Below are positions 1 to 64,000 of a stretch of DNA of 64,000 nt, in pieces. The notes beneath the pieces are model-generated. The model was not told where the DNA came from. It did not search any database and saw only the letters and a program-made list of their open reading frames with translations. Numbering within the stretch: the first letter of the stretch is position 1; each line of letters opens with the position of its first letter. This DNA comes from Heterotrichella gracilis (taxonomy: Eukaryota; Sar; Xanthophyceae; Tribonematales; Xanthonemataceae). A program made the position numbers and the translations under genes. Where the stretch lies: contig JAULBX010019632.1 of NCBI GenBank assembly GCA_032358255.1, forward strand, positions 1 through 64,000, in the 5' to 3' direction.

Positions 1-76
1 CACCACCACCACCACCACCACCACCACCACCACCACCACCACCACCACCACCACCACCACCACCACCACCACCACC
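1..76. repeat. (CAC)n trinucleotide microsatellite, read as poly-Gly
   Basis: About 25 CAC units lie at the left edge. On the minus strand, in the frame of the FUSC-like gene, they are GGT codons, giving a glycine run of at least 25 residues. The array may continue beyond the window. Confidence 0.9.
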
Positions 77-3000
77 ATCCGCTGCGCTGGTAAAGGACTC
101 ATCCCAGCTTCCCTGCAGCACCGTTAGGCTGTGCTGGCGCTGGTCCAGGCTGTGGCGGTGGGGGGTGGGGTGGCGGGGTGGTGGTGGCGGCGGCGGTGGG
201 GCGGGGGGTGTTGGTGGCGTTATTGCATGCAGCGCCTGCTGCAGCACCTCGTTTGCCAGGTCGGAAAGACCCTCTAGGGCAAGCCCGGTGTGCTCCCTTA
301 CCTGCAACATGAAAGTGAGGGGCGTGGGGATGCGGGGGTGGCATGTAGGGGTGGGGTGGGGTGGCGGCCGTGTGATTGGCCCCACTGCAGGACCTTATTA
401 GCTTGTGCTCAGACATGGTCACACTCCCATGCCACGCACTGTCTCAGAACAGCACCGAAACCCTAAACCCTAAACCCCTAAACCCTAAAACCCCACCTGC
501 TGCCGCGCGGTTGCGGGGAAGAGCACCACCTTGCACACCAGGGATATCACGCACCCCAGGGCCACACACAGCGCCCTCCACCCCGCAATAGTCCAGCTGG
601 CAGCGGAGGTCTGGTAGCCTGACAGGGCGATGAGGGCAACCGTCATCTTGGCCTACGTTAATTGAATGCAACGTCGGGTTGGTGCGACATTCAGATTCTG
701 TAGTCGTTAGTCCCTTTATTAGAGTGGGGGGAGGGGGCCCAGTTTGCATAGTTTTCATTCATTTTACAGCGCCCTCCGCCCCCGTGATTGTCCAGCTGGC
801 AGAGGAGGTCTGGTTGCCCGACAGCGCAATGAGGGCAACCGTCATCTTGGCCTGCGCGTTTTGGACTGAAATGGGTAAGCTAATGGGTAAACAAGCAGTG
901 AAATGCTGTAGGAACTTACTTTTTTTATTAGAGAGAGGGAAATGGGCACAGTTTGCATATTTTTCATGCATTCCACAGGGCTGCCGCACTAGTCCAGCTG
1001 GCAGCGGAGGTCTGGTAGCCTGACAAGGCAATGAGGGCAACCGTCATCTTGGCCTCCGCGGTTTGGACTGTATTTGGTAAGCAAGTGGGCTAGCAATAAC
1101 ACAACAAACATTACGTAGTCCATTCTCTCAAGTTCAGGTTTAAAAATACCCACGAAAGCTACAACACTGAATTATGTATGACTGCGCGGATTAATGCGCA
1201 GGCAAATAATGTAGCGCGGTGGGTTTTTGACAGTACGGTACACATGTAACTTGTTCAAGATCTACCATAATACCATTACACCAGCATGGTTGATAGATCA
1301 TTCCTACCTGCACCGTAGCTCCTGTGTACTGGGGATGGCGCTGCTCCCACCAGGTTATGAAAAAACCAGCAGTGGCCATGGCGGCAGTCATGGTGGCAAA
1401 CTGTGGGGGGTGGGGGGTGGGGATTGAGCAGCAGTGGGGTATGTTGGGGGATTGGGGGGCGAGAAGCGATGATGAAATGGTAAGGAGTGTGGGGAAAGTT
1501 TGTGAGGTGGTTGTGGGGCAAGGGGAGCAAAGGATCACGGTAAGCCATGCTGTCTTCTGGTACCCTAAAACCATCTCTCAAAAAATCCAAGGGAGATTGT
1601 TGGGGAGATTATGGAAGGTTCATCAGTAGTGGCGGGAGGGTGTGGGGTGGGCGCATGCAACTTTGGGGGGATGGTATGTTTACACAGACTAGCGATTGAT
1701 GCAGTGTAAGTACGGAGCTGCACCCAGCTTCAGACCCTACTTTCAAACCCTACACCCTACACAACCGTGTAGCACCCACCTTGGGTATGCCAGGGGCATG
1801 ATGGAAGCCAGTGGCAGCTCCCGATAGCAGCAGGCACAGCATACCCACCATTGCACCCACCGCAGTGCCTTCAATGCGCTGCAGCGTCTGGGCGGCCATG
1901 GCGGCGGTGCCGGGGCTGCGTGAGCGGCACAAAATCGTTTTGAGAAAACAACGTAAACTAGATGAAATGGACTGTGCTCTTTTGCTTTACATATGCTGCA
2001 GCGACTGGGCAGGGAATGGCACATATCTGGTACAAACACATACATATATGGATGTTTACATATAGGAACACAGATATTAACAGCAATAAAATGAAATAAA
2101 TGAACATAGTACAGTAAGTGTCTAGTTTGAGAAGTTGGGTTTCATATTCACAATTCAGGGTTTCGCCCCACCTGAGTGTCACGCACACGTACACCATGAT
2201 CCAGAAAGCAAGGCTGCATTTCGGGTTTAAGGTTGAGGGTTGTTAGGGTTGGAATTTAGGGTTTTGCCGCACCTGAGGGTAACGCACACGTACACCATGA
2301 TCCAAATGGTGTGGCTGCGGAAGGCGGCGTAGAGGGTGGCGTCCACTGTGAAAATGAGCGCAATGCCGTAGGCCACCGTCCACTGCAGCAAGGGGCAAAG
2401 TGGTGTGACTGTGGTGGGGGCCTTGTCATTGGTATGCAGAGATGGGGCTGAAAGCATCAAAAAACGTTTCAAATGTTGACAAACAAACAGTTTGTTTCAC
2501 CCCATGTATCGAGGGTTGCACATGCTGGTGGGTGCAGCTGTTGGGTGGGTGGACCACAGCACTGGGTACCAGAATATGTGTGTATTACCAAAATTTGAGG
2601 AAGAATGCGAAGCATGTTGTTACACATATGTATTTATGCCCTGAAGCATACAATACCTTGAGCGCCAGCCACATCTCAGTCTCCGTGTAGCCCGTGTGTC
2701 GATGTACCCACCCCAGCGCCGCCCGCACACCCACCACAGCCACATCCACACCACCAGCCAGGCTAGCCACTGCCATGCTGCGGGTGCTGCCGCCCCCCAC
2801 CCCCCCCTCCCACACCAGGGGGGTCGCGCCACTCGGGACACTGGGGAGGGGGTCAGTGAGGGGGACGCTGGGTTCTCGGCTGGGGGGGCGGAGGGTGGTG
2901 GGGGTGGTGGGTGGTGGGGGTTTTCGGCACCGAGGGGTGGTCAGCTCTGCAGATGCCCTCCGGCCGTGCTTGCGGGGGGATATGTCAATCACCACCTGGA

Positions 3001-6000
3001 CGGAGAAATGTAACAAAATTAGCAAATACTAAACAGACGTTCTTTCTTGAATACATAGGACGGCAAAACATTAGGTGCAAAATGGTGAGATGGTGATTAA
3101 AACAATTGAGGTAAAAGGACAAACGAACACCTAGCAACCTCAGACAGGCGCGCTTGTTCAGGAACAGGAGCTAACAGGAATAACAGAATAATGATGAAAA
3201 GCCCGCCGCAGTCGGGAGCAGGAGCTAGCAAAGAAGAAGATATTCCCGACTTGCCCATTGTTTTATCTAATGCTATTAAATCCCCCTAAGTATACCATAC
3301 CTGTGTGTCAAAAGGCTGTCCGGTGGTGATGCGGATGGGGTCCGGGTGGGGGAAGATGCTGTGGAAGGTATCCACGGGTGGGGTGGGGGAGGCAGGCGGC
3401 GTACCCTCCACCCGCTGCGGTAGGGTCGAGCGAGGGTTTCCCATGCCGTTGCCATCCCCTGCCCGAGGGGTGAGGGTGTTTTGCGACGAGGTCGGGTTTC
3501 CCTCTCCTCCGCCTGAGCCCTCCCGGGGAATGAGGCGCAGGGACGCGCCACGTGGCGTGGTGGTGGGGGAGTCGAGCTGTCCAGATGATGACACCTGGCG
3601 GGTGAAAGAATCCAGCTGCTGCCCATTGGACGACACCTGGCGGTGGGTTCCATCTGTCGACACCTGGCGGGTAGGGGAATTGCCCTGCTGCCCCCATGCC
3701 GACACCTGGCGGGTGGGGGAATCCAGCTGCTGCAGGTTCTCCAATGCCTGCTCAAGCATGGTACCCCGGGCGAGGGTTATGGAGGGTTCCTGGTGCAGGG
3801 GGGGAGCGGAGTGGCGATAGTGGAGAGGGGGGGCGGGGTCTTGATTGGAGGGGGCGGGACCCCCATCGCCGGAATGGTTTCCTCCCCTTGCCCCCGTCAT
3901 ATCATGCTCCCCACGAGGGAGTTGAATTGGCTCCGGTACCAAGTGGTGGGCACCGTTGCCAGAATGATTTCCTCCCCGCGGCTCTGAAATATTGTTTGCC
4001 CCCTTGGCCAGGTGGCGCTCTCCCATTGGCTCTGCCTGGTGTGCCTTGGCGCCACCAGGGGGGAGCCCGAGCCCTGCCATTGGCTGCGCTGCCGAGTGTT
4101 TGAAACCCTTAGGGTCGCCAGTGTGCACATGAGGTGATCCCGATAGTGTTGGCTTCTGGTCTCCGCTGCCCTCTTTGCTCCCGCCTCCACCCATCGCCGC
4201 AAGACCCTCAGCAACTCCACTGCCCCCGTGGCGCAGCCCCATACCCCCCCCCACCGCACCCCCACCCCCACCCCCACCCATCGCCCCCAGGCCCCCAGCC
4301 GCACCACTCCCCCCATGGCGCAACCCCATTAGCTGTGGCTTCTGCACTGCATCCCCCACCGGCCCCCTATCCCCATCTCCATCCCCACGGTGATCCACCT
4401 CCATCCCTCCTTGGGCGAAGTCCCTGCCAGAGGCCTTGGAACCCTTTAGGGTATCCATGGGTTGCATGGACCCGTTGAGGGCAACGCTTGATCGGAACAC
4501 CCGGCTGCGGGAGCGCTGCATCGCAAAGACGCGCTGCGCGGTATCGTCCCCCCCTGTCTCGTGCAGCATCTGTGCGGTCACCAGGTACATGCGCCAGACC
4601 TGGGGAGTTGGAGAGTCTAGGGTAAGGGTTTGCGGTCAAGGGTTTAGGGTTTGCAAGGTTTGCGGTTTGGGTTGTTCCTGGGTATGCCTTCCAGCACGTG
4701 GTTCCTGCATTGCAAAGGTGCACTGTGCGCTGTTGTCACTCTTTTAGCATCTGGGCGGTATTTGCGTAGTCATTAAGATGCAAGATTTCCGGTATTGTGC
4801 ACCTCATTGCTGTAGGGTTTTGAGGTTTCATGATTGAGGGTCATGTTGAGGGTTTTCTCACCGTGTGCACACAGGCGTTGAACGTGGCCACCAGCATGGC
4901 AAACACCGCAATATTAGGGTTTTAGGATTAGGGTTTAGGGTTTTGGGTTTAGGGTTGCTCACCATGTGCACGCAGGTGTTGAGCGTTGCGACCAGCATGG
5001 CAAACACCGCCCGGTCCTCGTTTGAGTATTTGTCCTCCTCTGCCATCTCTTCCTGCTGATGCTCCTGGCTCTGGAACAGCAGGTCCTCAAACAGACGCAC
5101 ACTCTTGATGCCCCTGGGAGGGAAAAATTGGGAATAAAACCATAAAGCCAATTGTAAAGAAACCATGAAAAATATGTCATACAGTACCTATATATGTATC
5201 GCTGAACCGCATGTAAGTAAGCAGGTAAGTGAAATGGATTATCCATAGACCCCCGGCTTGGGCCTAAATCCTGGCATTTACGATCCATGATGGTTGGGCA
5301 CCTTCCACTTCTTGCCACCAAAATGTCATTACATATTCTGCAGGATCAACACTTTTTTTTTCTGAACTCACTTTGCATAGGTGACCTTCCCCGTGAGCAC
5401 CCCTACCAGCGCCTGCAGGCTGTCCTGGCAGGCAGCGCTGGTGTCGGTCAACAGCTCACGGTGATCGTGCACCAGGCGCATGCTCAGCTTGCCGGTCTGA
5501 GAAGAGCACAAAATGGATAAGTTCGGGTTTAGGGCTCAGAATGGACCAGGCGCAGGCTCAACTTGCCAGTCTGCACCACACATGGACGAGTTTGGGTGTA
5601 GGGTTTAGGCTTCAGCTTGCTGGTCTGCAGCGCAGCACGCATGAGGATGTAGGTGATTTGGGATGTGGAGTTTAGGGTTTAGGGTTTAGTTTGTCGTGCA
5701 CCATGCGCAGGCCTCCACAACTAGCAATTAATGCAAAGGAGTCAGGGCTTGAAGGCTCAGTTTGGTGCTGAAAGTGGACCGAATACAGGCTCAGCTTGTT
5801 ACCAGCTGTGTCCGCACTCTCTTTCACGCAGCTGCAGATCGTACATGCGCAACATGCCCACATTTGTGCCGAGAGCACACCAGCTTTAAGTGTGACGGAA
5901 CACGCGAAAGGCCCTCGCAGCTTACGTCACACTTGCGGCTCCATGCCAGCCCATTGATAACCCCAAACAACAAAACCCTACAGCCCTGAAACCCTACCCA

Positions 6001-8501
6001 CCTGCAGTGCATACATGGGTGACATGCCCACCACCAGCAGCGAGCGTGTGAGTTTGATGAGGTTGTTGTAGTGGAGCACAGGGAAGGTGTGGGGCCTGCG
6101 ATACACGTACAGCTCCAGGCTCGCTTGCCAGCTGCACAGCTTGCGCATCTGGATGAGGCTGGTGGAAATGTGCCTCCGGGTGGTGAACAGGGGGAGGATG
6201 ACCCCTGCCAGGCCGTCATCCACCCCGTCCGCGTCTTCATCATACCTGGAGAATACCATAAAAATACCGTAAGGTCGAGTTTTGAGGGGAGTCAAATGCA
6301 GAACGAGTGGGTCGTATAGAGGTCCACGCTTCAATTCCAATAATTCGTTGGTTGAGATGTGTCTGCGGGTGGTGATTAGGGGCAGCATGACCCTAGACAG
6401 GCCATCCATACCATCCGCGTCTTCACTATACTTGGGAAAAGACACAGGGCTTGGTGCAGTGCCGTACTACCCCAGCCTACCCTCTAGGAATGTTGAGGTC
6501 CTCCACCAGATTTCTGCTCATTGTAATCGAGAGGAGGTTTCATATTTCGCTTGCCCTGGTGACTCCAGGCGCTAAAAACTTAACCAGGGGGGTACATATA
6601 CAAGCAGTGGAACCCATGTTGGCGACCATACCCGTATGCTGCCTCTAGCCTGCCCTGCTTGTCCAGCCCCCCATTTAGGAATGCGACCATGAGGCCCTCA
6701 AGGAGGCCAGACAGCTTATCCAGTGTGGCGCAGTAGGCTGGGCGCACCTGCCAAACATTTAAAACACGTATTAATAATTAGGTGACAAGCGTTCCGGCAT
6801 TAAAGCCAGATTGGCACTCAGCACAAGCAATTACGCTCCACCAAGCAATAAGATAATTCCAATTCCTGAATGTGTTTCCTACTCCCCAGCCACACCCACC
6901 AAGATGCGTACATGTATGTATTTTTTTCAATGGTTTGGGATGCTACAGACGAAAAGAAATTGAAAAATCCACTCCCGCACCTGGTCCCCCAACATACACC
7001 GGCAGCAGCAGCAGGGACAACGCATGTTCCAGAGGGCTAATAAATTTGAATTTAGCTTTTAGGTTTTATGTTGTAGGGTTTAGACAGGCCGCACCTGGTC
7101 CCCCACGTACACCGGCAGCACCAGCAGGGACACCGCCATCGACACCACCATCCCCACGGTCACAGTCAGGAGATAGTAGCAGGCTGTCAGGGGGAGAAGC
7201 ACAGGGGAGGAGAAGGAGGAAAGTGTCACCACGCCCACTGACCATGTGGCGATCATCACGGTCAATGATAGCTGCTCATAGCGCAGGCGGTTGAGCGTCA
7301 TGAAAAAGACGAAGGGGAGCTGGAGGAGCGCCAGGGAAACCGCCTGCACAGGGGGGAAAGGAGGCCAATTGATGCGCGCAACATCATTTAACATGGCAGG
7401 CAGTGTCCACGTCATGGCGCCAACTCAGCGTTTCAAGTGGCAGGCGCTGTTCTCCTGGCCCCTACCAAGTACTACGCAGCCGTCACTGACCTGCGCTTGA
7501 TCATCCCCAATTGATCAACAGCCATTCATCATGCACGGTAAATCATCCTGATTGACCATCCATCCGTGACCATGTGCATTGTTATAGAGAGGCGTGCATC
7601 ATGCCAGCCAACCCCAGCACATCAGTACCCCAATCTGTAAACCCTAAAGCACTAGTACCTTGGTTGCCGAGCTGTGATAGCTGCTCCCGTTGCACAAGTA
7701 AGTGAGGTACATGGTGACGGTGCCCACCGCCCCCCCCACCACCACAGACAGCAGCACGCTCAACGAGAAGTAGACGGTCTGGCCCTGGCGCCCCGCCAGC
7801 ACAAAGCCCGCGTAGGAAATCCCATACACCGCGTTGATGCCGGCTGGTACATAGCTCACGAAGTTCCACACCGAGGGCACGCTGAAGGTTGCCACCAGGA
7901 TCGCCCAGGCTATGCCGGTCTGCAGGCACAAGGGGAGGAATTGTCAAAGGGTGAAAATATGGAAAAAACAACGTCGGGGGTGAAAAGGGTCCTCTCAAGA
8001 CCAGAGTGCAGCGTTAAGGGTTGGCTGGCCAGCCCAAAGCCTTAAGAGGCACACTGTGACTGGGGTGCAGTAGTGGGTGCGAGAGTGGGGGGTACATAGG
8101 TGGGTGTAGTGGTGGGTGCAATGGTGGGTATGGTGGTGGGTGCAGGGGTGGGTGTAGTGGTGGATGTAGGGAATGGTGGGTTGCAGCGAGTTGTGGGTGG
8201 AGGGGGTGGTGGGTGCAGGGGGTGGTGGGGTTGCACGTGGCAGGCATTGGAGAACGGGATGGTGTGGCATGCTCGCAGGGCTCAGCTTTGCGCACTGTTT
8301 TCGCATAAATGAACATATTACCAAAGCATTGCTTGCAGATGTACTAGAGTGTCTACGGCACCAAGGCTTGCCCGTGAGTCGCCCACCGACAATGCATGCA
8401 TACAGTGCAGAAGCACCTCTCATTCAACCGGGGGACCTCACCTGTGTAGCCAGTCGTAGAGGTGGCGGTATGGTCAGTAGCGCGGTGATCAAGTGCCGCA
8501 T
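1..8501 (-). CDS. FUSC/ALMT-like two-domain membrane transporter, 3' end outside window
   Basis: Minus-strand gene with phase-consistent exons 8442-8501 (tentative first exon, ATG at 8501), 7659-7919, 7095-7343, 6632-6747, 6002-6245, 5372-5496, 4963-5113, 3301-4599, 2657-2995, 2273-2382, 1780-1915, 1308-1400, 497-652 and 1-301, about 1213 codons. The first membrane block is in the exons at 7.1-7.9 kb and ends in LLVLPVYVGDQVRP. A long hydrophilic middle follows, including the 433-codon low-complexity exon 3301-4599. A second membrane block lies at 0.5-2.4 kb and ends in VVLFPATARQQVREHTG. Two helix bundles, each closed by an (L/V)xxP motif and a soluble helical segment, are typical of the FUSC/aromatic-acid-exporter superfamily, which includes plant ALMT anion channels. 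Substrate unknown. The last visible exon ends in a poly-Gly tract at the window edge. Introns hold copies of neighbouring exons. Confidence 0.75.
775..1075 (-). repeat. Two partial copies of the FUSC-gene exon 497-652
   Basis: The segments 775-865 and 985-1075 repeat the first half of the exon at 497-652 (residues AKMTVALIALSGYQTSAASW in the true exon). Both lie upstream of the true exon in transcript sense and keep its 5' (acceptor) side. After the shared part they diverge. Confidence 0.85.
4861..4908 (-). repeat. Copy of the donor end of FUSC-gene exon 4963-5113
   Basis: It repeats the last coding stretch of the upstream exon (FAMLVAT.N.CVH) together with a GTGAG donor. It lies downstream in transcript sense and is separated from the true exon by TTTAGGG-like motifs. 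Confidence 0.8.
5535..5810 (-). repeat. Several degraded copies of the acceptor side of FUSC-gene exon 5372-5496
   Basis: Short blocks near 5545-5576, 5609-5630, 5692-5717 and 5776-5805 match the start of the exon at 5372-5496 (TGKLSMRLVHD). They are interleaved with TTTAGGG motifs in the intron upstream of it. Confidence 0.6.
6346..6434 (-). repeat. Copy of the acceptor side of FUSC-gene exon 6002-6245
   Basis: It encodes a diverged version of the exon start (YSEDADGMDGLSRVMLPL against YDEDADGVDDGLAGVILPL in the true exon). It lies upstream in transcript sense. Confidence 0.85.
6979..7023 (-). repeat. Copy of the donor side of FUSC-gene exon 7095-7343
   Basis: It repeats the LPVYVGDQ end of the exon and its splice donor about 80 bases downstream in transcript sense, next to a TTTAGGG-like motif. 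Confidence 0.7.
8050..8240. repeat. G-rich minisatellite, roughly GTGGTGGGTGCA units
   Basis: This is a run of imperfect 12-base units rich in GGGTG on the plus strand. It lies in the first intron of the FUSC-like gene model. Apparent reading frames through it are low-complexity Pro/Thr/His strings and are not genes. Confidence 0.8.
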
Positions 8502-10463
8502 CGCGCCTCATATGCCCCAGTCCCCAGTGGCCTGACCGAACTCAAAGCAGTGGGAACGAGGCGGTGGCTCCACAGTGAACGAACTTGTGCCTCGCCCAAG
8601 TGACACATACACAGGCTGGCACCAGGGTAGTGTTATTTCCGATGCAAGATGAGCTCTAAGCGCGTAGTGGGGTATCAATTGGGGCAGGCAGCGAGAACAC
8701 GGCAGTGTCAAACCACGCGTTGAACAAGGCGATACAGCTACCACCCGGCTACCCCGTCGGCGGTGTTGACGGCTCTGAGCGCGTTTTCGAGGTGTAAATG
8801 ACGCAGGTATAGGTAGCACTAGGACTGCTCAGCTGTTCACAGGAGAGGTTGGCCACCGCAGCAACGGGACCCTACTGAAACATGCGGTTGCATGCATGCA
8901 TTCCAGTTTGCGAAGTAGTGTGCGCAACAGTAACGTGGGTAGTCCTGAAGTGGTATTGGGCACATCCATATCGGAAGTGACAGCAAGCGAAGGCTTTCGC
9001 TTTGTGCTGTGGTTGGTGTTTATAAAACGTTCTGGCCACCAATAATTCCAAGCCATTTCCAGCGCCTTTTCTGACCAGAAATTCACTTTCTTTTTGCCTG
9101 CCATGTGGCGTAACCATGGTGGACAGCATCCGCATCATCTGCTGACGTGGCTGTTTCCGATTCCAATTTTGAATTTTTCCCCTGGCGGCATCAAGCCAGT
9201 TGTGCCTTTCGTGGCCCTTCAACTCCCAACTCCCCAGCCTCGTGCAAAAGCAGCGCTACACAACATCGGATGTCATAGCGTTTGTGGCTCAGGGCTGCAG
9301 TGGCACGTCCAACGTCAGCATTGGGGAAACGAGGTGTTTTGTGTTGCCACATCTCATTCCGCTGACTGGGCAGTTGCGTGGCAGACGGTGAGAGAATTTT
9401 GTTTTCGTTGCCAAACTTCTGGCCAGCCCTATAGCGATACAACGTTGCACACAGTGGCTTCGTCGTTGTTGCAGAGAATCCCTTTCTTTGGGGCGAGGGC
9501 ACCCTTTCTTTTGCGCAACCCCTGCAGAAACTGTATTTTTGTGCTCCAGCGGTATCCCTCTGTGACGTAAACCCAGGCAACAGATGCAAAGCAGTAAATG
9601 GGGCGCCCCGGTCACCTTGACCACGATCTTCTAGCAGCAGTGAGTGGGAATGCGAAGGAAACGACGTGGGTGTGCACTTGCTTGTTGCTGGAGGCCGCTA
9701 GAATACGCCTTTCGCTTGAAAAAACGATGTTACAATCCACCCTGGGCCGTCGCAACATTATGAACACGTTTTCCCCCCCGGCAATCGACCCAGCAAGTGA
9801 AAGGTGTTATATTAGCTGCCCTGTTTGTGGGTTTGGGTGTGAGTAGGGTATTTTTGGTTGCTGTGGTCTTTGGGTGTCCCTGTGTCTCCTTCCGTCTCCT
9901 TTTTCCGGTACGCCTCGTTAGGGGGAGCATGGGGGAAGCTCCTGGCATGCAGGACACTCGCTGCTAGCTGCGCACGATTTGGCACAGTTTGCTAGTACGG
10001 CGTGCTTCGTTCTCGTGAGCGTTGCGAACGTGGCTGTCGTGCTTTTGAGCAGCCCGTCACTACCCTGTCACCACTGGGTTCGCCACGCTGTCTTGCGATC
10101 GAAGGTGGGCGTTGTGGGGAACAAAAACATGTGCATTTTAGATGCTCCGCTTCAGAGTAAGTGTCTCAGTATAGATAAGCAGCTTGGGTGACGTACAAGG
10201 GGTCCGGTGTTCGAACGTTGTGTGCCACATCTTGCAACGCGCGGGAGTTGGGGTCCATGCTGCCAGCCCAGTCCACTGGTGCGGGTGTTCCCACAGTCAC
10301 ATCCACGTTGCATAGTGTACCACGACAGACGAGGGGGTTTGCGGTAGCTGCATCTCCACCACACACTACTGTGGATCGATCCAGGCCCTCTTTCTGTCAC
10401 CACCTTTCCTGCTGACGACAAACACCAACCCCTGTAGGAGTGTGTGAGCCCTCACAAGCATAG
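8502..10463. other. Region without a recognisable gene
   Basis: It lies between the presumed 5' end of the FUSC-like gene (minus) and the first exon I can place for the plus-strand gene ending at 11803. Open frames on both strands are short and resemble no family I recognise. Promoters of both genes and missing 5' exons of the plus-strand gene could be here. Confidence 0.5.
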
Positions 10464-11803
10464 GAGAGCGGCCGCAAAGCCGCCCAGCGCAGCGGCGAGG
10501 AAGCGATTGTTCGAGAACCAAGACACCGCGCCGCGCAAAGGTGGGTCCGCCCACATGTGTACGTCAGTGGCATCCGTTGTCTGCGAGGGCCAGGGTGTCC
10601 CACTCGCATGGGGCCACTTCTAGAAGCAGGTCGGAACTAACACGGCTCCTTCTCTTGTACACAGGCACCCGCACCCCTGCGAACAGAGACCAGTTCTCTC
10701 TTGCCCAACGTGAATCCGCGGTCAAGACTGTGCTAGGTTTCCACTCGATGGCAGACCTGTTTGGTACTTGGAACGCGGCTTCTGAAGCCATCAAGGTATG
10801 GTACCGTGGCCAACAGAAAGCAAGTATTCTGCACAAACCTGCCGCCACTGTGGGCACTCGTTCTATGTCTCGCATGGCACAGTATCGTGCCTCTGTCGGT
10901 TGGGTTCGTCAACGTGACGCACCCACCATTCCGAACGCACATGCCTGTTGTACCGCTTGTACAGTACAGTACTGTACCACGATGCAGCCATCTTCATTGG
11001 ACAATTGAATCCATATGCAGCCACTGTAAGCACAGTCAGGCTCAGTGGGAGGCAAGTGAACTATGTGGCTGTTGAGAGACTTTTACTTGACAAACGAGTG
11101 GCCCAACCCTCCTCATATGATGCGTTTCAATTGCATCCTCATATAATAGCAGTTCCACTGCACATTCGTCACACAGTGCAACCCCCCCGCACCCTCCTCA
11201 TATAATGCACTCCCGTTACAGGACAAGGCCCTCCACCGCCAAACCAAGCGCCAGCGCGCCGCCAAGGCAGCAGCAGGGTCAGTGGGTCTGCTCACCATCG
11301 TTTCCGACCACCCCCTCAACACCCTCGACATATCTCCCGAAAAGCCCCCACAGCAGCCCATCCCGGAGGCCCAATCCAGCGCACCCACAGGGTCAAGCGA
11401 TACCACCACTGGGCCCCACCACCCACCACCAGCCAAACGTGCCCACCGCACCCCAACCGCCCACCACCAGCCCACCACCGCCACCGCCACCAGCCCTTCA
11501 GCCGCCTCCACCCAGGCCGCCCCTCCCACCAGCCCACCCACCCTGCCCGCCCTCAACACCATCCTCCCCACACACACCATGAAGGGCACGGATCCTGCCA
11601 CCGCCGCACACCCAGTGACTGATGATGAGGCTGTGTGGACCCCCACCGCAAGGAGCAGTTCGCGCAAGGCGCAGCAGCAGCTGGCAGTGGAGTTATTCAG
11701 CAGCCCCCGGGGACCCGCACTGGTGGGGGTAGGCGAGGTGGAGTCCTGGTTGGATCAGCACAAGCCAGTGCACGAGCCGCATGACCTCTTTTCCACCGGG
11801 TGA
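10464..11803 (+). CDS. Unrecognised protein with Pro/Thr-rich C-terminal exon, 5' end uncertain
   Basis: Three plus-strand exons join with matching phases: 10464-10540 (after TAG, donor GTGGGT), 10665-10795 (after ACAG, donor GTATGG) and 11222-11803 (after TTACAG, stop TGA at 11801-11803). The joined product begins basic (RAAAKPPSAAARKRLFENQD), passes a folded-looking stretch (SLAQRESAVKTVLGFHSMAD, then FGTWNAASEAIK) and a basic segment (ALHRQTKRQRAAKAAAG). It then becomes a long low-complexity region rich in Pro, Thr, Ser, Ala and His, and ends with a better-behaved segment (VGEVESWLDQHKPVHEPHD). No catalytic motif, signal peptide or membrane segment is visible. A basic, disordered nuclear protein is possible but is only a guess. 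Further 5' exons are likely. Confidence 0.55.
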
Positions 11804-14228
11804 GCTGTCTGGGACAGGACGAGGAGGCAGCAGCAGGGGATTAACTTAATTAACGGTCAAGGGGTGTCCCCAGCATGCCCAGGCGGGCAATCAGGAGAGG
11901 CAGCCAATCTGTTGGGTGGAGGAAGGGTAATCTGTTGGGTGGAGAAGGGTGACAGGAAGGGCCTTGCGCCTTGCCAGTGACAACGTACAAGTAAATTGGG
12001 TGTTATTGATGGGTCTGGGTGGTTGAACATCTTGTCGCGCTGTTCGTGACGGCACTGAAATACAGTGTGTGCATTATGGCAAGTTTGTCGGTTGAGTGTG
12101 TGCAAATGAATAGCTGTTTTGTCGTTTTTGCGGTTGGTTCCTGTCTGTGTCCGCACACACTTTTAACAGCGTTCCCTTTTGTTCTGTTTTGAGCGCCCTT
12201 TTTTTGTCCAGTGGGGGAAAGGGTGCTTATTTCAGCGTTTGTTTTTTTGCTTAATTACTTGCCCGTGACTGCTTTTTTGGTCTGGCTATTATGTTGCACA
12301 AAAGGATTTATTTAGCAACATGGGTGGATCTTCCAACAAACACATTGTTTCTTTGTGTTGCTGGCACCCCCCTCACTGTACCCAATTCACTGCATTTGTT
12401 TGCTCGTTTGAACCAGCATTTACGTTGTTGTGCCCGTTTGGCCAATACACTACGCTTTGTTTGCATGAGAAAATGTGAGTTGGCTGCCAGTTGAGCCACC
12501 TGTATATTATCTTACCTCAAACAGCTCGGTGTGCAAGTACTGTGCACCACCTACCTCCTGCAATGACGATAATCGTTTTCATCATTTTGACAACAGCCCA
12601 CCCAGTCAGCAAACGTGATTGTTTACTGAATTCTGTTTACTGGTTTGTCTCATACCAAAGGGGGGTTCTTGCTACCTTAGGGATGCGGTGGGCAGTGTTT
12701 TGGTGTTTTGTGGGTTCTGCACACTGACTGGGTCTTTTTGCTGGTTGTTAGACTTTGAATATAACCTGGGCTTGTAGCCTTCTTAACGTGCACTGAGCAC
12801 ACTACTGTCCATATGGCGGCCTAAATCTTACATTGACTGCTGTTGCCTGCACAACTTGACCTGTTTTGCCACGCTGAGCTCTGGTCATTGGGCTGGAGTT
12901 CATATATTTTTGTAATACTACAGTGTACTGGTACCTCGCTGTATTTCACCCCGCTGGGAGGGCTACTAGGCCAGGCTCCTGCTGTTCATCAACCAGTGGT
13001 TGTATAGCCACACTGGGAATGCCACACCCGCACTGGGGATCTCGGAGGCACAAACCCCGGGCCTCACATGTGACAACCCCATCCAAGTCCCAGGGCCCAT
13101 TGCTTTGGCAAGAAGTGGTACTGGGGATAACTTGGCGTTTTAACCCAAAAACAATTTTCTACACTTACACATACTGTGCCACAAACGGTGACATTGCCTG
13201 CTGTGCTGGGAGATAATGGGCATTATTTAAGAATCAGTTGGTTTTCAGAAGTTCGTTGAACCACTGACCTACACTCAGGGCAGGCCGCAGGCTGCCTAGT
13301 GGTTCAAGACACTAGGGCCAGGCCTGGCCCCAAAGTGGCCTGCATTGAAACTCTACGCACAAAGACAAAAGCTGCCAACAACGACACAGCAACACCGATC
13401 ATACACCCAGCATACCAGGCCAGGCTGCTCTGCATTCGGGTCGCTATGGCCAGGTTGCAACCCTTTACGAGGGCCACACCTCCAAATGTCATGCCACATG
13501 TCCGGCCTGCTGTTCAAAGCCACTGGTCAACGGGTGCGGCACCTGACTGGTCAACGCTTCTGCTACAGGTTCCTTGGTGCAGCCCCCTCCACCCCCTCTC
13601 CCTGTCCCCTCCTTGCCTGCCAACTAGGCTGCGCCTGGCGCCTGGGCAGCTCCTGAAACTGTTAGGCAACCCACCAAAAGGAGGCCATGACCTTAACCTG
13701 CCCTATGGCCAGTTACCACCGTATACATACTCCCGGATCAGCTCACCCCCCTTTGCCACAGGCTGTCCTGCCCTGCCCTGCCCCAGCAGAGCGCCCCCCA
13801 GTTGGCACCAACGTGCGCGTCGGGGGACCAACAAGTTTAGCACAACCCCCCTGATGCAGCTCCACTCCCTCGTCAGCAGCTCCATTGTAACATAAACCCT
13901 AAACCCTAAACAGGGGTCCACTGGAACAGGACCCCGTCCTGATGTAGCTCCACTCCCTACCCCCCGCACGCCCTCGCACACACAGGCTAGCTGCCCACGC
14001 TGCGCTTGGCTCCCCACCATCCCCCCCCTCGCCCCCACCACCCCTCACTGCTTGGTGGCCATGCTGCGCTTGGCCCTGCCCACCTCGCACGCATTCACCT
14101 TAGGCAAAGCGCAGCATCCCCCATGGCCACAATGCTGACCAACTTGAGCTCAACAGGGGTCCCACCATAGGATAGTAACCGCCCTGATGCAGCCCCACTC
14201 CCCGCCTACTCCATGCCCCCAACGCCCC
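11804..14228. other. Intergenic region between convergent genes
   Basis: It lies between the plus-strand gene ending at 11803 and the kinesin stop codon at 14229, so it holds two convergent 3' ends. About 12000-12750 is rich in T and G on the plus strand, as expected of a 3' untranslated region. Near 13850-13990 and 14155-14225 a segment of the form GATGCAGC(T/C)CCACTCCC is repeated three times beside CCCTAAA motifs. No gene is evident. Confidence 0.5.
14041..14115 (-). repeat. Copy of the stop-codon end of the kinesin last exon
   Basis: It repeats the terminal coding segment around [15 protein letters not shown] in diverged form, about 150 bases downstream of the true stop codon in transcript sense. 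Confidence 0.8.
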
Positions 14229-17200
14229 TCACTTGGTGGCCACGTTGCGCTTTGCGGTGCCCACCTCGCAGGCGTTCACCTTAGCTGCAAAGCGCAGCGA
14301 GCACAGGGACTCTGGCGCAGACTCCCCCGTTGGCGCTATGTTGACAAACATGAGGGTCTTGGCGTCCCCACCCAGGCAGGGTTGGAGCAGGTATGTGAGT
14401 TTGGAGTTACGGTAGGGGATGTGGGCCTCCTTGTTGGCCAGGGACATGATGACGTCGCCTGCGCAAGGGGGGTGGGGTTGTAAGGGTTTTTGGTGTAGGG
14501 TTTAGGACTTTTAGGCAACATGACGACACAGCTTCCCCAGTTTTTCTAGGGTTTAGGGATGCGGGGTGTTAGGGTACCAGCTACATCAAAAGGTCATGCG
14601 CTGGCGGGCATTCACGGTGCGCTCTGGGGGCATTTTGAAATCATAAAAACAGCAGCATTACAGATGCAGAGCGCCCAAGTGGGGTATAATTCCAAATTTA
14701 ATGTAATTGCTAAAAAACAGCAGTTTACATCTTTTGGCTACAGGAGGCAAATGCCACCCTCAACCCCCCACCCAAACCCACGCACCCAGCGCGCTCAGGC
14801 TCTTGTTGATCGCCTGCGTCTCCTTGAGCCGCTCCCCAGCCACTTGCGACTTTGACAGGCGCTCGCTGCCCGCCAGGTCAATGAGATTGAGCACACCTCG
14901 CACCTCCTGGCCGCTGGACGCGTTCCCGCCATCAACCTGCAACATGGTTGGCAGGTGTTGAACCTAAAATGCCATTAGCTTTTGTTGGACAATGCTTGCA
15001 TTTGCAGATGCTGCAAATCCCACTAATGTTTTAAATTCAATACTTTATATCTAAAAACATTTTGGCACATGTGTTATGTTTGTCAAAAAATATGTGACAG
15101 TTTCTGTTTGTTGCAACTAGGACACCCACCACGAGGATGAAGTCAGTGTATCAGACCATGTAACCAACTCTTACTCTCATTGCACCCACCATGAGCGTGA
15201 ACACCATATGGCTGCGCGAGGATTGCTCATTGGCAGCAGTGGCGCCCACCGCCCGCTTCTGTGCATGCCAATGACTTTTCTACCACGGGTTTACTAGCTG
15301 TAACTAACCCTGTAACATTTTCTCCGCAAAACGAACTATTTATTTTTACCCTTTTTATTTTTGCAAACCAGGCCACCCACCATGAGCGTGAACACCATGT
15401 GGCTGCGCGAGGACTGCTCGTTGGCTGCAGTGGCGCCAACCGCCCGCTGCCGCATGGCGCGCTCCAGCAGCTGCTGCACGCGTGAGGGGTGGCTCACATC
15501 CACCACCTCCAAGTGGGAGACACTGGTGTTGCCCTTGTCGTCGTGGGAAACCTGGCAGGTGGCAGTTGAGGACTGTCATCAATTTCAGAAGTGCAGATGG
15601 AGGACAGTCTAGAAGGCACAAACTGAGGAACATGTGCTTGGCGAGAGGGACGCCAGATGGGTAACTTTGCAGATGATATAGGAAGGGGATGGCAGGTCCT
15701 GTACTCCTTTTGTAAACCCTAAACCCTAAATCTAACCCTTGCCTCACCTGGTGCTTCTTGCCCTGCGGCGGCCCCTTGCCCAGCAGGTCCCGGTACTCCT
15801 CGTTGTACACCTCAACCATCATGGCCTGAAAGGGGGAAGGCACAGCGGTGGTCAGGCAGTCGCATGACGTGTGTTGTAACAGGATGCCAGCGGCAAACAG
15901 GCAGTGCCATGCATATGGTGGAGGCACCACGCTGCACACAGCAAGACGAAAAGACCTGGATTGTGACCTGGATTTGAAGATGAGCACGCTCAAAACCCGC
16001 AATGCCCACTCTGTGCATTGGGAACCCACCCGCCCTTCCCCTCTTCTCCCCCGCGCACCTTCATCTCAAACTCCCAGCCCTGGCTCCGCATCTCCTCGCT
16101 GCCCGCAAAAACCTGGTCCATGGCCCGGGGGATCATGCCCTGGTCGCTGGCTGTGCCCAGCATGGTGTGCGTCTTGCCGCTGCCGGTCTGGCCGTACGCA
16201 AAGATGCACACCTTGTACCCATCAAGCGCGCTCTGCACCAGCTGCGATATCTCCTCAAACACCTCGCCCTGGCCGAGAAAAGGAAAAGTTTTTTAATGAA
16301 ACAAATAGAACAGCATATCAATAAGGAAAAAAAAATGGAAAACATACGGAATGTTTTTTGGGACAAAGGAAAGTGCAAATCACATATTTGTGTGTTTGTT
16401 GCTAACGCAATGTCGGCCGAGATCCACAAACCCAGGCCTGTGATAGTTTGTCTAACCAAGTTCACAGGCATCTCATGATATAAAAAAAGAGGAACCCACT
16501 GTACCTGTGCGGATGTTGGCCCGAACACCTTGTCAAATGTGAAGGCATACTTCTGTGTGAGGTTGTTGCCCGCGGGAACCTGCAGGTCCACAGCCCTGCC
16601 GTCGCTGTCACCTGGGGGAAACAAACAAGCGCTCAGTGCCAGCGGAACATGTCAGGAACGTTGCTTGCAGTGGATGTTAGTGTTCTGGGTGAGGTTGTTG
16701 CGTGAAGGCACCTGCAGGTCCACCGCCCTGCCATCGCTGTCACCTGGGGAGAGGCACACAGCAGCTCAATCCCATGCCATGCCAGTAATTTATGTCCGCA
16801 AGCTTAAGGGTTTACTTTGATTCCTATGTGCATCAGTCAGCTGTACCCATTGGTCAGCCATTCAACCCATGGCTCCCACGCAGCAAAGCATCCCCTGGCA
16901 TATGTGCACATGTGTGTGTGTGCGCACTGCGCGCGTGTTGGGTGTGCGCCACCCCCACCTACCTCCCGAGGGGAATGAGACAAACTGCTCCCCAGGTGCG
17001 CTGCTGCCCTCCTCAGCAAGCTGCGGCCGTACCCTACAGAAAACCCTAATGTTGCCCTTGAGCTCCTGCACACACCAACAATCATGCAAGTCAGTTTCTT
17101 GGGCAGGGAGGCCTGCGCCATGCATGGTGAAAGCGCGGCCATACTAGTGCATCCAGTCCTCCCAGTCCTCCCAGAATTGTTTGTACTCCAGTCTCTGCAA

Positions 17201-20200
17201 AAGACAAACATTACCCTTGTCAACAAAATGTCACTAATGCCACAGCACCCACCAGGATTGTGTTGTGCAGCCGCCGCCGCACCACCTCCCCTTCCCGCAC
17301 GCGCAGCTCCGCCCCCGACAGCGCCCCCTCCAGCCCCTCCACCTTTGCCCGCAGCACCGCCACCTCCTGGCGCCTGCTCTCAGCCATGGCCTGCGCCAGG
17401 TCCCGCTCCTCGCGCGCTACCAGGACCTCCTTTTGGAGGTTGAGGTTGACCTCGCCCTGTGGGGAACATGCTCAGGCTGAGATGTTTGTGAGATTCTCTT
17501 TGTAAACCTTTTAAAACAATTTTGCGCATTTTTATATCACAACTGATGGCATGCCAACAAGGAGCCCTCGCCGGATGTGTTTTGAGCCCAATAAGGATGC
17601 ATTGAGCCCAACAGGTATGTACCATAAGGTGGGAAGCGTAGCGCCTCACCTAGGTCTAGACCCCCCACTTCCCCCCCACTTTTGGACCCCCGAAAAGCCT
17701 GCCTCAACCACCCAGGGTTGCTCATGGATGGACTCGATGGACACTGCACCTGCTGCATCTCACCTGTGCCTTGTTCCTGTTCTCCAGCATTGCCTTGGCC
17801 TGCTTCTCACGCTCAAGGTCATCCACGCTCTTGCCAGTGGCGTCCTTGAACCTGAGTGGCACACACATGTTACACACAGGAAAAGAGCGCTGTTGTGAAT
17901 GGTATTTGAGCCGCCATGGTTGCTCATGCATGGAACATCCCCACACATGCACGATAGCGGAGGCGCAGGCACAAACCAGCCCTGCGCCTGTTGAGTCCAA
18001 GTCACCAATGCCTCAGCCACCACCATGCTGTGCAGCATCAGCAGAAGCATCCCATGCCAGTGCTCCTACCTCTCCAGCTCCTTGTGCAGGCTGTCCCTCT
18101 CTGCCCTGGCCGCATCCCTGTCACAGCTCACCGAGGCCACGGGCAGAGTTGCATGCAAGCCCTGCTGACCTGGCGCTATCGATACTAATGAAATGCGTTC
18201 AAACCACTCAATTCTCTTTCGATCTACCCCCTTGGTAATGAGGTGCGACATAGTAGCTACTTCCCTCACCTCTCCAGCTCCCTGTGCAGGCTGTCCCTCT
18301 CTGCCCTGACCGCATCCCTGTCACAGCTCACCGAGGCCAGCTCAGTGCGCAACCGAGCCGAGTCCTCCACAGCGCTCTGCCTGCCCTGCTCAGCAGCTGC
18401 GCAGTTGACCTGCAACAGGATGGGGGAAGCATGCTTGTGTGGTTCCTTTTGGATTGGAATTGCAGTCCTAATGATGAATTGTGATGGCACGACACAAAGG
18501 GACAGGTAGTAATTCGCCAAGTAGCGGTAGCTTTTCATTTTGAAGTGCAAAATAATACAGCCTTGTGCTGCATTGTGTGGAAATGCCTGGATGTTTTAGG
18601 AGTGAACTGTAATGTTATTATTTGACCATAATAACATTACAGTTCACCTCAGCCGCACCTTGATGGCTTCCACCTGGTGCTCCAGCGCGGTGATTGTACC
18701 CTTCATGTTTGCATTCTCCTCAGACCACCCGTTCTTCTCCCCCTGGAGCTTCACCAGGATCTCGTTCACCGCCTGGTTGTCCAATTGCAATTTTGAGTTG
18801 TACTCCTGCAACTGCGCGTTGTACTTCTGGGAGTGTTGGTGCAGCTCGCTCATGCTCTTCACCTACAAGTGGGATACACAGATACCATAAAATAATGCTT
18901 TTCCCCTTGACCATTTGGGCGTGGGCCGGGGCTCGGGTTAGGCTCGGGTTGAAAGCCCATTTCCTTCAGATTGAATTTAGGACAATAAGGTGCATCGATC
19001 ATCCGAGAAACCCTAGCCCTCACAAGGGCCAAAACCCTAGCAGACCCTACCTGCTCCTGTGACTCCGTGAGCTGCCGCCTGAGCCCCTGCGTCTCCAACT
19101 CAACCCGCTGGATCTGCTGCTCCACGTATGTCAGCTGGCTTTGCGTGCTTGTGAGTGCGGCTTCCAGCTGCTGCTTGTCTGTCGCCAGAGCCTCTGCTTG
19201 ACCTTTGGCAGTGCCCAGCGCAGCCTACACGTGTGGGGTTTATGGTGAGGATGAGGTTGATAGGGTGTCGTTACGCGTGCAACTCTTGAATTGACTGGTG
19301 GGGCTGGCTCGGCCGGCAGCCTCCCTGCAGCAGGGTTAGGGTACTATGCAGGGTATTGGTTGCACATGTGATACCCTATACCCTTTGTTGGTGCGTAGCT
19401 CGCCCCTTCGACTTTATAGGTAGGGTGTTACTATGCAAGCTGACCCTGAGCCCTAAACCCTGTCTCCATGTCCAGCAACTTATTCATCTTTTGAGATAAT
19501 TTTGAGATAAGTACCTCGGGAGAGTGCACCAGTTTGCCCATGTGAATTTTATATAACCTGGGCACCGCGCAACAGCGCACACTCACCTCCACCCCGCACA
19601 GCTTTGCCTCCACCTTGGAGAGCGCTTCGGCATTGTTGACTTGCTCGGTAGCCCTGTCCTGCTCCTCGCGCTCCAAGGCACCCTGGATGGTGTTCAGATC
19701 AAGCTCCAGCCTGCAAAACACAAGGTTGTGGCATTGCCTGGAAGGAAATAGCGCTGCCTTCTTAGCATATATGCCCTGCTGGGCACATATAAGTCAGTTG
19801 ACGTGTTGACCCTTCTTTGGGGTTCGGTCGGAACCACGCTGCTGAATCTTCCTTCAAGGGTTTAGAGTAAAACTTGCGGGTCAGCTGCGATCACTCTTAG
19901 GGTATCGTGCCTTTCTGTCAGGGTTAAGGGTATCCGTGTGGGTCCCCTTAGGGTACGGTACCTTTCTTTGAGGTTGAGCAGGAACCAGCCCGCCGCCCGC
20001 AGCCGCTTGAGCTGCACCACCAGTATGGTGTTCTTCACTTGGGGGGTCTCACGCTTCTTGAAACTCAGCTTGTGGTTCAGGCAGTCCTCAACACTCCACC
20101 CCGTCTCATCCGCTACCTGCTCCCAGCTCAGTTCGTCTGGCGCCTGCTGTGTGGGAAACACATGGTTTATGGTATGGGGGTTATGGTATGGGCTGCTGGG

Positions 20201-20648
20201 CAGCAGGGGTGTGGGGTGAGCCTGAGACTGTTGTGTGCACGCATTGAACAAAAGTACCCTCGAGAGGGTTTCCAGCCGGCAAAACCCTAGCAGGACCCAT
20301 GTCTTGGTCTTCTGCAACGCGTAGTGCATATGATACAGGGTGGCGATGGTGTGATGTTTCTATTGGCTACTGATTCCCCAGCTCAGCCCAATGGGTGCCG
20401 GTTGCGCATGGCAACACAGGTGAGGGGTTGGGCTGAAACTTGGTTTTGCTACCTGGGATACAGCCTAGCCCGAATATTCGTGTCCCGTATAGGTAGGACA
20501 GGTTCTCAAGGTGCCATGAGCTGAAGCATACCTGTGCTGCAACACTGTCTGGCGCCTCAACCGCAGTTGCCACCCTCTTGGGGTTGGCGTTGGCCTTGGA
20601 GGGGGTGATCACCTTGCGCTTGCGCTCCATGTCTCGCTGGTTCAGGTC
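14229..20648 (-). CDS. Kinesin-14, C-terminal motor
   Basis: Fifteen phase-consistent minus-strand exons: 20532-20648, 19962-20143, 19587-19710, 19051-19224, 18659-18862, 18270-18409, 17764-17851, 17253-17456, 16963-17065, 16505-16611, 16059-16268, 15748-15825, 15381-15551, 14786-14936 and 14229-14458. Starting at the Met at 20630 they give about 754 residues; an upstream exon cannot be excluded. The N-terminus is basic ([19 protein letters not shown]). A small globular segment ([20 protein letters not shown]) and a long Gln/Glu-rich coiled coil follow. The kinesin-14 neck [11 protein letters not shown] precedes the motor. Motor motifs are intact: P-loop [11 protein letters not shown], switch I NEQSSRSH, switch II DLAGSER, and [14 protein letters not shown]. 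Kinesin-14 proteins are minus-end-directed, bind and bundle microtubules and act in the spindle. Length and order fit the ATK/KIFC1 class. Confidence 0.96.
15186..15262 (-). repeat. Copy of the donor end of kinesin exon 15381-15551
   Basis: It repeats the switch I region at the exon end ([15 protein letters not shown] in the true exon) with its splice donor, about 190 bases downstream in transcript sense. Only a few bases differ. Confidence 0.9.
16676..16747 (-). repeat. Copy of the acceptor side of kinesin exon 16505-16611
   Basis: It repeats the acceptor and the first codons ([17 protein letters not shown]) upstream of the true exon in transcript sense. Confidence 0.9.
18070..18142 (-). 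repeat. Copy of the donor end of kinesin exon 18270-18409
   Basis: It repeats [20 protein letters not shown] and a GTAGGA donor in the same splice phase as the true exon, 200 bases downstream in transcript sense. Without transcript data I cannot exclude its use as an alternative exon. Confidence 0.88.
18602..18647. repeat. Perfect 19-bp inverted repeat beside a splice donor
   Basis: The arms 18602-18620 and 18629-18647 are exact reverse complements, with an 8-base loop. The hairpin lies in a kinesin intron, about 12 bases past the donor of exon 18659-18862. Confidence 0.9.
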
Positions 20649-21644
20649 CTACATGGTGGTCAGAAACGGGTGTGAGCAGTGCCAGGACATACTTGCCTGG
20701 ATTTGTGTGCAAAAGGATGTCTGCTAGCCTTGCTATATGTATAACTACAGGCATGCAAGTATTTAACCAACTCCTAGACGTAGGCACCCAAACACACATG
20801 TGTCACAACCAGAAGTGTGTCAAGGCGTCACTGCCAACCCTTTTCAAGACCTCATCCACCACTTACATTTGCTGTCAACGGCCGTAACAGACCAGTCCCA
20901 GGCACGTGGCCTGGTGCAGGGATCTTTGTCTCCCTTCTGTCCATGGTTATGGTCCACCAGAGCCAACTCGGCCCAACACCGATGCTCTATGTCACTATGG
21001 ACGCACGATACACGTTATTGAATTTGTTGTTAGCCAGAAGAAGGTGACAGGCTATGCATAAGCACACGTTCTGCACAAGTTAGGCGTAACGAAGTGACAA
21101 CATTGAACCCATGTCTACGTTGGACCAGACGATATGACGCACAACCCACAAGATATGGATGGCGGTTGACCAGCCCTATCTTGGCAACCGATATACCCAG
21201 TCACAGCAGCTGTACTCGCCTCGTGCAGGGGGCTTATTGGCCACTAGCTCGCTGGTCAAACCAGGTGTTCGGGTGGGGTTGTCACCTAGGTGCAACCTTC
21301 TGTTCCACGACGTTGACCGTATCCTCACAAGCACGTCGAAGGTGATGGACGCAGAATATATGAGAAGCCCGGCAAACTATATGAAATGTGACGCACATAT
21401 GATGTGCTAGCAGATGGTTTGGTCAACTCGGTCTTGGGGACGCGGGAATTCCCCACTGGGGATCACGTTCTCGAGCAAGCAAACCCCATAATTCCGCTAG
21501 CAACTTTGGCAAAGTCTTTTTGGTGTGTACCCACTTGCATACACGCTGATTGCTCCAGTGGTTAATGGCGCAAAATATCTGCAACTGCCTCCTTAATGTC
21601 AGGTGCTCGTGCGGGCAAACCTGCGCGAGCGAATCCCTGTTTCG
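20649..21644. other. Divergent intergenic region, kinesin and SET gene
   Basis: It holds the presumed promoters of the kinesin-14 (minus) and the SET-domain gene (plus). I see no coding segment I can support and no clear TATA element. A further kinesin 5' exon could lie here, because the first placed exon is preceded by an acceptor-like CATGTAG. Confidence 0.45.
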
Positions 21645-24600
21645 ATGTCGGTGGTTAGCCAGGAGTTTAGCGACTGGCTGGAAGCCGGAGGCATCACGTT
21701 CAACGGCATAGAAGCAGCGTTCGTTGGTGACCAGGGCTGGAGAGGGGTAATAGCCACTTGCGACCTCGAGCCTGGTGAGCATGTCACATGCATGCATATT
21801 TGAATGGCAATTACTTTTCAATGCCATAGGAAGCAGTGCATGCACCTGCACCAGGGGTTCTAGCTGGGTACAGTTTTTCTCACTTTGCCCACACTTTACT
21901 GAACCCCATCTCTCTCCGGGTGTATCTAATACGGCGGCAGCCTGCATCAAGCTCATGCCATGCCTAGACAACTGGCAGAGGCCATAGCTTAATTCACACG
22001 CTCCAGCAGTCCCAACAGCCAGCTTGCTCAGCTGGAACCACCCACTCCCGTCTTGGAGTGGCATTCTTTACAGTTTGACAATACACGAGCCTGCACCCAC
22101 GTGGTGCTGGAAACCCTAACCCTTTACCCTAATACTATCCGCCCACTGGCAAACCTTGACCCCGCCCACCCACAGGCACCTGCATCCTCAAGGTGCCCGA
22201 AGAGTTGCTTCTGAGCGAGCAATTCCAGCGGGACCCGGTGCTGGCCGCCGCCCTAACCTTACCAACCCTGACACCCTAAACCCGCCATCCAGAAACCCTA
22301 ATCTCCCCCGCCCTGGAGCTTTAAACCTGCCAACCCAGAAACCCTGACCTTACACGCACAAATACCTGAAATCCGGCCCACCACAGGCACCTGCATCCTC
22401 AAGGTGCCTGAGGAGCTGCTACTAAGCGAGCGGTCTGCCCTGCGGGACCCGGTACTGGCCGCCGCCCTGCGCCGATACCAGGGCACACCCACGCCAGAGC
22501 AGGTGTGAACCACCACCACCACCATCGTGATCCACCACTACCATGACCCTCCATCACCACCACCACCACCCTACCACAATACTACATCTGGGGGCTTTTG
22601 ATTGTGGCCGTTTTCAGCTTATAATCCGCAGCTGCTGCTCAAGAACGGCTTCCAGCGGCAACCGCAAACGCATGCATGAAGTTTGGCCTGCGCAAGGATT
22701 AGCATTGAGTGCATCAAATGCACGCATTTAGCAACAGCGAGTCCTGCGCCGGCTGCAGGTATTGGCGGCTCACCTGGTGCATGAGGTGAGCAAGGGCTGC
22801 CACTCCCGCTGGCACGCCTACCTTGCCCACCTGCCACGCACCTACTCCACACTGGCCACATGGACTGCACAGGAGGTGGAGGAGCTGCAGGTGGGCACAC
22901 AAAACCCTAAAACCTTTAACGGTGAATTCTACACCCTAAACAGCAAACCTTAAACACCTAATAGTATCCCACACTGGCCACGTGGACGCCACAGGAGATG
23001 AAGGAGCTGCAGATGAGCACAAAAACCCTAAGCCCTTAATCATTAACCCTAAACGCTAAGTAGTTTTTTACACTGGCCACATGGATGCGACAGGAGGTGG
23101 GCGAGCTGCAGGTGAGCACAACAAACCCTATAAGCCTAACCTCTACCAATAAATCAGCAGCCCACACTGGGGTCTTGCAACCCTTGCGACCCTTGCAACC
23201 CTAATCATTGAATGTATTCTTGGACCCTTGTGATCCACCGCCCCAATTAATTCTGAACCCTAATCTCTAAACACTGGGAGAAGTCTCATATCGCATATCC
23301 CGAGGTACCACGCCACCGCCGCATGAACAACAATGGGCCACGGATGCCGTAAAATGGAACATACACGCCTAGCAGCTAATGTGTGCCCATGCAGGTTGAG
23401 TATGCGCAGCTTTCAGCACTAGCAGCGATTGAGGATGCCAAGCAGTCATGGCGCCAAGTGCGCCCTCTGCTCAATCAACTAGGTGTGTTCACCAGCCCAT
23501 GACTGGGCACCTCTCGCATCACGCTGAGACAAAGTCCTGCATGGCTGTTGCACCCATCCACTACGGTATTCACCCTTTTTCATTGTACCATCTTAAAAGC
23601 GTTTTCTCGATACTTATTGATGTGCACGTGGTATGTGCGGCCGGTTGGAAAACAAATGTGTTGTGGCGCAGGCATGGAGGGCAAGTGGTGCAGCCTCAAG
23701 GCCTGGGTGTGGGCGCTGGCTACCCTGTCTTCCCGTACCATGTACCTCCCCTCCTGCACAGCAGGGGTGCTCACCCCTTTTGGTGACCTGCACAACTATG
23801 AACAGCCGCCGCCGCTGTGCACTCCCAAGTTTGGTGAGCATGACCTGCATGTGCATGTGGGGAATGCCTGGAAAAGGACAGTTTATGCTGTGTACGCCCA
23901 AGTTTGTCGAATTTCCCTGAACTTTGCGACGGGATAAAATGGGGAGCACGAAAGTGCGGTAAGCGGCACGACTGGTTGGCTGCCATCTGCCACACTGGAA
24001 ACAGTGTCAGTTAAGCCTTGGTTCTAGGTCTTGGGTGAGGCATACCCAGACATGCTAACCTGGCTTCAAAGCTGGAAAGCACATACTTACTTACTTAAGC
24101 TGTGTACACCCACGTTTGGTGAGCGCGACTTGCTTATTTGTGGATCATGACGGCTTGGTGTGCTGCCTCAGTATTGATTGCTCTGCCAGGTTGCAAAACG
24201 CCTGTGTACCTCCCCACCTGCAAAGTCCTACACGAATAAACCAATCAAATGACTTTCAAAATTGCCTGGTGAGGTGGTGCCACCCACTCCATTAACGCTG
24301 GTTGACCATCGTAACCGCCTTTTTTTGCTTTCACCCCATGGACTATCCAACTGAATTCGTGGGTCTGCAGGATTTCAGGCAGGCGGGGAGGAATTGAGCG
24401 AGGATCAAATTTGCGGTGATGGCAGTTTTGACGAGGACACCCGATGTTACTGTCTGTATGCCCGGCGCAGGTGGGGACTGCAACGCCTGTATATGCATGA
24501 TGATGTTCTGTGCTCTGCGTTCACTACTTGCCAGTTTGAAGCATGCTGGTCTTGTATGTATGGTGGAGGCTGCGCAACCCCAGTTGAATGGACAGCACGT

Positions 24601-25998
24601 GCAGTGCACATATCTGTTGCTGCAGGTGTGCGAAGTAGCGTAAACATCGTATAATTTGAAAATATAATAGTGTAGTCCACACCCACATGGGCCTGCTTGG
24701 AAGCATTCCATGGACTCTCCAGGGTTTCAGTGAACGCTAAAATTGCCTGTTTGCAGGTACAAGGCTGGCGAGCAGGTGTTCCTGTGCTATGGGCAGCACA
24801 CAAACCTGGAGTTGTTAGGTGCGTGACCCAGGTGGCCATTGGGAAAACCCTCAAAACCTAAGGGTCTGAGCATTCAAACCCTATTGTGCGGAGTGCCAAA
24901 CATGATTGCATCAATCATTACATGTTACTGAACGCCATGCGCGGTGACATATGCACTGTCGATGGTCCTACCTGCCCACAGTACCTTCCACCACCATGTG
25001 CGGTGACACACCTACCACTACCATGGCATGCTTATCTGGATGCAATGCACAGTAAAGGTTTTATTTATATCTCCATGCCTTCCTAATGTGCAGAGCATTA
25101 CGGGTTCTGCCTGGACAGCAACTGCCACGACCGCGCGCTGCTGCCCGCACCCGTCCTCACGCCGCACCTGGAGCTACCAGCTGACGCACAGCTGAGGGAG
25201 CTGTTTGTGCACCACAATGGGCAGCCGTCATGGGCCCTCCTGCACCAGCTGCGCATGGGTTCCATGGCGCCCTGGGAGCGCAAGGCGTTCAAGCAGCTAC
25301 TGGCAGCAGGTGGGGACTTGGCGCAATCACAGTGTTGTATGGGAGCGATTGCAAAGCCATGGTCCGCATGCAGCATCGATGGGTCTACCTTGTTGGATCC
25401 ACACTGTGCTTATTACAGATGTTTCAAAAGTCCAAAGAATTTCTGTACACTGCCTGCCGCAGGGGAACCCGTCAGCACAGCAAGTGAGGTCAAAGCTGCA
25501 GCTCTGCTGGTGCAGCTTTGTTGAGAGTCACTGCTGCGCCTGCCCACCACGCTGCACAGCGATGAGGCGCTCCTGTCTGACCCGGCGTTGGAAGGCAACA
25601 AACAACTGGCGGTGCAGTGGCGCGCATGCTACAAGAGGTGCGGATGCTGTCTCCTCTCCACAGTCACTGTGGCCAGATTCCTATAAGTTGCCAACTTGAA
25701 AATAATGTTACATGGAGTCTGTTGAACTGACTAGTCACTAGAACGCTGTCAAGAGATTGCCAATAAATTACTGTGTGGTTGTCGAATTGGTATAATAACT
25801 CCCAATCAATTACCCAGCAAACAGTGCAATAAAAAAGCAACAGTGTTTGTCCTTCTTGGTGTCACCCGATAAGCAAGGTATTTCTGCAACCGCATAACCC
25901 TTATGAAGGGTATTCCTGCCACCGCAGGGCCCTCATGAAGGCTATCAGCATCGCAGAGGCTGCAACTGCAACAACTGGCTGATCACCACTTCTACTGA
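21645..25998 (+). CDS. SET-domain protein methyltransferase, Rubisco-LSMT/SETD3-like, with an in-frame TGA
   Basis: Ten plus-strand exons with matching phases: 21645-21774 (ATG at 21645), 22387-22502, 22738-22890, 23395-23482, 23672-23833, 24371-24470, 24757-24818, 25094-25309, 25463-25637 and, less surely, 25959-25998; about 413 codons. Recognisable parts are a split N-terminal SET segment (DQGWRGVIATCDLEPG, then GTCILKVPEELLLSE), the helical iSET insert, PFGDLHNYEQPPP in the place of the DLLNH motif, and the C-terminal SET core YKAGEQVFLCYGQHTNLELL followed by EHYGFCLD. The Rubisco-LSMT substrate-binding domain begins after that. The family methylates lysine (Rubisco, aldolase) or histidine (SETD3, actin); the substrate here is unknown. 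A TGA at 25522-25524 interrupts exon 9 in frame, yet similarity resumes after it (LLRLPTTLHSDEALLSDPAL). This means a sequence error, an unrecognised splice or a recent loss of the C-terminus; the SET core is upstream and intact. Confidence 0.88.
22173..22255 (+). repeat. Copy of the acceptor side of SET-gene exon 22387-22502
   Basis: It repeats the acceptor and the coding start GTCILKVPEELLLSE, then RDPVLAAAL, about 210 bases upstream of the true exon. It is slightly degraded and CCCTAA motifs lie between the two. Confidence 0.92.
22970..23180 (+). repeat. Donor-end copies of SET-gene exon 22738-22890
   Basis: Two clear copies (22970-23015 and 23070-23118) and a remnant near 23161 repeat the exon end around STLATWTAQEVEELQ with the splice donor. 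They recur about every 100 bases downstream and are separated by AAACCCTAA-like motifs. Confidence 0.88.
23907..24098 (+). mobile_element. 5'-truncated SINE copy in the SET gene
   Basis: This segment matches the body and 3' end of the complete SINE at 48970-49284, from TCGAATTTCCCTGAAC to the CTTA-type tail. The tRNA-derived head is missing. It is flanked by GCTGTGTACGCCCAAGTTTG (23887-23906) and a near-identical 20-mer at 24099-24118 (18 of 20 bases equal), as expected of a target-site duplication. The target was itself a copy of the end of exon 23672-23833. Confidence 0.85.
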
Positions 25999-26469
25999 CG
26001 ACCACACAGTGGCCCTGTGCCTCCTGAGGCATATTGTGACCATAGCTCAGGCCGTGTGCCTATCAATGTGCTGCTGCTTCCAGATTTCAACGTTGCTATG
26101 CGCCACAAGGTCGATCTGCGAGGTGAGCTGCTGTGTATGGTGCCAGGTATCAAGCTGCATGTTTTTTTATGTGTCAACGATCTTTCGTCATACCATGGCA
26201 TTCAGTTGTCATTTGAAGTGCTGCAATACTGATTTGTAAAGGCTATAACAATAATGTACTATCAAATTAATCGAAAAAGGCCTTTCTTATTGCTACATGC
26301 TGCCACCCAAGGCCACTCTCGCCAACGCAAATATATTTCAGCAATTCCATCCATGATTCACAAAACTGCCGGCTGTCTGTCAAAATGGTAATGGAATGTA
26401 CTATGATATGTAATGATACCCTTGGAATGGGATTTCCATCCTACCAGCTGCATGGCACCTTTTCAAACC

Positions 26470-26600
26470 TCCCCGCTACAGGACCTAGGGTCCTGTTTCA
26501 TCGGCGCACACGCAGGGTGGGCGTCGAGTAGTAGGACAGTGGAGACACCCTGTTGCGCATGCGCCCCTCTAGGGGGCACGTGGACTCGAAGAACGTCTGA
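26470..26600 (-). repeat. Copy of the last exon of the ciliary-protein gene
   Basis: It repeats the C-terminal coding end (SYYSTPTLRVRR and the in-frame TGA) and adjoining codons, downstream of the true stop at 26695-26697 in transcript sense. Confidence 0.88.
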
Positions 26601-26694
26601 TGAAAGAATCACAAAATGCCTGCTGCCAGCAAGTACCAGGTACAGCTTGTGATAACCTTCTCCACCCCCCCTGCTGCGGTGCAGGGCCCTGTTT

Positions 26695-29517
26695 TCAGCG
26701 GCGCACACGCAGGGTGGGCGTCGAGTAGTACGACAGGGGAGGCACCCTGTTGCGCATGCGCCCCTCAAGGGGCCGCGTGGACTCAAAAAAGGTCTGCGCG
26801 TTGTGCAGCCCGTTGTCCGACACGAAGGAGCTCTGGCCCGCACTGAAGAAGCTCATGAGGCCCTTCTTGCTGTCGATGGCGTGCTTGCCCACGTCCGCGT
26901 TCTGCGCAGCTGCCACTGGGTCCGGCCGGGTGCAGAGTGAGTTGGCCAATCCCTGCATGCAGGGATCATCAAACATTGTCAGCAGTGGTATTAGCCTTGT
27001 TATCGCTGTCAGTAACATGGATTGCAATGATCACCGGGCACGTCTGACTTTTGAAACTGTGCACGTCCATGTTTAATTTACGCCCAGCCGCAGCGCTGGG
27101 CCTGATTGGTGCACAGCAGGTTGGCCAACCTCTGCGCATATGCGCATGCTTTGATCCCATTGCCGCGGTCAATGTGAAATTCTGGTAGTATGCCGACAAG
27201 TAACTTTATTGGCTATCAATAGCCAATTACGCGCTGAGTAGCGGTTGTTATAGCACGCACTGACATATGACTCTGTGCAGTGCACACAACCTGTTTGAGG
27301 GCATTTCTAATAGTACCCATCGCAATGCAGGCTTCTCACCTGCGTGGTCACGATGCCGTGGCTGGGTGCAGACACCGGCGCAGCGTTGGCGGGGTGCTGG
27401 GGCTTGTGGGTGGTGCAGTTGGGCACCCGCTCCCGCGCATACTGGTCAAGGTCAAGCAGCAGCATGGCCTCCTTAGAATTGGTGCGCCCCACGCGGCCCT
27501 GTGCATGCTCCATGGCTCGGGTGTTGGCGCTGGACCGCTGGGAGGGCACAAATCCGGTGTAGCCTGGGGAGGAAATGAGGGAGGCCCTGGTTACTGAGGG
27601 TTTTGTGTTTGAAAACAGTCCAATCCCCCCGCAGCCCTGGACGTTCTGGGTGACTCTGTTACTTTATTATTTTGTATGGTATTATGCGAACCATACCTGG
27701 GATGTGGTGTGTGGTGGCTGTGGACCCCTGGTTTATGTCTTGCGTGGATGCCATCTTGGTGATCGCACGGGGGTCGGTGACATCCCCGCTCGGGCTTTGT
27801 GCCATTGATGCGGCTGCTTTGAAGTCCTGTAGGTACGATGTGGTGCCTTCCAGCCTAGGCCTGAATGCTACCCTGTCCGCCGGTGCCTGCAAGTATAACT
27901 CATTGACAGTGATGATCATTGTGACTGTTACAGTAGAATGCATATCATGTTCATTAAAATGAGACATTGCATAATTAATTCTTAATTTTCACTTTTCACT
28001 GTAATCCGCATGCGTGCACACCTGCTCCACGCCATGCGGCTTGCTCCTTGGTTTGTTGATATCCAGCTTGTGAAGCAAGGGCGAATCCCCCACAAACATG
28101 GAACTGTACTGCGTGCGGTACTGCACCAGGGAAGCCTGGCTCCGCTGCTGCCGCTGTCCCTGTCCCTGCTGCTCCATTGCACCGCTGCACACCGTGTGAC
28201 AAATGTGAGAAATAATCTATTGCATCGCGTATGCACGCGCAAAAAAAAAAGCATATGCGCAATATTGAGAAAATCTACAGCCTACATCTGACAGTGTCCT
28301 TGAACAGGCAAGGGCCGCACATGCATGCTCCCTGGGCCACTGACAGTGTGTGGCTGCATGCACCGTTGTGTTTGCATGCAATACCTACCTGCACGTTGCC
28401 GTCGACTCCCTAGCCTGGCCACTGCATTGCCCCTCAACAGTTGCGATTTGACTGGGCTCTGGGAATTCTGTCCTGTACATGGATTGCCCAAGGAAGTGCT
28501 TGCGTTCCACTATGGAAGGGTTTGTGGGCCTGCGCGCAGTAGCCTCGCCATTGCTTTGGATCCTCTCGGGTGGCTTGAAATCTCTCTTGTACCTGTGTGC
28601 GCCAGACGGCCCGGGCTGAGATGTAGGCACACATCAGATGTGTTTCCTACCACCGACCGAGGCAAGATGATAGCATGTGGATACGGTATAGGCTCTGTTG
28701 CCGTTGAACCTATGCATGGATGACAATGACTTACAACAAAACACAAAAACTCCACTTACATGCTGCCAACAGGTGCTGTCTCTTCTGCTAGCTTTTCCAC
28801 AACCTCTGGGTTCACATCCACGTTGCCTGCGTCACACAGCTTAGTTGTTCAGAAGAAAAGTTTGGGCCTACTGTCTGACACTCAGTGACAATACTGTGAC
28901 CCAGAGAATGGGTAAATATGTGATGTGCAACTGGTATATCATTGAAGGTATAGCGCTGTGTCTTCCTGCAAGAGGGTCCTGCAATTTTCGCAAGGGGTGG
29001 TGGGCACACACACCTGCGCGATGAGGGAGTTTGGCCAGTGGCATACTGGCCCAGCCTGGTATAAACCCTGTGTATCCTGCAACGCCCACGTCATTCCTGT
29101 AGCTGATGCTGCTCTGGTTGCCAGCCTGTAGCGAGAGCCAATATAGTTCATTTTGGGGAGTAGATGGAACGATAATTCACCCGCATCTCCCACATGCCGT
29201 TCGACTGAGAACTTGGTGCGCCAACTGGTTCATAGCTATAGCACAAATGGCGAAGGCCTATCGCCCAGATGAGTTTTGGGGGAGAATGCAAGTTCTTGAA
29301 CGTGCCGACAAGGCGGTGCATGCAAGAACACCCAGCGAAACGGCCAGCCCCTGTTACCTGTCGGCACCCTTTGTGGACATTGTCGTTGGAAAACGTTGAA
29401 CCTGCAGGCTGCCCGTACAGCTTCAGCACCATCTTGCCAGTTATTTTGGGGTCTGCTGTGGAGTACGTCCCGTGGTTGGTGTGATCCCTGGTGTCTGACC
29501 CAGCAACAATTTTGAAC
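26695..29517 (-). CDS. Probable ciliary microtubule-associated protein with GYTGF(I/V)P motifs
   Basis: Eight minus-strand exons with matching phases: 29358-29517, 29014-29125, 28760-28826, 28389-28592, 28022-28184, 27697-27886, 27340-27563 and 26695-26952 (stop TGA at 26695-26697), about 458 residues. The first coding exon upstream of 29517 is not resolved. The product has GVAGYTGFIPG near the N-terminus and, across the 27697/27340 exon junction, HHIPGYTGFVPSQ. Other parts are Tyr- and Pro-rich. The (P)GYTGxxP motif is known from the CIMIP2/FAM166 (DUF2475) family and related inner-doublet proteins of motile cilia, so an axonemal role is plausible in a flagellate. The family assignment rests on this motif alone. 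The gene is head-to-head with NTAN1. Confidence 0.62.
27100..27145 (-). repeat. Copy of the acceptor side of exon 26695-26952
   Basis: It repeats GLAN.LCT and its preceding acceptor, upstream of the true exon in transcript sense. Confidence 0.7.
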
Positions 29518-29802
29518 CTGGAACTTGAGATCAGCAACAGGCAAGGCTCCAGGCGTTAAGCTTCCTGCAAGTCAACTGTTCTAGAGACCCTCTTGTCAGG
29601 TTGAGCATGCAGCTCGACACCCCCGATATCGATACGAGCCTCAACCCCCTTGTCAAGGGCGGGAAAACTGCAAATGCATGCATATAAGGGGTCTTGCTGT
29701 TCTGACTGGTATGGCAACCCAGCGGGGCGTCTTGCGAGAGTAGCACTTGTTGTTGGGCTGGTTAGCAAGCGTGGCAACGCTTGACAATGCAACTACTGTA
29801 CT
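29518..29802. promoter_or_regulatory. Short divergent region between the ciliary-protein gene and NTAN1
   Basis: The NTAN1 start codon at 29803 and the first placed exon of the minus-strand gene (29517) are under 300 bases apart, so the two genes probably share a bidirectional promoter. An undetermined 5' exon of the minus-strand gene must also fit here; a minus-strand open stretch around 29575-29670 is a candidate. No core promoter motif is clear. Confidence 0.45.
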
Positions 29803-30983
29803 ATGCTCCTCATCCAGGGGAAACCCTTGAATGCCCGCACTGGCAATATCTTGGACACCGTGTTGCAGAACGAGTTCTTGTTGCAGAGCACACACGGGTT
29901 CTTGACCTCTTCTCACACAACGGTGCCTTTTCATAAGCACATCTACGTGCTGCAAGGAGAGTTTGCAACCATAAATTTGGCCCTTGAGGCCCCAAACTTG
30001 CAGATTGGATCTGAGGATGCCACCACATGCATAATTGTTGTGCTGGTTTGCAAAGAAAGACGCACAGCCTTTGTGGCTCACTTTGATAGCACGGAGCCAC
30101 GGGTCCTGGATCCAGTCTTGCGTCCTGTGCTGGAAAAATGCCAAGTTCCAGATCTATTCATAGTGGGCGCATACAGCGACAACAAGGGGGTTGGCAGGGC
30201 TGCGGCCCACCAGCTGCTGGCCTACTTCCAGAATACCGCCACCCAAATCAACCTCTGCCTGGCGTGTGTGGCAGACAATAACACCGCTGCAGACGGTACG
30301 TGTGGGTCCTGTCTGAAGGAACCCCTTGAAACCCTAATTTTACCCTCCCACCTTCTCCAAAAAGGGGTTCTGTCTGCGCTGTCTGCAATTGCCGTGGCTT
30401 CCACGACCGCATCAAACCCTCAATACCCTACCGCCGGTAGTACCCTGGATCGCCTGTGTAGACCAGGTTTCCAGCGTGCAAACCCGGATTAATCACATTA
30501 AAATCCTTGAAAGTTTACCCCAATCCTACCCCCCAGCACCAACCATCTACAGGAAGCCCGTGCAGCAGGAGCCTGATTGTGGACACCGGGATTGGCCTTG
30601 CGTTTCCAGGCAGCTTTCCTGACAGAGGCCCACTGCTACCAGCCCGAATGGCCAGGCTATGGCACCCCGTGAGGCAACCACATGGGATGACGCAAGTGTA
30701 CAACCCAGCAGATGCAAAGCTCCACTTCATGTTTGATGTTGGAGACCTGGGTGCGCACCTGCAGTACCTTCGCCAGTTGTCTAGGCTGATAGGCCTGCCA
30801 GATCAAGTAGTGCTGGATGCCACCTCAACCTCGCCGGAGCATGAAGGACCCAACTTTCTGCCTGATGTGAGGGCAGCTGTCAACTGGCTGCTGCAGCAGG
30901 CGAGGAACACCCCTTGTGCCAACTGGTTGCAATCACAATGGGAGTGGAGCGCAGCACAGGGATGTTGGACGTGTCCATCCTAG
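29803..30983 (+). CDS. NTAN1: Protein N-terminal asparagine amidohydrolase
   Basis: Two exons, 29803-30295 and 30553-30983, join in phase 1 to give 307 residues, close to the roughly 310 of animal NTAN1. The family deamidates an N-terminal Asn to Asp and so feeds proteins into the Arg/N-degron pathway. The catalytic cysteine is residue 76 in GSEDATTC, matching the GSDDATTC motif of known NTAN1. Other conserved stretches are YVLQGEFA before it, LFIVGAYSDNKGVG with HQLLAYF, FPDRGPLLPARMARLW in exon 2, and LSTSP-like DATSTSPEHEGPNF near the C-terminus. The start is chosen because MLLIQGKPL aligns with the usual N-terminus. No signal or membrane segment is present; the enzyme is expected in cytosol or nucleus. 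Confidence 0.95.
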
Positions 30984-31079
30984 GTTTTCCTTACAGTTGA
31001 CACAGAAAAAAGGTCCACAGAACCGTATCATTCACACGTGGCCTCAAACGGAAACATTGACATTCAGCGGTCAAATTGC

Positions 31080-31084
31080 TGTAA
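31080..31084 (+). terminator. Possible poly(A) signal TGTAA of NTAN1
   Basis: TGTAA, the usual polyadenylation signal of chlorophyte algae, lies about 95 bases after the NTAN1 stop codon. The assignment is positional only. Confidence 0.35.
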
Positions 31085-31745
31085 AATAATTTAGCTGGAG
31101 AGGGCAAACATACGTTCTTGTAGCACTCACAAACTTGGACTGCAACGTCAGAGTCCCTCATCAGCTAGTGCCCCAAATGCACCAAACAAACTAGAACAAC
31201 AGGGTCATGGAAGGCTGTTCTGCGGGTACAAGAATGGAACGGGTCATGGTCTAAATCGCGTGGGGATCAGTCCAATTCCCCACTGGCGGCAACGCCAGAG
31301 AAGTCAAATAAACAATGGGCTCCCCCTCTGAGAGTAGGGGGGATAACGAATCCTGAGGTCTGTTGCTCGGTGCTGCAGCAGCTCTACTTGGGTGCAGCTG
31401 GGGGGCCGCCGCCGGTGGTGGGCCTGCGGAAGGTAGCAGGTTGTCAGGCACAGAGACCCACTGTGTTCAAGATGGCTGAACTGACGCTACAAAAGTCAGG
31501 CGGGTTGGTGGAGGGACCTGCTATGGGCACTGCTGTGACGCACATGGGTTGGACATTGGCTGAGCGACGCTGCAAACATCAGGCGGGCTGGTGGAAGGAC
31601 CTGCTGGGCACACACTACTGCACAGGGTGCAAGAATGCAGTAACAAGCAAGGTTTCCAAGCCGGGCACTAGCGTGGGTACGCTGCTGACAGTGCCCGCAT
31701 GACCACGCGGCATATGCAGGCGGGTGCTGGGTGTGGGGAGGGTAC
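31085..31745. other. Convergent intergenic region with a short tandem duplication
   Basis: It lies between the NTAN1 and phosphate-carrier 3' ends. At about 31490-31620 a block with GTCAGGCGGG(T/C)TGGTGGA(G/A)GGACCTGCT is present twice, about 85 bases apart. No gene is seen. Confidence 0.5.
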
Positions 31746-33460
31746 TCACAGTCCCACGTAGACCTTGTAGGCGTCGTAGATGCCCCACTGCAGGCCCGTG
31801 AGGGTCCCCACCATGAGGATACGGATCCCCAGCCCGCGCGTGGCCAGCGCCACCCAGCCATTCTGCTGGATCAGCTCGCTAATGGTCACGCCCTTGGTGG
31901 CGTTCAGCATCGACACCAGGTTGTCGGCGGGCTGGGACACCACCGCACAGAACACACCGGCGATGTACCCGGCTGCGAAGGACACACCCAGCTGCTCCGA
32001 CTTGCTGCACTCTGACTTGGGCTTGGGCACCACGTACTTGTACAGCGCCATCACTGTGTTCTCAAAGGCACCTGCAGCAGCGACGCAGTTGCTTGGACCA
32101 CTGCTTGAAGCCCTGCTAGGGGGGTGGCAGTGCTAGAGGCACTACGTGGCGCACTGCTTGGGAGGAGCAGTGCAAGAAACAACAGCGGTGAAAGTGGTTG
32201 TCACCGCTGCTTGAATCCCTGCTAGAGGCTAGCAACTCTAGAACGCGACAGTGGTGCAGGTGCTTGAGACACTGCGTGCAGCATTGCTAAGGGCTAGCAT
32301 TGCTCGAGCAACAGTGATGCAGGTGCTTGTGCCCCCTGTTTGGAACACTATTTGGGAGGAGCAATGCAAGAAGCAACAGCGGTGCATGTGCTTGTCACGA
32401 CACTGCGTGCCGCACTGTGTGGGCCTAGCGATACAAGGGTGGGCAGCTGGGCTTACCGAACTTCATCATGGTGTAGGGGATTTGGCGAGCCCACAGAGGC
32501 GTCACGCCCTTGAAGAGCCTGTGCAAAGCCGAGCAATGGGTGGTCAGCCAAAGACATAAGGGTTCTGTGTGGGCGTGCAATTTGTTCAGTTTGAATCTCA
32601 AGCTTACCCGCCGACACCCTCCTCAGAGATCAGCTTGGGCATCCCATCGAACAGCCCCTTGGCGTAGCCAGGCACCGTTTGCACTTTGACCTGCACACAG
32701 TGTCTGCTGTCAGTACCCATGGGCTATGATCCACTGCCATTGGAAGCAACTCCCGGTGTCCAACGTAACTTACCTTCACGGCCTCAAAGGGGCAGAGCCC
32801 AATGTCGGCAAAGAACTCAGCAGAAGCAGAGCCAGCCAGGAAGATCAGGGTCTGGTACTTGGCTGCAAACTCTGGGCCAGCAGCATCTGAGTACTTCCTA
32901 AATTGGAAGGCAACGGGTCAGGAATAGGCAATGGGTTTCAACAAGGACGGCGGGCAAAGCAGCAACCTTGCCTCCAACTAAGAAAACCGAATGCATACTC
33001 ACTTCTTGAAGTACTCGTAGAGTCCAAACTTCCCCGCCCCCTGGATGGAATATCCAAAAGCGGTGGGCAGCCACCCCTTCACCAGCCCACCCAGGCCCTC
33101 CTCCTTCGCGATAATGCTGAAACCCTTGCCGATGGTTGGGTACTTGCCCTTGTTGGTCTGCATGCTGCACTTGACCACGTCCAGCGGCGTGACCAGCGTG
33201 TGTGTGATCCCACAGGACATGATGCCTCCGATCACGCACGCCTGGTAGTACTCCCCAGAGTAGAGAGCAATCTTCTTCTTCTCGGCGACGGAAGCAGCGG
33301 TGAAGCTGTTGTTTGCGGCCGAGGCAAGGAAGCTTTGGCTCAGAGCAGCGAGGGGTGCGGCTGGGGTTTCCCTCTCCACTGTGGGCTTCGCCATCCCCAG
33401 TCCTGATGGGGTGGCTGGGCTGTAGAGCCCAGCGGGCAGCATCTGAGAGAAGCGAGACAT
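31746..33460 (-). CDS. Mitochondrial phosphate carrier (SLC25A3/PHT3 type)
   Basis: Complete minus-strand gene with five exons: 33003-33460 (ATG at 33460), 32774-32897, 32608-32690, 32457-32518 and 31746-32071 (stop at 31746-31748), 350 residues. It imports inorganic phosphate with protons across the inner mitochondrial membrane for ATP synthesis. Three SLC25 repeats are present with P-x-D/E-x-x-(K/R) type signatures: TPLDVVKCSMQTNKGKYP, CPFEAVKVKVQTVPG and QPADNLVSMLNATKG. Carrier-specific stretches LAGSASAEFFADIGLCPFEA, PLWARQIPYTMMKF and GVSFAAGYIAGVFCAVVSQP match plant and animal phosphate carriers. About 65 N-terminal residues precede the first repeat and may include a targeting extension. 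The splice pattern is clean; intron 4 is filled with tandem repeats. Confidence 0.98.
32072..32456. repeat. Tandem and hairpin-rich repeats in phosphate-carrier intron 4
   Basis: The intron is made of imperfect units containing (G)TGCTTGA(G)(A/G)C.CTGC, a CTAGAG..CTAG hairpin and GGAGGAGCA(G/A)TGCAAGAA. The last block occurs at about 32160 and 32357. Confidence 0.75.
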
Positions 33461-34640
33461 CTTGTAACGCTCGACGGGTCTCAGATCCTTGACTGAACCC
33501 CGAGATGTGGCCGGCCGGCGTTGCAAGGACAGCAGAAAAGAAGTTGTAGCCTTGTGGAGCGTGACTAATAACAGGGCAAAGGGAAGCCTCCGAGCCGGGC
33601 TCGCTGGCAGTGACTGGCACAGGAAAACCCTATAGTGAAACCCTAGAGCGAACCCCTCGCCCGGCGAAACCCTTGGACTTTATCCTGGCATTTTCTGGTG
33701 TCTTTCAAAGGCACCCAGCCGTCAATTGCTTTGTGTACCCATACACCTTTTATCAAAGCATCTTGGTTCGGTACTGTATTCCAAATGCCATATGTTACAA
33801 GGAGCTTGCCACAACAGGGGTCCTTTATCAATCTCATAGGAACTTGCACAAAGCACCCCGCTGTGCGCTAGCCAGCGCACGCCCAATGCCACCACCTCCT
33901 GGAAATGTCCAATCACAATGGATTTATTTTTCTTTTTTTATTGTTTTGAATGCCACCGGGATGCTGTTTGCACAGCCTATTTGTGCTTGGAAAAATCATG
34001 AGCAATCATTGCACCCCCAGCACCCCCTTTCTTAGCACATCTGGCTAATCTGGTTGCTAGCATAGCTATCCAGTTTCGTGCACTCGCTTGCGGCTGCAGA
34101 CTGGTAACTGGTTACCATAGCCCAACTCAACATCAACCAAGTGCTCAACATGTACGTATTTTTTTCCAATTGGAGTACAGTGGTGAAGGAAAAAACCTCA
34201 TGACTCACCAGTGTACAGGATATAAAACGACCCATGCGATGTCCCGCCACATGAGCACTTTGCAACATGAGTGATTCTGTTGGCAAGTCTTTGAAGCTTG
34301 CGCACGTGTGCAACCCCCTGTCTAAACAATGAAGCCCTCCTCCCTATCACCCATGTGTCACCCATGTGCCACCCATGTGATACCCATGTGTCGCCACTGT
34401 ATATGCAGCATGCAACTCTTGTTCAACATAGGTGCCTGAGGGCGTCAACTGCAGCTGGCCACACTACTCCAAGTGGTGTGGCACCGGCGGTGCCTACAAC
34501 ATGTCTTATAATACAGGATATGCATGATGCATGATGCAGAAACGTTCTGAGAAAGCCCATTTGTAGGAACTACGCAGTCGCCAACCCTGCGCAGTGATGG
34601 TGTGCGTGCTGGGGCAACACCCTGGCCACCAACCCAGGTC
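33461..34640. other. Region between the phosphate carrier and the LamG gene 3' end
   Basis: It contains the phosphate-carrier promoter and presumably 3' sequence of the LamG gene (both genes are on the minus strand). CACCCATGTG(T/C)(C/G)(A/C)-like units repeat four times near 34340-34395. No gene is supported. Confidence 0.45.
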
Positions 34641-34850
34641 CCAAATCGCACTTGTGCGCTCACATGTCTGCTGGCGCATCCCTGTTCTGCACATGCAGAG
34701 GGTTGCAGGAAGCAGGGAAGCAGGTTGCTATGAGCGCACAGGAGTGCTCTGCTCTCCAGAAACCTGGGCGCCAGATCACGCGTCTCCCTGGGATCAATTC
34801 CCAGCCCTGCGCAAGGGCCTCAGCGGGACATCCGCCCGCACCACCCCACG
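34640..34850 (-). repeat. Degraded copy of the LamG-gene last exon
   Basis: It repeats the exon at 34872-35014, including the region coding QNRDVPADI, about 210 bases downstream in transcript sense. Confidence 0.82.
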
Positions 34851-34871
34851 CTCCCCGTTAAATTGTTGTAC

Positions 34872-37800
34872 TCAAATGTCTGCTGGCACATCCCTGTTCT
34901 GGCCTGGCAGGGGGCTGTAGGGTCCAGGGAAGCCAGGCGGCTTGGGGCGCACCGGGGTACTCTCCAAAAACTCGGGAGCGAGGTCGTGGGCCTCCTCGGG
35001 ATCAATTGCCAACCCTGGGAAAGGGCAAATAGGTGAATACAAAAATGAATTACTTAAAAATAGTAGATTTGGTCCATGCCGCAGCTTTTTATGTTGGCAG
35101 CCCGTTTGGGACAGAGGCAGCACCCCCGCAACAGACATGTGCAGAGCTGGTCACTGACATGGTCAGGTCCATGGCATGCATGCGTGCACAACTATAGGCG
35201 CAAAGAATCAGGTTCACAAATTGATGCACAGTTCTGTGGACCAAAATGGGACCCACCAGCGTCAGGCTCTTGGCGAGGCACCAGCCTGAACTGAAGGTTA
35301 GGGCGTCAGGTTTAGGGTTAAGAGTTTGGGGTTTAGGGTTTAGGGTTGAACATACCTGCATAAGGGTCTTGGCGGGGCACCAGCCTGGCCACACCACGCT
35401 CCACTGCGGGGAAAGCGTTGTAAATGGAATCCCGGAAAATGAAGGTGAAGAATCCCAGCGCGGTGATCCCCAACAGGGACACGAGCACGGTTGCGATGGT
35501 TGCACCCACGTGGTGGTGGGTGGTGGTGGGTGTGGAAGGGGGGGTGCTGCTGCTGGATGCGGGCGTTGGGGAGGCGCTGGGGGTGGCGGAGGAGGGAGGG
35601 GAGGGGGATTGGCCCTCGCCACCTGCAGAGGGAATGGGGACTGCAGTCAAAACACTCACCATGATGCACCAACTGTTCTATTCAACTGGTAATATTGACG
35701 GAATGTGCGGAGCTATTTAACGATCGTTGCGCAACATGCACCTTATGTGGTGGCAAATACTTCAAAATCCAACAACCCCACAAAAGCTTGTGGTACCTAT
35801 ACTCTTAAACACGGGACTAAAGTACCCCCCTTGTATAAACAGGCTGCCAAGGACTCTGCAGCTGCCATCATGTTGCTTCAATGCATGCTCCAATTTTGAT
35901 GGTGAGTCACATTCTTGCTGATGCATCCTGTTGCATCTACCTCCAAATGCCCCGGGGCAAGTCACTTGTCAATCCTGGTGCAAGCGGCTTTAAGTTGTTT
36001 CATCTCAATCTAAAGAAAAGGCCGTGCACCACAACATGTGTGGTCCTAATTCCATACATTACACTTGATTACACTTGACAGACAGCTGCAGTGCCTACAC
36101 CTGAACCTTCAACCCGACACACCCGTGTTGCCCCCATGTGGGTGCACATTACGCACCGTAGCTGCCTATGCATGTCGCCAGGATAATGCAGTGAGATTCA
36201 TTGCTGCTGACAGAAGTAGCCAGTTAATTATGACTCATAATTAATGCAGTGCATCCAAGGTGCTGTGTTTGGAAGGCTATATAGTTGTTGTGGTTAATGG
36301 TCAACTAAAAAATTGGGCGCTGGATGCACACGGGTGGCAAGGGTCATTTCCCTCCATCAATGAAGGTTCAAATGTAAAAGCGTGTTCCTTGGCCAAGCTG
36401 GCTGGTGCTGCTGTCCTGCCTGTAGAAACGCAAATTGAGCAACAACCAAGCTGGGGAGGGAATACATTTTCGCATTTGAACCACCATTGATGAGGGGAAC
36501 TCCACTGATGATGACCTCTGCCACCTGTCTGACAAAATTTTGAATTTGAATAATGAGCATCGAGGACGCCCGGATCGCCATTTGTGACCTTTAGAGGGGA
36601 TGCTATCCACTTGGCATGCAATATTGATCCTCCTGTCCGCTCGCCTCAACATGCGCCATTCATAGGCACCCCAAAAAGGTCAAGAAATGGTTCCACTCCA
36701 AAAATGAAATTTAAAGGCAAACATTTTGGCCTCAACCGCACACACAGCCTGTTTTGTTTTGTGTGTGTGGCAAAGGCCATTGCCATTGCCATTGCCATTG
36801 CCAGTGCCAGTGCCAGTGCCAGTGCCAGTGCCAGTGCCAGTGCCAGTGCCAGTGCCAGTGCCAGTGCCAGTGCCAGTGCCANNNNNNNNNNNNNNNNNNN
36901 NNNNNNNNNNNNNNNNNNNNNNNNNNNNNNNNNNNNNNNNNNNNNNNNNNNNNNNNNNNNNNNNNNNNNNNNNNNNNNNNNGCGGCTGCACAGCATTGGC
37001 CGGAGTTGCAATCATGCTTGTTAATGGCCTGATCAATACTACAGAGTTCCACTGGTACAGATAGATTAGTACTCTGATCAGTACTCAATAATGTATCCTC
37101 AATACTTACTATACCCTATTCCATATTACTAGCCTTATACTAATAAAATACTCTGACCAGTACTACCTATCTGTTATGAGTATTCAGTATGATATGCCAT
37201 AGTGGCCCGGGCAACATCAATCAATTCAAATCTGTGCCACTGGCGCACGAGCGCAAAGATATCACAAGACTTGAAGGACCCTATGAACCACACGCAGGCT
37301 GACCTATATGAACAAATCAGCCTGTTTGGGGTTTGTAAGGCCCTTGAATCTTGTGATATATTTGCCCTTGTGCGCCATGCATACCTGGCGCAAAAGGTCA
37401 CAATTGCAGCAACATAAAAAGGAATTCTTTACTGGGAATGAAGAGATGCGACCAGCAACGTGCAATTGCGACCCCTTGTGTATACTGGATTGCATGCAGT
37501 TTCAAATTGCAGACATCCCTGCTGCTGTGGCTGCATCCCAGCTGGCATACGCACACGGCTAGAACCCTAAACCCTAAACCCATCACGCCAACTGAGATCT
37601 TAGTGCGTAAGGTGCAAGTGGCCCTGCAACTATACATGCATTTAACCCCTTCATGCACATGCACATTTGAGACCTGGGGGCCTGCGCCACCCACCTGCTG
37701 TGGTTGGTGTGTCGGGCGGCGTCTCCTCATTCCTGTAGCACCTTGATGGGCTTGTCCGGGTGCACACGTAGCCATCCTCAATCTGCGGAGAGGGACAGGG

Positions 37801-40800
37801 GAGGGTGCAAGTGGGTGCGCACAGCTGTGTTGCTGCTAGCACGTGGCACAGGGCTGGTATATCGTATGTCCCTGTGGGTACACAACGGGGCAAATTACAT
37901 GTGTGCCAAGGGGGTGCAGGGTGAATGGTGTACTGGGCAAGGCATTGCTATCCCTGTAGCACCGTGAGGGGCTGGTCCGGGTGCACACATATCCATCCTC
38001 AATCTGCGGGGAGGAACAGGGGAGGTGCTATGGATGGAGGGAGCCGCTGGCACAATGCAGGGGGCTATTAATGCATATTGTGTGCACACTCCGGATTTGT
38101 TCCCAAGCATGCATCCCCAGACCTGCGCCTTGCATATGTGTAGCTGCACGCATTATAATTTCCCCCGCTCCACATCTGTGCCTGGGTCGCACTCCTCTGC
38201 CCCTTCTACAACCCCATGTGCACAGTCTGTACCCTCAGGGTTTTCACACTTTACAAGTGGAGGCTTGGTGCAGCTTTTGCTAAGCACCCCCGTGTATCCA
38301 GAGTCCGGGTCCCACATTTTACATTAGAACATTAAATGGATCAATCCCCCCCTCCTTTTCCCAAAATTGTAGATATACCTTGCATGTGTGGCTGCATCCA
38401 TCCCCGTCCACGACAGTCCCTGTATCGCACTCCTCCGCACCCTCCACCACGCCATCGCCGCACACAGACACCCAGCGCACAACCTGGAAACGCACCAATT
38501 AATTCATCAATGAAGAAATGTAGTAATAATGCTGTAGTATGCAGCGTGTCCTTTTACGCCATGAAAAAGCAAGCCTGTTGATTGATTGCTTCATTGCGTA
38601 TGCCTTGATGCAGGGGCACTCTGTAGTGGGCGAGGATGTCGATCCATCTCTATAATCACAACAATCCTCCTCTATGATCACAACAAAATCACCCCTACGT
38701 TCACAGCAATCCACCTTTGATAACAACAAATCACCGGCCTCCATGATCACAACGATCCACTCTGCCAGGCTCGCATTGCAACGACCAGCCGACTTTTGCA
38801 GATTGGTATAGGCTGAACTGATCCAACAGCTGCCTGTCACTGCACATGACAGCAAGCCTCGTGGATTGGTTCAGCCTGGTCCAAATCTAGCTAAAGGCGG
38901 CTGGTGTTTACAATGCAAGTTTGGCAGAGCGCCAGACTCCCACTGTGGAGACACTTGACTCTAGCATTCACCAGACTTCCTTCACCCTACACCCTACACT
39001 TTGAAGCCCTGCTACCCTGCACCACCCACCACCAACTGTGCGGTTTCTTTTAAATCAGGTTTAGGGTTTGACCATAACCCAAAACCCTAAAACCCCAAAC
39101 CCTCCAGCCTCCACCCTGCGCCACTCACCACCCACTCTGCCGTCTCAAGATGTGCAGGTCATGCCGCGTGGCATCCTTCACACTGAACCCAGAGCCTCAA
39201 CCCAAAACCAAATACCCTAGTAATGCCCTGAAACCCTCCACCCTGCGCCACGCCCCACCCACTCGATTGCTCCGGGGTGTGTAGGTCATGGCCATACACT
39301 AAATCCCTAAATATTAACATCCAACACCCTTAAACCCTGCAGACTGCCCCACACATCTTGTGTCTGCTTTAATGCAAGGCCGTTCTGTGTGGCGAGCAAT
39401 GCCAATTCCTCTGATCACCAATCCAAATCTGCCAGGGTGTCCTGTGGCAACTAAAGGAATTGGCATCTACGCCCTCTGTAGAGCGGCGACGTATTAAAGC
39501 AATGCAAGACGGTGGCCCATGCCGCGCAGTTTAAAGTGTATCTGGCGTAAGGTTTGACGATTAGGGTGTAGGGTACCCTACACGTGAAGTGTATGGCCAT
39601 GACCTGCGTATTAGAGGAACCGTACCCAACCGTATATCTGACATCATGCCTTCACTAAAACCTGCAACCCAGCGCCACTCCACTTCCTCCAGGATGTGCA
39701 GGTTGTGGCCCTACCCTAAAACCCTAAAACCCAACCCCGACACCCTTGGAACCCTGCAACCTGCGCCACCGTGTTGCTTCCTGCGCGCATGCGTGGGCGC
39801 TTTGTTGTGGTGAGGATGTCGATTCCTCTGGCCACCAATGAAATCATGCCCATGTGTCCAGCGGCGATCAGAGAAATCCACCATTCTCACAATAATAGAG
39901 CACCCCCGCTTCAGCACAGAAACGAGACGGTGGCGCAGGTTGCAGGGTTTGTAAACAATTTACAGGGTTTAAGGTGTTGGATTTAGAGATTTAAAGTGTA
40001 GGGTGTAGGGTATTGCTATAATCCTACCAGGGGAGAACTCGTACCCAGGGGAGAACTCGTACCCTCCCATACCCTATACCACAATCTCAATAATCCTGCA
40101 ACCCTGCACTACTCACCACCCACTCCATCTTCTCCAGGATGTGCAGCTCCTGGCTGTACCCTAAAACCCTTAAACCCTAAGCCCCAATACCCATGCCCTT
40201 GTAACCCTGCACCCTGGGCCACCGCCTTGTTTCTGATTTATGCGTGGGCGCTCTGTAGTGGCAAGGATGTCAATTACTCTGGTCACCAACGGAGTTCCGC
40301 CAGTGTGTCCCGTGGCGCCCGGAGGAATTGAGCATCCTCACCACAATAAAGCGCCCACTCATGAGCGCAGAAGCAGGACGGTGGCGCAGGTATCAGGGAT
40401 GAGATGTTGGGTCTAGGGGCGTAGGGTGTGGGTGTAGGGTATGGCCACACCCTGCAGGCCCATGCCCCGTGGCGTGCTTCACATCAAACCCTGAACCCTA
40501 CCCCTAAAACCTACTTTGAAACCCTGCGCCACTCACCTCCCACTCAGGCTTCTCCAGGATATACAGGTCGTGACCATGCCCTAAAACCCTAAACCCCACA
40601 CCCGATACACCACAAAACCTGCAACCTGCGCCACCGTCTTGCTTCTGTCAATGCCTCGAGCTCGGTAGTGCCCAGGATGTCAAGTCACCAATTGGACTCT
40701 GCCAGAATGGCCTATGGCAACTAAAAGATCGACACCCTGGAAACAACAGAGCTCCCAAGCAAATGCGTAGAAGCAAGACGGCGGCGCAGGTTTCCAGGGT

Positions 40801-43800
40801 TGCAAGGGGTGTCAAGTGTCGGGTCTAGGGGTGTAGGGTGTAGTGTAGGGTCATGCCCTTGCCCCGTGGCGTGCTTCACACGAAGCCCTGAACCCTAGTC
40901 CTAAACCCTACCTTGAAACCCCAAACCCTACGCCACTCACCACCCCCTCCGAATCTCTAGGATGAACAGATTGCGGCCATACCCTACACCCTAAATCCCT
41001 AAACCCCAATCCCAGCACCCGATACATGCATGCAAACTTAACCACTGCAACCTGCGCCACCATTTTGCTTCTGTCTATTGCCTGGAAGCTTGGTAGTGTC
41101 CAGGGCGTCAATTCTTTGGTCACCAATTGGATTCTGCCAAAGTGTCCTGTCGCAACAAAGGTTTAACACCCTAGAAACAACAGAGCTCCCAAGCATAAGT
41201 GCAGAAGCGAGACGATGGCACAGATTTCAGACCTTGGGACAATTGGGTTTAACGGATATCAGGTGTAGGGTGTAGGGTGTAGGGTGTAGGGTGTAGGGTG
41301 TAGGGTGTTACCACAACCGGAACATTCTGAGAGCCAGTACCCTGCCATACACCTGGCATGGTATATCTAGGGGTGTAGGGTGTGGGGGACCCACCCTACC
41401 CTCAATAAATCCTGCAACCCTGCGCCACTCACCGCCCACCCGGGCTTCTCCAGGATGTGCATGCCCGTCGCGACCTTTACGCTGAACCCCAAAACCCTAA
41501 TTCTAATCAACAAACCCTGCTCTGAAACCCGCCACTCTCCACCCAGCGCCACTCACCACCCACTCAGGTTTCTCCAGAATGTGGAGATCGTGGCCATGCC
41601 CCGTGGCATCCTTCACACTGTATCCAGAGCCCTCATCAAACTGCCAGTACGCCACCAGATCTGCATGCGGTGGCAACACGTGTCAAGGTCCAATTCCATT
41701 ATACATGGCTTATATTATCTAATGTGGGGAGGGGAAACGCGGGGCGTCACGCTACACAGCATGTACATGGCCCAAACATGCCCCATGGACATTTGGGTCT
41801 ACCCCCGGTGCGTTACAAGTACACCTCCACATCTCCCTCCTTGCGGCGCAGGTGCGCCTTCATGGGCCCGCACACCTGCTCGCTGCTGCAACCCTTAGCC
41901 ATAAACCCTGACCCATGACCCCTAAACGTGATGCCTTTCATTCTATAATAATACTCTCACCCAAACCTTGTACCTGGGTGATTAGGGTCCACCCAGGTGG
42001 ATCAAATTCCTAATCTCAAAGTAAAAACCCCTAAGCCATGACCCCTACGCAAGATGTTCTAAAACTCATAACATTCCTGATTTGTCTTAAACCCTTACCT
42101 AGGTCATTTGGGTCCACCCCGGGTGCATCAAAGTCCCCCATTGCTTTCTCCCCCTTGCGAAGCAGGTGCGCCTTCATGGCACCCCACACCTGCTCGCTGC
42201 TGCGCGCCCTAATCCCGAACCCGTGACCCAGACCCCTCTGTAAAATGCCTTAAAATCTATAAAAAAAACACCTCATTCCAAACCCCGTACCTGGGTCATT
42301 TGGGTCCACCCCGGGCGCATCGAAATCCCCCTCCGCTTTCTCCCCGTTGCGCCGCAGGTGTGCCTTCATGGCACCCCACACCTGCTCGCTGCTGCGCGCC
42401 TTCTTCCAAATGCGCACCTCGTCAATGACACCAAAGAAGTCCTGGGCGCCATATTCCTGCTCCCACCAATCCTGGGTGGGGCCCAGGGAGCCTGCACAAA
42501 TGGAAAACATGAAGTACATGTAAATCTCAATTACCACCCTGGAAATTCCAGCCAAACTAGGATATATAGAAAAAGAAGTTTTAAATCTGGTGGTAAATGC
42601 CCTGGGCGCCATCTTAATCGAAATTATGTAGTAATTTGATTCCAACCAATATCATATGAACTGGTATCACACCGATACGTATTGCTCCTCTTCCCTCCCG
42701 GGTCTGGGGTGAACACACCGAGGCCCCTTATGTCCATATCACAGGCACACCGACGCACCTTCATCAGAGTCAAAGCAGCCCCCCACGCAGTCCTGCTCCC
42801 GCCCAATCACCAGCGTCCCTCCCGAGGGTATCTCCTTCCCCTTGCCACGTGTCACACTCCAAGACAGCTTCCCATCCAGGTACATGTCAGTGGCACCGCT
42901 ATCAGAGCGCCACGTCACCGCCACATGATGCCAGGAGCCATCGGTGGATGATATGCCGCTGGTGTGGTCGTCCCACCCCCCTTCATCCTCCATCACGCCA
43001 ATCCCCCTGCGCAGGGGTAGGTAATCAACAAATCATTCACTGGACCTTTTTTTGAATATATTTTGGATTTTTTGTAAAGCCATTTTGGGCCCGCCACATG
43101 GTGCCATGAACCATCGGTGGACGATATGCCGCTGGTGTGGTTGTCCCACCCCCCCTCATCCTCCATCACGTCAACCCCCCTGCGCAGGGGAAGGTGATTA
43201 ACAAAAATATTATTCTACTAGTGCTGAATACCCTGGGACCCCCACCTATTGCGTGCACAGAACCCCGGCAGGTCTTGTGCATGCAAACGACACCAGCTAG
43301 CTAGACCCTAAGCTTCACCCTGGTACCTCATACCCTAAACACTAAACACTAAACACTGAACCATATACCCTAACCAACCACAGTGACCCATGCCACAGTG
43401 TTTGTTATGTCAGAATTAAAACGCCCAGTCCTGCAGCCCCACATACTGTGGGTCACATTGTGGTGACCAGTACCCTCCCCCAGGGTGTGTTGCAGCCATG
43501 CGCTCTGATGGCGTTCCATCATCACATCTCATTCCACAAAAGCAGGCCACTGCAGCGCGTGGTAGCAAGGCAGCAGCCAGCATGTGCGGACGATAATTGT
43601 GATGACAGAAATCACAATCCACATGGCTGCAACATACCTACGGGGGAGGGGGTATGGGATGCCGGTGCGGGCCACAGGGACTGGCTGGTACCACTGGAAG
43701 TTCCAACAGAACAAGCAGTATCTCACAGGCTAATCTGTCTGTACTGCTAGAACGCATGCAAGTACTTATGGGATAGGGTTTAGAACCTAGGGTACATGCT

Positions 43801-46800
43801 GTAGGGTTTACGGTAGTGTGACAAAGGCGCCTCAGGTGCCAATGCCACTGCGGCTGCTAGCAAAGTTGCAGAAACTGCCCGCTAGGGCTTTGGTACCAGA
43901 CCCTCTAGCCCTCTATGGCAGCTGGCTGCGATGCATCCCTGGGAGGGGTGAGGCACTATTCCGAATTTTTCTTGTCCAGACTACTTACTGCTCGTATACC
44001 AGCCAATACCCGTCCACCCAGGCAATGCATACCCTCCCGTGAGTATGTGCAATGCAGCCCTGTGAGTGGAGAGGCAGTCTGCCAAAGCAGCGCCCCTCAA
44101 GCATGCAGGCCACACACCCCTCGGCAGGCATGGTAGCAATGGCCAGCATGCCTGACGGCTGCTGCTATGGCAGATTTTTAACACCCTAACAGGGCTGCAA
44201 CGTTAATACACCTATGGGGAAGGTAGGTGGTGCCTGGGTGGGCGGCAGTGGTACATCATTTGGACATACCATATGGGGTTAGGGTTTGGGTTTGATTTTT
44301 AGGGTTCTGAGATTAGGGATTGGGTTGTCCAGGCGTGGTGCCAAAAGCAATGGCCAGCATTGCACGAGTCTGCTGCTATGGCAGACACGTCACACCCCTC
44401 ACACGGCTGCAACGTTAACACACCTTCGAGGGTGGTGGAGGTGGTGCCTGGACGGTACTGGCTGGTATCATTTGGACTGGGTGGTATCATTTGCACACAA
44501 CAACCATAAGGGTTAAGGGTTTAGGGGTTAGGGGTTAGGGTACAGTGTATGGGTTGTGCGGCTGGTAGCAAAGCCATCGCCAGCATTCGCAAGCTCTATC
44601 GGGGCATGCTTGTGTTCTAAGTGCACCAGCCAGAACCCTTGGTCCACACGGGCATCCCATACCCTCCCCTGTAGGTGTGCCGCAGCCATGTACTCGGTCA
44701 GTTCCTTCATCACAGATCATTCCAGGCATGCAGGCCGCCAGTGCCCACTGCTGCGCGTTGTACCAAGGCAGCAGCCAGCATGTACAGGAGGGACCGTAAT
44801 GCAGGAAATCGCGCAGTACAAGCCTGCAACACATCCGTGGGAGAGGGTATGGGATGCCTGTGTGGACCACAGGGACTGGCTGGTGCCATTTTCAAATACA
44901 TCCAGCATAGCCCGGGCTAATCTGTTTGTAAGGCTGGAACGCATGCAAGTACGTATGGGATAGGGTTTATAATGTAGGGTGCATGCTTTAGGGTTTAGGA
45001 GTAGGGTTGTGTGCTAAAATTCACCTGCCAAGGGCACTGCCGTTGTTGGCAAAGCAGCTGCCAGAGGGGGTCTAAAGGGTCTGGTATCAAAGCTCTAGCG
45101 GGTACTTTCTGTTTGAACCGATCCAACCACTATAATTTCTTTTACATTATTTCCGCAACCGTTGCTACCTGCACCCCACCACCCGCATGTGGCCCCTAGC
45201 AAGACAAGCCAACTAGCTTAAACGTGCCTCACGGTACTCCAAATGTTTTTTGTCCAAAGTACTCGTATACCAGCCAATACCCGTCCACCCAGGCACCGCA
45301 TACACCCCCCCTATGTATATGCGATGCAACCTTGTGCGTGGGGAGACATCCTGCCAAGGCAGCGGCCCTTGCGCATGCAGGCCACGGCAACCTCGGCAGG
45401 CGCGGTAGCTAAGCAATGGCAGGCATGCATGGAGGGAGATGCCATGGCGCATTTGTCAACCCCATAACAGGGCTGCAACGTTAACACACCTACGGGGTAT
45501 ATGGATCTGGTGCCGGGACTGGCTGCAGGTACTGGCTGGTATCAGTTTGGACACAACCACCCTACGGGTCTAGGATTAAGGGTTCAGGGTTAGGGTTGTG
45601 CAGCTGGTATCAAAGCCATTGCCAGCCTGTGCAAGCTCTATCGGGGCATGCTAGTGTAAACAGTTTATGTGCACCATCCCCAAACCCTTGGCCCACACGG
45701 GCATCCTATACCCTCCCCCGTAGGTGTGTTGCAGCCATGTACTCGGTAGGTTCCTTCATCACACATCCTTCCACGCACGCATGCCACAAGTGCCCACTGC
45801 TGTATGCGGTGGCAAGGCAGCGGCCAGCATGGACAGGAGGTGACCATGATGGAGGGACGTACCAAGTACATGGCTGCAACACACCTACGGGGGTGGGTAT
45901 GGGATGCCAATGTGGCCTGCAGTTACTGGCTGGTACCTTTCCGACAAATCAACCAATATAAGCTAATCTGGCGTACTGCTAGAACGCACGGGACAGGGTT
46001 CAGAACTTAGGCACATGGTTTAGGGTTTAGGGTTTAGGGTTTAGGCACTAACCCGGGGCTGTGGGGTGAAGGCACCTGCCAATGCCACTGCGGCTGTCAC
46101 AGAAAGAAGAAAGATAGAAAGAATTTTAAAACGCCCACACCGAGGCACAAGGCAGCACACCACAACCAGCAATGTTGGAAAACACTGTGATGTACTAAAT
46201 TTAGAGGGTCTTGTAACAAAGCACTAGCAGGTCACCTCTGTTCAAACCATAACCAGCCAGTGGAATTATCTCATTCGGTCCCTGCACCCTGCACCCCACC
46301 ACCCGCAAGGAACCCTCGGCAAGATAAACCACCCCGCTTGCATGCATGTGCACATCCCGAGTAGCCTTTGTGCAAAGTATACCTGCCAATTCCAAGGGTA
46401 ATAAAATCAAAATAGGCCCTATTTTAGGGTATTACTTTTGTCAATACCTGCCCACCCTGGCACCACATACCACCCCTTGAGTATGTGCAATGCAGCCCTG
46501 TGTGTGGTGGTTCTTTTGCCATGGCAGCACCCCCCAGCGCATGTAGGCCATGCAAACCTCCGCAGGTGCGGTGCAAAGCAAAGGCCAGCATGCGTGGAGA
46601 GATATGCCATGGCAGGTTGTCCATCTCACACAGGGCTGCAATGCAGTTACATGGGGGAGGGTGTGTGGTACCTGGGTGGGCCGCAGGTATGCCATGGACA
46701 GAACAATTCTGCGTGTTTTAGCGTTTCGAGTTTAGGTTATAGGGTTTAGGGTTTGGTTTGTGTGCCAAGACTCCTGCTATGACCGCTGCGCCTGGTGGGA

Positions 46801-49800
46801 AATCAAACGCATGCGCAAGCTCGCTCTCAGCGCATACTTGTGTTCCCAGTATGTGGTAAAAATTGGCCCTATTATATGCCATTCCTGTTGCCAAGACCTA
46901 TCCACCCAGGCACCACATAAACCCGTCTGAGTATGTGCAATGCAGCCCTGTGTGAAATGAACAACCTGGCCATGGCAGCGGCCCTTGCGCATGCAGGCCA
47001 TGCCAACCCCGGCAGACGCGACAGCAAAGCAATGGTCAGCAGGCAGAGGGAAAGCTGCTATGGCCGGATGTGCACCTCACACAGGGCTGCAATGTACCTA
47101 CATGGGGGAGGGCGTGCGATGCCTGGGTGGGCCGCAGGTATGCCTTGGACAAAACAACCCTGGGTGTTTTAGCAATTAGGGTTTAGGTTATAGGGTTTAG
47201 GATTTGGATTGTGTGCCAAGACTCCTGCTATGACCGCTGCGCCTGGTAGCAAAGCAAACGCATGCGCAAGCTCCCTTTCAGCGCGTGTTTGCGTTCCAGA
47301 AGTATGGTAAAAATAGGCCCTGTTTTATGGTATTCCCCTTGCCAATACCTGTCCACCCAGGCACCACATACCACCCCTTGAGTATGCGCGATGCAGCCCT
47401 GTGTGTGGCGTTTCTCCTGCCATGGCAGCACCCCCCAGCGCTTGCAGGCCATGCCAACCTTGGTATACTGGGTAACTAAGCAACCGCCAGAAAGCATGGA
47501 AAGATACGCCATGGCAGGCTTTCTACTCCACACAGGGCTGCAACACATGTACGGGGGAGGGTGTGTGGTGCCTGGGTGACGCAGGTACTGCTTGGGAAAA
47601 TCAACGCCCTACTGGATAGGTTTTAGGGTTTTGGGGTTAGGGTTGTGTTCCAAGGGTCCTCCGATACCCACTGCGCAGCTGGTAACAAAGGAATCCAATT
47701 TTGGAGCCAGCATGCTTTAGGGAGGCCATTTTGCTCCAAGTTCTATACTAGCCAATACCTGTGGTCTACCGTACACCAAATTAGTATACCAGCCAATACC
47801 TGTGAACCACTCAGGCCAGGCACCGCTAGTGTTAAGCCCCCATGTGTCTATTCTATATTTAGGAAAATGTATATTATATTTCAAAAAAGTAATCAATTTT
47901 CAAATAAAAAAAACCAGTGATACAGCCCTCGGCTCGGTGGAATTTGCACCATCATACAGCCTGCTGCGCATGCAAGCCAAGCTGACCAATGCACCACGTG
48001 GTAGCAAAGCACTGGCCACCAGCCACCAAAGGCATTACAAGGTACAGAGCCCAGGGCTGCCACGGACTGCGCATAGGGGCTAATGGGGTGCCAGTGTGGT
48101 CTTCAGGTCTGACTGGTACAACATGATAACCTGCTCCGCGGGAGCGAGGGGGGCCGTGTCGTGCGAGGTCTCTTCAGGTTTCATGCACTGGGGATACAAA
48201 TCGGCACGTTGGATCCCAGGGATGATCCACATGGGGACGCAATAATCAAGAAACTGCTACTCAGGAAATCGCGGTTCTAACTTTGCTATTGCTGTGCCGT
48301 AGCCTTTCAGGCTAGCGGCCGCCGGTGCCCGCCGCCCGCTCGCCTAATACGGCACGCCAAAAAGGCAGACGGAATGCACTTCAACGTGGATGGTCCCCAC
48401 CCATCTTTGTAGTGCTTTTCAGTTGTGAGGTTTATTCCAGGTTGCTCCGCATGCACGGTACGCGGCGGTGATGGGGGTCGGGGATTTGGGATGCAGTGTT
48501 GACCGGATTTGAGAACATTAATGTTGAGCCGACTGGATTAGAGACAGCCCTCTCGACAGCAGGGGACAACAACCGGTGGCCAGATTGGTTAGGGTTTAAT
48601 TTCAGGGTTGTGTGCAAAGGCTCCTGCAATGGCCGCTGCAGCAAGGCAATCTGATGGCGGCCAACAAGGCGAAGCTCTATGGGTCATATGGTGAATATTC
48701 CATGCAAGTATCTACTAAATGCTACCTGTATTCATCTCTTCAAAATTGGTGACGGTGACCTTGAACTTCAATGTCTACTTGATATGAATATAAATGCCAT
48801 GAAATTTCCTGTACTACCGTATTGAATACAGCAGAATTTCACATGTTTAGTCCAGAAAGGCCTCCATTGCGCATGCAGGCAGGGCACTCTATCAGCTATG
48901 ATTCCAAGTTGCTATTTGTGTAATACCAAAAATCAAAACTGGATTTGTATCTGTTATATCAGCTCAGATACAAATCCCCCCTCCAACGGTCGACCCAGCC
49001 GTTGGCTCAGCACCTGAGTTTGAGTTGAGTCTTGAGTTCAACTAAGCAAGGGGTCGCAGGTTCGAATCCTAAGGGTAGCGATATTTTTCGAATTTCCCTG
49101 AACTTTGCGACGGGATAAAATGGGGAGCACGAAAGTGCGGTAAGCGGCACGACTGGTTGGCCACCATCTGCCACACTCGAAAGAGTGTCAGTTAAGCCTT
49201 GGCTCTAGAACTGGGGTGAGGCATACCCAGACATGCTAACCTGGCTTCGAAGCTGGAAAGCAAATACTTACTTACTTACTTACTTATATCAGCTCAGATG
49301 CGCTGCAGGTGCTTGCGCAAAAACTGTTTCTGGCGCGTGCAGGTGCAGCGTACTGGAACTGAAGAAACAGATACAAGTCCACGTTTATTTCTCGTATTAT
49401 AATATGTACACAAAATAACAACCAGACAGTATAGCTGATAGGATAGCTCAAATGCATTCCATTTGCACGCGCCAAAACCCAGCAACAGAACAGTTAGTCC
49501 CTCAATCTATAGCAGGTGCATTTAACTTAAAGCTGCCGGGGGCGCAAGCTAGGGGGGGGTGTACTACATTTGTGTACTTGTAGGAGTTCAACCTGATCAC
49601 TAAGTGATCAGTGACTGATTAGTGCCAACAGCATGGTGCAAGCAGCACTGGCAGGTTTACTGCGCCATCAAAGGCGCAGCACATGTCGGCCCCTGGGGCC
49701 CCTGATTGGGCCAACATGTGCAGTGTGCATGTGCAGCACATGTGCATGTGCATGTGCAGCACTGGGTTGTAGGAAATTGGCAGTTTATCCTATGTTGTGT

Positions 49801-52800
49801 CTTTCTGTGTTACACATGGGGTTCAATTTGAAAGGAGGGTTGTGGGTGCACGGTTGTCAAGACTCAGAAATGCAGGATTGCAAAAAAAGTCTTAATTGAT
49901 ATCACAATGTAGGAATTGTAGGGCACCAACAACGTAAAACCTGTTTTCTGAATATCCCGCATCGGTTTCTGTACAGTATGGAGAAATAAGGGTTTGGCAG
50001 CCTATGTACCATATGTATGCTGAAGCTTAAGCGGTGCGGTTTTCCCGCCACGGCCCTGTCTTGTGTGCATGCACGCGCAAGGGCCCCCACTGCAGTGCAT
50101 CGTGTGGTGCCAACGCATGGGCCAGCATGTGCACAGCCAGAGTGATGGCGGAAAAGCGCAACGAACAAGCTTTAGCATATAGCATGTTAAACAGTCTTCC
50201 AAACCCTCCTTGCAAATGACCCATATTGTACAAAGCACAAGACTGCATCATACCTACAGGGGATGATTAAGAGCTGCCAGTGCTGGGGGTTAGCAATGTC
50301 AAGGCTGAAGGTTCCAATACCTAATACTAACTGGTATCATGCTATGATAGTCTCATTTGCATAAAGCAGTGCAAAGGGGCCACTGCAGCTGGTAGCGCAA
50401 CATTTTCAACATGCACCAAGGGTGTTTTAGGGTCTCTGTGACCCAAGGTACAGTAGCAAGTAGAGGATACACAGGCACATTATGCCACCCCCTCGCAGGT
50501 ATGTTGAAAATGTATGTTTAAAGCACTGGTTCATTGCTAGAACTTGTTGCTGCAAGCAGGTAGAAAGGCAGACCCTACTGCCAACACCCTGAAACCCTAA
50601 AACAGCTGAGACCCCTACCCCCTACCCACCTCCCACCTGATACCATCGTCGTAGTGAACAGAAGGATGGAGTCACCCCCCAAGCTAAAGTCTAGTAGCGC
50701 TACGCTACCCATTACATTGACTGTCCAGTACTGCACAGGGGTAAGCTTCAGCGCGGAAGCGCAATCCCTAGAGACCCATGACTAATATGGGAAATCCGCT
50801 AAAATTTACATATATATGGGCTTCATATATTTGAAGCCCTCCATATACAAGGACGTACTCACCAGTTGTCATATTTGAACATCATAAATACCCCCCTTGC
50901 CATGAATCCTTGTGCCCTAGCAACTATCTATTTGCAATTCCACAGCCTACAACCAAGACACCCTAGGAAACACCTGCCACCCCACAAACCAAACCACTGG
51001 TTTAAGACTTCAACTTCAATTTACTCACCAGTCGTTGTAGTTGAACACTAGGAATGAATTATCCCCCTTGCCATAGTCCCCGGTGGCGTAGCTGAAGGGC
51101 ACACCCTCCGAGCAGCGGTCCACGCTCCACATCCAAAACTCAAGGGTCAGCTCCTTATCAGGGAAGTCGTGGAAATTGGGCAGGATGAGGGTCTGCAGGG
51201 AGTGGGAAGGGTTTATTTTTTGCTTTGCCCAAGACATGGGCTAGGGGAGGGGGGTAGCGTGTTTCACATTAGTATGGTATTTGTGGCATTTCCCGCTAAG
51301 GCGGTCCACGCTCCACATCCAAACCCAAGAGGGTCCTGTCCTGTCGGGGAAGCCGTGGATCCATCGAAATTCAGCAGGATGAGGGTCTGCAAGGAGATTT
51401 TATACTATGACACAATCAAAATGGATTTCCCGGTTACGGTTTAGGGTTTAGGGTGCGGCTGGAGGATGTGGATCCCAGGTGTCAGGGGGAGGGGTGTGTT
51501 GTCCATGCTGGGTTTCAGGGTTTTAGGGTTTTAGGGCTCCAGATGAAGGTTCAGTGGCACCAGTCCACTATACAGCTGCAGCCGTGGCTGACTGCACTGG
51601 TGGGTATGGGCCGGGTGTGTGATTTGGGTTGAGGGATAGGATCACCCTGGTTTATGTTTTACGGTTAGTAAAACCCTCAGGGTGTTACATTCTGGGCTTA
51701 GGGTTAGTATGATCTCTGTAGTTTACGTTGTAAAAATTCCGTGTGGTATCACCTGTCTACCATGCAGTTGCAGTCCCAGGCGTACTCATACCTGGTTCAA
51801 TACTGGCAATTATATTTTGCTACCCTGTCCATGTATCAAGCAAACCTCTATCAAATCTGCTGTATAAAAGTACCATGCACATTCACTATTTAGGGTTTTG
51901 GGTTAAAGTTGTTAGTGAGTGGCCAGTGTGAAGTGGTGGGAGCTTCATATGCATCACACCACACTTAACCACACTGCATGATGACAGGCCGCACTGCACC
52001 GTGAGGCTTTGAAGGATGTGGAGCTCCCCCAATTCGTGCAGGCCATTCGTTGTTAGCCTAAACCCAAGACCCTAAATTGTAAAACCTTGTTATAAATACA
52101 ATTGGAATGATAATAGCACCGCCTGTGCCACTGCGCCCTTGGTACAAGTTTACCATTGCTTTCACCCTGAATCTGGACGGCGGCGACCTGGAACTCCGCC
52201 ACTGGCCACTGAGTATAACAAAATCTTGAGCCGCTGCTGTTCAGACTGAGGTGACAGCACTATTAAATCCATACGAAGGGCGCAGTAGGTCGCGGTGCGG
52301 TGACCACCCAACCTGGACCATTTCTCGATACTAATTTGAGTTTGCTGATTCCGTAGTTTTCTCTTCCTTTTCCCGTTGCTATTCCCCGGTGGCGTTCACC
52401 CGGATTCAGCTGCAACCCATACCCAGCTGCAGCTGAAATGTAGAGTGTGCCCTCGTGTGCCACTGCTTCACCGCCCCGCTTGAGGATGATACAGACAAGC
52501 CGTTGCCTGATGCCACCCATGGTGGGTAGGGCTGCAACCCATATCCAGCGGGAGCCCTATCCACCAAAGGGTGGCACCAGAATACGGCTGCCTGTCGTCA
52601 GCCTCAAGCGGGGCAGGGAAAGTATTGCCACACAAGGGCACACTCAACATTTCCCAATCCAAGGTTATCTTTGAAACTCATTTTTCTATTGTAGATGTGA
52701 CAACTGCAGAAGAAAGTTTTCTGGTTTTTCGTGATTTTCTGCTCACCTGACTGCCATGCAGATGCAGCCCACACTCAACTGAGCCGGGGTATGCCCAGCA

Positions 52801-55800
52801 GGAACTTTACTGTGCCTCCCGCAACAGGGGGCAGTGAAATGCCGCCACATATGTGTGCATTACTTTAATCTTAAACTTTTTTTTCACTTTCTTCCATCCC
52901 TCCCCTCCCCTCACCCACCTGTCTGTTCTGCAGCTGCAGCCCATCTCCAGCCGCACCAGTGGTGGCCCAGGCAGGGGCTTGCCTATGCCTCCCCAAACGG
53001 GGCAATGAAACACCGCCACACAAATGTGCCATATTTTTAACATCCTGAGGTTTGTTTCAGTTCCCCCCCAACCCCTCCCCTGCTCCCCTCACCCACCTGT
53101 CTGTCATGCAGCTGCAGCCCATATCCCGCCGCGCCACGGTTTGAGCAATAGGGTTTTAGACTTTTAGACTTTTTGGGTTTAGGTTTTAAATCACCTGTCT
53201 GTCATGCAGCTGCATCCCATACCCAGCCGCACCGGGTGTGGGCCCAGGCAGGGGTTTGCCATTGTCATCCGCAAGGGGGGCGGTGGAGTACTGCCACACG
53301 GGCGCGTCACTGCCCAGCAGCAGGCGGTTGTAGCCATCGTGCTGCTTGTCCTTCACTGTCTGCAATTAATTTAAACTAGATTGGGAGATCATCAATAGTT
53401 AACGCTAAGCATACGTTTTGCCAGCAAACGCAGATACGCAGTTCTGCACCATTATTTTGATTTTGCATATTATGTAATCAGTTGCAACTGAAAATGCATA
53501 TTAATAGTGCACTGCAGCGGGGGGAAAAGGGTGCCAAAAAAAAGTAGTTTGGATAGCTTTTTGCCTTTCCGCAGCCCACAGGTAGATACGACATATTAGG
53601 GTGTAGGGTGTGGAGAGCGAGGATTTGCATCGCAATGCCCAACCTTTACCCTATTTACAACGACCATGCGGCAGCACTTGAAATCACACCCACACGACAC
53701 CTCCTCTCTAAATTTCACGAATCCTTTCCTTTCCACGCACCATCTGAGAATCCGCAGGTACCATGTTCTGCGCGCCAAAATTGAAATCTAGCTGGAGCCC
53801 CGTCTTATCCCCGGGATCGTTGGTCCACATGGCCTCTTTCACCTGGTCATGTGACAGCACCCGGGCCCACACGCGCACATTGGCTATGTCGCCATCCAGC
53901 GAGTACTGTGGGGAGAAGCAGCCCCCCAAGCAGTTCTGCATCTGACCAAGCACCAGAGAGCCTGCGGGCAAAATGTAATGGGTGTTTGTCTGGAGTTGTG
54001 AATTGTCTGGAATTGTGAAGAGACACACTAGGCCACAGTATCACAATCTAGTGCTGCAGAGGTAAATATTATTTATATTTTTGATGTTTTTGAAGCTGTA
54101 CGCGACGCCTTGACCTAGTAATGACTGTAACCAGCCAGTTCAGCATCTGGCAAAACACCAAATATAAATTAACTGAAGTTGCAGCAGACTACCTGTAGCC
54201 ATCTTTGGCCATGGCCAGGGATCCCATTCTTTGGGATTTCAGTGGTTCTGGTATGACACACAATTACAATTGTATCAAAGTCTGGTACTGACAAGCACAT
54301 TGTTTTCCATGCATGCGTTGCCAAGGTGGTGTACAAGGAGCAGATGCAATTTAAGGTCAGTAACACAGGACTAGTCATGACCTGTGCAATGCATTGCCAT
54401 GTGTTTGTGTCAATTTTGCAGTCACAGAATGAGCAATCGGCAATGGTACAGCACTGCTTTCAAACCCACGCACTGCAGATAAATTTCCTGAGCAGTGCGT
54501 GACCCATCCAGGTAAATGTAAATGGGTAGGACGATAATCCACTGGCAGCCTGGGGCTCTTTGTCCCCAGAGTGCCCGGGGTTGTGGTACTACACTCATAC
54601 CTTACCTGGAAGGGTCGCGCACTGCTCAGGGCCGTTGGGCACAGGGCGTGACTAGGGAGCTGGACAGTAGTGCAGCGGAATGATACACTAGCAGGCACTG
54701 AACCATCGGTTGCATCCGATGATGGCCAAATACAGTAAGGGCGTGGGTATACAATGGTCCCAGGCAAGGCGCAAAAGCCACAGTCGTTGGCAGGCGACCA
54801 TCATGATCACAAAAAATACTCCGTTTTCTGCCCCAATTGTGAAGCAAAAGCACTACACGTGACATTAAATGAGAACCAAGTGTTGCCATCATAATGAGTC
54901 ACTACTGGACCTGGAGACTAGTGTGAAACGCATTGATGGGATCACCCCATACCGTTAAATTTATGGGCTTTGAATTTTTATTGGCTTGGTAACACGCCGG
55001 CATGCAAATTCTGAATTCTATGTCCCACTGGCAGGCTTGGCATATTTGTAAACAGTTACACGAATGTGAAGAGAAAGCAGGGACATTGAGAGAAAGCAAG
55101 GACCTTCGTTTTAGAGGAATATTGCATTTTTTGCAATTGTTGCAAGGTTGTGCTGCTTTTCTTGCATACAATCCCATCTACCCACAATAGACGCCTTCGC
55201 CATAGAGAAAACAGGAGCCCCACCTGTTATTGCCCTGGGTGTCCGGGCAGCAATGTTTGGATCCACCCCCCCCTTGTCAGCCCCCTTGTAGTCAAGGTTA
55301 CCCTCGGATGAGCGCCAGTAGGGGATCCTTGGCTCCCCATCAAAGTACAGCTTGACCTCCCCTGTCTCGTACTCCCAGGTGACTGCCAGGTGATGCCAAT
55401 TGTCATCCTCCCTGCACCACACGACACTTGGTGAATGCAAAACATTTCTTGTTGGATGTATGTCACAGAGGGTCAGATGGCTAGGGTTTTAGAATGGCGT
55501 TCAGGGTTTTTTTGTGTTGGCTCCCCATCAAAGCAGTACCTGACTGCAGGGTGGTGCCGGTTATTGTCCTGAAATGCCGCCACATATGTGTGCATTACTT
55601 TAATCTTAAACTTTTTTTTCACTTTCTTCCATCCCTCCCCTCCCCTCACCCACCTGTCTGTTCTGCAGCTGCAGCCCATCTCCAGCCGCACCAGTGGTGG
55701 CCCAGGCAGGGGCTTGCCTATGCCTCCCCAAACGGGGCAATGAAACACCGCCACACAAATGTGCCATATTTTTAACATCCTGAGGTTTGTTTCAGTTCCC

Positions 55801-58800
55801 CCCCAACCCCTCCCCTGCTCCCCTCACCCACCTGTCTGTCATGCAGCTGCAGCCCATATCCCGCCGCGCCACGGTTTGAGCAATAGGGTTTTAGACTTTT
55901 AGACTTTTTGGGTTTAGGTTTTAAATCACCTGTCTGTCATGCAGCTGCATCCCATACCCAGCCGCACCGGGTGTGGGCCCAGGCAGGGGTTTGCCATTGT
56001 CATCCGCAAGGGGGGCGGTGGAGTACTGCCACACGGGCGCGTCACTGCCCAGCAGCAGGCGGTTGTAGCCATCGTGCTGCTTGTCCTTCACTGTCTGCAA
56101 TTAATTTAAACTAGATTGGGAGATCATCAATAGTTAACGCTAAGCATACGTTTTGCCAGCAAACGCAGATACGCAGTTCTGCACCATTATTTTGATTTTG
56201 CATATTATGTAATCAGTTGCAACTGAAAATGCATATTAATAGTGCACTGCAGCGGGGGGAAAAGGGTGCCAAAAAAAAGTAGTTTGGATAGCTTTTTGCC
56301 TTTCCGCAGCCCACAGGTAGATACGACATATTAGGGTGTAGGGTGTGGAGAGCGAGGATTTGCATCGCAATGCCCAACCTTTACCCTATTTACAACGACC
56401 ATGCGGCAGCACTTGAAATCACACCCACACGACACCTCCTCTCTAAATTTCACGAATCCTTTCCTTTCCACGCACCATCTGAGAATCCGCAGGTACCATG
56501 TTCTGCGCGCCAAAATTGAAATCTAGCTGGAGCCCCGTCTTATCCCCGGGATCGTTGGTCCACATGGCCTCTTTCACCTGGTCATGTGACAGCACCCGGG
56601 CCCACACGCGCACATTGGCTATGTCGCCATCCAGCGAGTACTGTGGGGAGAAGCAGCCCCCCAAGCAGTTCTGCATCTGACCAAGCACCAGAGAGCCTGC
56701 GGGCAAAATGTAATGGGTGTTTGTCTGGAGTTGTGAATTGTCTGGAATTGTGAAGAGACACACTAGGCCACAGTATCACAATCTAGTGCTGCAGAGGTAA
56801 ATATTATTTATATTTTTGATGTTTTTGAAGCTGTACGCGACGCCTTGACCTAGTAATGACTGTAACCAGCCAGTTCAGCATCTGGCAAAACACCAAATAT
56901 AAATTAACTGAAGTTGCAGCAGACTACCTGTAGCCATCTTTGGCCATGGCCAGGGATCCCATTCTTTGGGATTTCAGTGGTTCTGGTATGACACACAATT
57001 ACAATTGTATCAAAGTCTGGTACTGACAAGCACATTGTTTTCCATGCATGCGTTGCCAAGGTGGTGTACAAGGAGCAGATGCAATTTAAGGTCAGTAACA
57101 CAGGACTAGTCATGACCTGTGCAATGCATTGCCATGTGTTTGTGTCAATTTTGCAGTCACAGAATGAGCAATCGGCAATGGTACAGCACTGCTTTCAAAC
57201 CCACGCACTGCAGATAAATTTCCTGAGCAGTGCGTGACCCATCCAGGTAAATGTAAATGGGTAGGACGATAATCCACTGGCAGCCTGGGGCTCTTTGTCC
57301 CCAGAGTGCCCGGGGTTGTGGTACTACACTCATACCTTACCTGGAAGGGTCGCGCACTGCTCAGGGCCGTTGGGCACAGGGCGTGACTAGGGAGCTGGAC
57401 AGTAGTGCAGCGGAATGATACACTAGCAGGCACTGAACCATCGGTTGCATCCGATGATGGCCAAATACAGTAAGGGCGTGGGTATACAATGGTCCCAGGC
57501 AAGGCGCAAAAGCCACAGTCGTTGGCAGGCGACCATCATGATCACAAAAAATACTCCGTTTTCTGCCCCAATTGTGAAGCAAAAGCACTACACGTGACAT
57601 TAAATGAGAACCAAGTGTTGCCATCATAATGAGTCACTACTGGACCTGGAGACTAGTGTGAAACGCATTGATGGGATCACCCCATACCGTTAAATTTATG
57701 GGCTTTGAATTTTTATTGGCTTGGTAACACGCCGGCATGCAAATTCTGAATTCTATGTCCCACTGGCAGGCTTGGCATATTTGTAAACAGTTACACGAAT
57801 GTGAAGAGAAAGCAGGGACATTGAGAGAAAGCAAGGACCTTCGTTTTAGAGGAATATTGCATTTTTTGCAATTGTTGCAAGGTTGTGCTGCTTTTCTTGC
57901 ATACAATCCCATCTACCCACAATAGACGCCTTCGCCATAGAGAAAACAGGAGCCCCACCTGTTATTGCCCTGGGTGTCCGGGCAGCAATGTTTGGATCCA
58001 CCCCCCCCTTGTCAGCCCCCTTGTAGTCAAGGTTACCCTCGGATGAGCGCCAGTAGGGGATCCTTGGCTCCCCATCAAAGTACAGCTTGACCTCCCCTGT
58101 CTCGTACTCCCAGGTGACTGCCAGGTGATGCCAATTGTCATCCTCCCTGCACCACACGACACTTGGTGAATGCAAAACATTTCTTGTTGGATGTATGTCA
58201 CAGAGGGTCAGATGGCTAGGGTTTTAGAATGGCGTTCAGGGTTTTTTTGTGTTGGCTCCCCATCAAAGCAGTACCTGACTGCAGGGTGGTGCCGGTTATT
58301 GTCCTCCTTGCACCAGTGAGAATGTTTCAAAATAATGTTGATTAAAATATTGAATTACACAGCTTGACCTCCCATCTTTTGCACTCCCAGGCGACGAGTC
58401 ATGTTGGTGCCAATCATCATCCGCCCCTGTGCCACAGAAATGCAATAAGTAAATGAATTTACATAACAGCACTTCAGTTTTAAACCTACATTTATAATAA
58501 ATATCTTTCCCAGCCACTATCCGATTTGGCTTCTTGTCGTGTATGCCATTACATATCACTGAACACTTGTGGTAATTGCTTTTCTCTAGTATCCATATCT
58601 ACATTGGCTGTTGTTCACTTGCTTTTCCCTCCTCCGCATTGCATTGCCAAACCTCGTTGACCCTCCATTGCTGCCTGGCTTCCAGCAAGTTCCTTCCTGG
58701 TCAGCTGGTAGCATTGGAGGGTCAAAGAGGTTTGCCACTGTGATGAGAAGTCGTGCGCGTTTGGAAAAAGCAAGTGCACATAAATCCGACTGGCCACTAG

Positions 58801-61800
58801 GTGCACCTGGGTAATTTCCAATTTACCTTATTTATTTTGGGGGTTATTTCAAACACTGCATACTCTCGTGCCCCATTTTTGGTGGTCCACGAACCATCTC
58901 AGTGCAACGTCCACCCAGTGGTCGTACTGCTGCCCATTGCCCTTGTGATTGGCGTTCACATGCAAGCTCACAGACCCCTACGTATACATTCTGCCCCCAA
59001 ATTCCACCCACTTATACTTGATGTTCATCCACCATGGTTCCCTTCAAAGAAGACCCTTCACAAGCAAATGCCCACCTCCGTCATTCCTACTCACCGTCCC
59101 AGTGCAAAGTCCATCCAGTGGTCGTATCTCTGCCCAATATTATCCTTGCAGTGGACATTCATGCTTGCAGACCCCCAGATGAGCTTTGAACCCTCAAAGT
59201 TTATAAATTTTCAAAATGTAATATATCATTTTTAATTGACCCAGAAAGCGCCCAAACCCCAACTCCCTACTCACCGTCGCAGTGCAAAGTCCACCCAGAG
59301 GTCATATCTCTGCCCATTGCCCTTGCGGTTGGCGCTCACGTGCACACTCACAGAGCCCTACGTGTGAATTCTGCCCCCAGATTCTACCCACACATACTTT
59401 GAACCCCATGGGTCCCTTAAAAAAAGGCCCTTCACTAACAAATGCCCACCACCCACCACCAACACTTACCAGCCCAGTGCAAAGTCCACCCAGTGGTCGT
59501 ATCTCTGCCCATTGCCCTTGCGGTTTGCATTCACGTGCACGCTCACAGAGCCCCATGTGTGCTGATCCTGGTCATATCCCAGCCAATGGGAGCCAGCGTA
59601 GTCCTTCATGTACTTCTCGATGAGGATGGCATCGTCGGCAAACACCGAGACTGCAAGGGGGTCGTCTGCAGGGGAGGGGAATTGGGGGGCGAAGCTTCTT
59701 TTGGTTGTACATTTGCAGGGTACGGTTCATGGGGGGGACATATGGTGAGTGGTCAAAAAACCCACGTTGAAAAGGTAAGACATGTTAAAGGTTTATGATT
59801 AGGGCAGCGTTTTTGCTCAAAATGCATGCGTCACAATCTGCATATTAATGGTATGCTGTGCAAACTGCAGCGTGCACATGTTTAACATGCATGCCTCCTA
59901 GATGCAGTCCTGGCGCAGATGCAAGGTGTGAATGTTGCGCGGGTTGCTGCAAGACTTAGTGACAAGAGCTCGTCGGCCAGGCAGTGGCGAATCTACACGG
60001 AGTGTGGCCATGTGCTCTGCATCCAACCTGGCTCAGCGCTGAGCGGTGGTAAGTTGCCAATGCACTGATCATAAATGCACTTAATTGTGAAGAATTGCGT
60101 GGCGATGAGGAAAGTACTGCTCGCTGCAACAGCACTACACCATCTGGCCAGGTTAGATGGAAAGCACATGGCCACACACCGTTCTCTTGCGCATACGACG
60201 AGGTTGACCAGCCGAGAGCCAATTGTTCTTGACAACTGCAGCAGCAGCTGGGCAACCCGGGCATGCGGAAGCAAATGGTATGTGACCATGTGCTTTGCAT
60301 CCAACCTGGCTAGCGGTGGCACTGCCTCTCAAATTGCCAATGCATGGTGCATCACACGCCTGACTGAGTGGCGTTGAGGAAAGTACTGCCCGCCGCAACA
60401 GTACTGCACCATCTAGCCAGGCTGGATGCAACGCACATGGCCTCAAACCGCTTTCAGCATGGGCCTGGTTGACCAGCCGAGGGCCAGTAGTTCTTGACAA
60501 CAGCTGCATCAGCTTGTGGAGCACACCATAGCGGAACAAAACGGTTTGAGGCCTTGCGCTTTGCATCCAGCCTGGCTAGCGGTGACAGATTGCCAATATG
60601 GCATGTGCATGATGCATTCAGATTGAGTGGCGTTACACCACTGCACCAACTAGATGCTATGCAAAGCAATTAAATAAACACGATAAATTATTCCAAGCCT
60701 TTACTATATAAACCAACAAATCACCCCCCTTAACCCACCCGCCCACCCGCCACATCCCAACCAGCCTCACCAGGGTTTGTCACATGCACTGCACATGCAC
60801 ACGCACATGCACTTGTACGACCTGTTTCAAGCTGTACAAGTCGTGCACATCCTGCTTGTTGCTCCTGACACCCGTACATGCTCACAATCTGACCCAGCCA
60901 CCAACCACAATCAACCCTACCACCACCTAACTGTCACATGCACGGCACAATAGACCATCACCCTAGCCCTCCCACCCGCACGCCACATCCCACCCACGCA
61001 ACTCACCAGGGTTTGTGACGTGCATGGCATATGAAAAAAAAGGTTGTAAAAGCCATGCAGCGCCTGCTTATCACTATTGGCACCAATGCGCACCTAGACT
61101 TCAACCAAACAGTTGAAGCTAATGTGTCTCTCCCCATCCTTCCAGGGAGCAATCTGCAACCGCCACAATCAACCCTAAACACCACATTTGCCACATGCAC
61201 CACACAATAGACCATCACCCTACCCCACCCGCCCACCCGCCACACCCCACCCAGCCAACTCACCAGGGTTTGTGACGTGCGTGGCGTACGAGAAGAAGTC
61301 GTAGACATCGTGCACCGCCTGCTTGTCGTTCTTGGCACCGGTGCGCGCCCAGAATCTGACCCAACCACCACCACAGTCAACCCTACCACCACCACATTTT
61401 CGAACACACCATCACCCTAGCCCACCATCCCATCCACCCACCACATCCCAACCGGCCTCACCAGGGTTGGTGACGTGCGTGGCGTACGAGAAGAAGTCGT
61501 AAAAGTCATGCACCGCCTGCTTGTCGTTCTTGGCACCCGTGCGCGCCCAGAATTCAACAGTGAAGTCCTTCTCAGGCATATCTGTTACTGTGGGGTTCCA
61601 TGCGTAGTTGTTCTGAAAGCGCAGCTGACCCGTGTGGAGGGTGTGGCCATCCTGTGGGGGGGGGTTGGAGCATGATAAAGGGTTTTGGCAATTATAAATC
61701 ACCAATAAACAAGAGCACCAAGGTCATCTTAATAGTATCATTGGAGGGTGCGGGCATGCTGCGGATTGCAAGGGTCATGTTTAGGGCTTTGTTAAGGTTT

Positions 61801-62289
61801 TGGATGAGGGATTTCATGCAAAGTTGTCCTGTTGTTAGGTTGATAAAAGGGCTTGCACGTACCGCAGCGATGGTCACTTCAGATTGCTCAGGATGCCTCA
61901 GCAGGGGAAGATCATGCCCCCTGCCAGAGGAATCCTTGGCAGCTGTGTGCTGCACCTGCACGCCCTCATGAGGAGCCCTTGCAAGCTCCGGATCGTCCAT
62001 TTTCAGGGTTCCAAGGTCAGCAGACCTCCCATTCCCCTAGCTAAATCTACGCTCTAGGGTTTAATTTGGGGGCAGCATGATTCCGATTTCGTACCGCAGC
62101 AATGGTCACTTCTGACTGCTCAGGCGGCCTCAGCAGCGGCAGATCATGCCCCCTGCCAGAAGAGTCCTTGGCAGCTGTATGCTGCACCTGCACGCCCTCG
62201 AGTTCCGGATCATCAAACTTCCAGTAGGCGGCCAGGTGCGGGTGGTTCTGCAGACCCGCGCTGGAGCGCATGTGGGTGATGATCTCCTC
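34872..62289 (-). CDS. Large LamG-DUF4215 single-pass surface protein, 5' end not found
   Basis: Fourteen phase-consistent exons, 824 residues, end at TGA 34872-34874: 62095-62289, 61462-61651, 59470-59665, A 57959-58146, B 56476-56696, C 55930-56094, 51029-51192, 42759-43006, 42291-42491, 41557-41660, 38379-38483, 37695-37782, 35356-35622, 34872-35014. A, B and C recur identically at 55224-55411, 53741-53961 and 53195-53359; only one set can be used. Two LamG/pentraxin-like beta-sandwich domains are visible: AYWKFDD to NWHHLAVTWEYETGEVKLYFDG to DIANVRVWARVLS, and FWMWSVDRCSEG to WHHVAVTWRSDSG to IDEVRIWKKA. A third start, VAYWQFDEGSG, runs into a DUF4215 Cys-rich repeat (VCGDGVVEGAEECD, GDGCSHTCK, EDGYVC). 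A Ser/Thr/Pro stalk, one helix (TIATVLVSLLGITALGFFTF) and a roughly 80-residue tail follow. This is probably an extracellular adhesion or cell-covering protein. Confidence 0.92.
35255..35350 (-). repeat. Donor-end copy of the membrane-helix exon, with TTTAGGG motifs
   Basis: At 35255-35295 the exon end coding RLVPRQDP (35356-35622) is repeated downstream in transcript sense. TTTAGGG-like motifs fill the space between the copy and the exon. Confidence 0.75.
36776..36881. repeat. Hexanucleotide array (GCCATT)n then (GCCAGT)n
   Basis: About four GCCATT units pass into at least 13 GCCAGT units and run into the assembly gap. The array lies in the intron between exons 35356-35622 and 37695-37782. 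Confidence 0.95.
36882..36981. other. Assembly gap of exactly 100 N
   Basis: One hundred Ns, the conventional mark of a gap of unknown length, follow the hexanucleotide array. Apparent reading frames across it are meaningless. Confidence 0.99.
37938..38240 (-). repeat. Copies of the DUF4215 exons
   Basis: The block 37938-38012 repeats the whole start of exon 37695-37782 (IEDGYVCTRTSPSRCYR) with its acceptor, upstream of it in transcript sense. A second block near 38150-38240 codes a decayed DUF4215 start (GVVEGAEECDPGTDVE), downstream of exon 38379-38483. Confidence 0.85.
39117..41475 (-). repeat. Array of seven donor-end copies of exon 41557-41660 in a 3-kb intron
   Basis: Segments near 39117, 39240, 39670, 40105, 40530, 40925 and 41430 repeat the exon end coding DLHILEKPEWV plus its donor (plus strand, CACTCACCACCCACTC). 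They are spaced mostly 390-500 bases apart and are separated by CCCTAAA motifs and by the palindromes described separately. Confidence 0.85.
39355..41225. repeat. Five long imperfect palindromes, about 165-180 bp each
   Basis: Units at about 39355-39520, 39765-39935, 40220-40395, 40622-40800 and 41048-41225 each begin near GCGCCACCGTCTTGCTTCTG and end near its reverse complement. The arms are about 70-80 bases. A related single arm lies near 38600-38680. I see no coding capacity. Confidence 0.8.
41790..42210 (-). repeat. Three donor-side copies of LamG exon 42291-42491
   Basis: The copies at 41790-41890, 41967-42000 and 42098-42210 repeat the part coding RSSEQVWGAMKAHL and GVDPNDPG with its donor. 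All are downstream of the true exon in transcript sense, and similarity falls with distance. Confidence 0.85.
43088..43190 (-). repeat. Acceptor-side copy of LamG exon 42759-43006
   Basis: It repeats the acceptor and the coding start VMEDEGGWD.HTSGISSTDG, then WHHVA, upstream of the true exon. The two copies are nearly identical. Confidence 0.92.
43440..47800. repeat. Array of about nine long foldback (palindromic) units
   Basis: Units begin after a TTAGGGTTGTG(T/C)GC-like junction near 43812, 44328, 44553, 45005, 45594, 46050, 46757, 47205 and 47643; one precedes them at 43440-43730, and a remnant starts near 48604. Each is an imperfect palindrome. In the unit 44558-44960, GGTCCACACGGGCATCCCAT near the left end pairs with GGGATGCCTGTGTGGACC near the right end, and pairing continues inward through GCCGCAGCCATGTACT. 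Outer flanks also pair (GCACCAGCCAG against CTGGCTGGTGC). Spacers carry TTTAGGG motifs. The array lies in the 8-kb intron 43007-51028 of the LamG gene and codes for nothing recognisable. Confidence 0.88.
48955..48969 (+). repeat. Target-site duplication, left copy
   Basis: TATATCAGCTCAGAT flanks the SINE on its left. The identical 15-mer follows the SINE tail at 49285-49299. Confidence 0.93.
48970..49284 (+). mobile_element. Complete tRNA-derived SINE, 315 bp
   Basis: The head contains an RNA polymerase III promoter: A-box-like TGGCTCAGCAC at 49003-49013 and a perfect B box GGTTCGAATCC at 49059-49069. The wide spacing suggests a tRNA with a long variable arm. A unique body follows (from about TCGAATTTCCCTGAAC to GAAGCTGGAAAGC), then a simple tail of ACTT/CTTA repeats. 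Exact 15-bp target-site duplications flank it (48955-48969 and 49285-49299). It has no coding capacity, so it would have moved with a LINE's machinery; no LINE is in the window. The tight flanking repeats and intact tail suggest fairly recent insertion. Confidence 0.93.
49285..49299 (+). repeat. Target-site duplication, right copy
   Basis: TATATCAGCTCAGAT is identical to the left copy at 48955-48969. Confidence 0.93.
49620..50260. repeat. Further palindrome-like intron sequence
   Basis: Near 50037-50157, TTTTCCCGCCA and TGGCGGAAAA lie about 100 bases apart in inverted order around GCATGTGC-rich sequence. Near 49680-49770, ACATGT/GTGCATGTGC motifs recur in both orientations. This resembles the foldback array at 43.4-47.8 kb but is more degraded. 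Confidence 0.55.
50640..51390 (-). repeat. Copies of LamG exon 51029-51192 on both sides
   Basis: The copy at 51296-51390 repeats the acceptor and TLILPNF side upstream of the exon. The copy at 50865-50915, and weaker traces near 50640-50690, repeat the donor side (YGKG...FNYNDW) downstream. Both kinds of copy thus occur around one exon. Confidence 0.8.
52360..53145 (-). repeat. Donor-side copies of LamG exon C (53195-53359)
   Basis: Successive fragments near 52370-52480, 52500-52640, 52745-52835, 52915-53015 and 53097-53145 repeat the exon end (AAGYGMQLHDRQ in the true exon) and donor, all downstream in transcript sense. The last two are inside the 2735-bp duplication and recur at +2735. 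Confidence 0.75.
52835..55569. repeat. 2735-bp tandem duplication, copy 1
   Basis: It holds one full set of LamG exons A, B and C (55224-55411, 53741-53961, 53195-53359) with their introns. Every open frame I could compare between the copies is identical, on both strands. Boundaries: CAG/TGAAATGCC on the left; GTTATTGTCC/TGAAATGCC at the junction. Confidence 0.95.
55570..58304. repeat. 2735-bp tandem duplication, copy 2
   Basis: It repeats 52835-55569 at a constant offset of 2735, holding exons A, B and C at 57959-58146, 56476-56696 and 55930-56094. It ends at GTTATTGTCC before TCCTTGCACC. Confidence 0.95.
58270..58432 (-). repeat. Two acceptor-side copies of LamG exon A
   Basis: The blocks 58270-58310 and 58365-58432 repeat the exon start (EDDNWHHLAVTWE in the true exon), each after an acceptor-like CAG or AAG, upstream of exon 57959-58146. 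Both are degraded. Confidence 0.8.
58885..59345 (-). repeat. Three donor-side copies of LamG exon 59470-59665
   Basis: The copies beginning near 58885, 59090 and 59272 repeat VHVNANRKGNGQRYDHWVDFAL and a donor, all downstream in transcript sense. Each is about 180-205 bases from the next. Confidence 0.92.
59950..60665. repeat. Tandem palindromic units of about 270 bp
   Basis: CATGTGCT(C/T)TGCATCCAACCTGGCT-like sequence recurs near 60010, 60285 and 60550. Its reverse complement (near 60150 and 60420) alternates with it, so each unit folds back on itself. It lies in the intron between LamG exons 59470-59665 and 61462-61651. Confidence 0.82.
60768..61354 (-). repeat. Three donor-side copies of LamG exon 61462-61651
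   Basis: The copies at about 60768-60900, 61008-61100 and 61261-61354 repeat KNDKQAVHDFYDFFSYATHV and its donor. They are downstream of the true exon, about 200-250 bases apart, and similarity falls with distance. Confidence 0.92.
61862..61999 (-). repeat. Donor-side copy of LamG exon 62095-62289
   Basis: It repeats VQVQHTAAKDSSGRGHDLPL and the donor downstream of the true exon, with a short insertion near DDPEL. Confidence 0.92.
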
Positions 62290-64000
62290 CTGCGGACAAG
62301 CAAGCGAGAAAGCGTCACAATCAAAAGCCAGAATTGATAGGACTATTATTATCTTAATACCCTTGCCAGGGCCCAATAAATTGGTAGTTTAGGTTGAAGG
62401 TGTATGATCCCAACGCTGCAGCCGCTTACGGCACTGGTGGAGCAAGCGGCTAAATTGGTCCTAGTTCATAGTGCTCACATAGTGCTCACATTCAACCGAA
62501 TCCGATCGGAATCAAATTCTGAGCCTGGAGGCAATCACATTCTTTGCAGTGTGTTGCCACTGTGCTGGCCAGGTAACAGTGCGCCTGCAGCATGCATGTA
62601 GGCGCAATGGTTTCTCCCCATACACAATGGCCTAAAACTGCAAGGAATTGTTATCGCGGCAGGCTCAGGATTCGATTCCGACCACACAGATAACCATGGG
62701 GCACACATATTGCTTCAAAAAAGAAGTGACAACAGCGGCAGGTGATATCAGACAGGCCAATGGGCCTGCACCTGCAAGCCTAAATGCAAGACACCCATCA
62801 TCCTGATAATCTCCCTTGTCCTTTTTCCTAATGTCACGTGATCATGCCTACCTACGAGGCCGTAGCCTATAGTTTAGGTATATTCCAAAGCAAATGGTCC
62901 AAGTTGGATGCACTACTCCGGAGGCAATGTCTGAGTTGGTCACTTGGGATCACATTTTTGCACCGAGACAGTCAAACACTTCATAGCTTGCATGCGCATG
63001 TTGCTCGAAAGCACGCAGGATCAGGAAATTTCATAAAACTATCTGCAAGATTAACCAAGCTGTGAGCAACTGCTAGCGTATCTAGCGTACTCAGCATACG
63101 ATATCAAGTATGTTAGAAGGTCCTCAGAGCATGGTTAGTCTTGCTGGTAGTTTTCTGAAATTACTTGGCTATAGGTTACAGCATAGACATATGTGTAACA
63201 CACATGCAATGGAATTAATGTATTGTTCATGTCCTTGTATTTTTTGCAAAACGTTAGATCACAGTGGGGATGACTCGGGTCATTTTAAACCCTTTTTGCG
63301 ATCGATGGCACTGACGGCAAAAGGTGGAATTTGTTTTCCATGCGTACCTCAAGTTCAATGCATGTGCATCAGAAATACAAGCTTTTCAATGTGGAGCGTG
63401 CAATCCTAAAGTCAGTTAAATTATTGGGGCTCACTTGGGGTCCCAAAGAAGTGCACAGGGGACAATAAGATGGGAAACAGATGGGAAGCAGAGGGATCAT
63501 TGACAACACTGCGTTCTGACCCTCAGCCACCACACTCTAAACAAAACTGTTACACCCTGCACCCTAGACACAAAATTCCACCCCCAAACTCTAAAACTAC
63601 CTAACTGCAGCAGCGCCCTTGCCGGAGCAAACAGCGTGTGGGTGGGAGGGTACAGAAACCCCCAGCTGTGCACAACCCTCACGCCCTCAGGGTTCTAGAC
63701 CCTAAACCCTAAACCCCTAAACCCCGGAGGGCGTTGACTCGAAGTCTGGCATCCTGGGTGTGAGGCGAACTCCTGCCAGGTATGTTGGCTAATTCTTGTG
63801 AGCGACGCCACTAGAGGAAGCCAGCAAACCTCGGCAGAGTCTGTCACACCCCCAGAATGACTGACTTGGAGTCAACGCCTTCAGGGTGAGGGTGATAGTA
63901 CAGCTGTGGTGTTGTCACGTTCCGATTTTGTCCACCCTAAACCCTAACCCCACAGCTGCTCTCAGGATAAGCCCACATGTTGATCGGCTGCCTTCATATG
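62290..64000. other. Sequence upstream of the first placed LamG exon
   Basis: I found no coding exon here, although the acceptor before 62289 shows that at least one more 5' exon exists, here or beyond the window. CCCTAAA motifs occur near 63700 and 63940. A pol III promoter-like pair lies at 62628-62679. The rest shows nothing recognisable. Confidence 0.5.

Follow-up and report, generated by a model that had tools for sequence, protein, structure and literature searches.

The window, by which we mean the whole stretch of 64,000 nucleotides of Heterotrichella gracilis DNA analysed here, harbors several predicted genes and, next to their exons, partial copies of those exons (Table 1). Pfam matches support the kinesin (E-value 1.1e-105), SET, and LamG (Pentaxin/Laminin_G_3) genes named in a preliminary description of the window, as well as a mitochondrial carrier gene; the gene there called FUSC-like gave an ALMT match (3e-5), and the one called ciliary did not retrieve any Pfam match. 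The only run of N covers positions 36882-36981. LHC proteins are encoded in the genome, indicating that the organism is photosynthetic.

Table 1. Exon-edge copies and related features in the window (exons as predicted by the gene finder; offsets in bp; percentages are identities).
Feature	Positions	Strand	Description
Exon-edge pair	2152..2304	-	copy 2152-2203 downstream of exon 2273-2382, donor side, offset 101, 90%; spacer with telomere-like words
ALMT/FUSC-like gene	6160..6435	-	upstream copy 6349-6435 of exon end 6160-6249 (parent), acceptor side, offset 189, 78%; the aligned position in the copy no longer has AG
Exon-edge pair	6975..7136	-	copy 6975-7023 downstream of exon 7095-7343, donor side, offset 114, 92%
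Kinesin gene	14031..14298	-	copy 14031-14115 downstream of exon 14233-14458, offset 184; 55 spacer columns match the flank beyond the copy at 76%
Kinesin motor	15183..15448	-	copy 15183-15257 downstream of exon 15381-15551, donor side, 93%; differences synonymous (5/5)
Kinesin	16551..16774	-	upstream copy 16683-16774, acceptor side, offset 132, 82%
Kinesin coiled coil	18068..18339	-	downstream copy 18068-18139, donor side, 97%; differences nonsynonymous (2/2)
SET gene	22161..22468	+	copy 22161-22254 upstream of exon, acceptor side, offset 212, 85%; differences 7 synonymous and 2 nonsynonymous; spacer telomere-like
SET gene, three-copy array	22847..23133	+	downstream of donor of exon 22759-22890; offsets 122, 221
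3' end of gene called ciliary	26457..26796	-	copy 26457-26599 downstream of parent 26655-26796; stop codon inside the repeated block; HMM donor placed beyond the stop
Exon-edge pair	37729..38025	-	upstream copy 37950-38025, acceptor side, offset 221, 89%
LamG gene	41417..42400	-	donor-side copies downstream of exons: 41417/41541; 42089/42281 at 89%; 41787 further out
LamG gene	42918..43205	-	upstream copy 43091-43205, acceptor side with pyrimidine tract, offset 173, 90%
LamG gene	51115..51396	-	upstream copy 51301-51396, acceptor side, 77%; decayed, gaps of 8, 1, and 1 bases
Perfect tandem duplication, 2736 bp	52835..58305	strand-neutral	52835-55570 / 55570-58305; a recent event or an assembly duplication
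LamG gene	58082..58436	-	decayed upstream copy 58359-58436, acceptor side, 77%; three 1-base gaps
Donor-side copy array	58893..59561	-	downstream of exon 59470-59665; offsets 195, 372, 575
Donor-side copy array	60728..61558	-	downstream of exons 61237-61355 and 61416-61651
Exon-edge pair	61858..62199	-	copy 61858-61967 downstream of exon 62095-62289, donor side, 91%; 9 synonymous, 1 nonsynonymous

When the window was aligned with itself (blastn), all ten copy ranges named in the preliminary description overlapped local direct repeats. Seven of the ten are single exon-edge copies, among them 58270-58432, which was recovered in part only, with a match at 58359-58436; 22970-23118 lies in a three-copy array, and 58885-59345 and 60768-61354 correspond to multi-copy arrays downstream of predicted donors. 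On the HMM gene models, the window alone contains 15 clean two-copy exon-edge pairs, plus seven multi-copy clusters, one of which is satellite-like and another a repetition of a third inside the 2.7-kb duplication; the reported total of at least 20 partial exon copies is plausible on these data, its exact value not being confirmed.

The analysis was extended to another 23 stretches of the genome, each of 10 kb (19 sampled loci and four held-out loci, the latter amounting to 40 kb), giving, with the window, 294 kb, all of which was self-aligned. Exon edges were those predicted by a self-trained HMM gene finder, which calls some of the copies exons and splits introns there. The counts exclude one stretch (L027, GC 0.36) and any pair within the second copy of the 2.7-kb duplication. 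The self-alignment retrieved 200 local direct pairs, present in 27 of 30 regions and with spans covering 15.4% of the intron bases. Direct pairs with a period below 600 outnumbered non-palindromic inverted ones 129 to 11 in 20 stretches, and the held-out 40 kb yielded 24 direct and no inverted local pairs. After removing overlapping (multi-copy) pairs and those with spacers shorter than 10 bp, a filter that also discards most contiguous tandem pairs, 82 clean two-copy pairs remained, i.e., about one per 3.6 kb, and 51 of them contain one exon edge. Tandem duplication across a single exon edge, proposed from the window, is supported as a process that recurs in unrelated genes, in the window as well as in the other sampled stretches.

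The consistent polarity that had been described also held: copies keeping the acceptor side lie upstream of their exon, and those keeping the donor side or the stop codon lie downstream. This rule was obeyed by 40 of 41 exon-edge pairs in the window and the 19 sampled loci and by nine of ten in the held-out loci (49/51 combined). One exception (L014:9695/9906) involves an exon cut by the end of its stretch, the other (L040:4718/4852) having no explanation. Random placement of the same pairs gave, per 82, 12.7 on the right side, 6.1 on the wrong side, and 40.2 without an exon. Moreover, in 18 of the 51 pairs the opposite placement would have spared the exon as well, and 16 of these 18 still obey the rule. 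A search centred on exons found 92 donor-side copies downstream and 26 upstream, and 72 acceptor-side copies upstream and 18 downstream, the remaining matches being at other loci (56), further off at the same locus (33), inverted and local (11), or within the exon (8); we think that the polarity is less clean here in part because copies were themselves called exons. Copies on the opposite side, or in unrelated genes, as frequent as the expected ones were not seen on self-alignment. As to what the polarity means, any tandem duplication that spares the exon gives it, so that no splice-aware mechanism is needed, and the pair 26457/26655 has the same geometry at a stop codon. The polarity therefore stands as a fact, and not as evidence for a process directed at splice junctions.

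The most likely origin of the partial exon copies, and one that we consider somewhat probable, is contiguous tandem duplication of units, mostly 60-240 bp long, across one exon edge. The duplicated unit would cross a splice junction or a stop codon; one copy would stay attached to the remaining exon and in use, while the other would land in the adjacent intron or 3' region. The intron half of the unit would then erode fast, and old pairs would end up looking like exon fragments set apart from each other, with ends only slightly within the intron; their spaced appearance would be due to this erosion. Formation may be blind to exon structure, may be promoted by breakage near telomere-like repeats, and would recur at the same edge, giving rise to arrays, in a process that appears genome-wide in the sample. 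Direct orientation, polarity, arrays, and an excess of intron homology on the predicted side are all observed. The repeated blocks reach a median of 18 bp into the intron, so the unit includes intron beyond the edge. Among 48 spacers (those below 20 bp being dropped), similarity to the sequence flanking the copy on its far side reaches p<=1/26 in 11 (1.8 expected; 2/48 in a matched control) and p<0.2 in 27 (9.6 expected; 9 in the control), individually significant homology being absent in 37 of the 48. Decay is evident in the frameshifts of nine of the 13 pairs below 80% identity. At 30 exon ends, at least two copies lie on the expected side, some of these "exons" being copies called as such.

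The sharp edges of the blocks had also suggested a spaced duplication with unduplicated filler. This was set aside in view of the residual homology, which lies on the predicted side and persists after controlling for composition; already in a first comparison, 13 of 67 spacers scored above all controls (6.1 expected). A quantised offset was likewise rejected: the 82 two-copy pairs avoid the interval 142-172 (1/82; scan versus permutation, P about 3e-4), but arrays (12 of 64 spacings, from 28 of 30 arrays) and other local pairs (11/93) fill it.

The coding sequence of the copies is better preserved than that of dead copies should be. Their dN/dS-like ratio is 0.31, versus 0.52-0.53 in a dead-copy simulation, and they contain two in-frame stops versus about 7-11 simulated; at matching dS, dead tandem copies reached an identity of 77, a dN of 0.15, and about 11 stops, the observed values being 86, 0.085, and 2. 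These simulations of decay considered donor-type duplications only. The 35 frame-intact pairs have a ratio of 0.24, and the 16 of 51 with frameshifts, i.e., the dead copies, one of 0.46. The splice dinucleotide is kept in 42 of the 51 copies and lost in nine; it is intact in all 25 pairs of at least 84.5% identity. The best-fitting model among those tried has copies constrained for 70% of the time. The pyrimidine content upstream of acceptors was equal in parent (0.63) and copy (0.64; n=11) and hence uninformative. The view of introns full of decoy splice sites holds for the copies insofar as their dinucleotides are retained. The description as decoys is contradicted in part, however: for long periods the codons of the copies seem to have been constrained, which sets them apart from plain neutral decoys. 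Nor did the idea that the duplications lengthen introns find support: the median is 263 bp for predicted introns touching a duplication and 293 for the others, the gene finder splitting introns at copies.

Codon constraint is left unaccounted for by tandem duplication and counts against it. It would be expected if two diverged homologous sequences stood head to tail, as haplotypes left overlapping by the assembler or as products of unequal joining between diverged homologues, the offset being the overlap, since each piece would then come from a working gene. We regard this as unlikely. It agrees with the low ratio of the frame-intact pairs, with the intact dinucleotides of the pairs of high identity, with the perfect 2.7-kb duplication, and with false exon gains described in PMC9516828 as adjacent exon pieces of two working alleles in heterozygous assemblies. 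It also agrees with the lack of near-identical pairs (none of 200 at >=98% identity, two at 96-98%), which is odd for an ongoing duplication process unless the assembly collapses young copies. Against it, no second haplotype of 14000-19500 or 58000-60000 was found in the 68.5-Mb assembly, the regions searched in full; three-copy arrays and dead copies do not suit two working haplotypes; and none of the 200 pair spans contains N, although false duplications are, according to PMC9516828, mostly separated by gaps. Constraint and retained splice sites would also be expected if the copies were functional alternative ends of exons, employed in alternative splicing. This appears improbable: at the exon-internal edge of the copies, a complementary site does not exceed background (21 donor-type copies, mean percentile 0.46; 30 acceptor-type copies, 0.32), duplication of part of the kinesin motor would be difficult to put to use, and 24 of the 28 gaps falling in exon parts have lengths not divisible by three. 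Stand-alone or mutually exclusive alternative exons were rejected, the second flanking splice site not being enriched. Rather unlikely, too, is a reading in which the intronic exon ends, lacking a second splice site of their own, remain for most of the time subject to selection at the protein level, or are continually reseeded from diverged working alleles, telomere-like repeats marking their sites of formation.

A mechanism targeting exons or splice junctions, such as RNA-templated copying of exon ends, could explain why, once six satellite-like pairs are set aside from the 200, 156 contain an exon and 38 do not, whereas blind uniform placement of units gives a roughly estimated 47% and 53%. 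Intron-only pairs, however, are hard to detect after erosion: an alignable intron half is found in 28 of the 156, and this detectability predicts 32 intron-only pairs. The rough correction removes the excess, and the yield fits blind placement. The shortness of the intron part is harder to reconcile with tandem duplication: simulation reproduced 18 bp only with 0.25 indels per substitution and longer indels, giving 50 bp at a rate of 0.12, and the rate measured in aligned intron-only pairs is 0.145 gaps per mismatch (mean 2.5 bases). Given the residual intron homology beyond the blocks and the same geometry at a stop codon, exon-aimed copying seems very unlikely. A donor elsewhere in the genome was also rejected, the kinesin-region copies having no covering match outside C197. 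The spacers, for their part, are 3-4 times enriched in TTTAGGG-type words relative to region-matched sequence, which nothing in the preliminary description anticipated: telomeric heptamers occupy 484 bases (120±37 region-matched) and occur in 29 of 82 spacers (10.4±3.0). This enrichment, replicated in the held-out loci, would suit breaks healed with telomere-repeat filler, the spacer being new DNA from telomerase or captured telomeric sequence. Yet 53 of the 82 spacers lack such a word, and spacers derived from duplicated intron are in excess. Simple telomerase filler fails on motif orientation: instead of the predicted outward strand polarity, C-rich runs lie 17 on the left and 11 on the right, and G-rich runs 15 and 7. 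We hold this origin of the spacers to be highly improbable.

Small duplications within genes are reportedly frequent (the internal gene duplication of Gao and Lynch, 2009); the pairs described here share this frequency and differ in their partial units over one edge, their one-sided outcome, and their codon constraint. A parallel case is the potato RdRp gene (PMC4974935), where a tandem genomic duplication across an intron-exon boundary likewise left a partial exon copy in the intron with inherited splice signals. That is one recent case, whereas 294 kb of this alga hold 51 clean exon-edge pairs, old and partly iterated; the new intron arising from a cryptic site in potato has no demonstrated counterpart here. 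In Rogers-type intron gain (Rogers 1989, Hellsten 2011, as described in PMC4974935), local tandem duplication of an AGGT-bearing exon segment also places exon sequence in introns, but that unit lies within one exon and takes both splice sites from AGGT, whereas the alga's units straddle an existing edge. The false exon gains of PMC9516828 differ in that our pair spans are free of N, lack a second haplotype where fully searched, and include dead copies and three-copy arrays. Introners (PMC9860276) are genome-wide additions to introns, as are these copies, but spacers and copies here do not form one family common to different genes; an introner family was discarded, as the 17 spacers matching elsewhere in the 294 kb (E<1e-3) were by eye telomeric, low-complexity, or local. 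Single boundary-crossing duplications are, then, already known; what is new is their density and constraint. Among the titles listed in a literature search that covered few subscription journals, none reports one-edge exon duplications collected genome-wide in an alga.

The copies represent a dense natural record of small tandem duplications remodelling genes at exon edges. Leftover exon ends can corrupt exon annotation in such a genome; indeed, the gene finder called several copies exons, e.g., the doubled stretch of the kinesin motor. The link with telomere repeats makes an origin in break repair testable. If the codon constraint is real, and not due to haplotype mixing, the question becomes what partial exon copies do; were they selected as exon ends, introns holding spare exon ends in a functional state would be a widespread form of gene organization.

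Each of the ten places at which the preliminary description had named partial exon copies overlaps a local direct repeat in a self-blastn of the window. Twenty 10-kb stretches from other contigs harbor 129 direct pairs (period <600), against 11 non-palindromic inverted ones. A clean two-copy set comprised 82 pairs from 24 loci (294 kb): the window plus 19 stretches supplied 67, and four additional held-out stretches the other 15; according to the gene models, 51 include one exon edge, 15 lie within an exon, 14 are exon-free, and 2 span a whole exon. The consistent polarity that had been claimed, i.e., acceptor-side copies upstream of the exon and donor- or stop-side copies downstream, was correct in 49 of the 51 exon-edge pairs, versus 12.7 correct and 6.1 incorrect ones expected under random placement, and it was kept in nine out of ten pairs of the held-out stretches. 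The finding is real and, within the sample, genome-wide.

The contig belongs to a 68.5-Mb assembly in 903 contigs, and the window represents its first 64 kb. The light-harvesting proteins encoded in the genome point to a photosynthetic eukaryote. The exon and intron calls are predictions of a gene finder trained without annotation, which settled on clear splice signals (AG/GTGAG for the donor and TGCAG/G for the acceptor), with a median predicted exon of 126 bp and a median intron of 280 bp. The predicted window proteins matched kinesin, SET, Pentaxin/Laminin_G_3, a mitochondrial carrier and, weakly, ALMT; the Rfam search retrieved no family at gathering score, and the tRNA search no tRNA.

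In principle, if a tandem duplication spanned an acceptor, the remaining exon would follow the second copy and the spare copy would lie upstream; a duplication spanning a donor or a stop codon would necessarily leave it downstream. Since the remainder of the exon fixes the side of the spare copy, polarity tests tandem versus dispersed duplication, not splice-aware versus blind duplication, and it is most likely a by-product of tandem duplication across exon edges. It is informative where the opposite placement is possible, as judged by exon length, that is, in 18 of the 51 pairs, 16 of which obey it. The pair 26457/26655 includes a stop codon, with the same geometry as at splice edges.

The aligned blocks have a median exon part of 65 bp and a median intron part of 18 bp, the latter being the shorter in 38 out of 41, and the spacers between the copies revealed no ungapped identity along the copy-to-copy offset. 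Spacers were also aligned, with gaps, to the flank beyond the copy (the expected place of an eroded intron half), using dinucleotide-shuffled flanks as controls: the resemblance was significant in 11 of 48 spacers (1.8 expected) and had p <0.2 in 27 (9.6 expected), the corresponding numbers for control intron segments taken from other positions of the locus being 2 and 9. Part of the spacers thus consists of duplicated intron, often shifted by indels. If units of the lengths seen here were placed uniformly, 53% would be exon-free, 30% would cross a single junction, 10% several, and 7% would fall within an exon. Exon sequence is present in 156 of 194 local pairs (satellite-like arrays excluded) and absent from 38; the 156 include 28 contiguous pairs, in which an intron half is alignable. 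By rough arithmetic, intron-only duplications detected at only this rate (18%) would number about 32, versus 38 seen, so that placement blind to exons is tenable; against it, the simulations reproduced the short intron part only when indels were more frequent or longer than those measured. The most likely mechanism is tandem duplication of the ordinary kind that crosses exon edges, occurring at an unusual density.

Registers of TTTAGGG are the most frequent of the over-represented 8-mers in the sampled sequence (14–28 times expected). In the genome sample and the window, TTTAGGG-type words account for 1.9% of intron bases outside duplications, 6.8% inside them, and 0.3% of exon bases. Telomeric heptamers occupy 484 bases of the spacers and occur in 29 of the 82, versus 120 ± 37 bases and 10.4 ± 3.0 in intron windows matched by region (0 of 1000 draws as high); in the held-out spacers, telomeric words reach 7.7%, versus 1.4% in introns outside duplications. 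These repeats may mark break-prone sites or promote duplication. Telomerase adding repeats at both ends was rejected, as the motif orientation within the spacer does not fit.

Other repeated features of the window, with their positions
Feature	Size	Window positions	Location	Method
Dispersed repeat ending in (TTAC)n	195 bp	23903-24097; 49084-49278	Both in predicted introns	
Perfect tandem duplication	2736 bp	52835-58305	Within LamG gene	Self-blastn
Long imperfect palindromes	74-297 bp	e.g., 37241-37377; 52435-52653; 63723-63886		
Satellite-like arrays with internal inverted repeats	Units of ~420-450 bp or more	39108-41299; 43471-47693	Long predicted introns	

For the dispersed repeat, a first look across the genome gave 395 candidate places, of which 40 were scored, the repeat ones being 94–96% identical. 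Its copy at 49084 is preceded by GGTTCGAATCC, which we take to be tRNA B-box-like, and the element therefore looks like a tRNA-derived SINE. The perfect tandem duplication either arose recently or was created by the assembly. All 28 long imperfect palindromes detected in 294 kb fall in predicted introns and are possibly foldback or MITE-like elements. One sampled stretch, L027 (C145:20001-30000), has a GC content of 0.36 versus 0.49–0.57 in the other 19, and its contig and C135 are both 99892 long; it comes perhaps from an organelle or foreign contig.

Two or more copies lie on the expected side at 30 exon ends (some of these being copies called as exons), and at 20 of the 30 the similarity of the nearest copy equals or exceeds that of the farthest. 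None of 200 pairs has an identity of at least 98% and only two fall between 96 and 98%, the perfect 2.7-kb duplication being outside this set for its too long period; this reflects a slowing of the process, the collapse of young copies by the assembly, or copies that are already divergent at birth. Offsets avoid about 142–168 bp in two-copy pairs (1/82 in 142–172), a gap possibly due to chance, whereas those of arrays do not (12/64).

The 51 exon-edge pairs differ 90, 85, and 208 times at codon positions 1, 2, and 3, respectively, with a dN/dS-like ratio of 0.31 (bootstrap 0.25–0.38) and two in-frame stops in 970 codons. With the parent constrained and the copy simulated as dead, the ratio is 0.52–0.56 (sd 0.05–0.06) and the stops number 6.7–8.9; these values also hold under the mutation spectrum measured in introns of this sample. 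The ratio is 0.24 in the 35 frame-intact pairs and 0.46 in the 16 frameshifted ones (dS about 0.27 in both), and the splice dinucleotide is retained in 42 of the 51, including all 25 with an identity of at least 84.5%. When donor-type tandem duplications were simulated together with their decay and their detection by blastn, dead copies reached, at dS 0.28, an identity of 77, a dN of 0.15, and 11 stops per 970 codons, while constraint over the first 70% of the copy life gave, at older ages, identity 84–86, dN 0.08–0.11, ratio 0.38–0.41, and 4–7 stops; the observed pairs (86, 0.085, 0.31, and 2, respectively) are nearer to the latter. This simulation shows that blastn detection alone does not produce the low dN/dS and the few stops; the copies are not simply dead. 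Against constraint, 24 of 28 exon-part gaps have lengths not divisible by three, the two youngest pairs (97%) differ only nonsynonymously (2 and 2), and sorting pairs into identity bins selects on dN.

Ordinary alternative exons do not account for this pattern, because no second splice site was found at the copies in the 51 exon-edge pairs. A derivation of the copies from a diverged working allele, through biology or assembly, would explain the codon constraint; no second haplotype was found for two window stretches, with every candidate in the assembly scored, and the existence of arrays and of dead copies argues against a pure artefact. What deserves specialist attention, once haplotype mixing is excluded, is the codon constraint on the copies.
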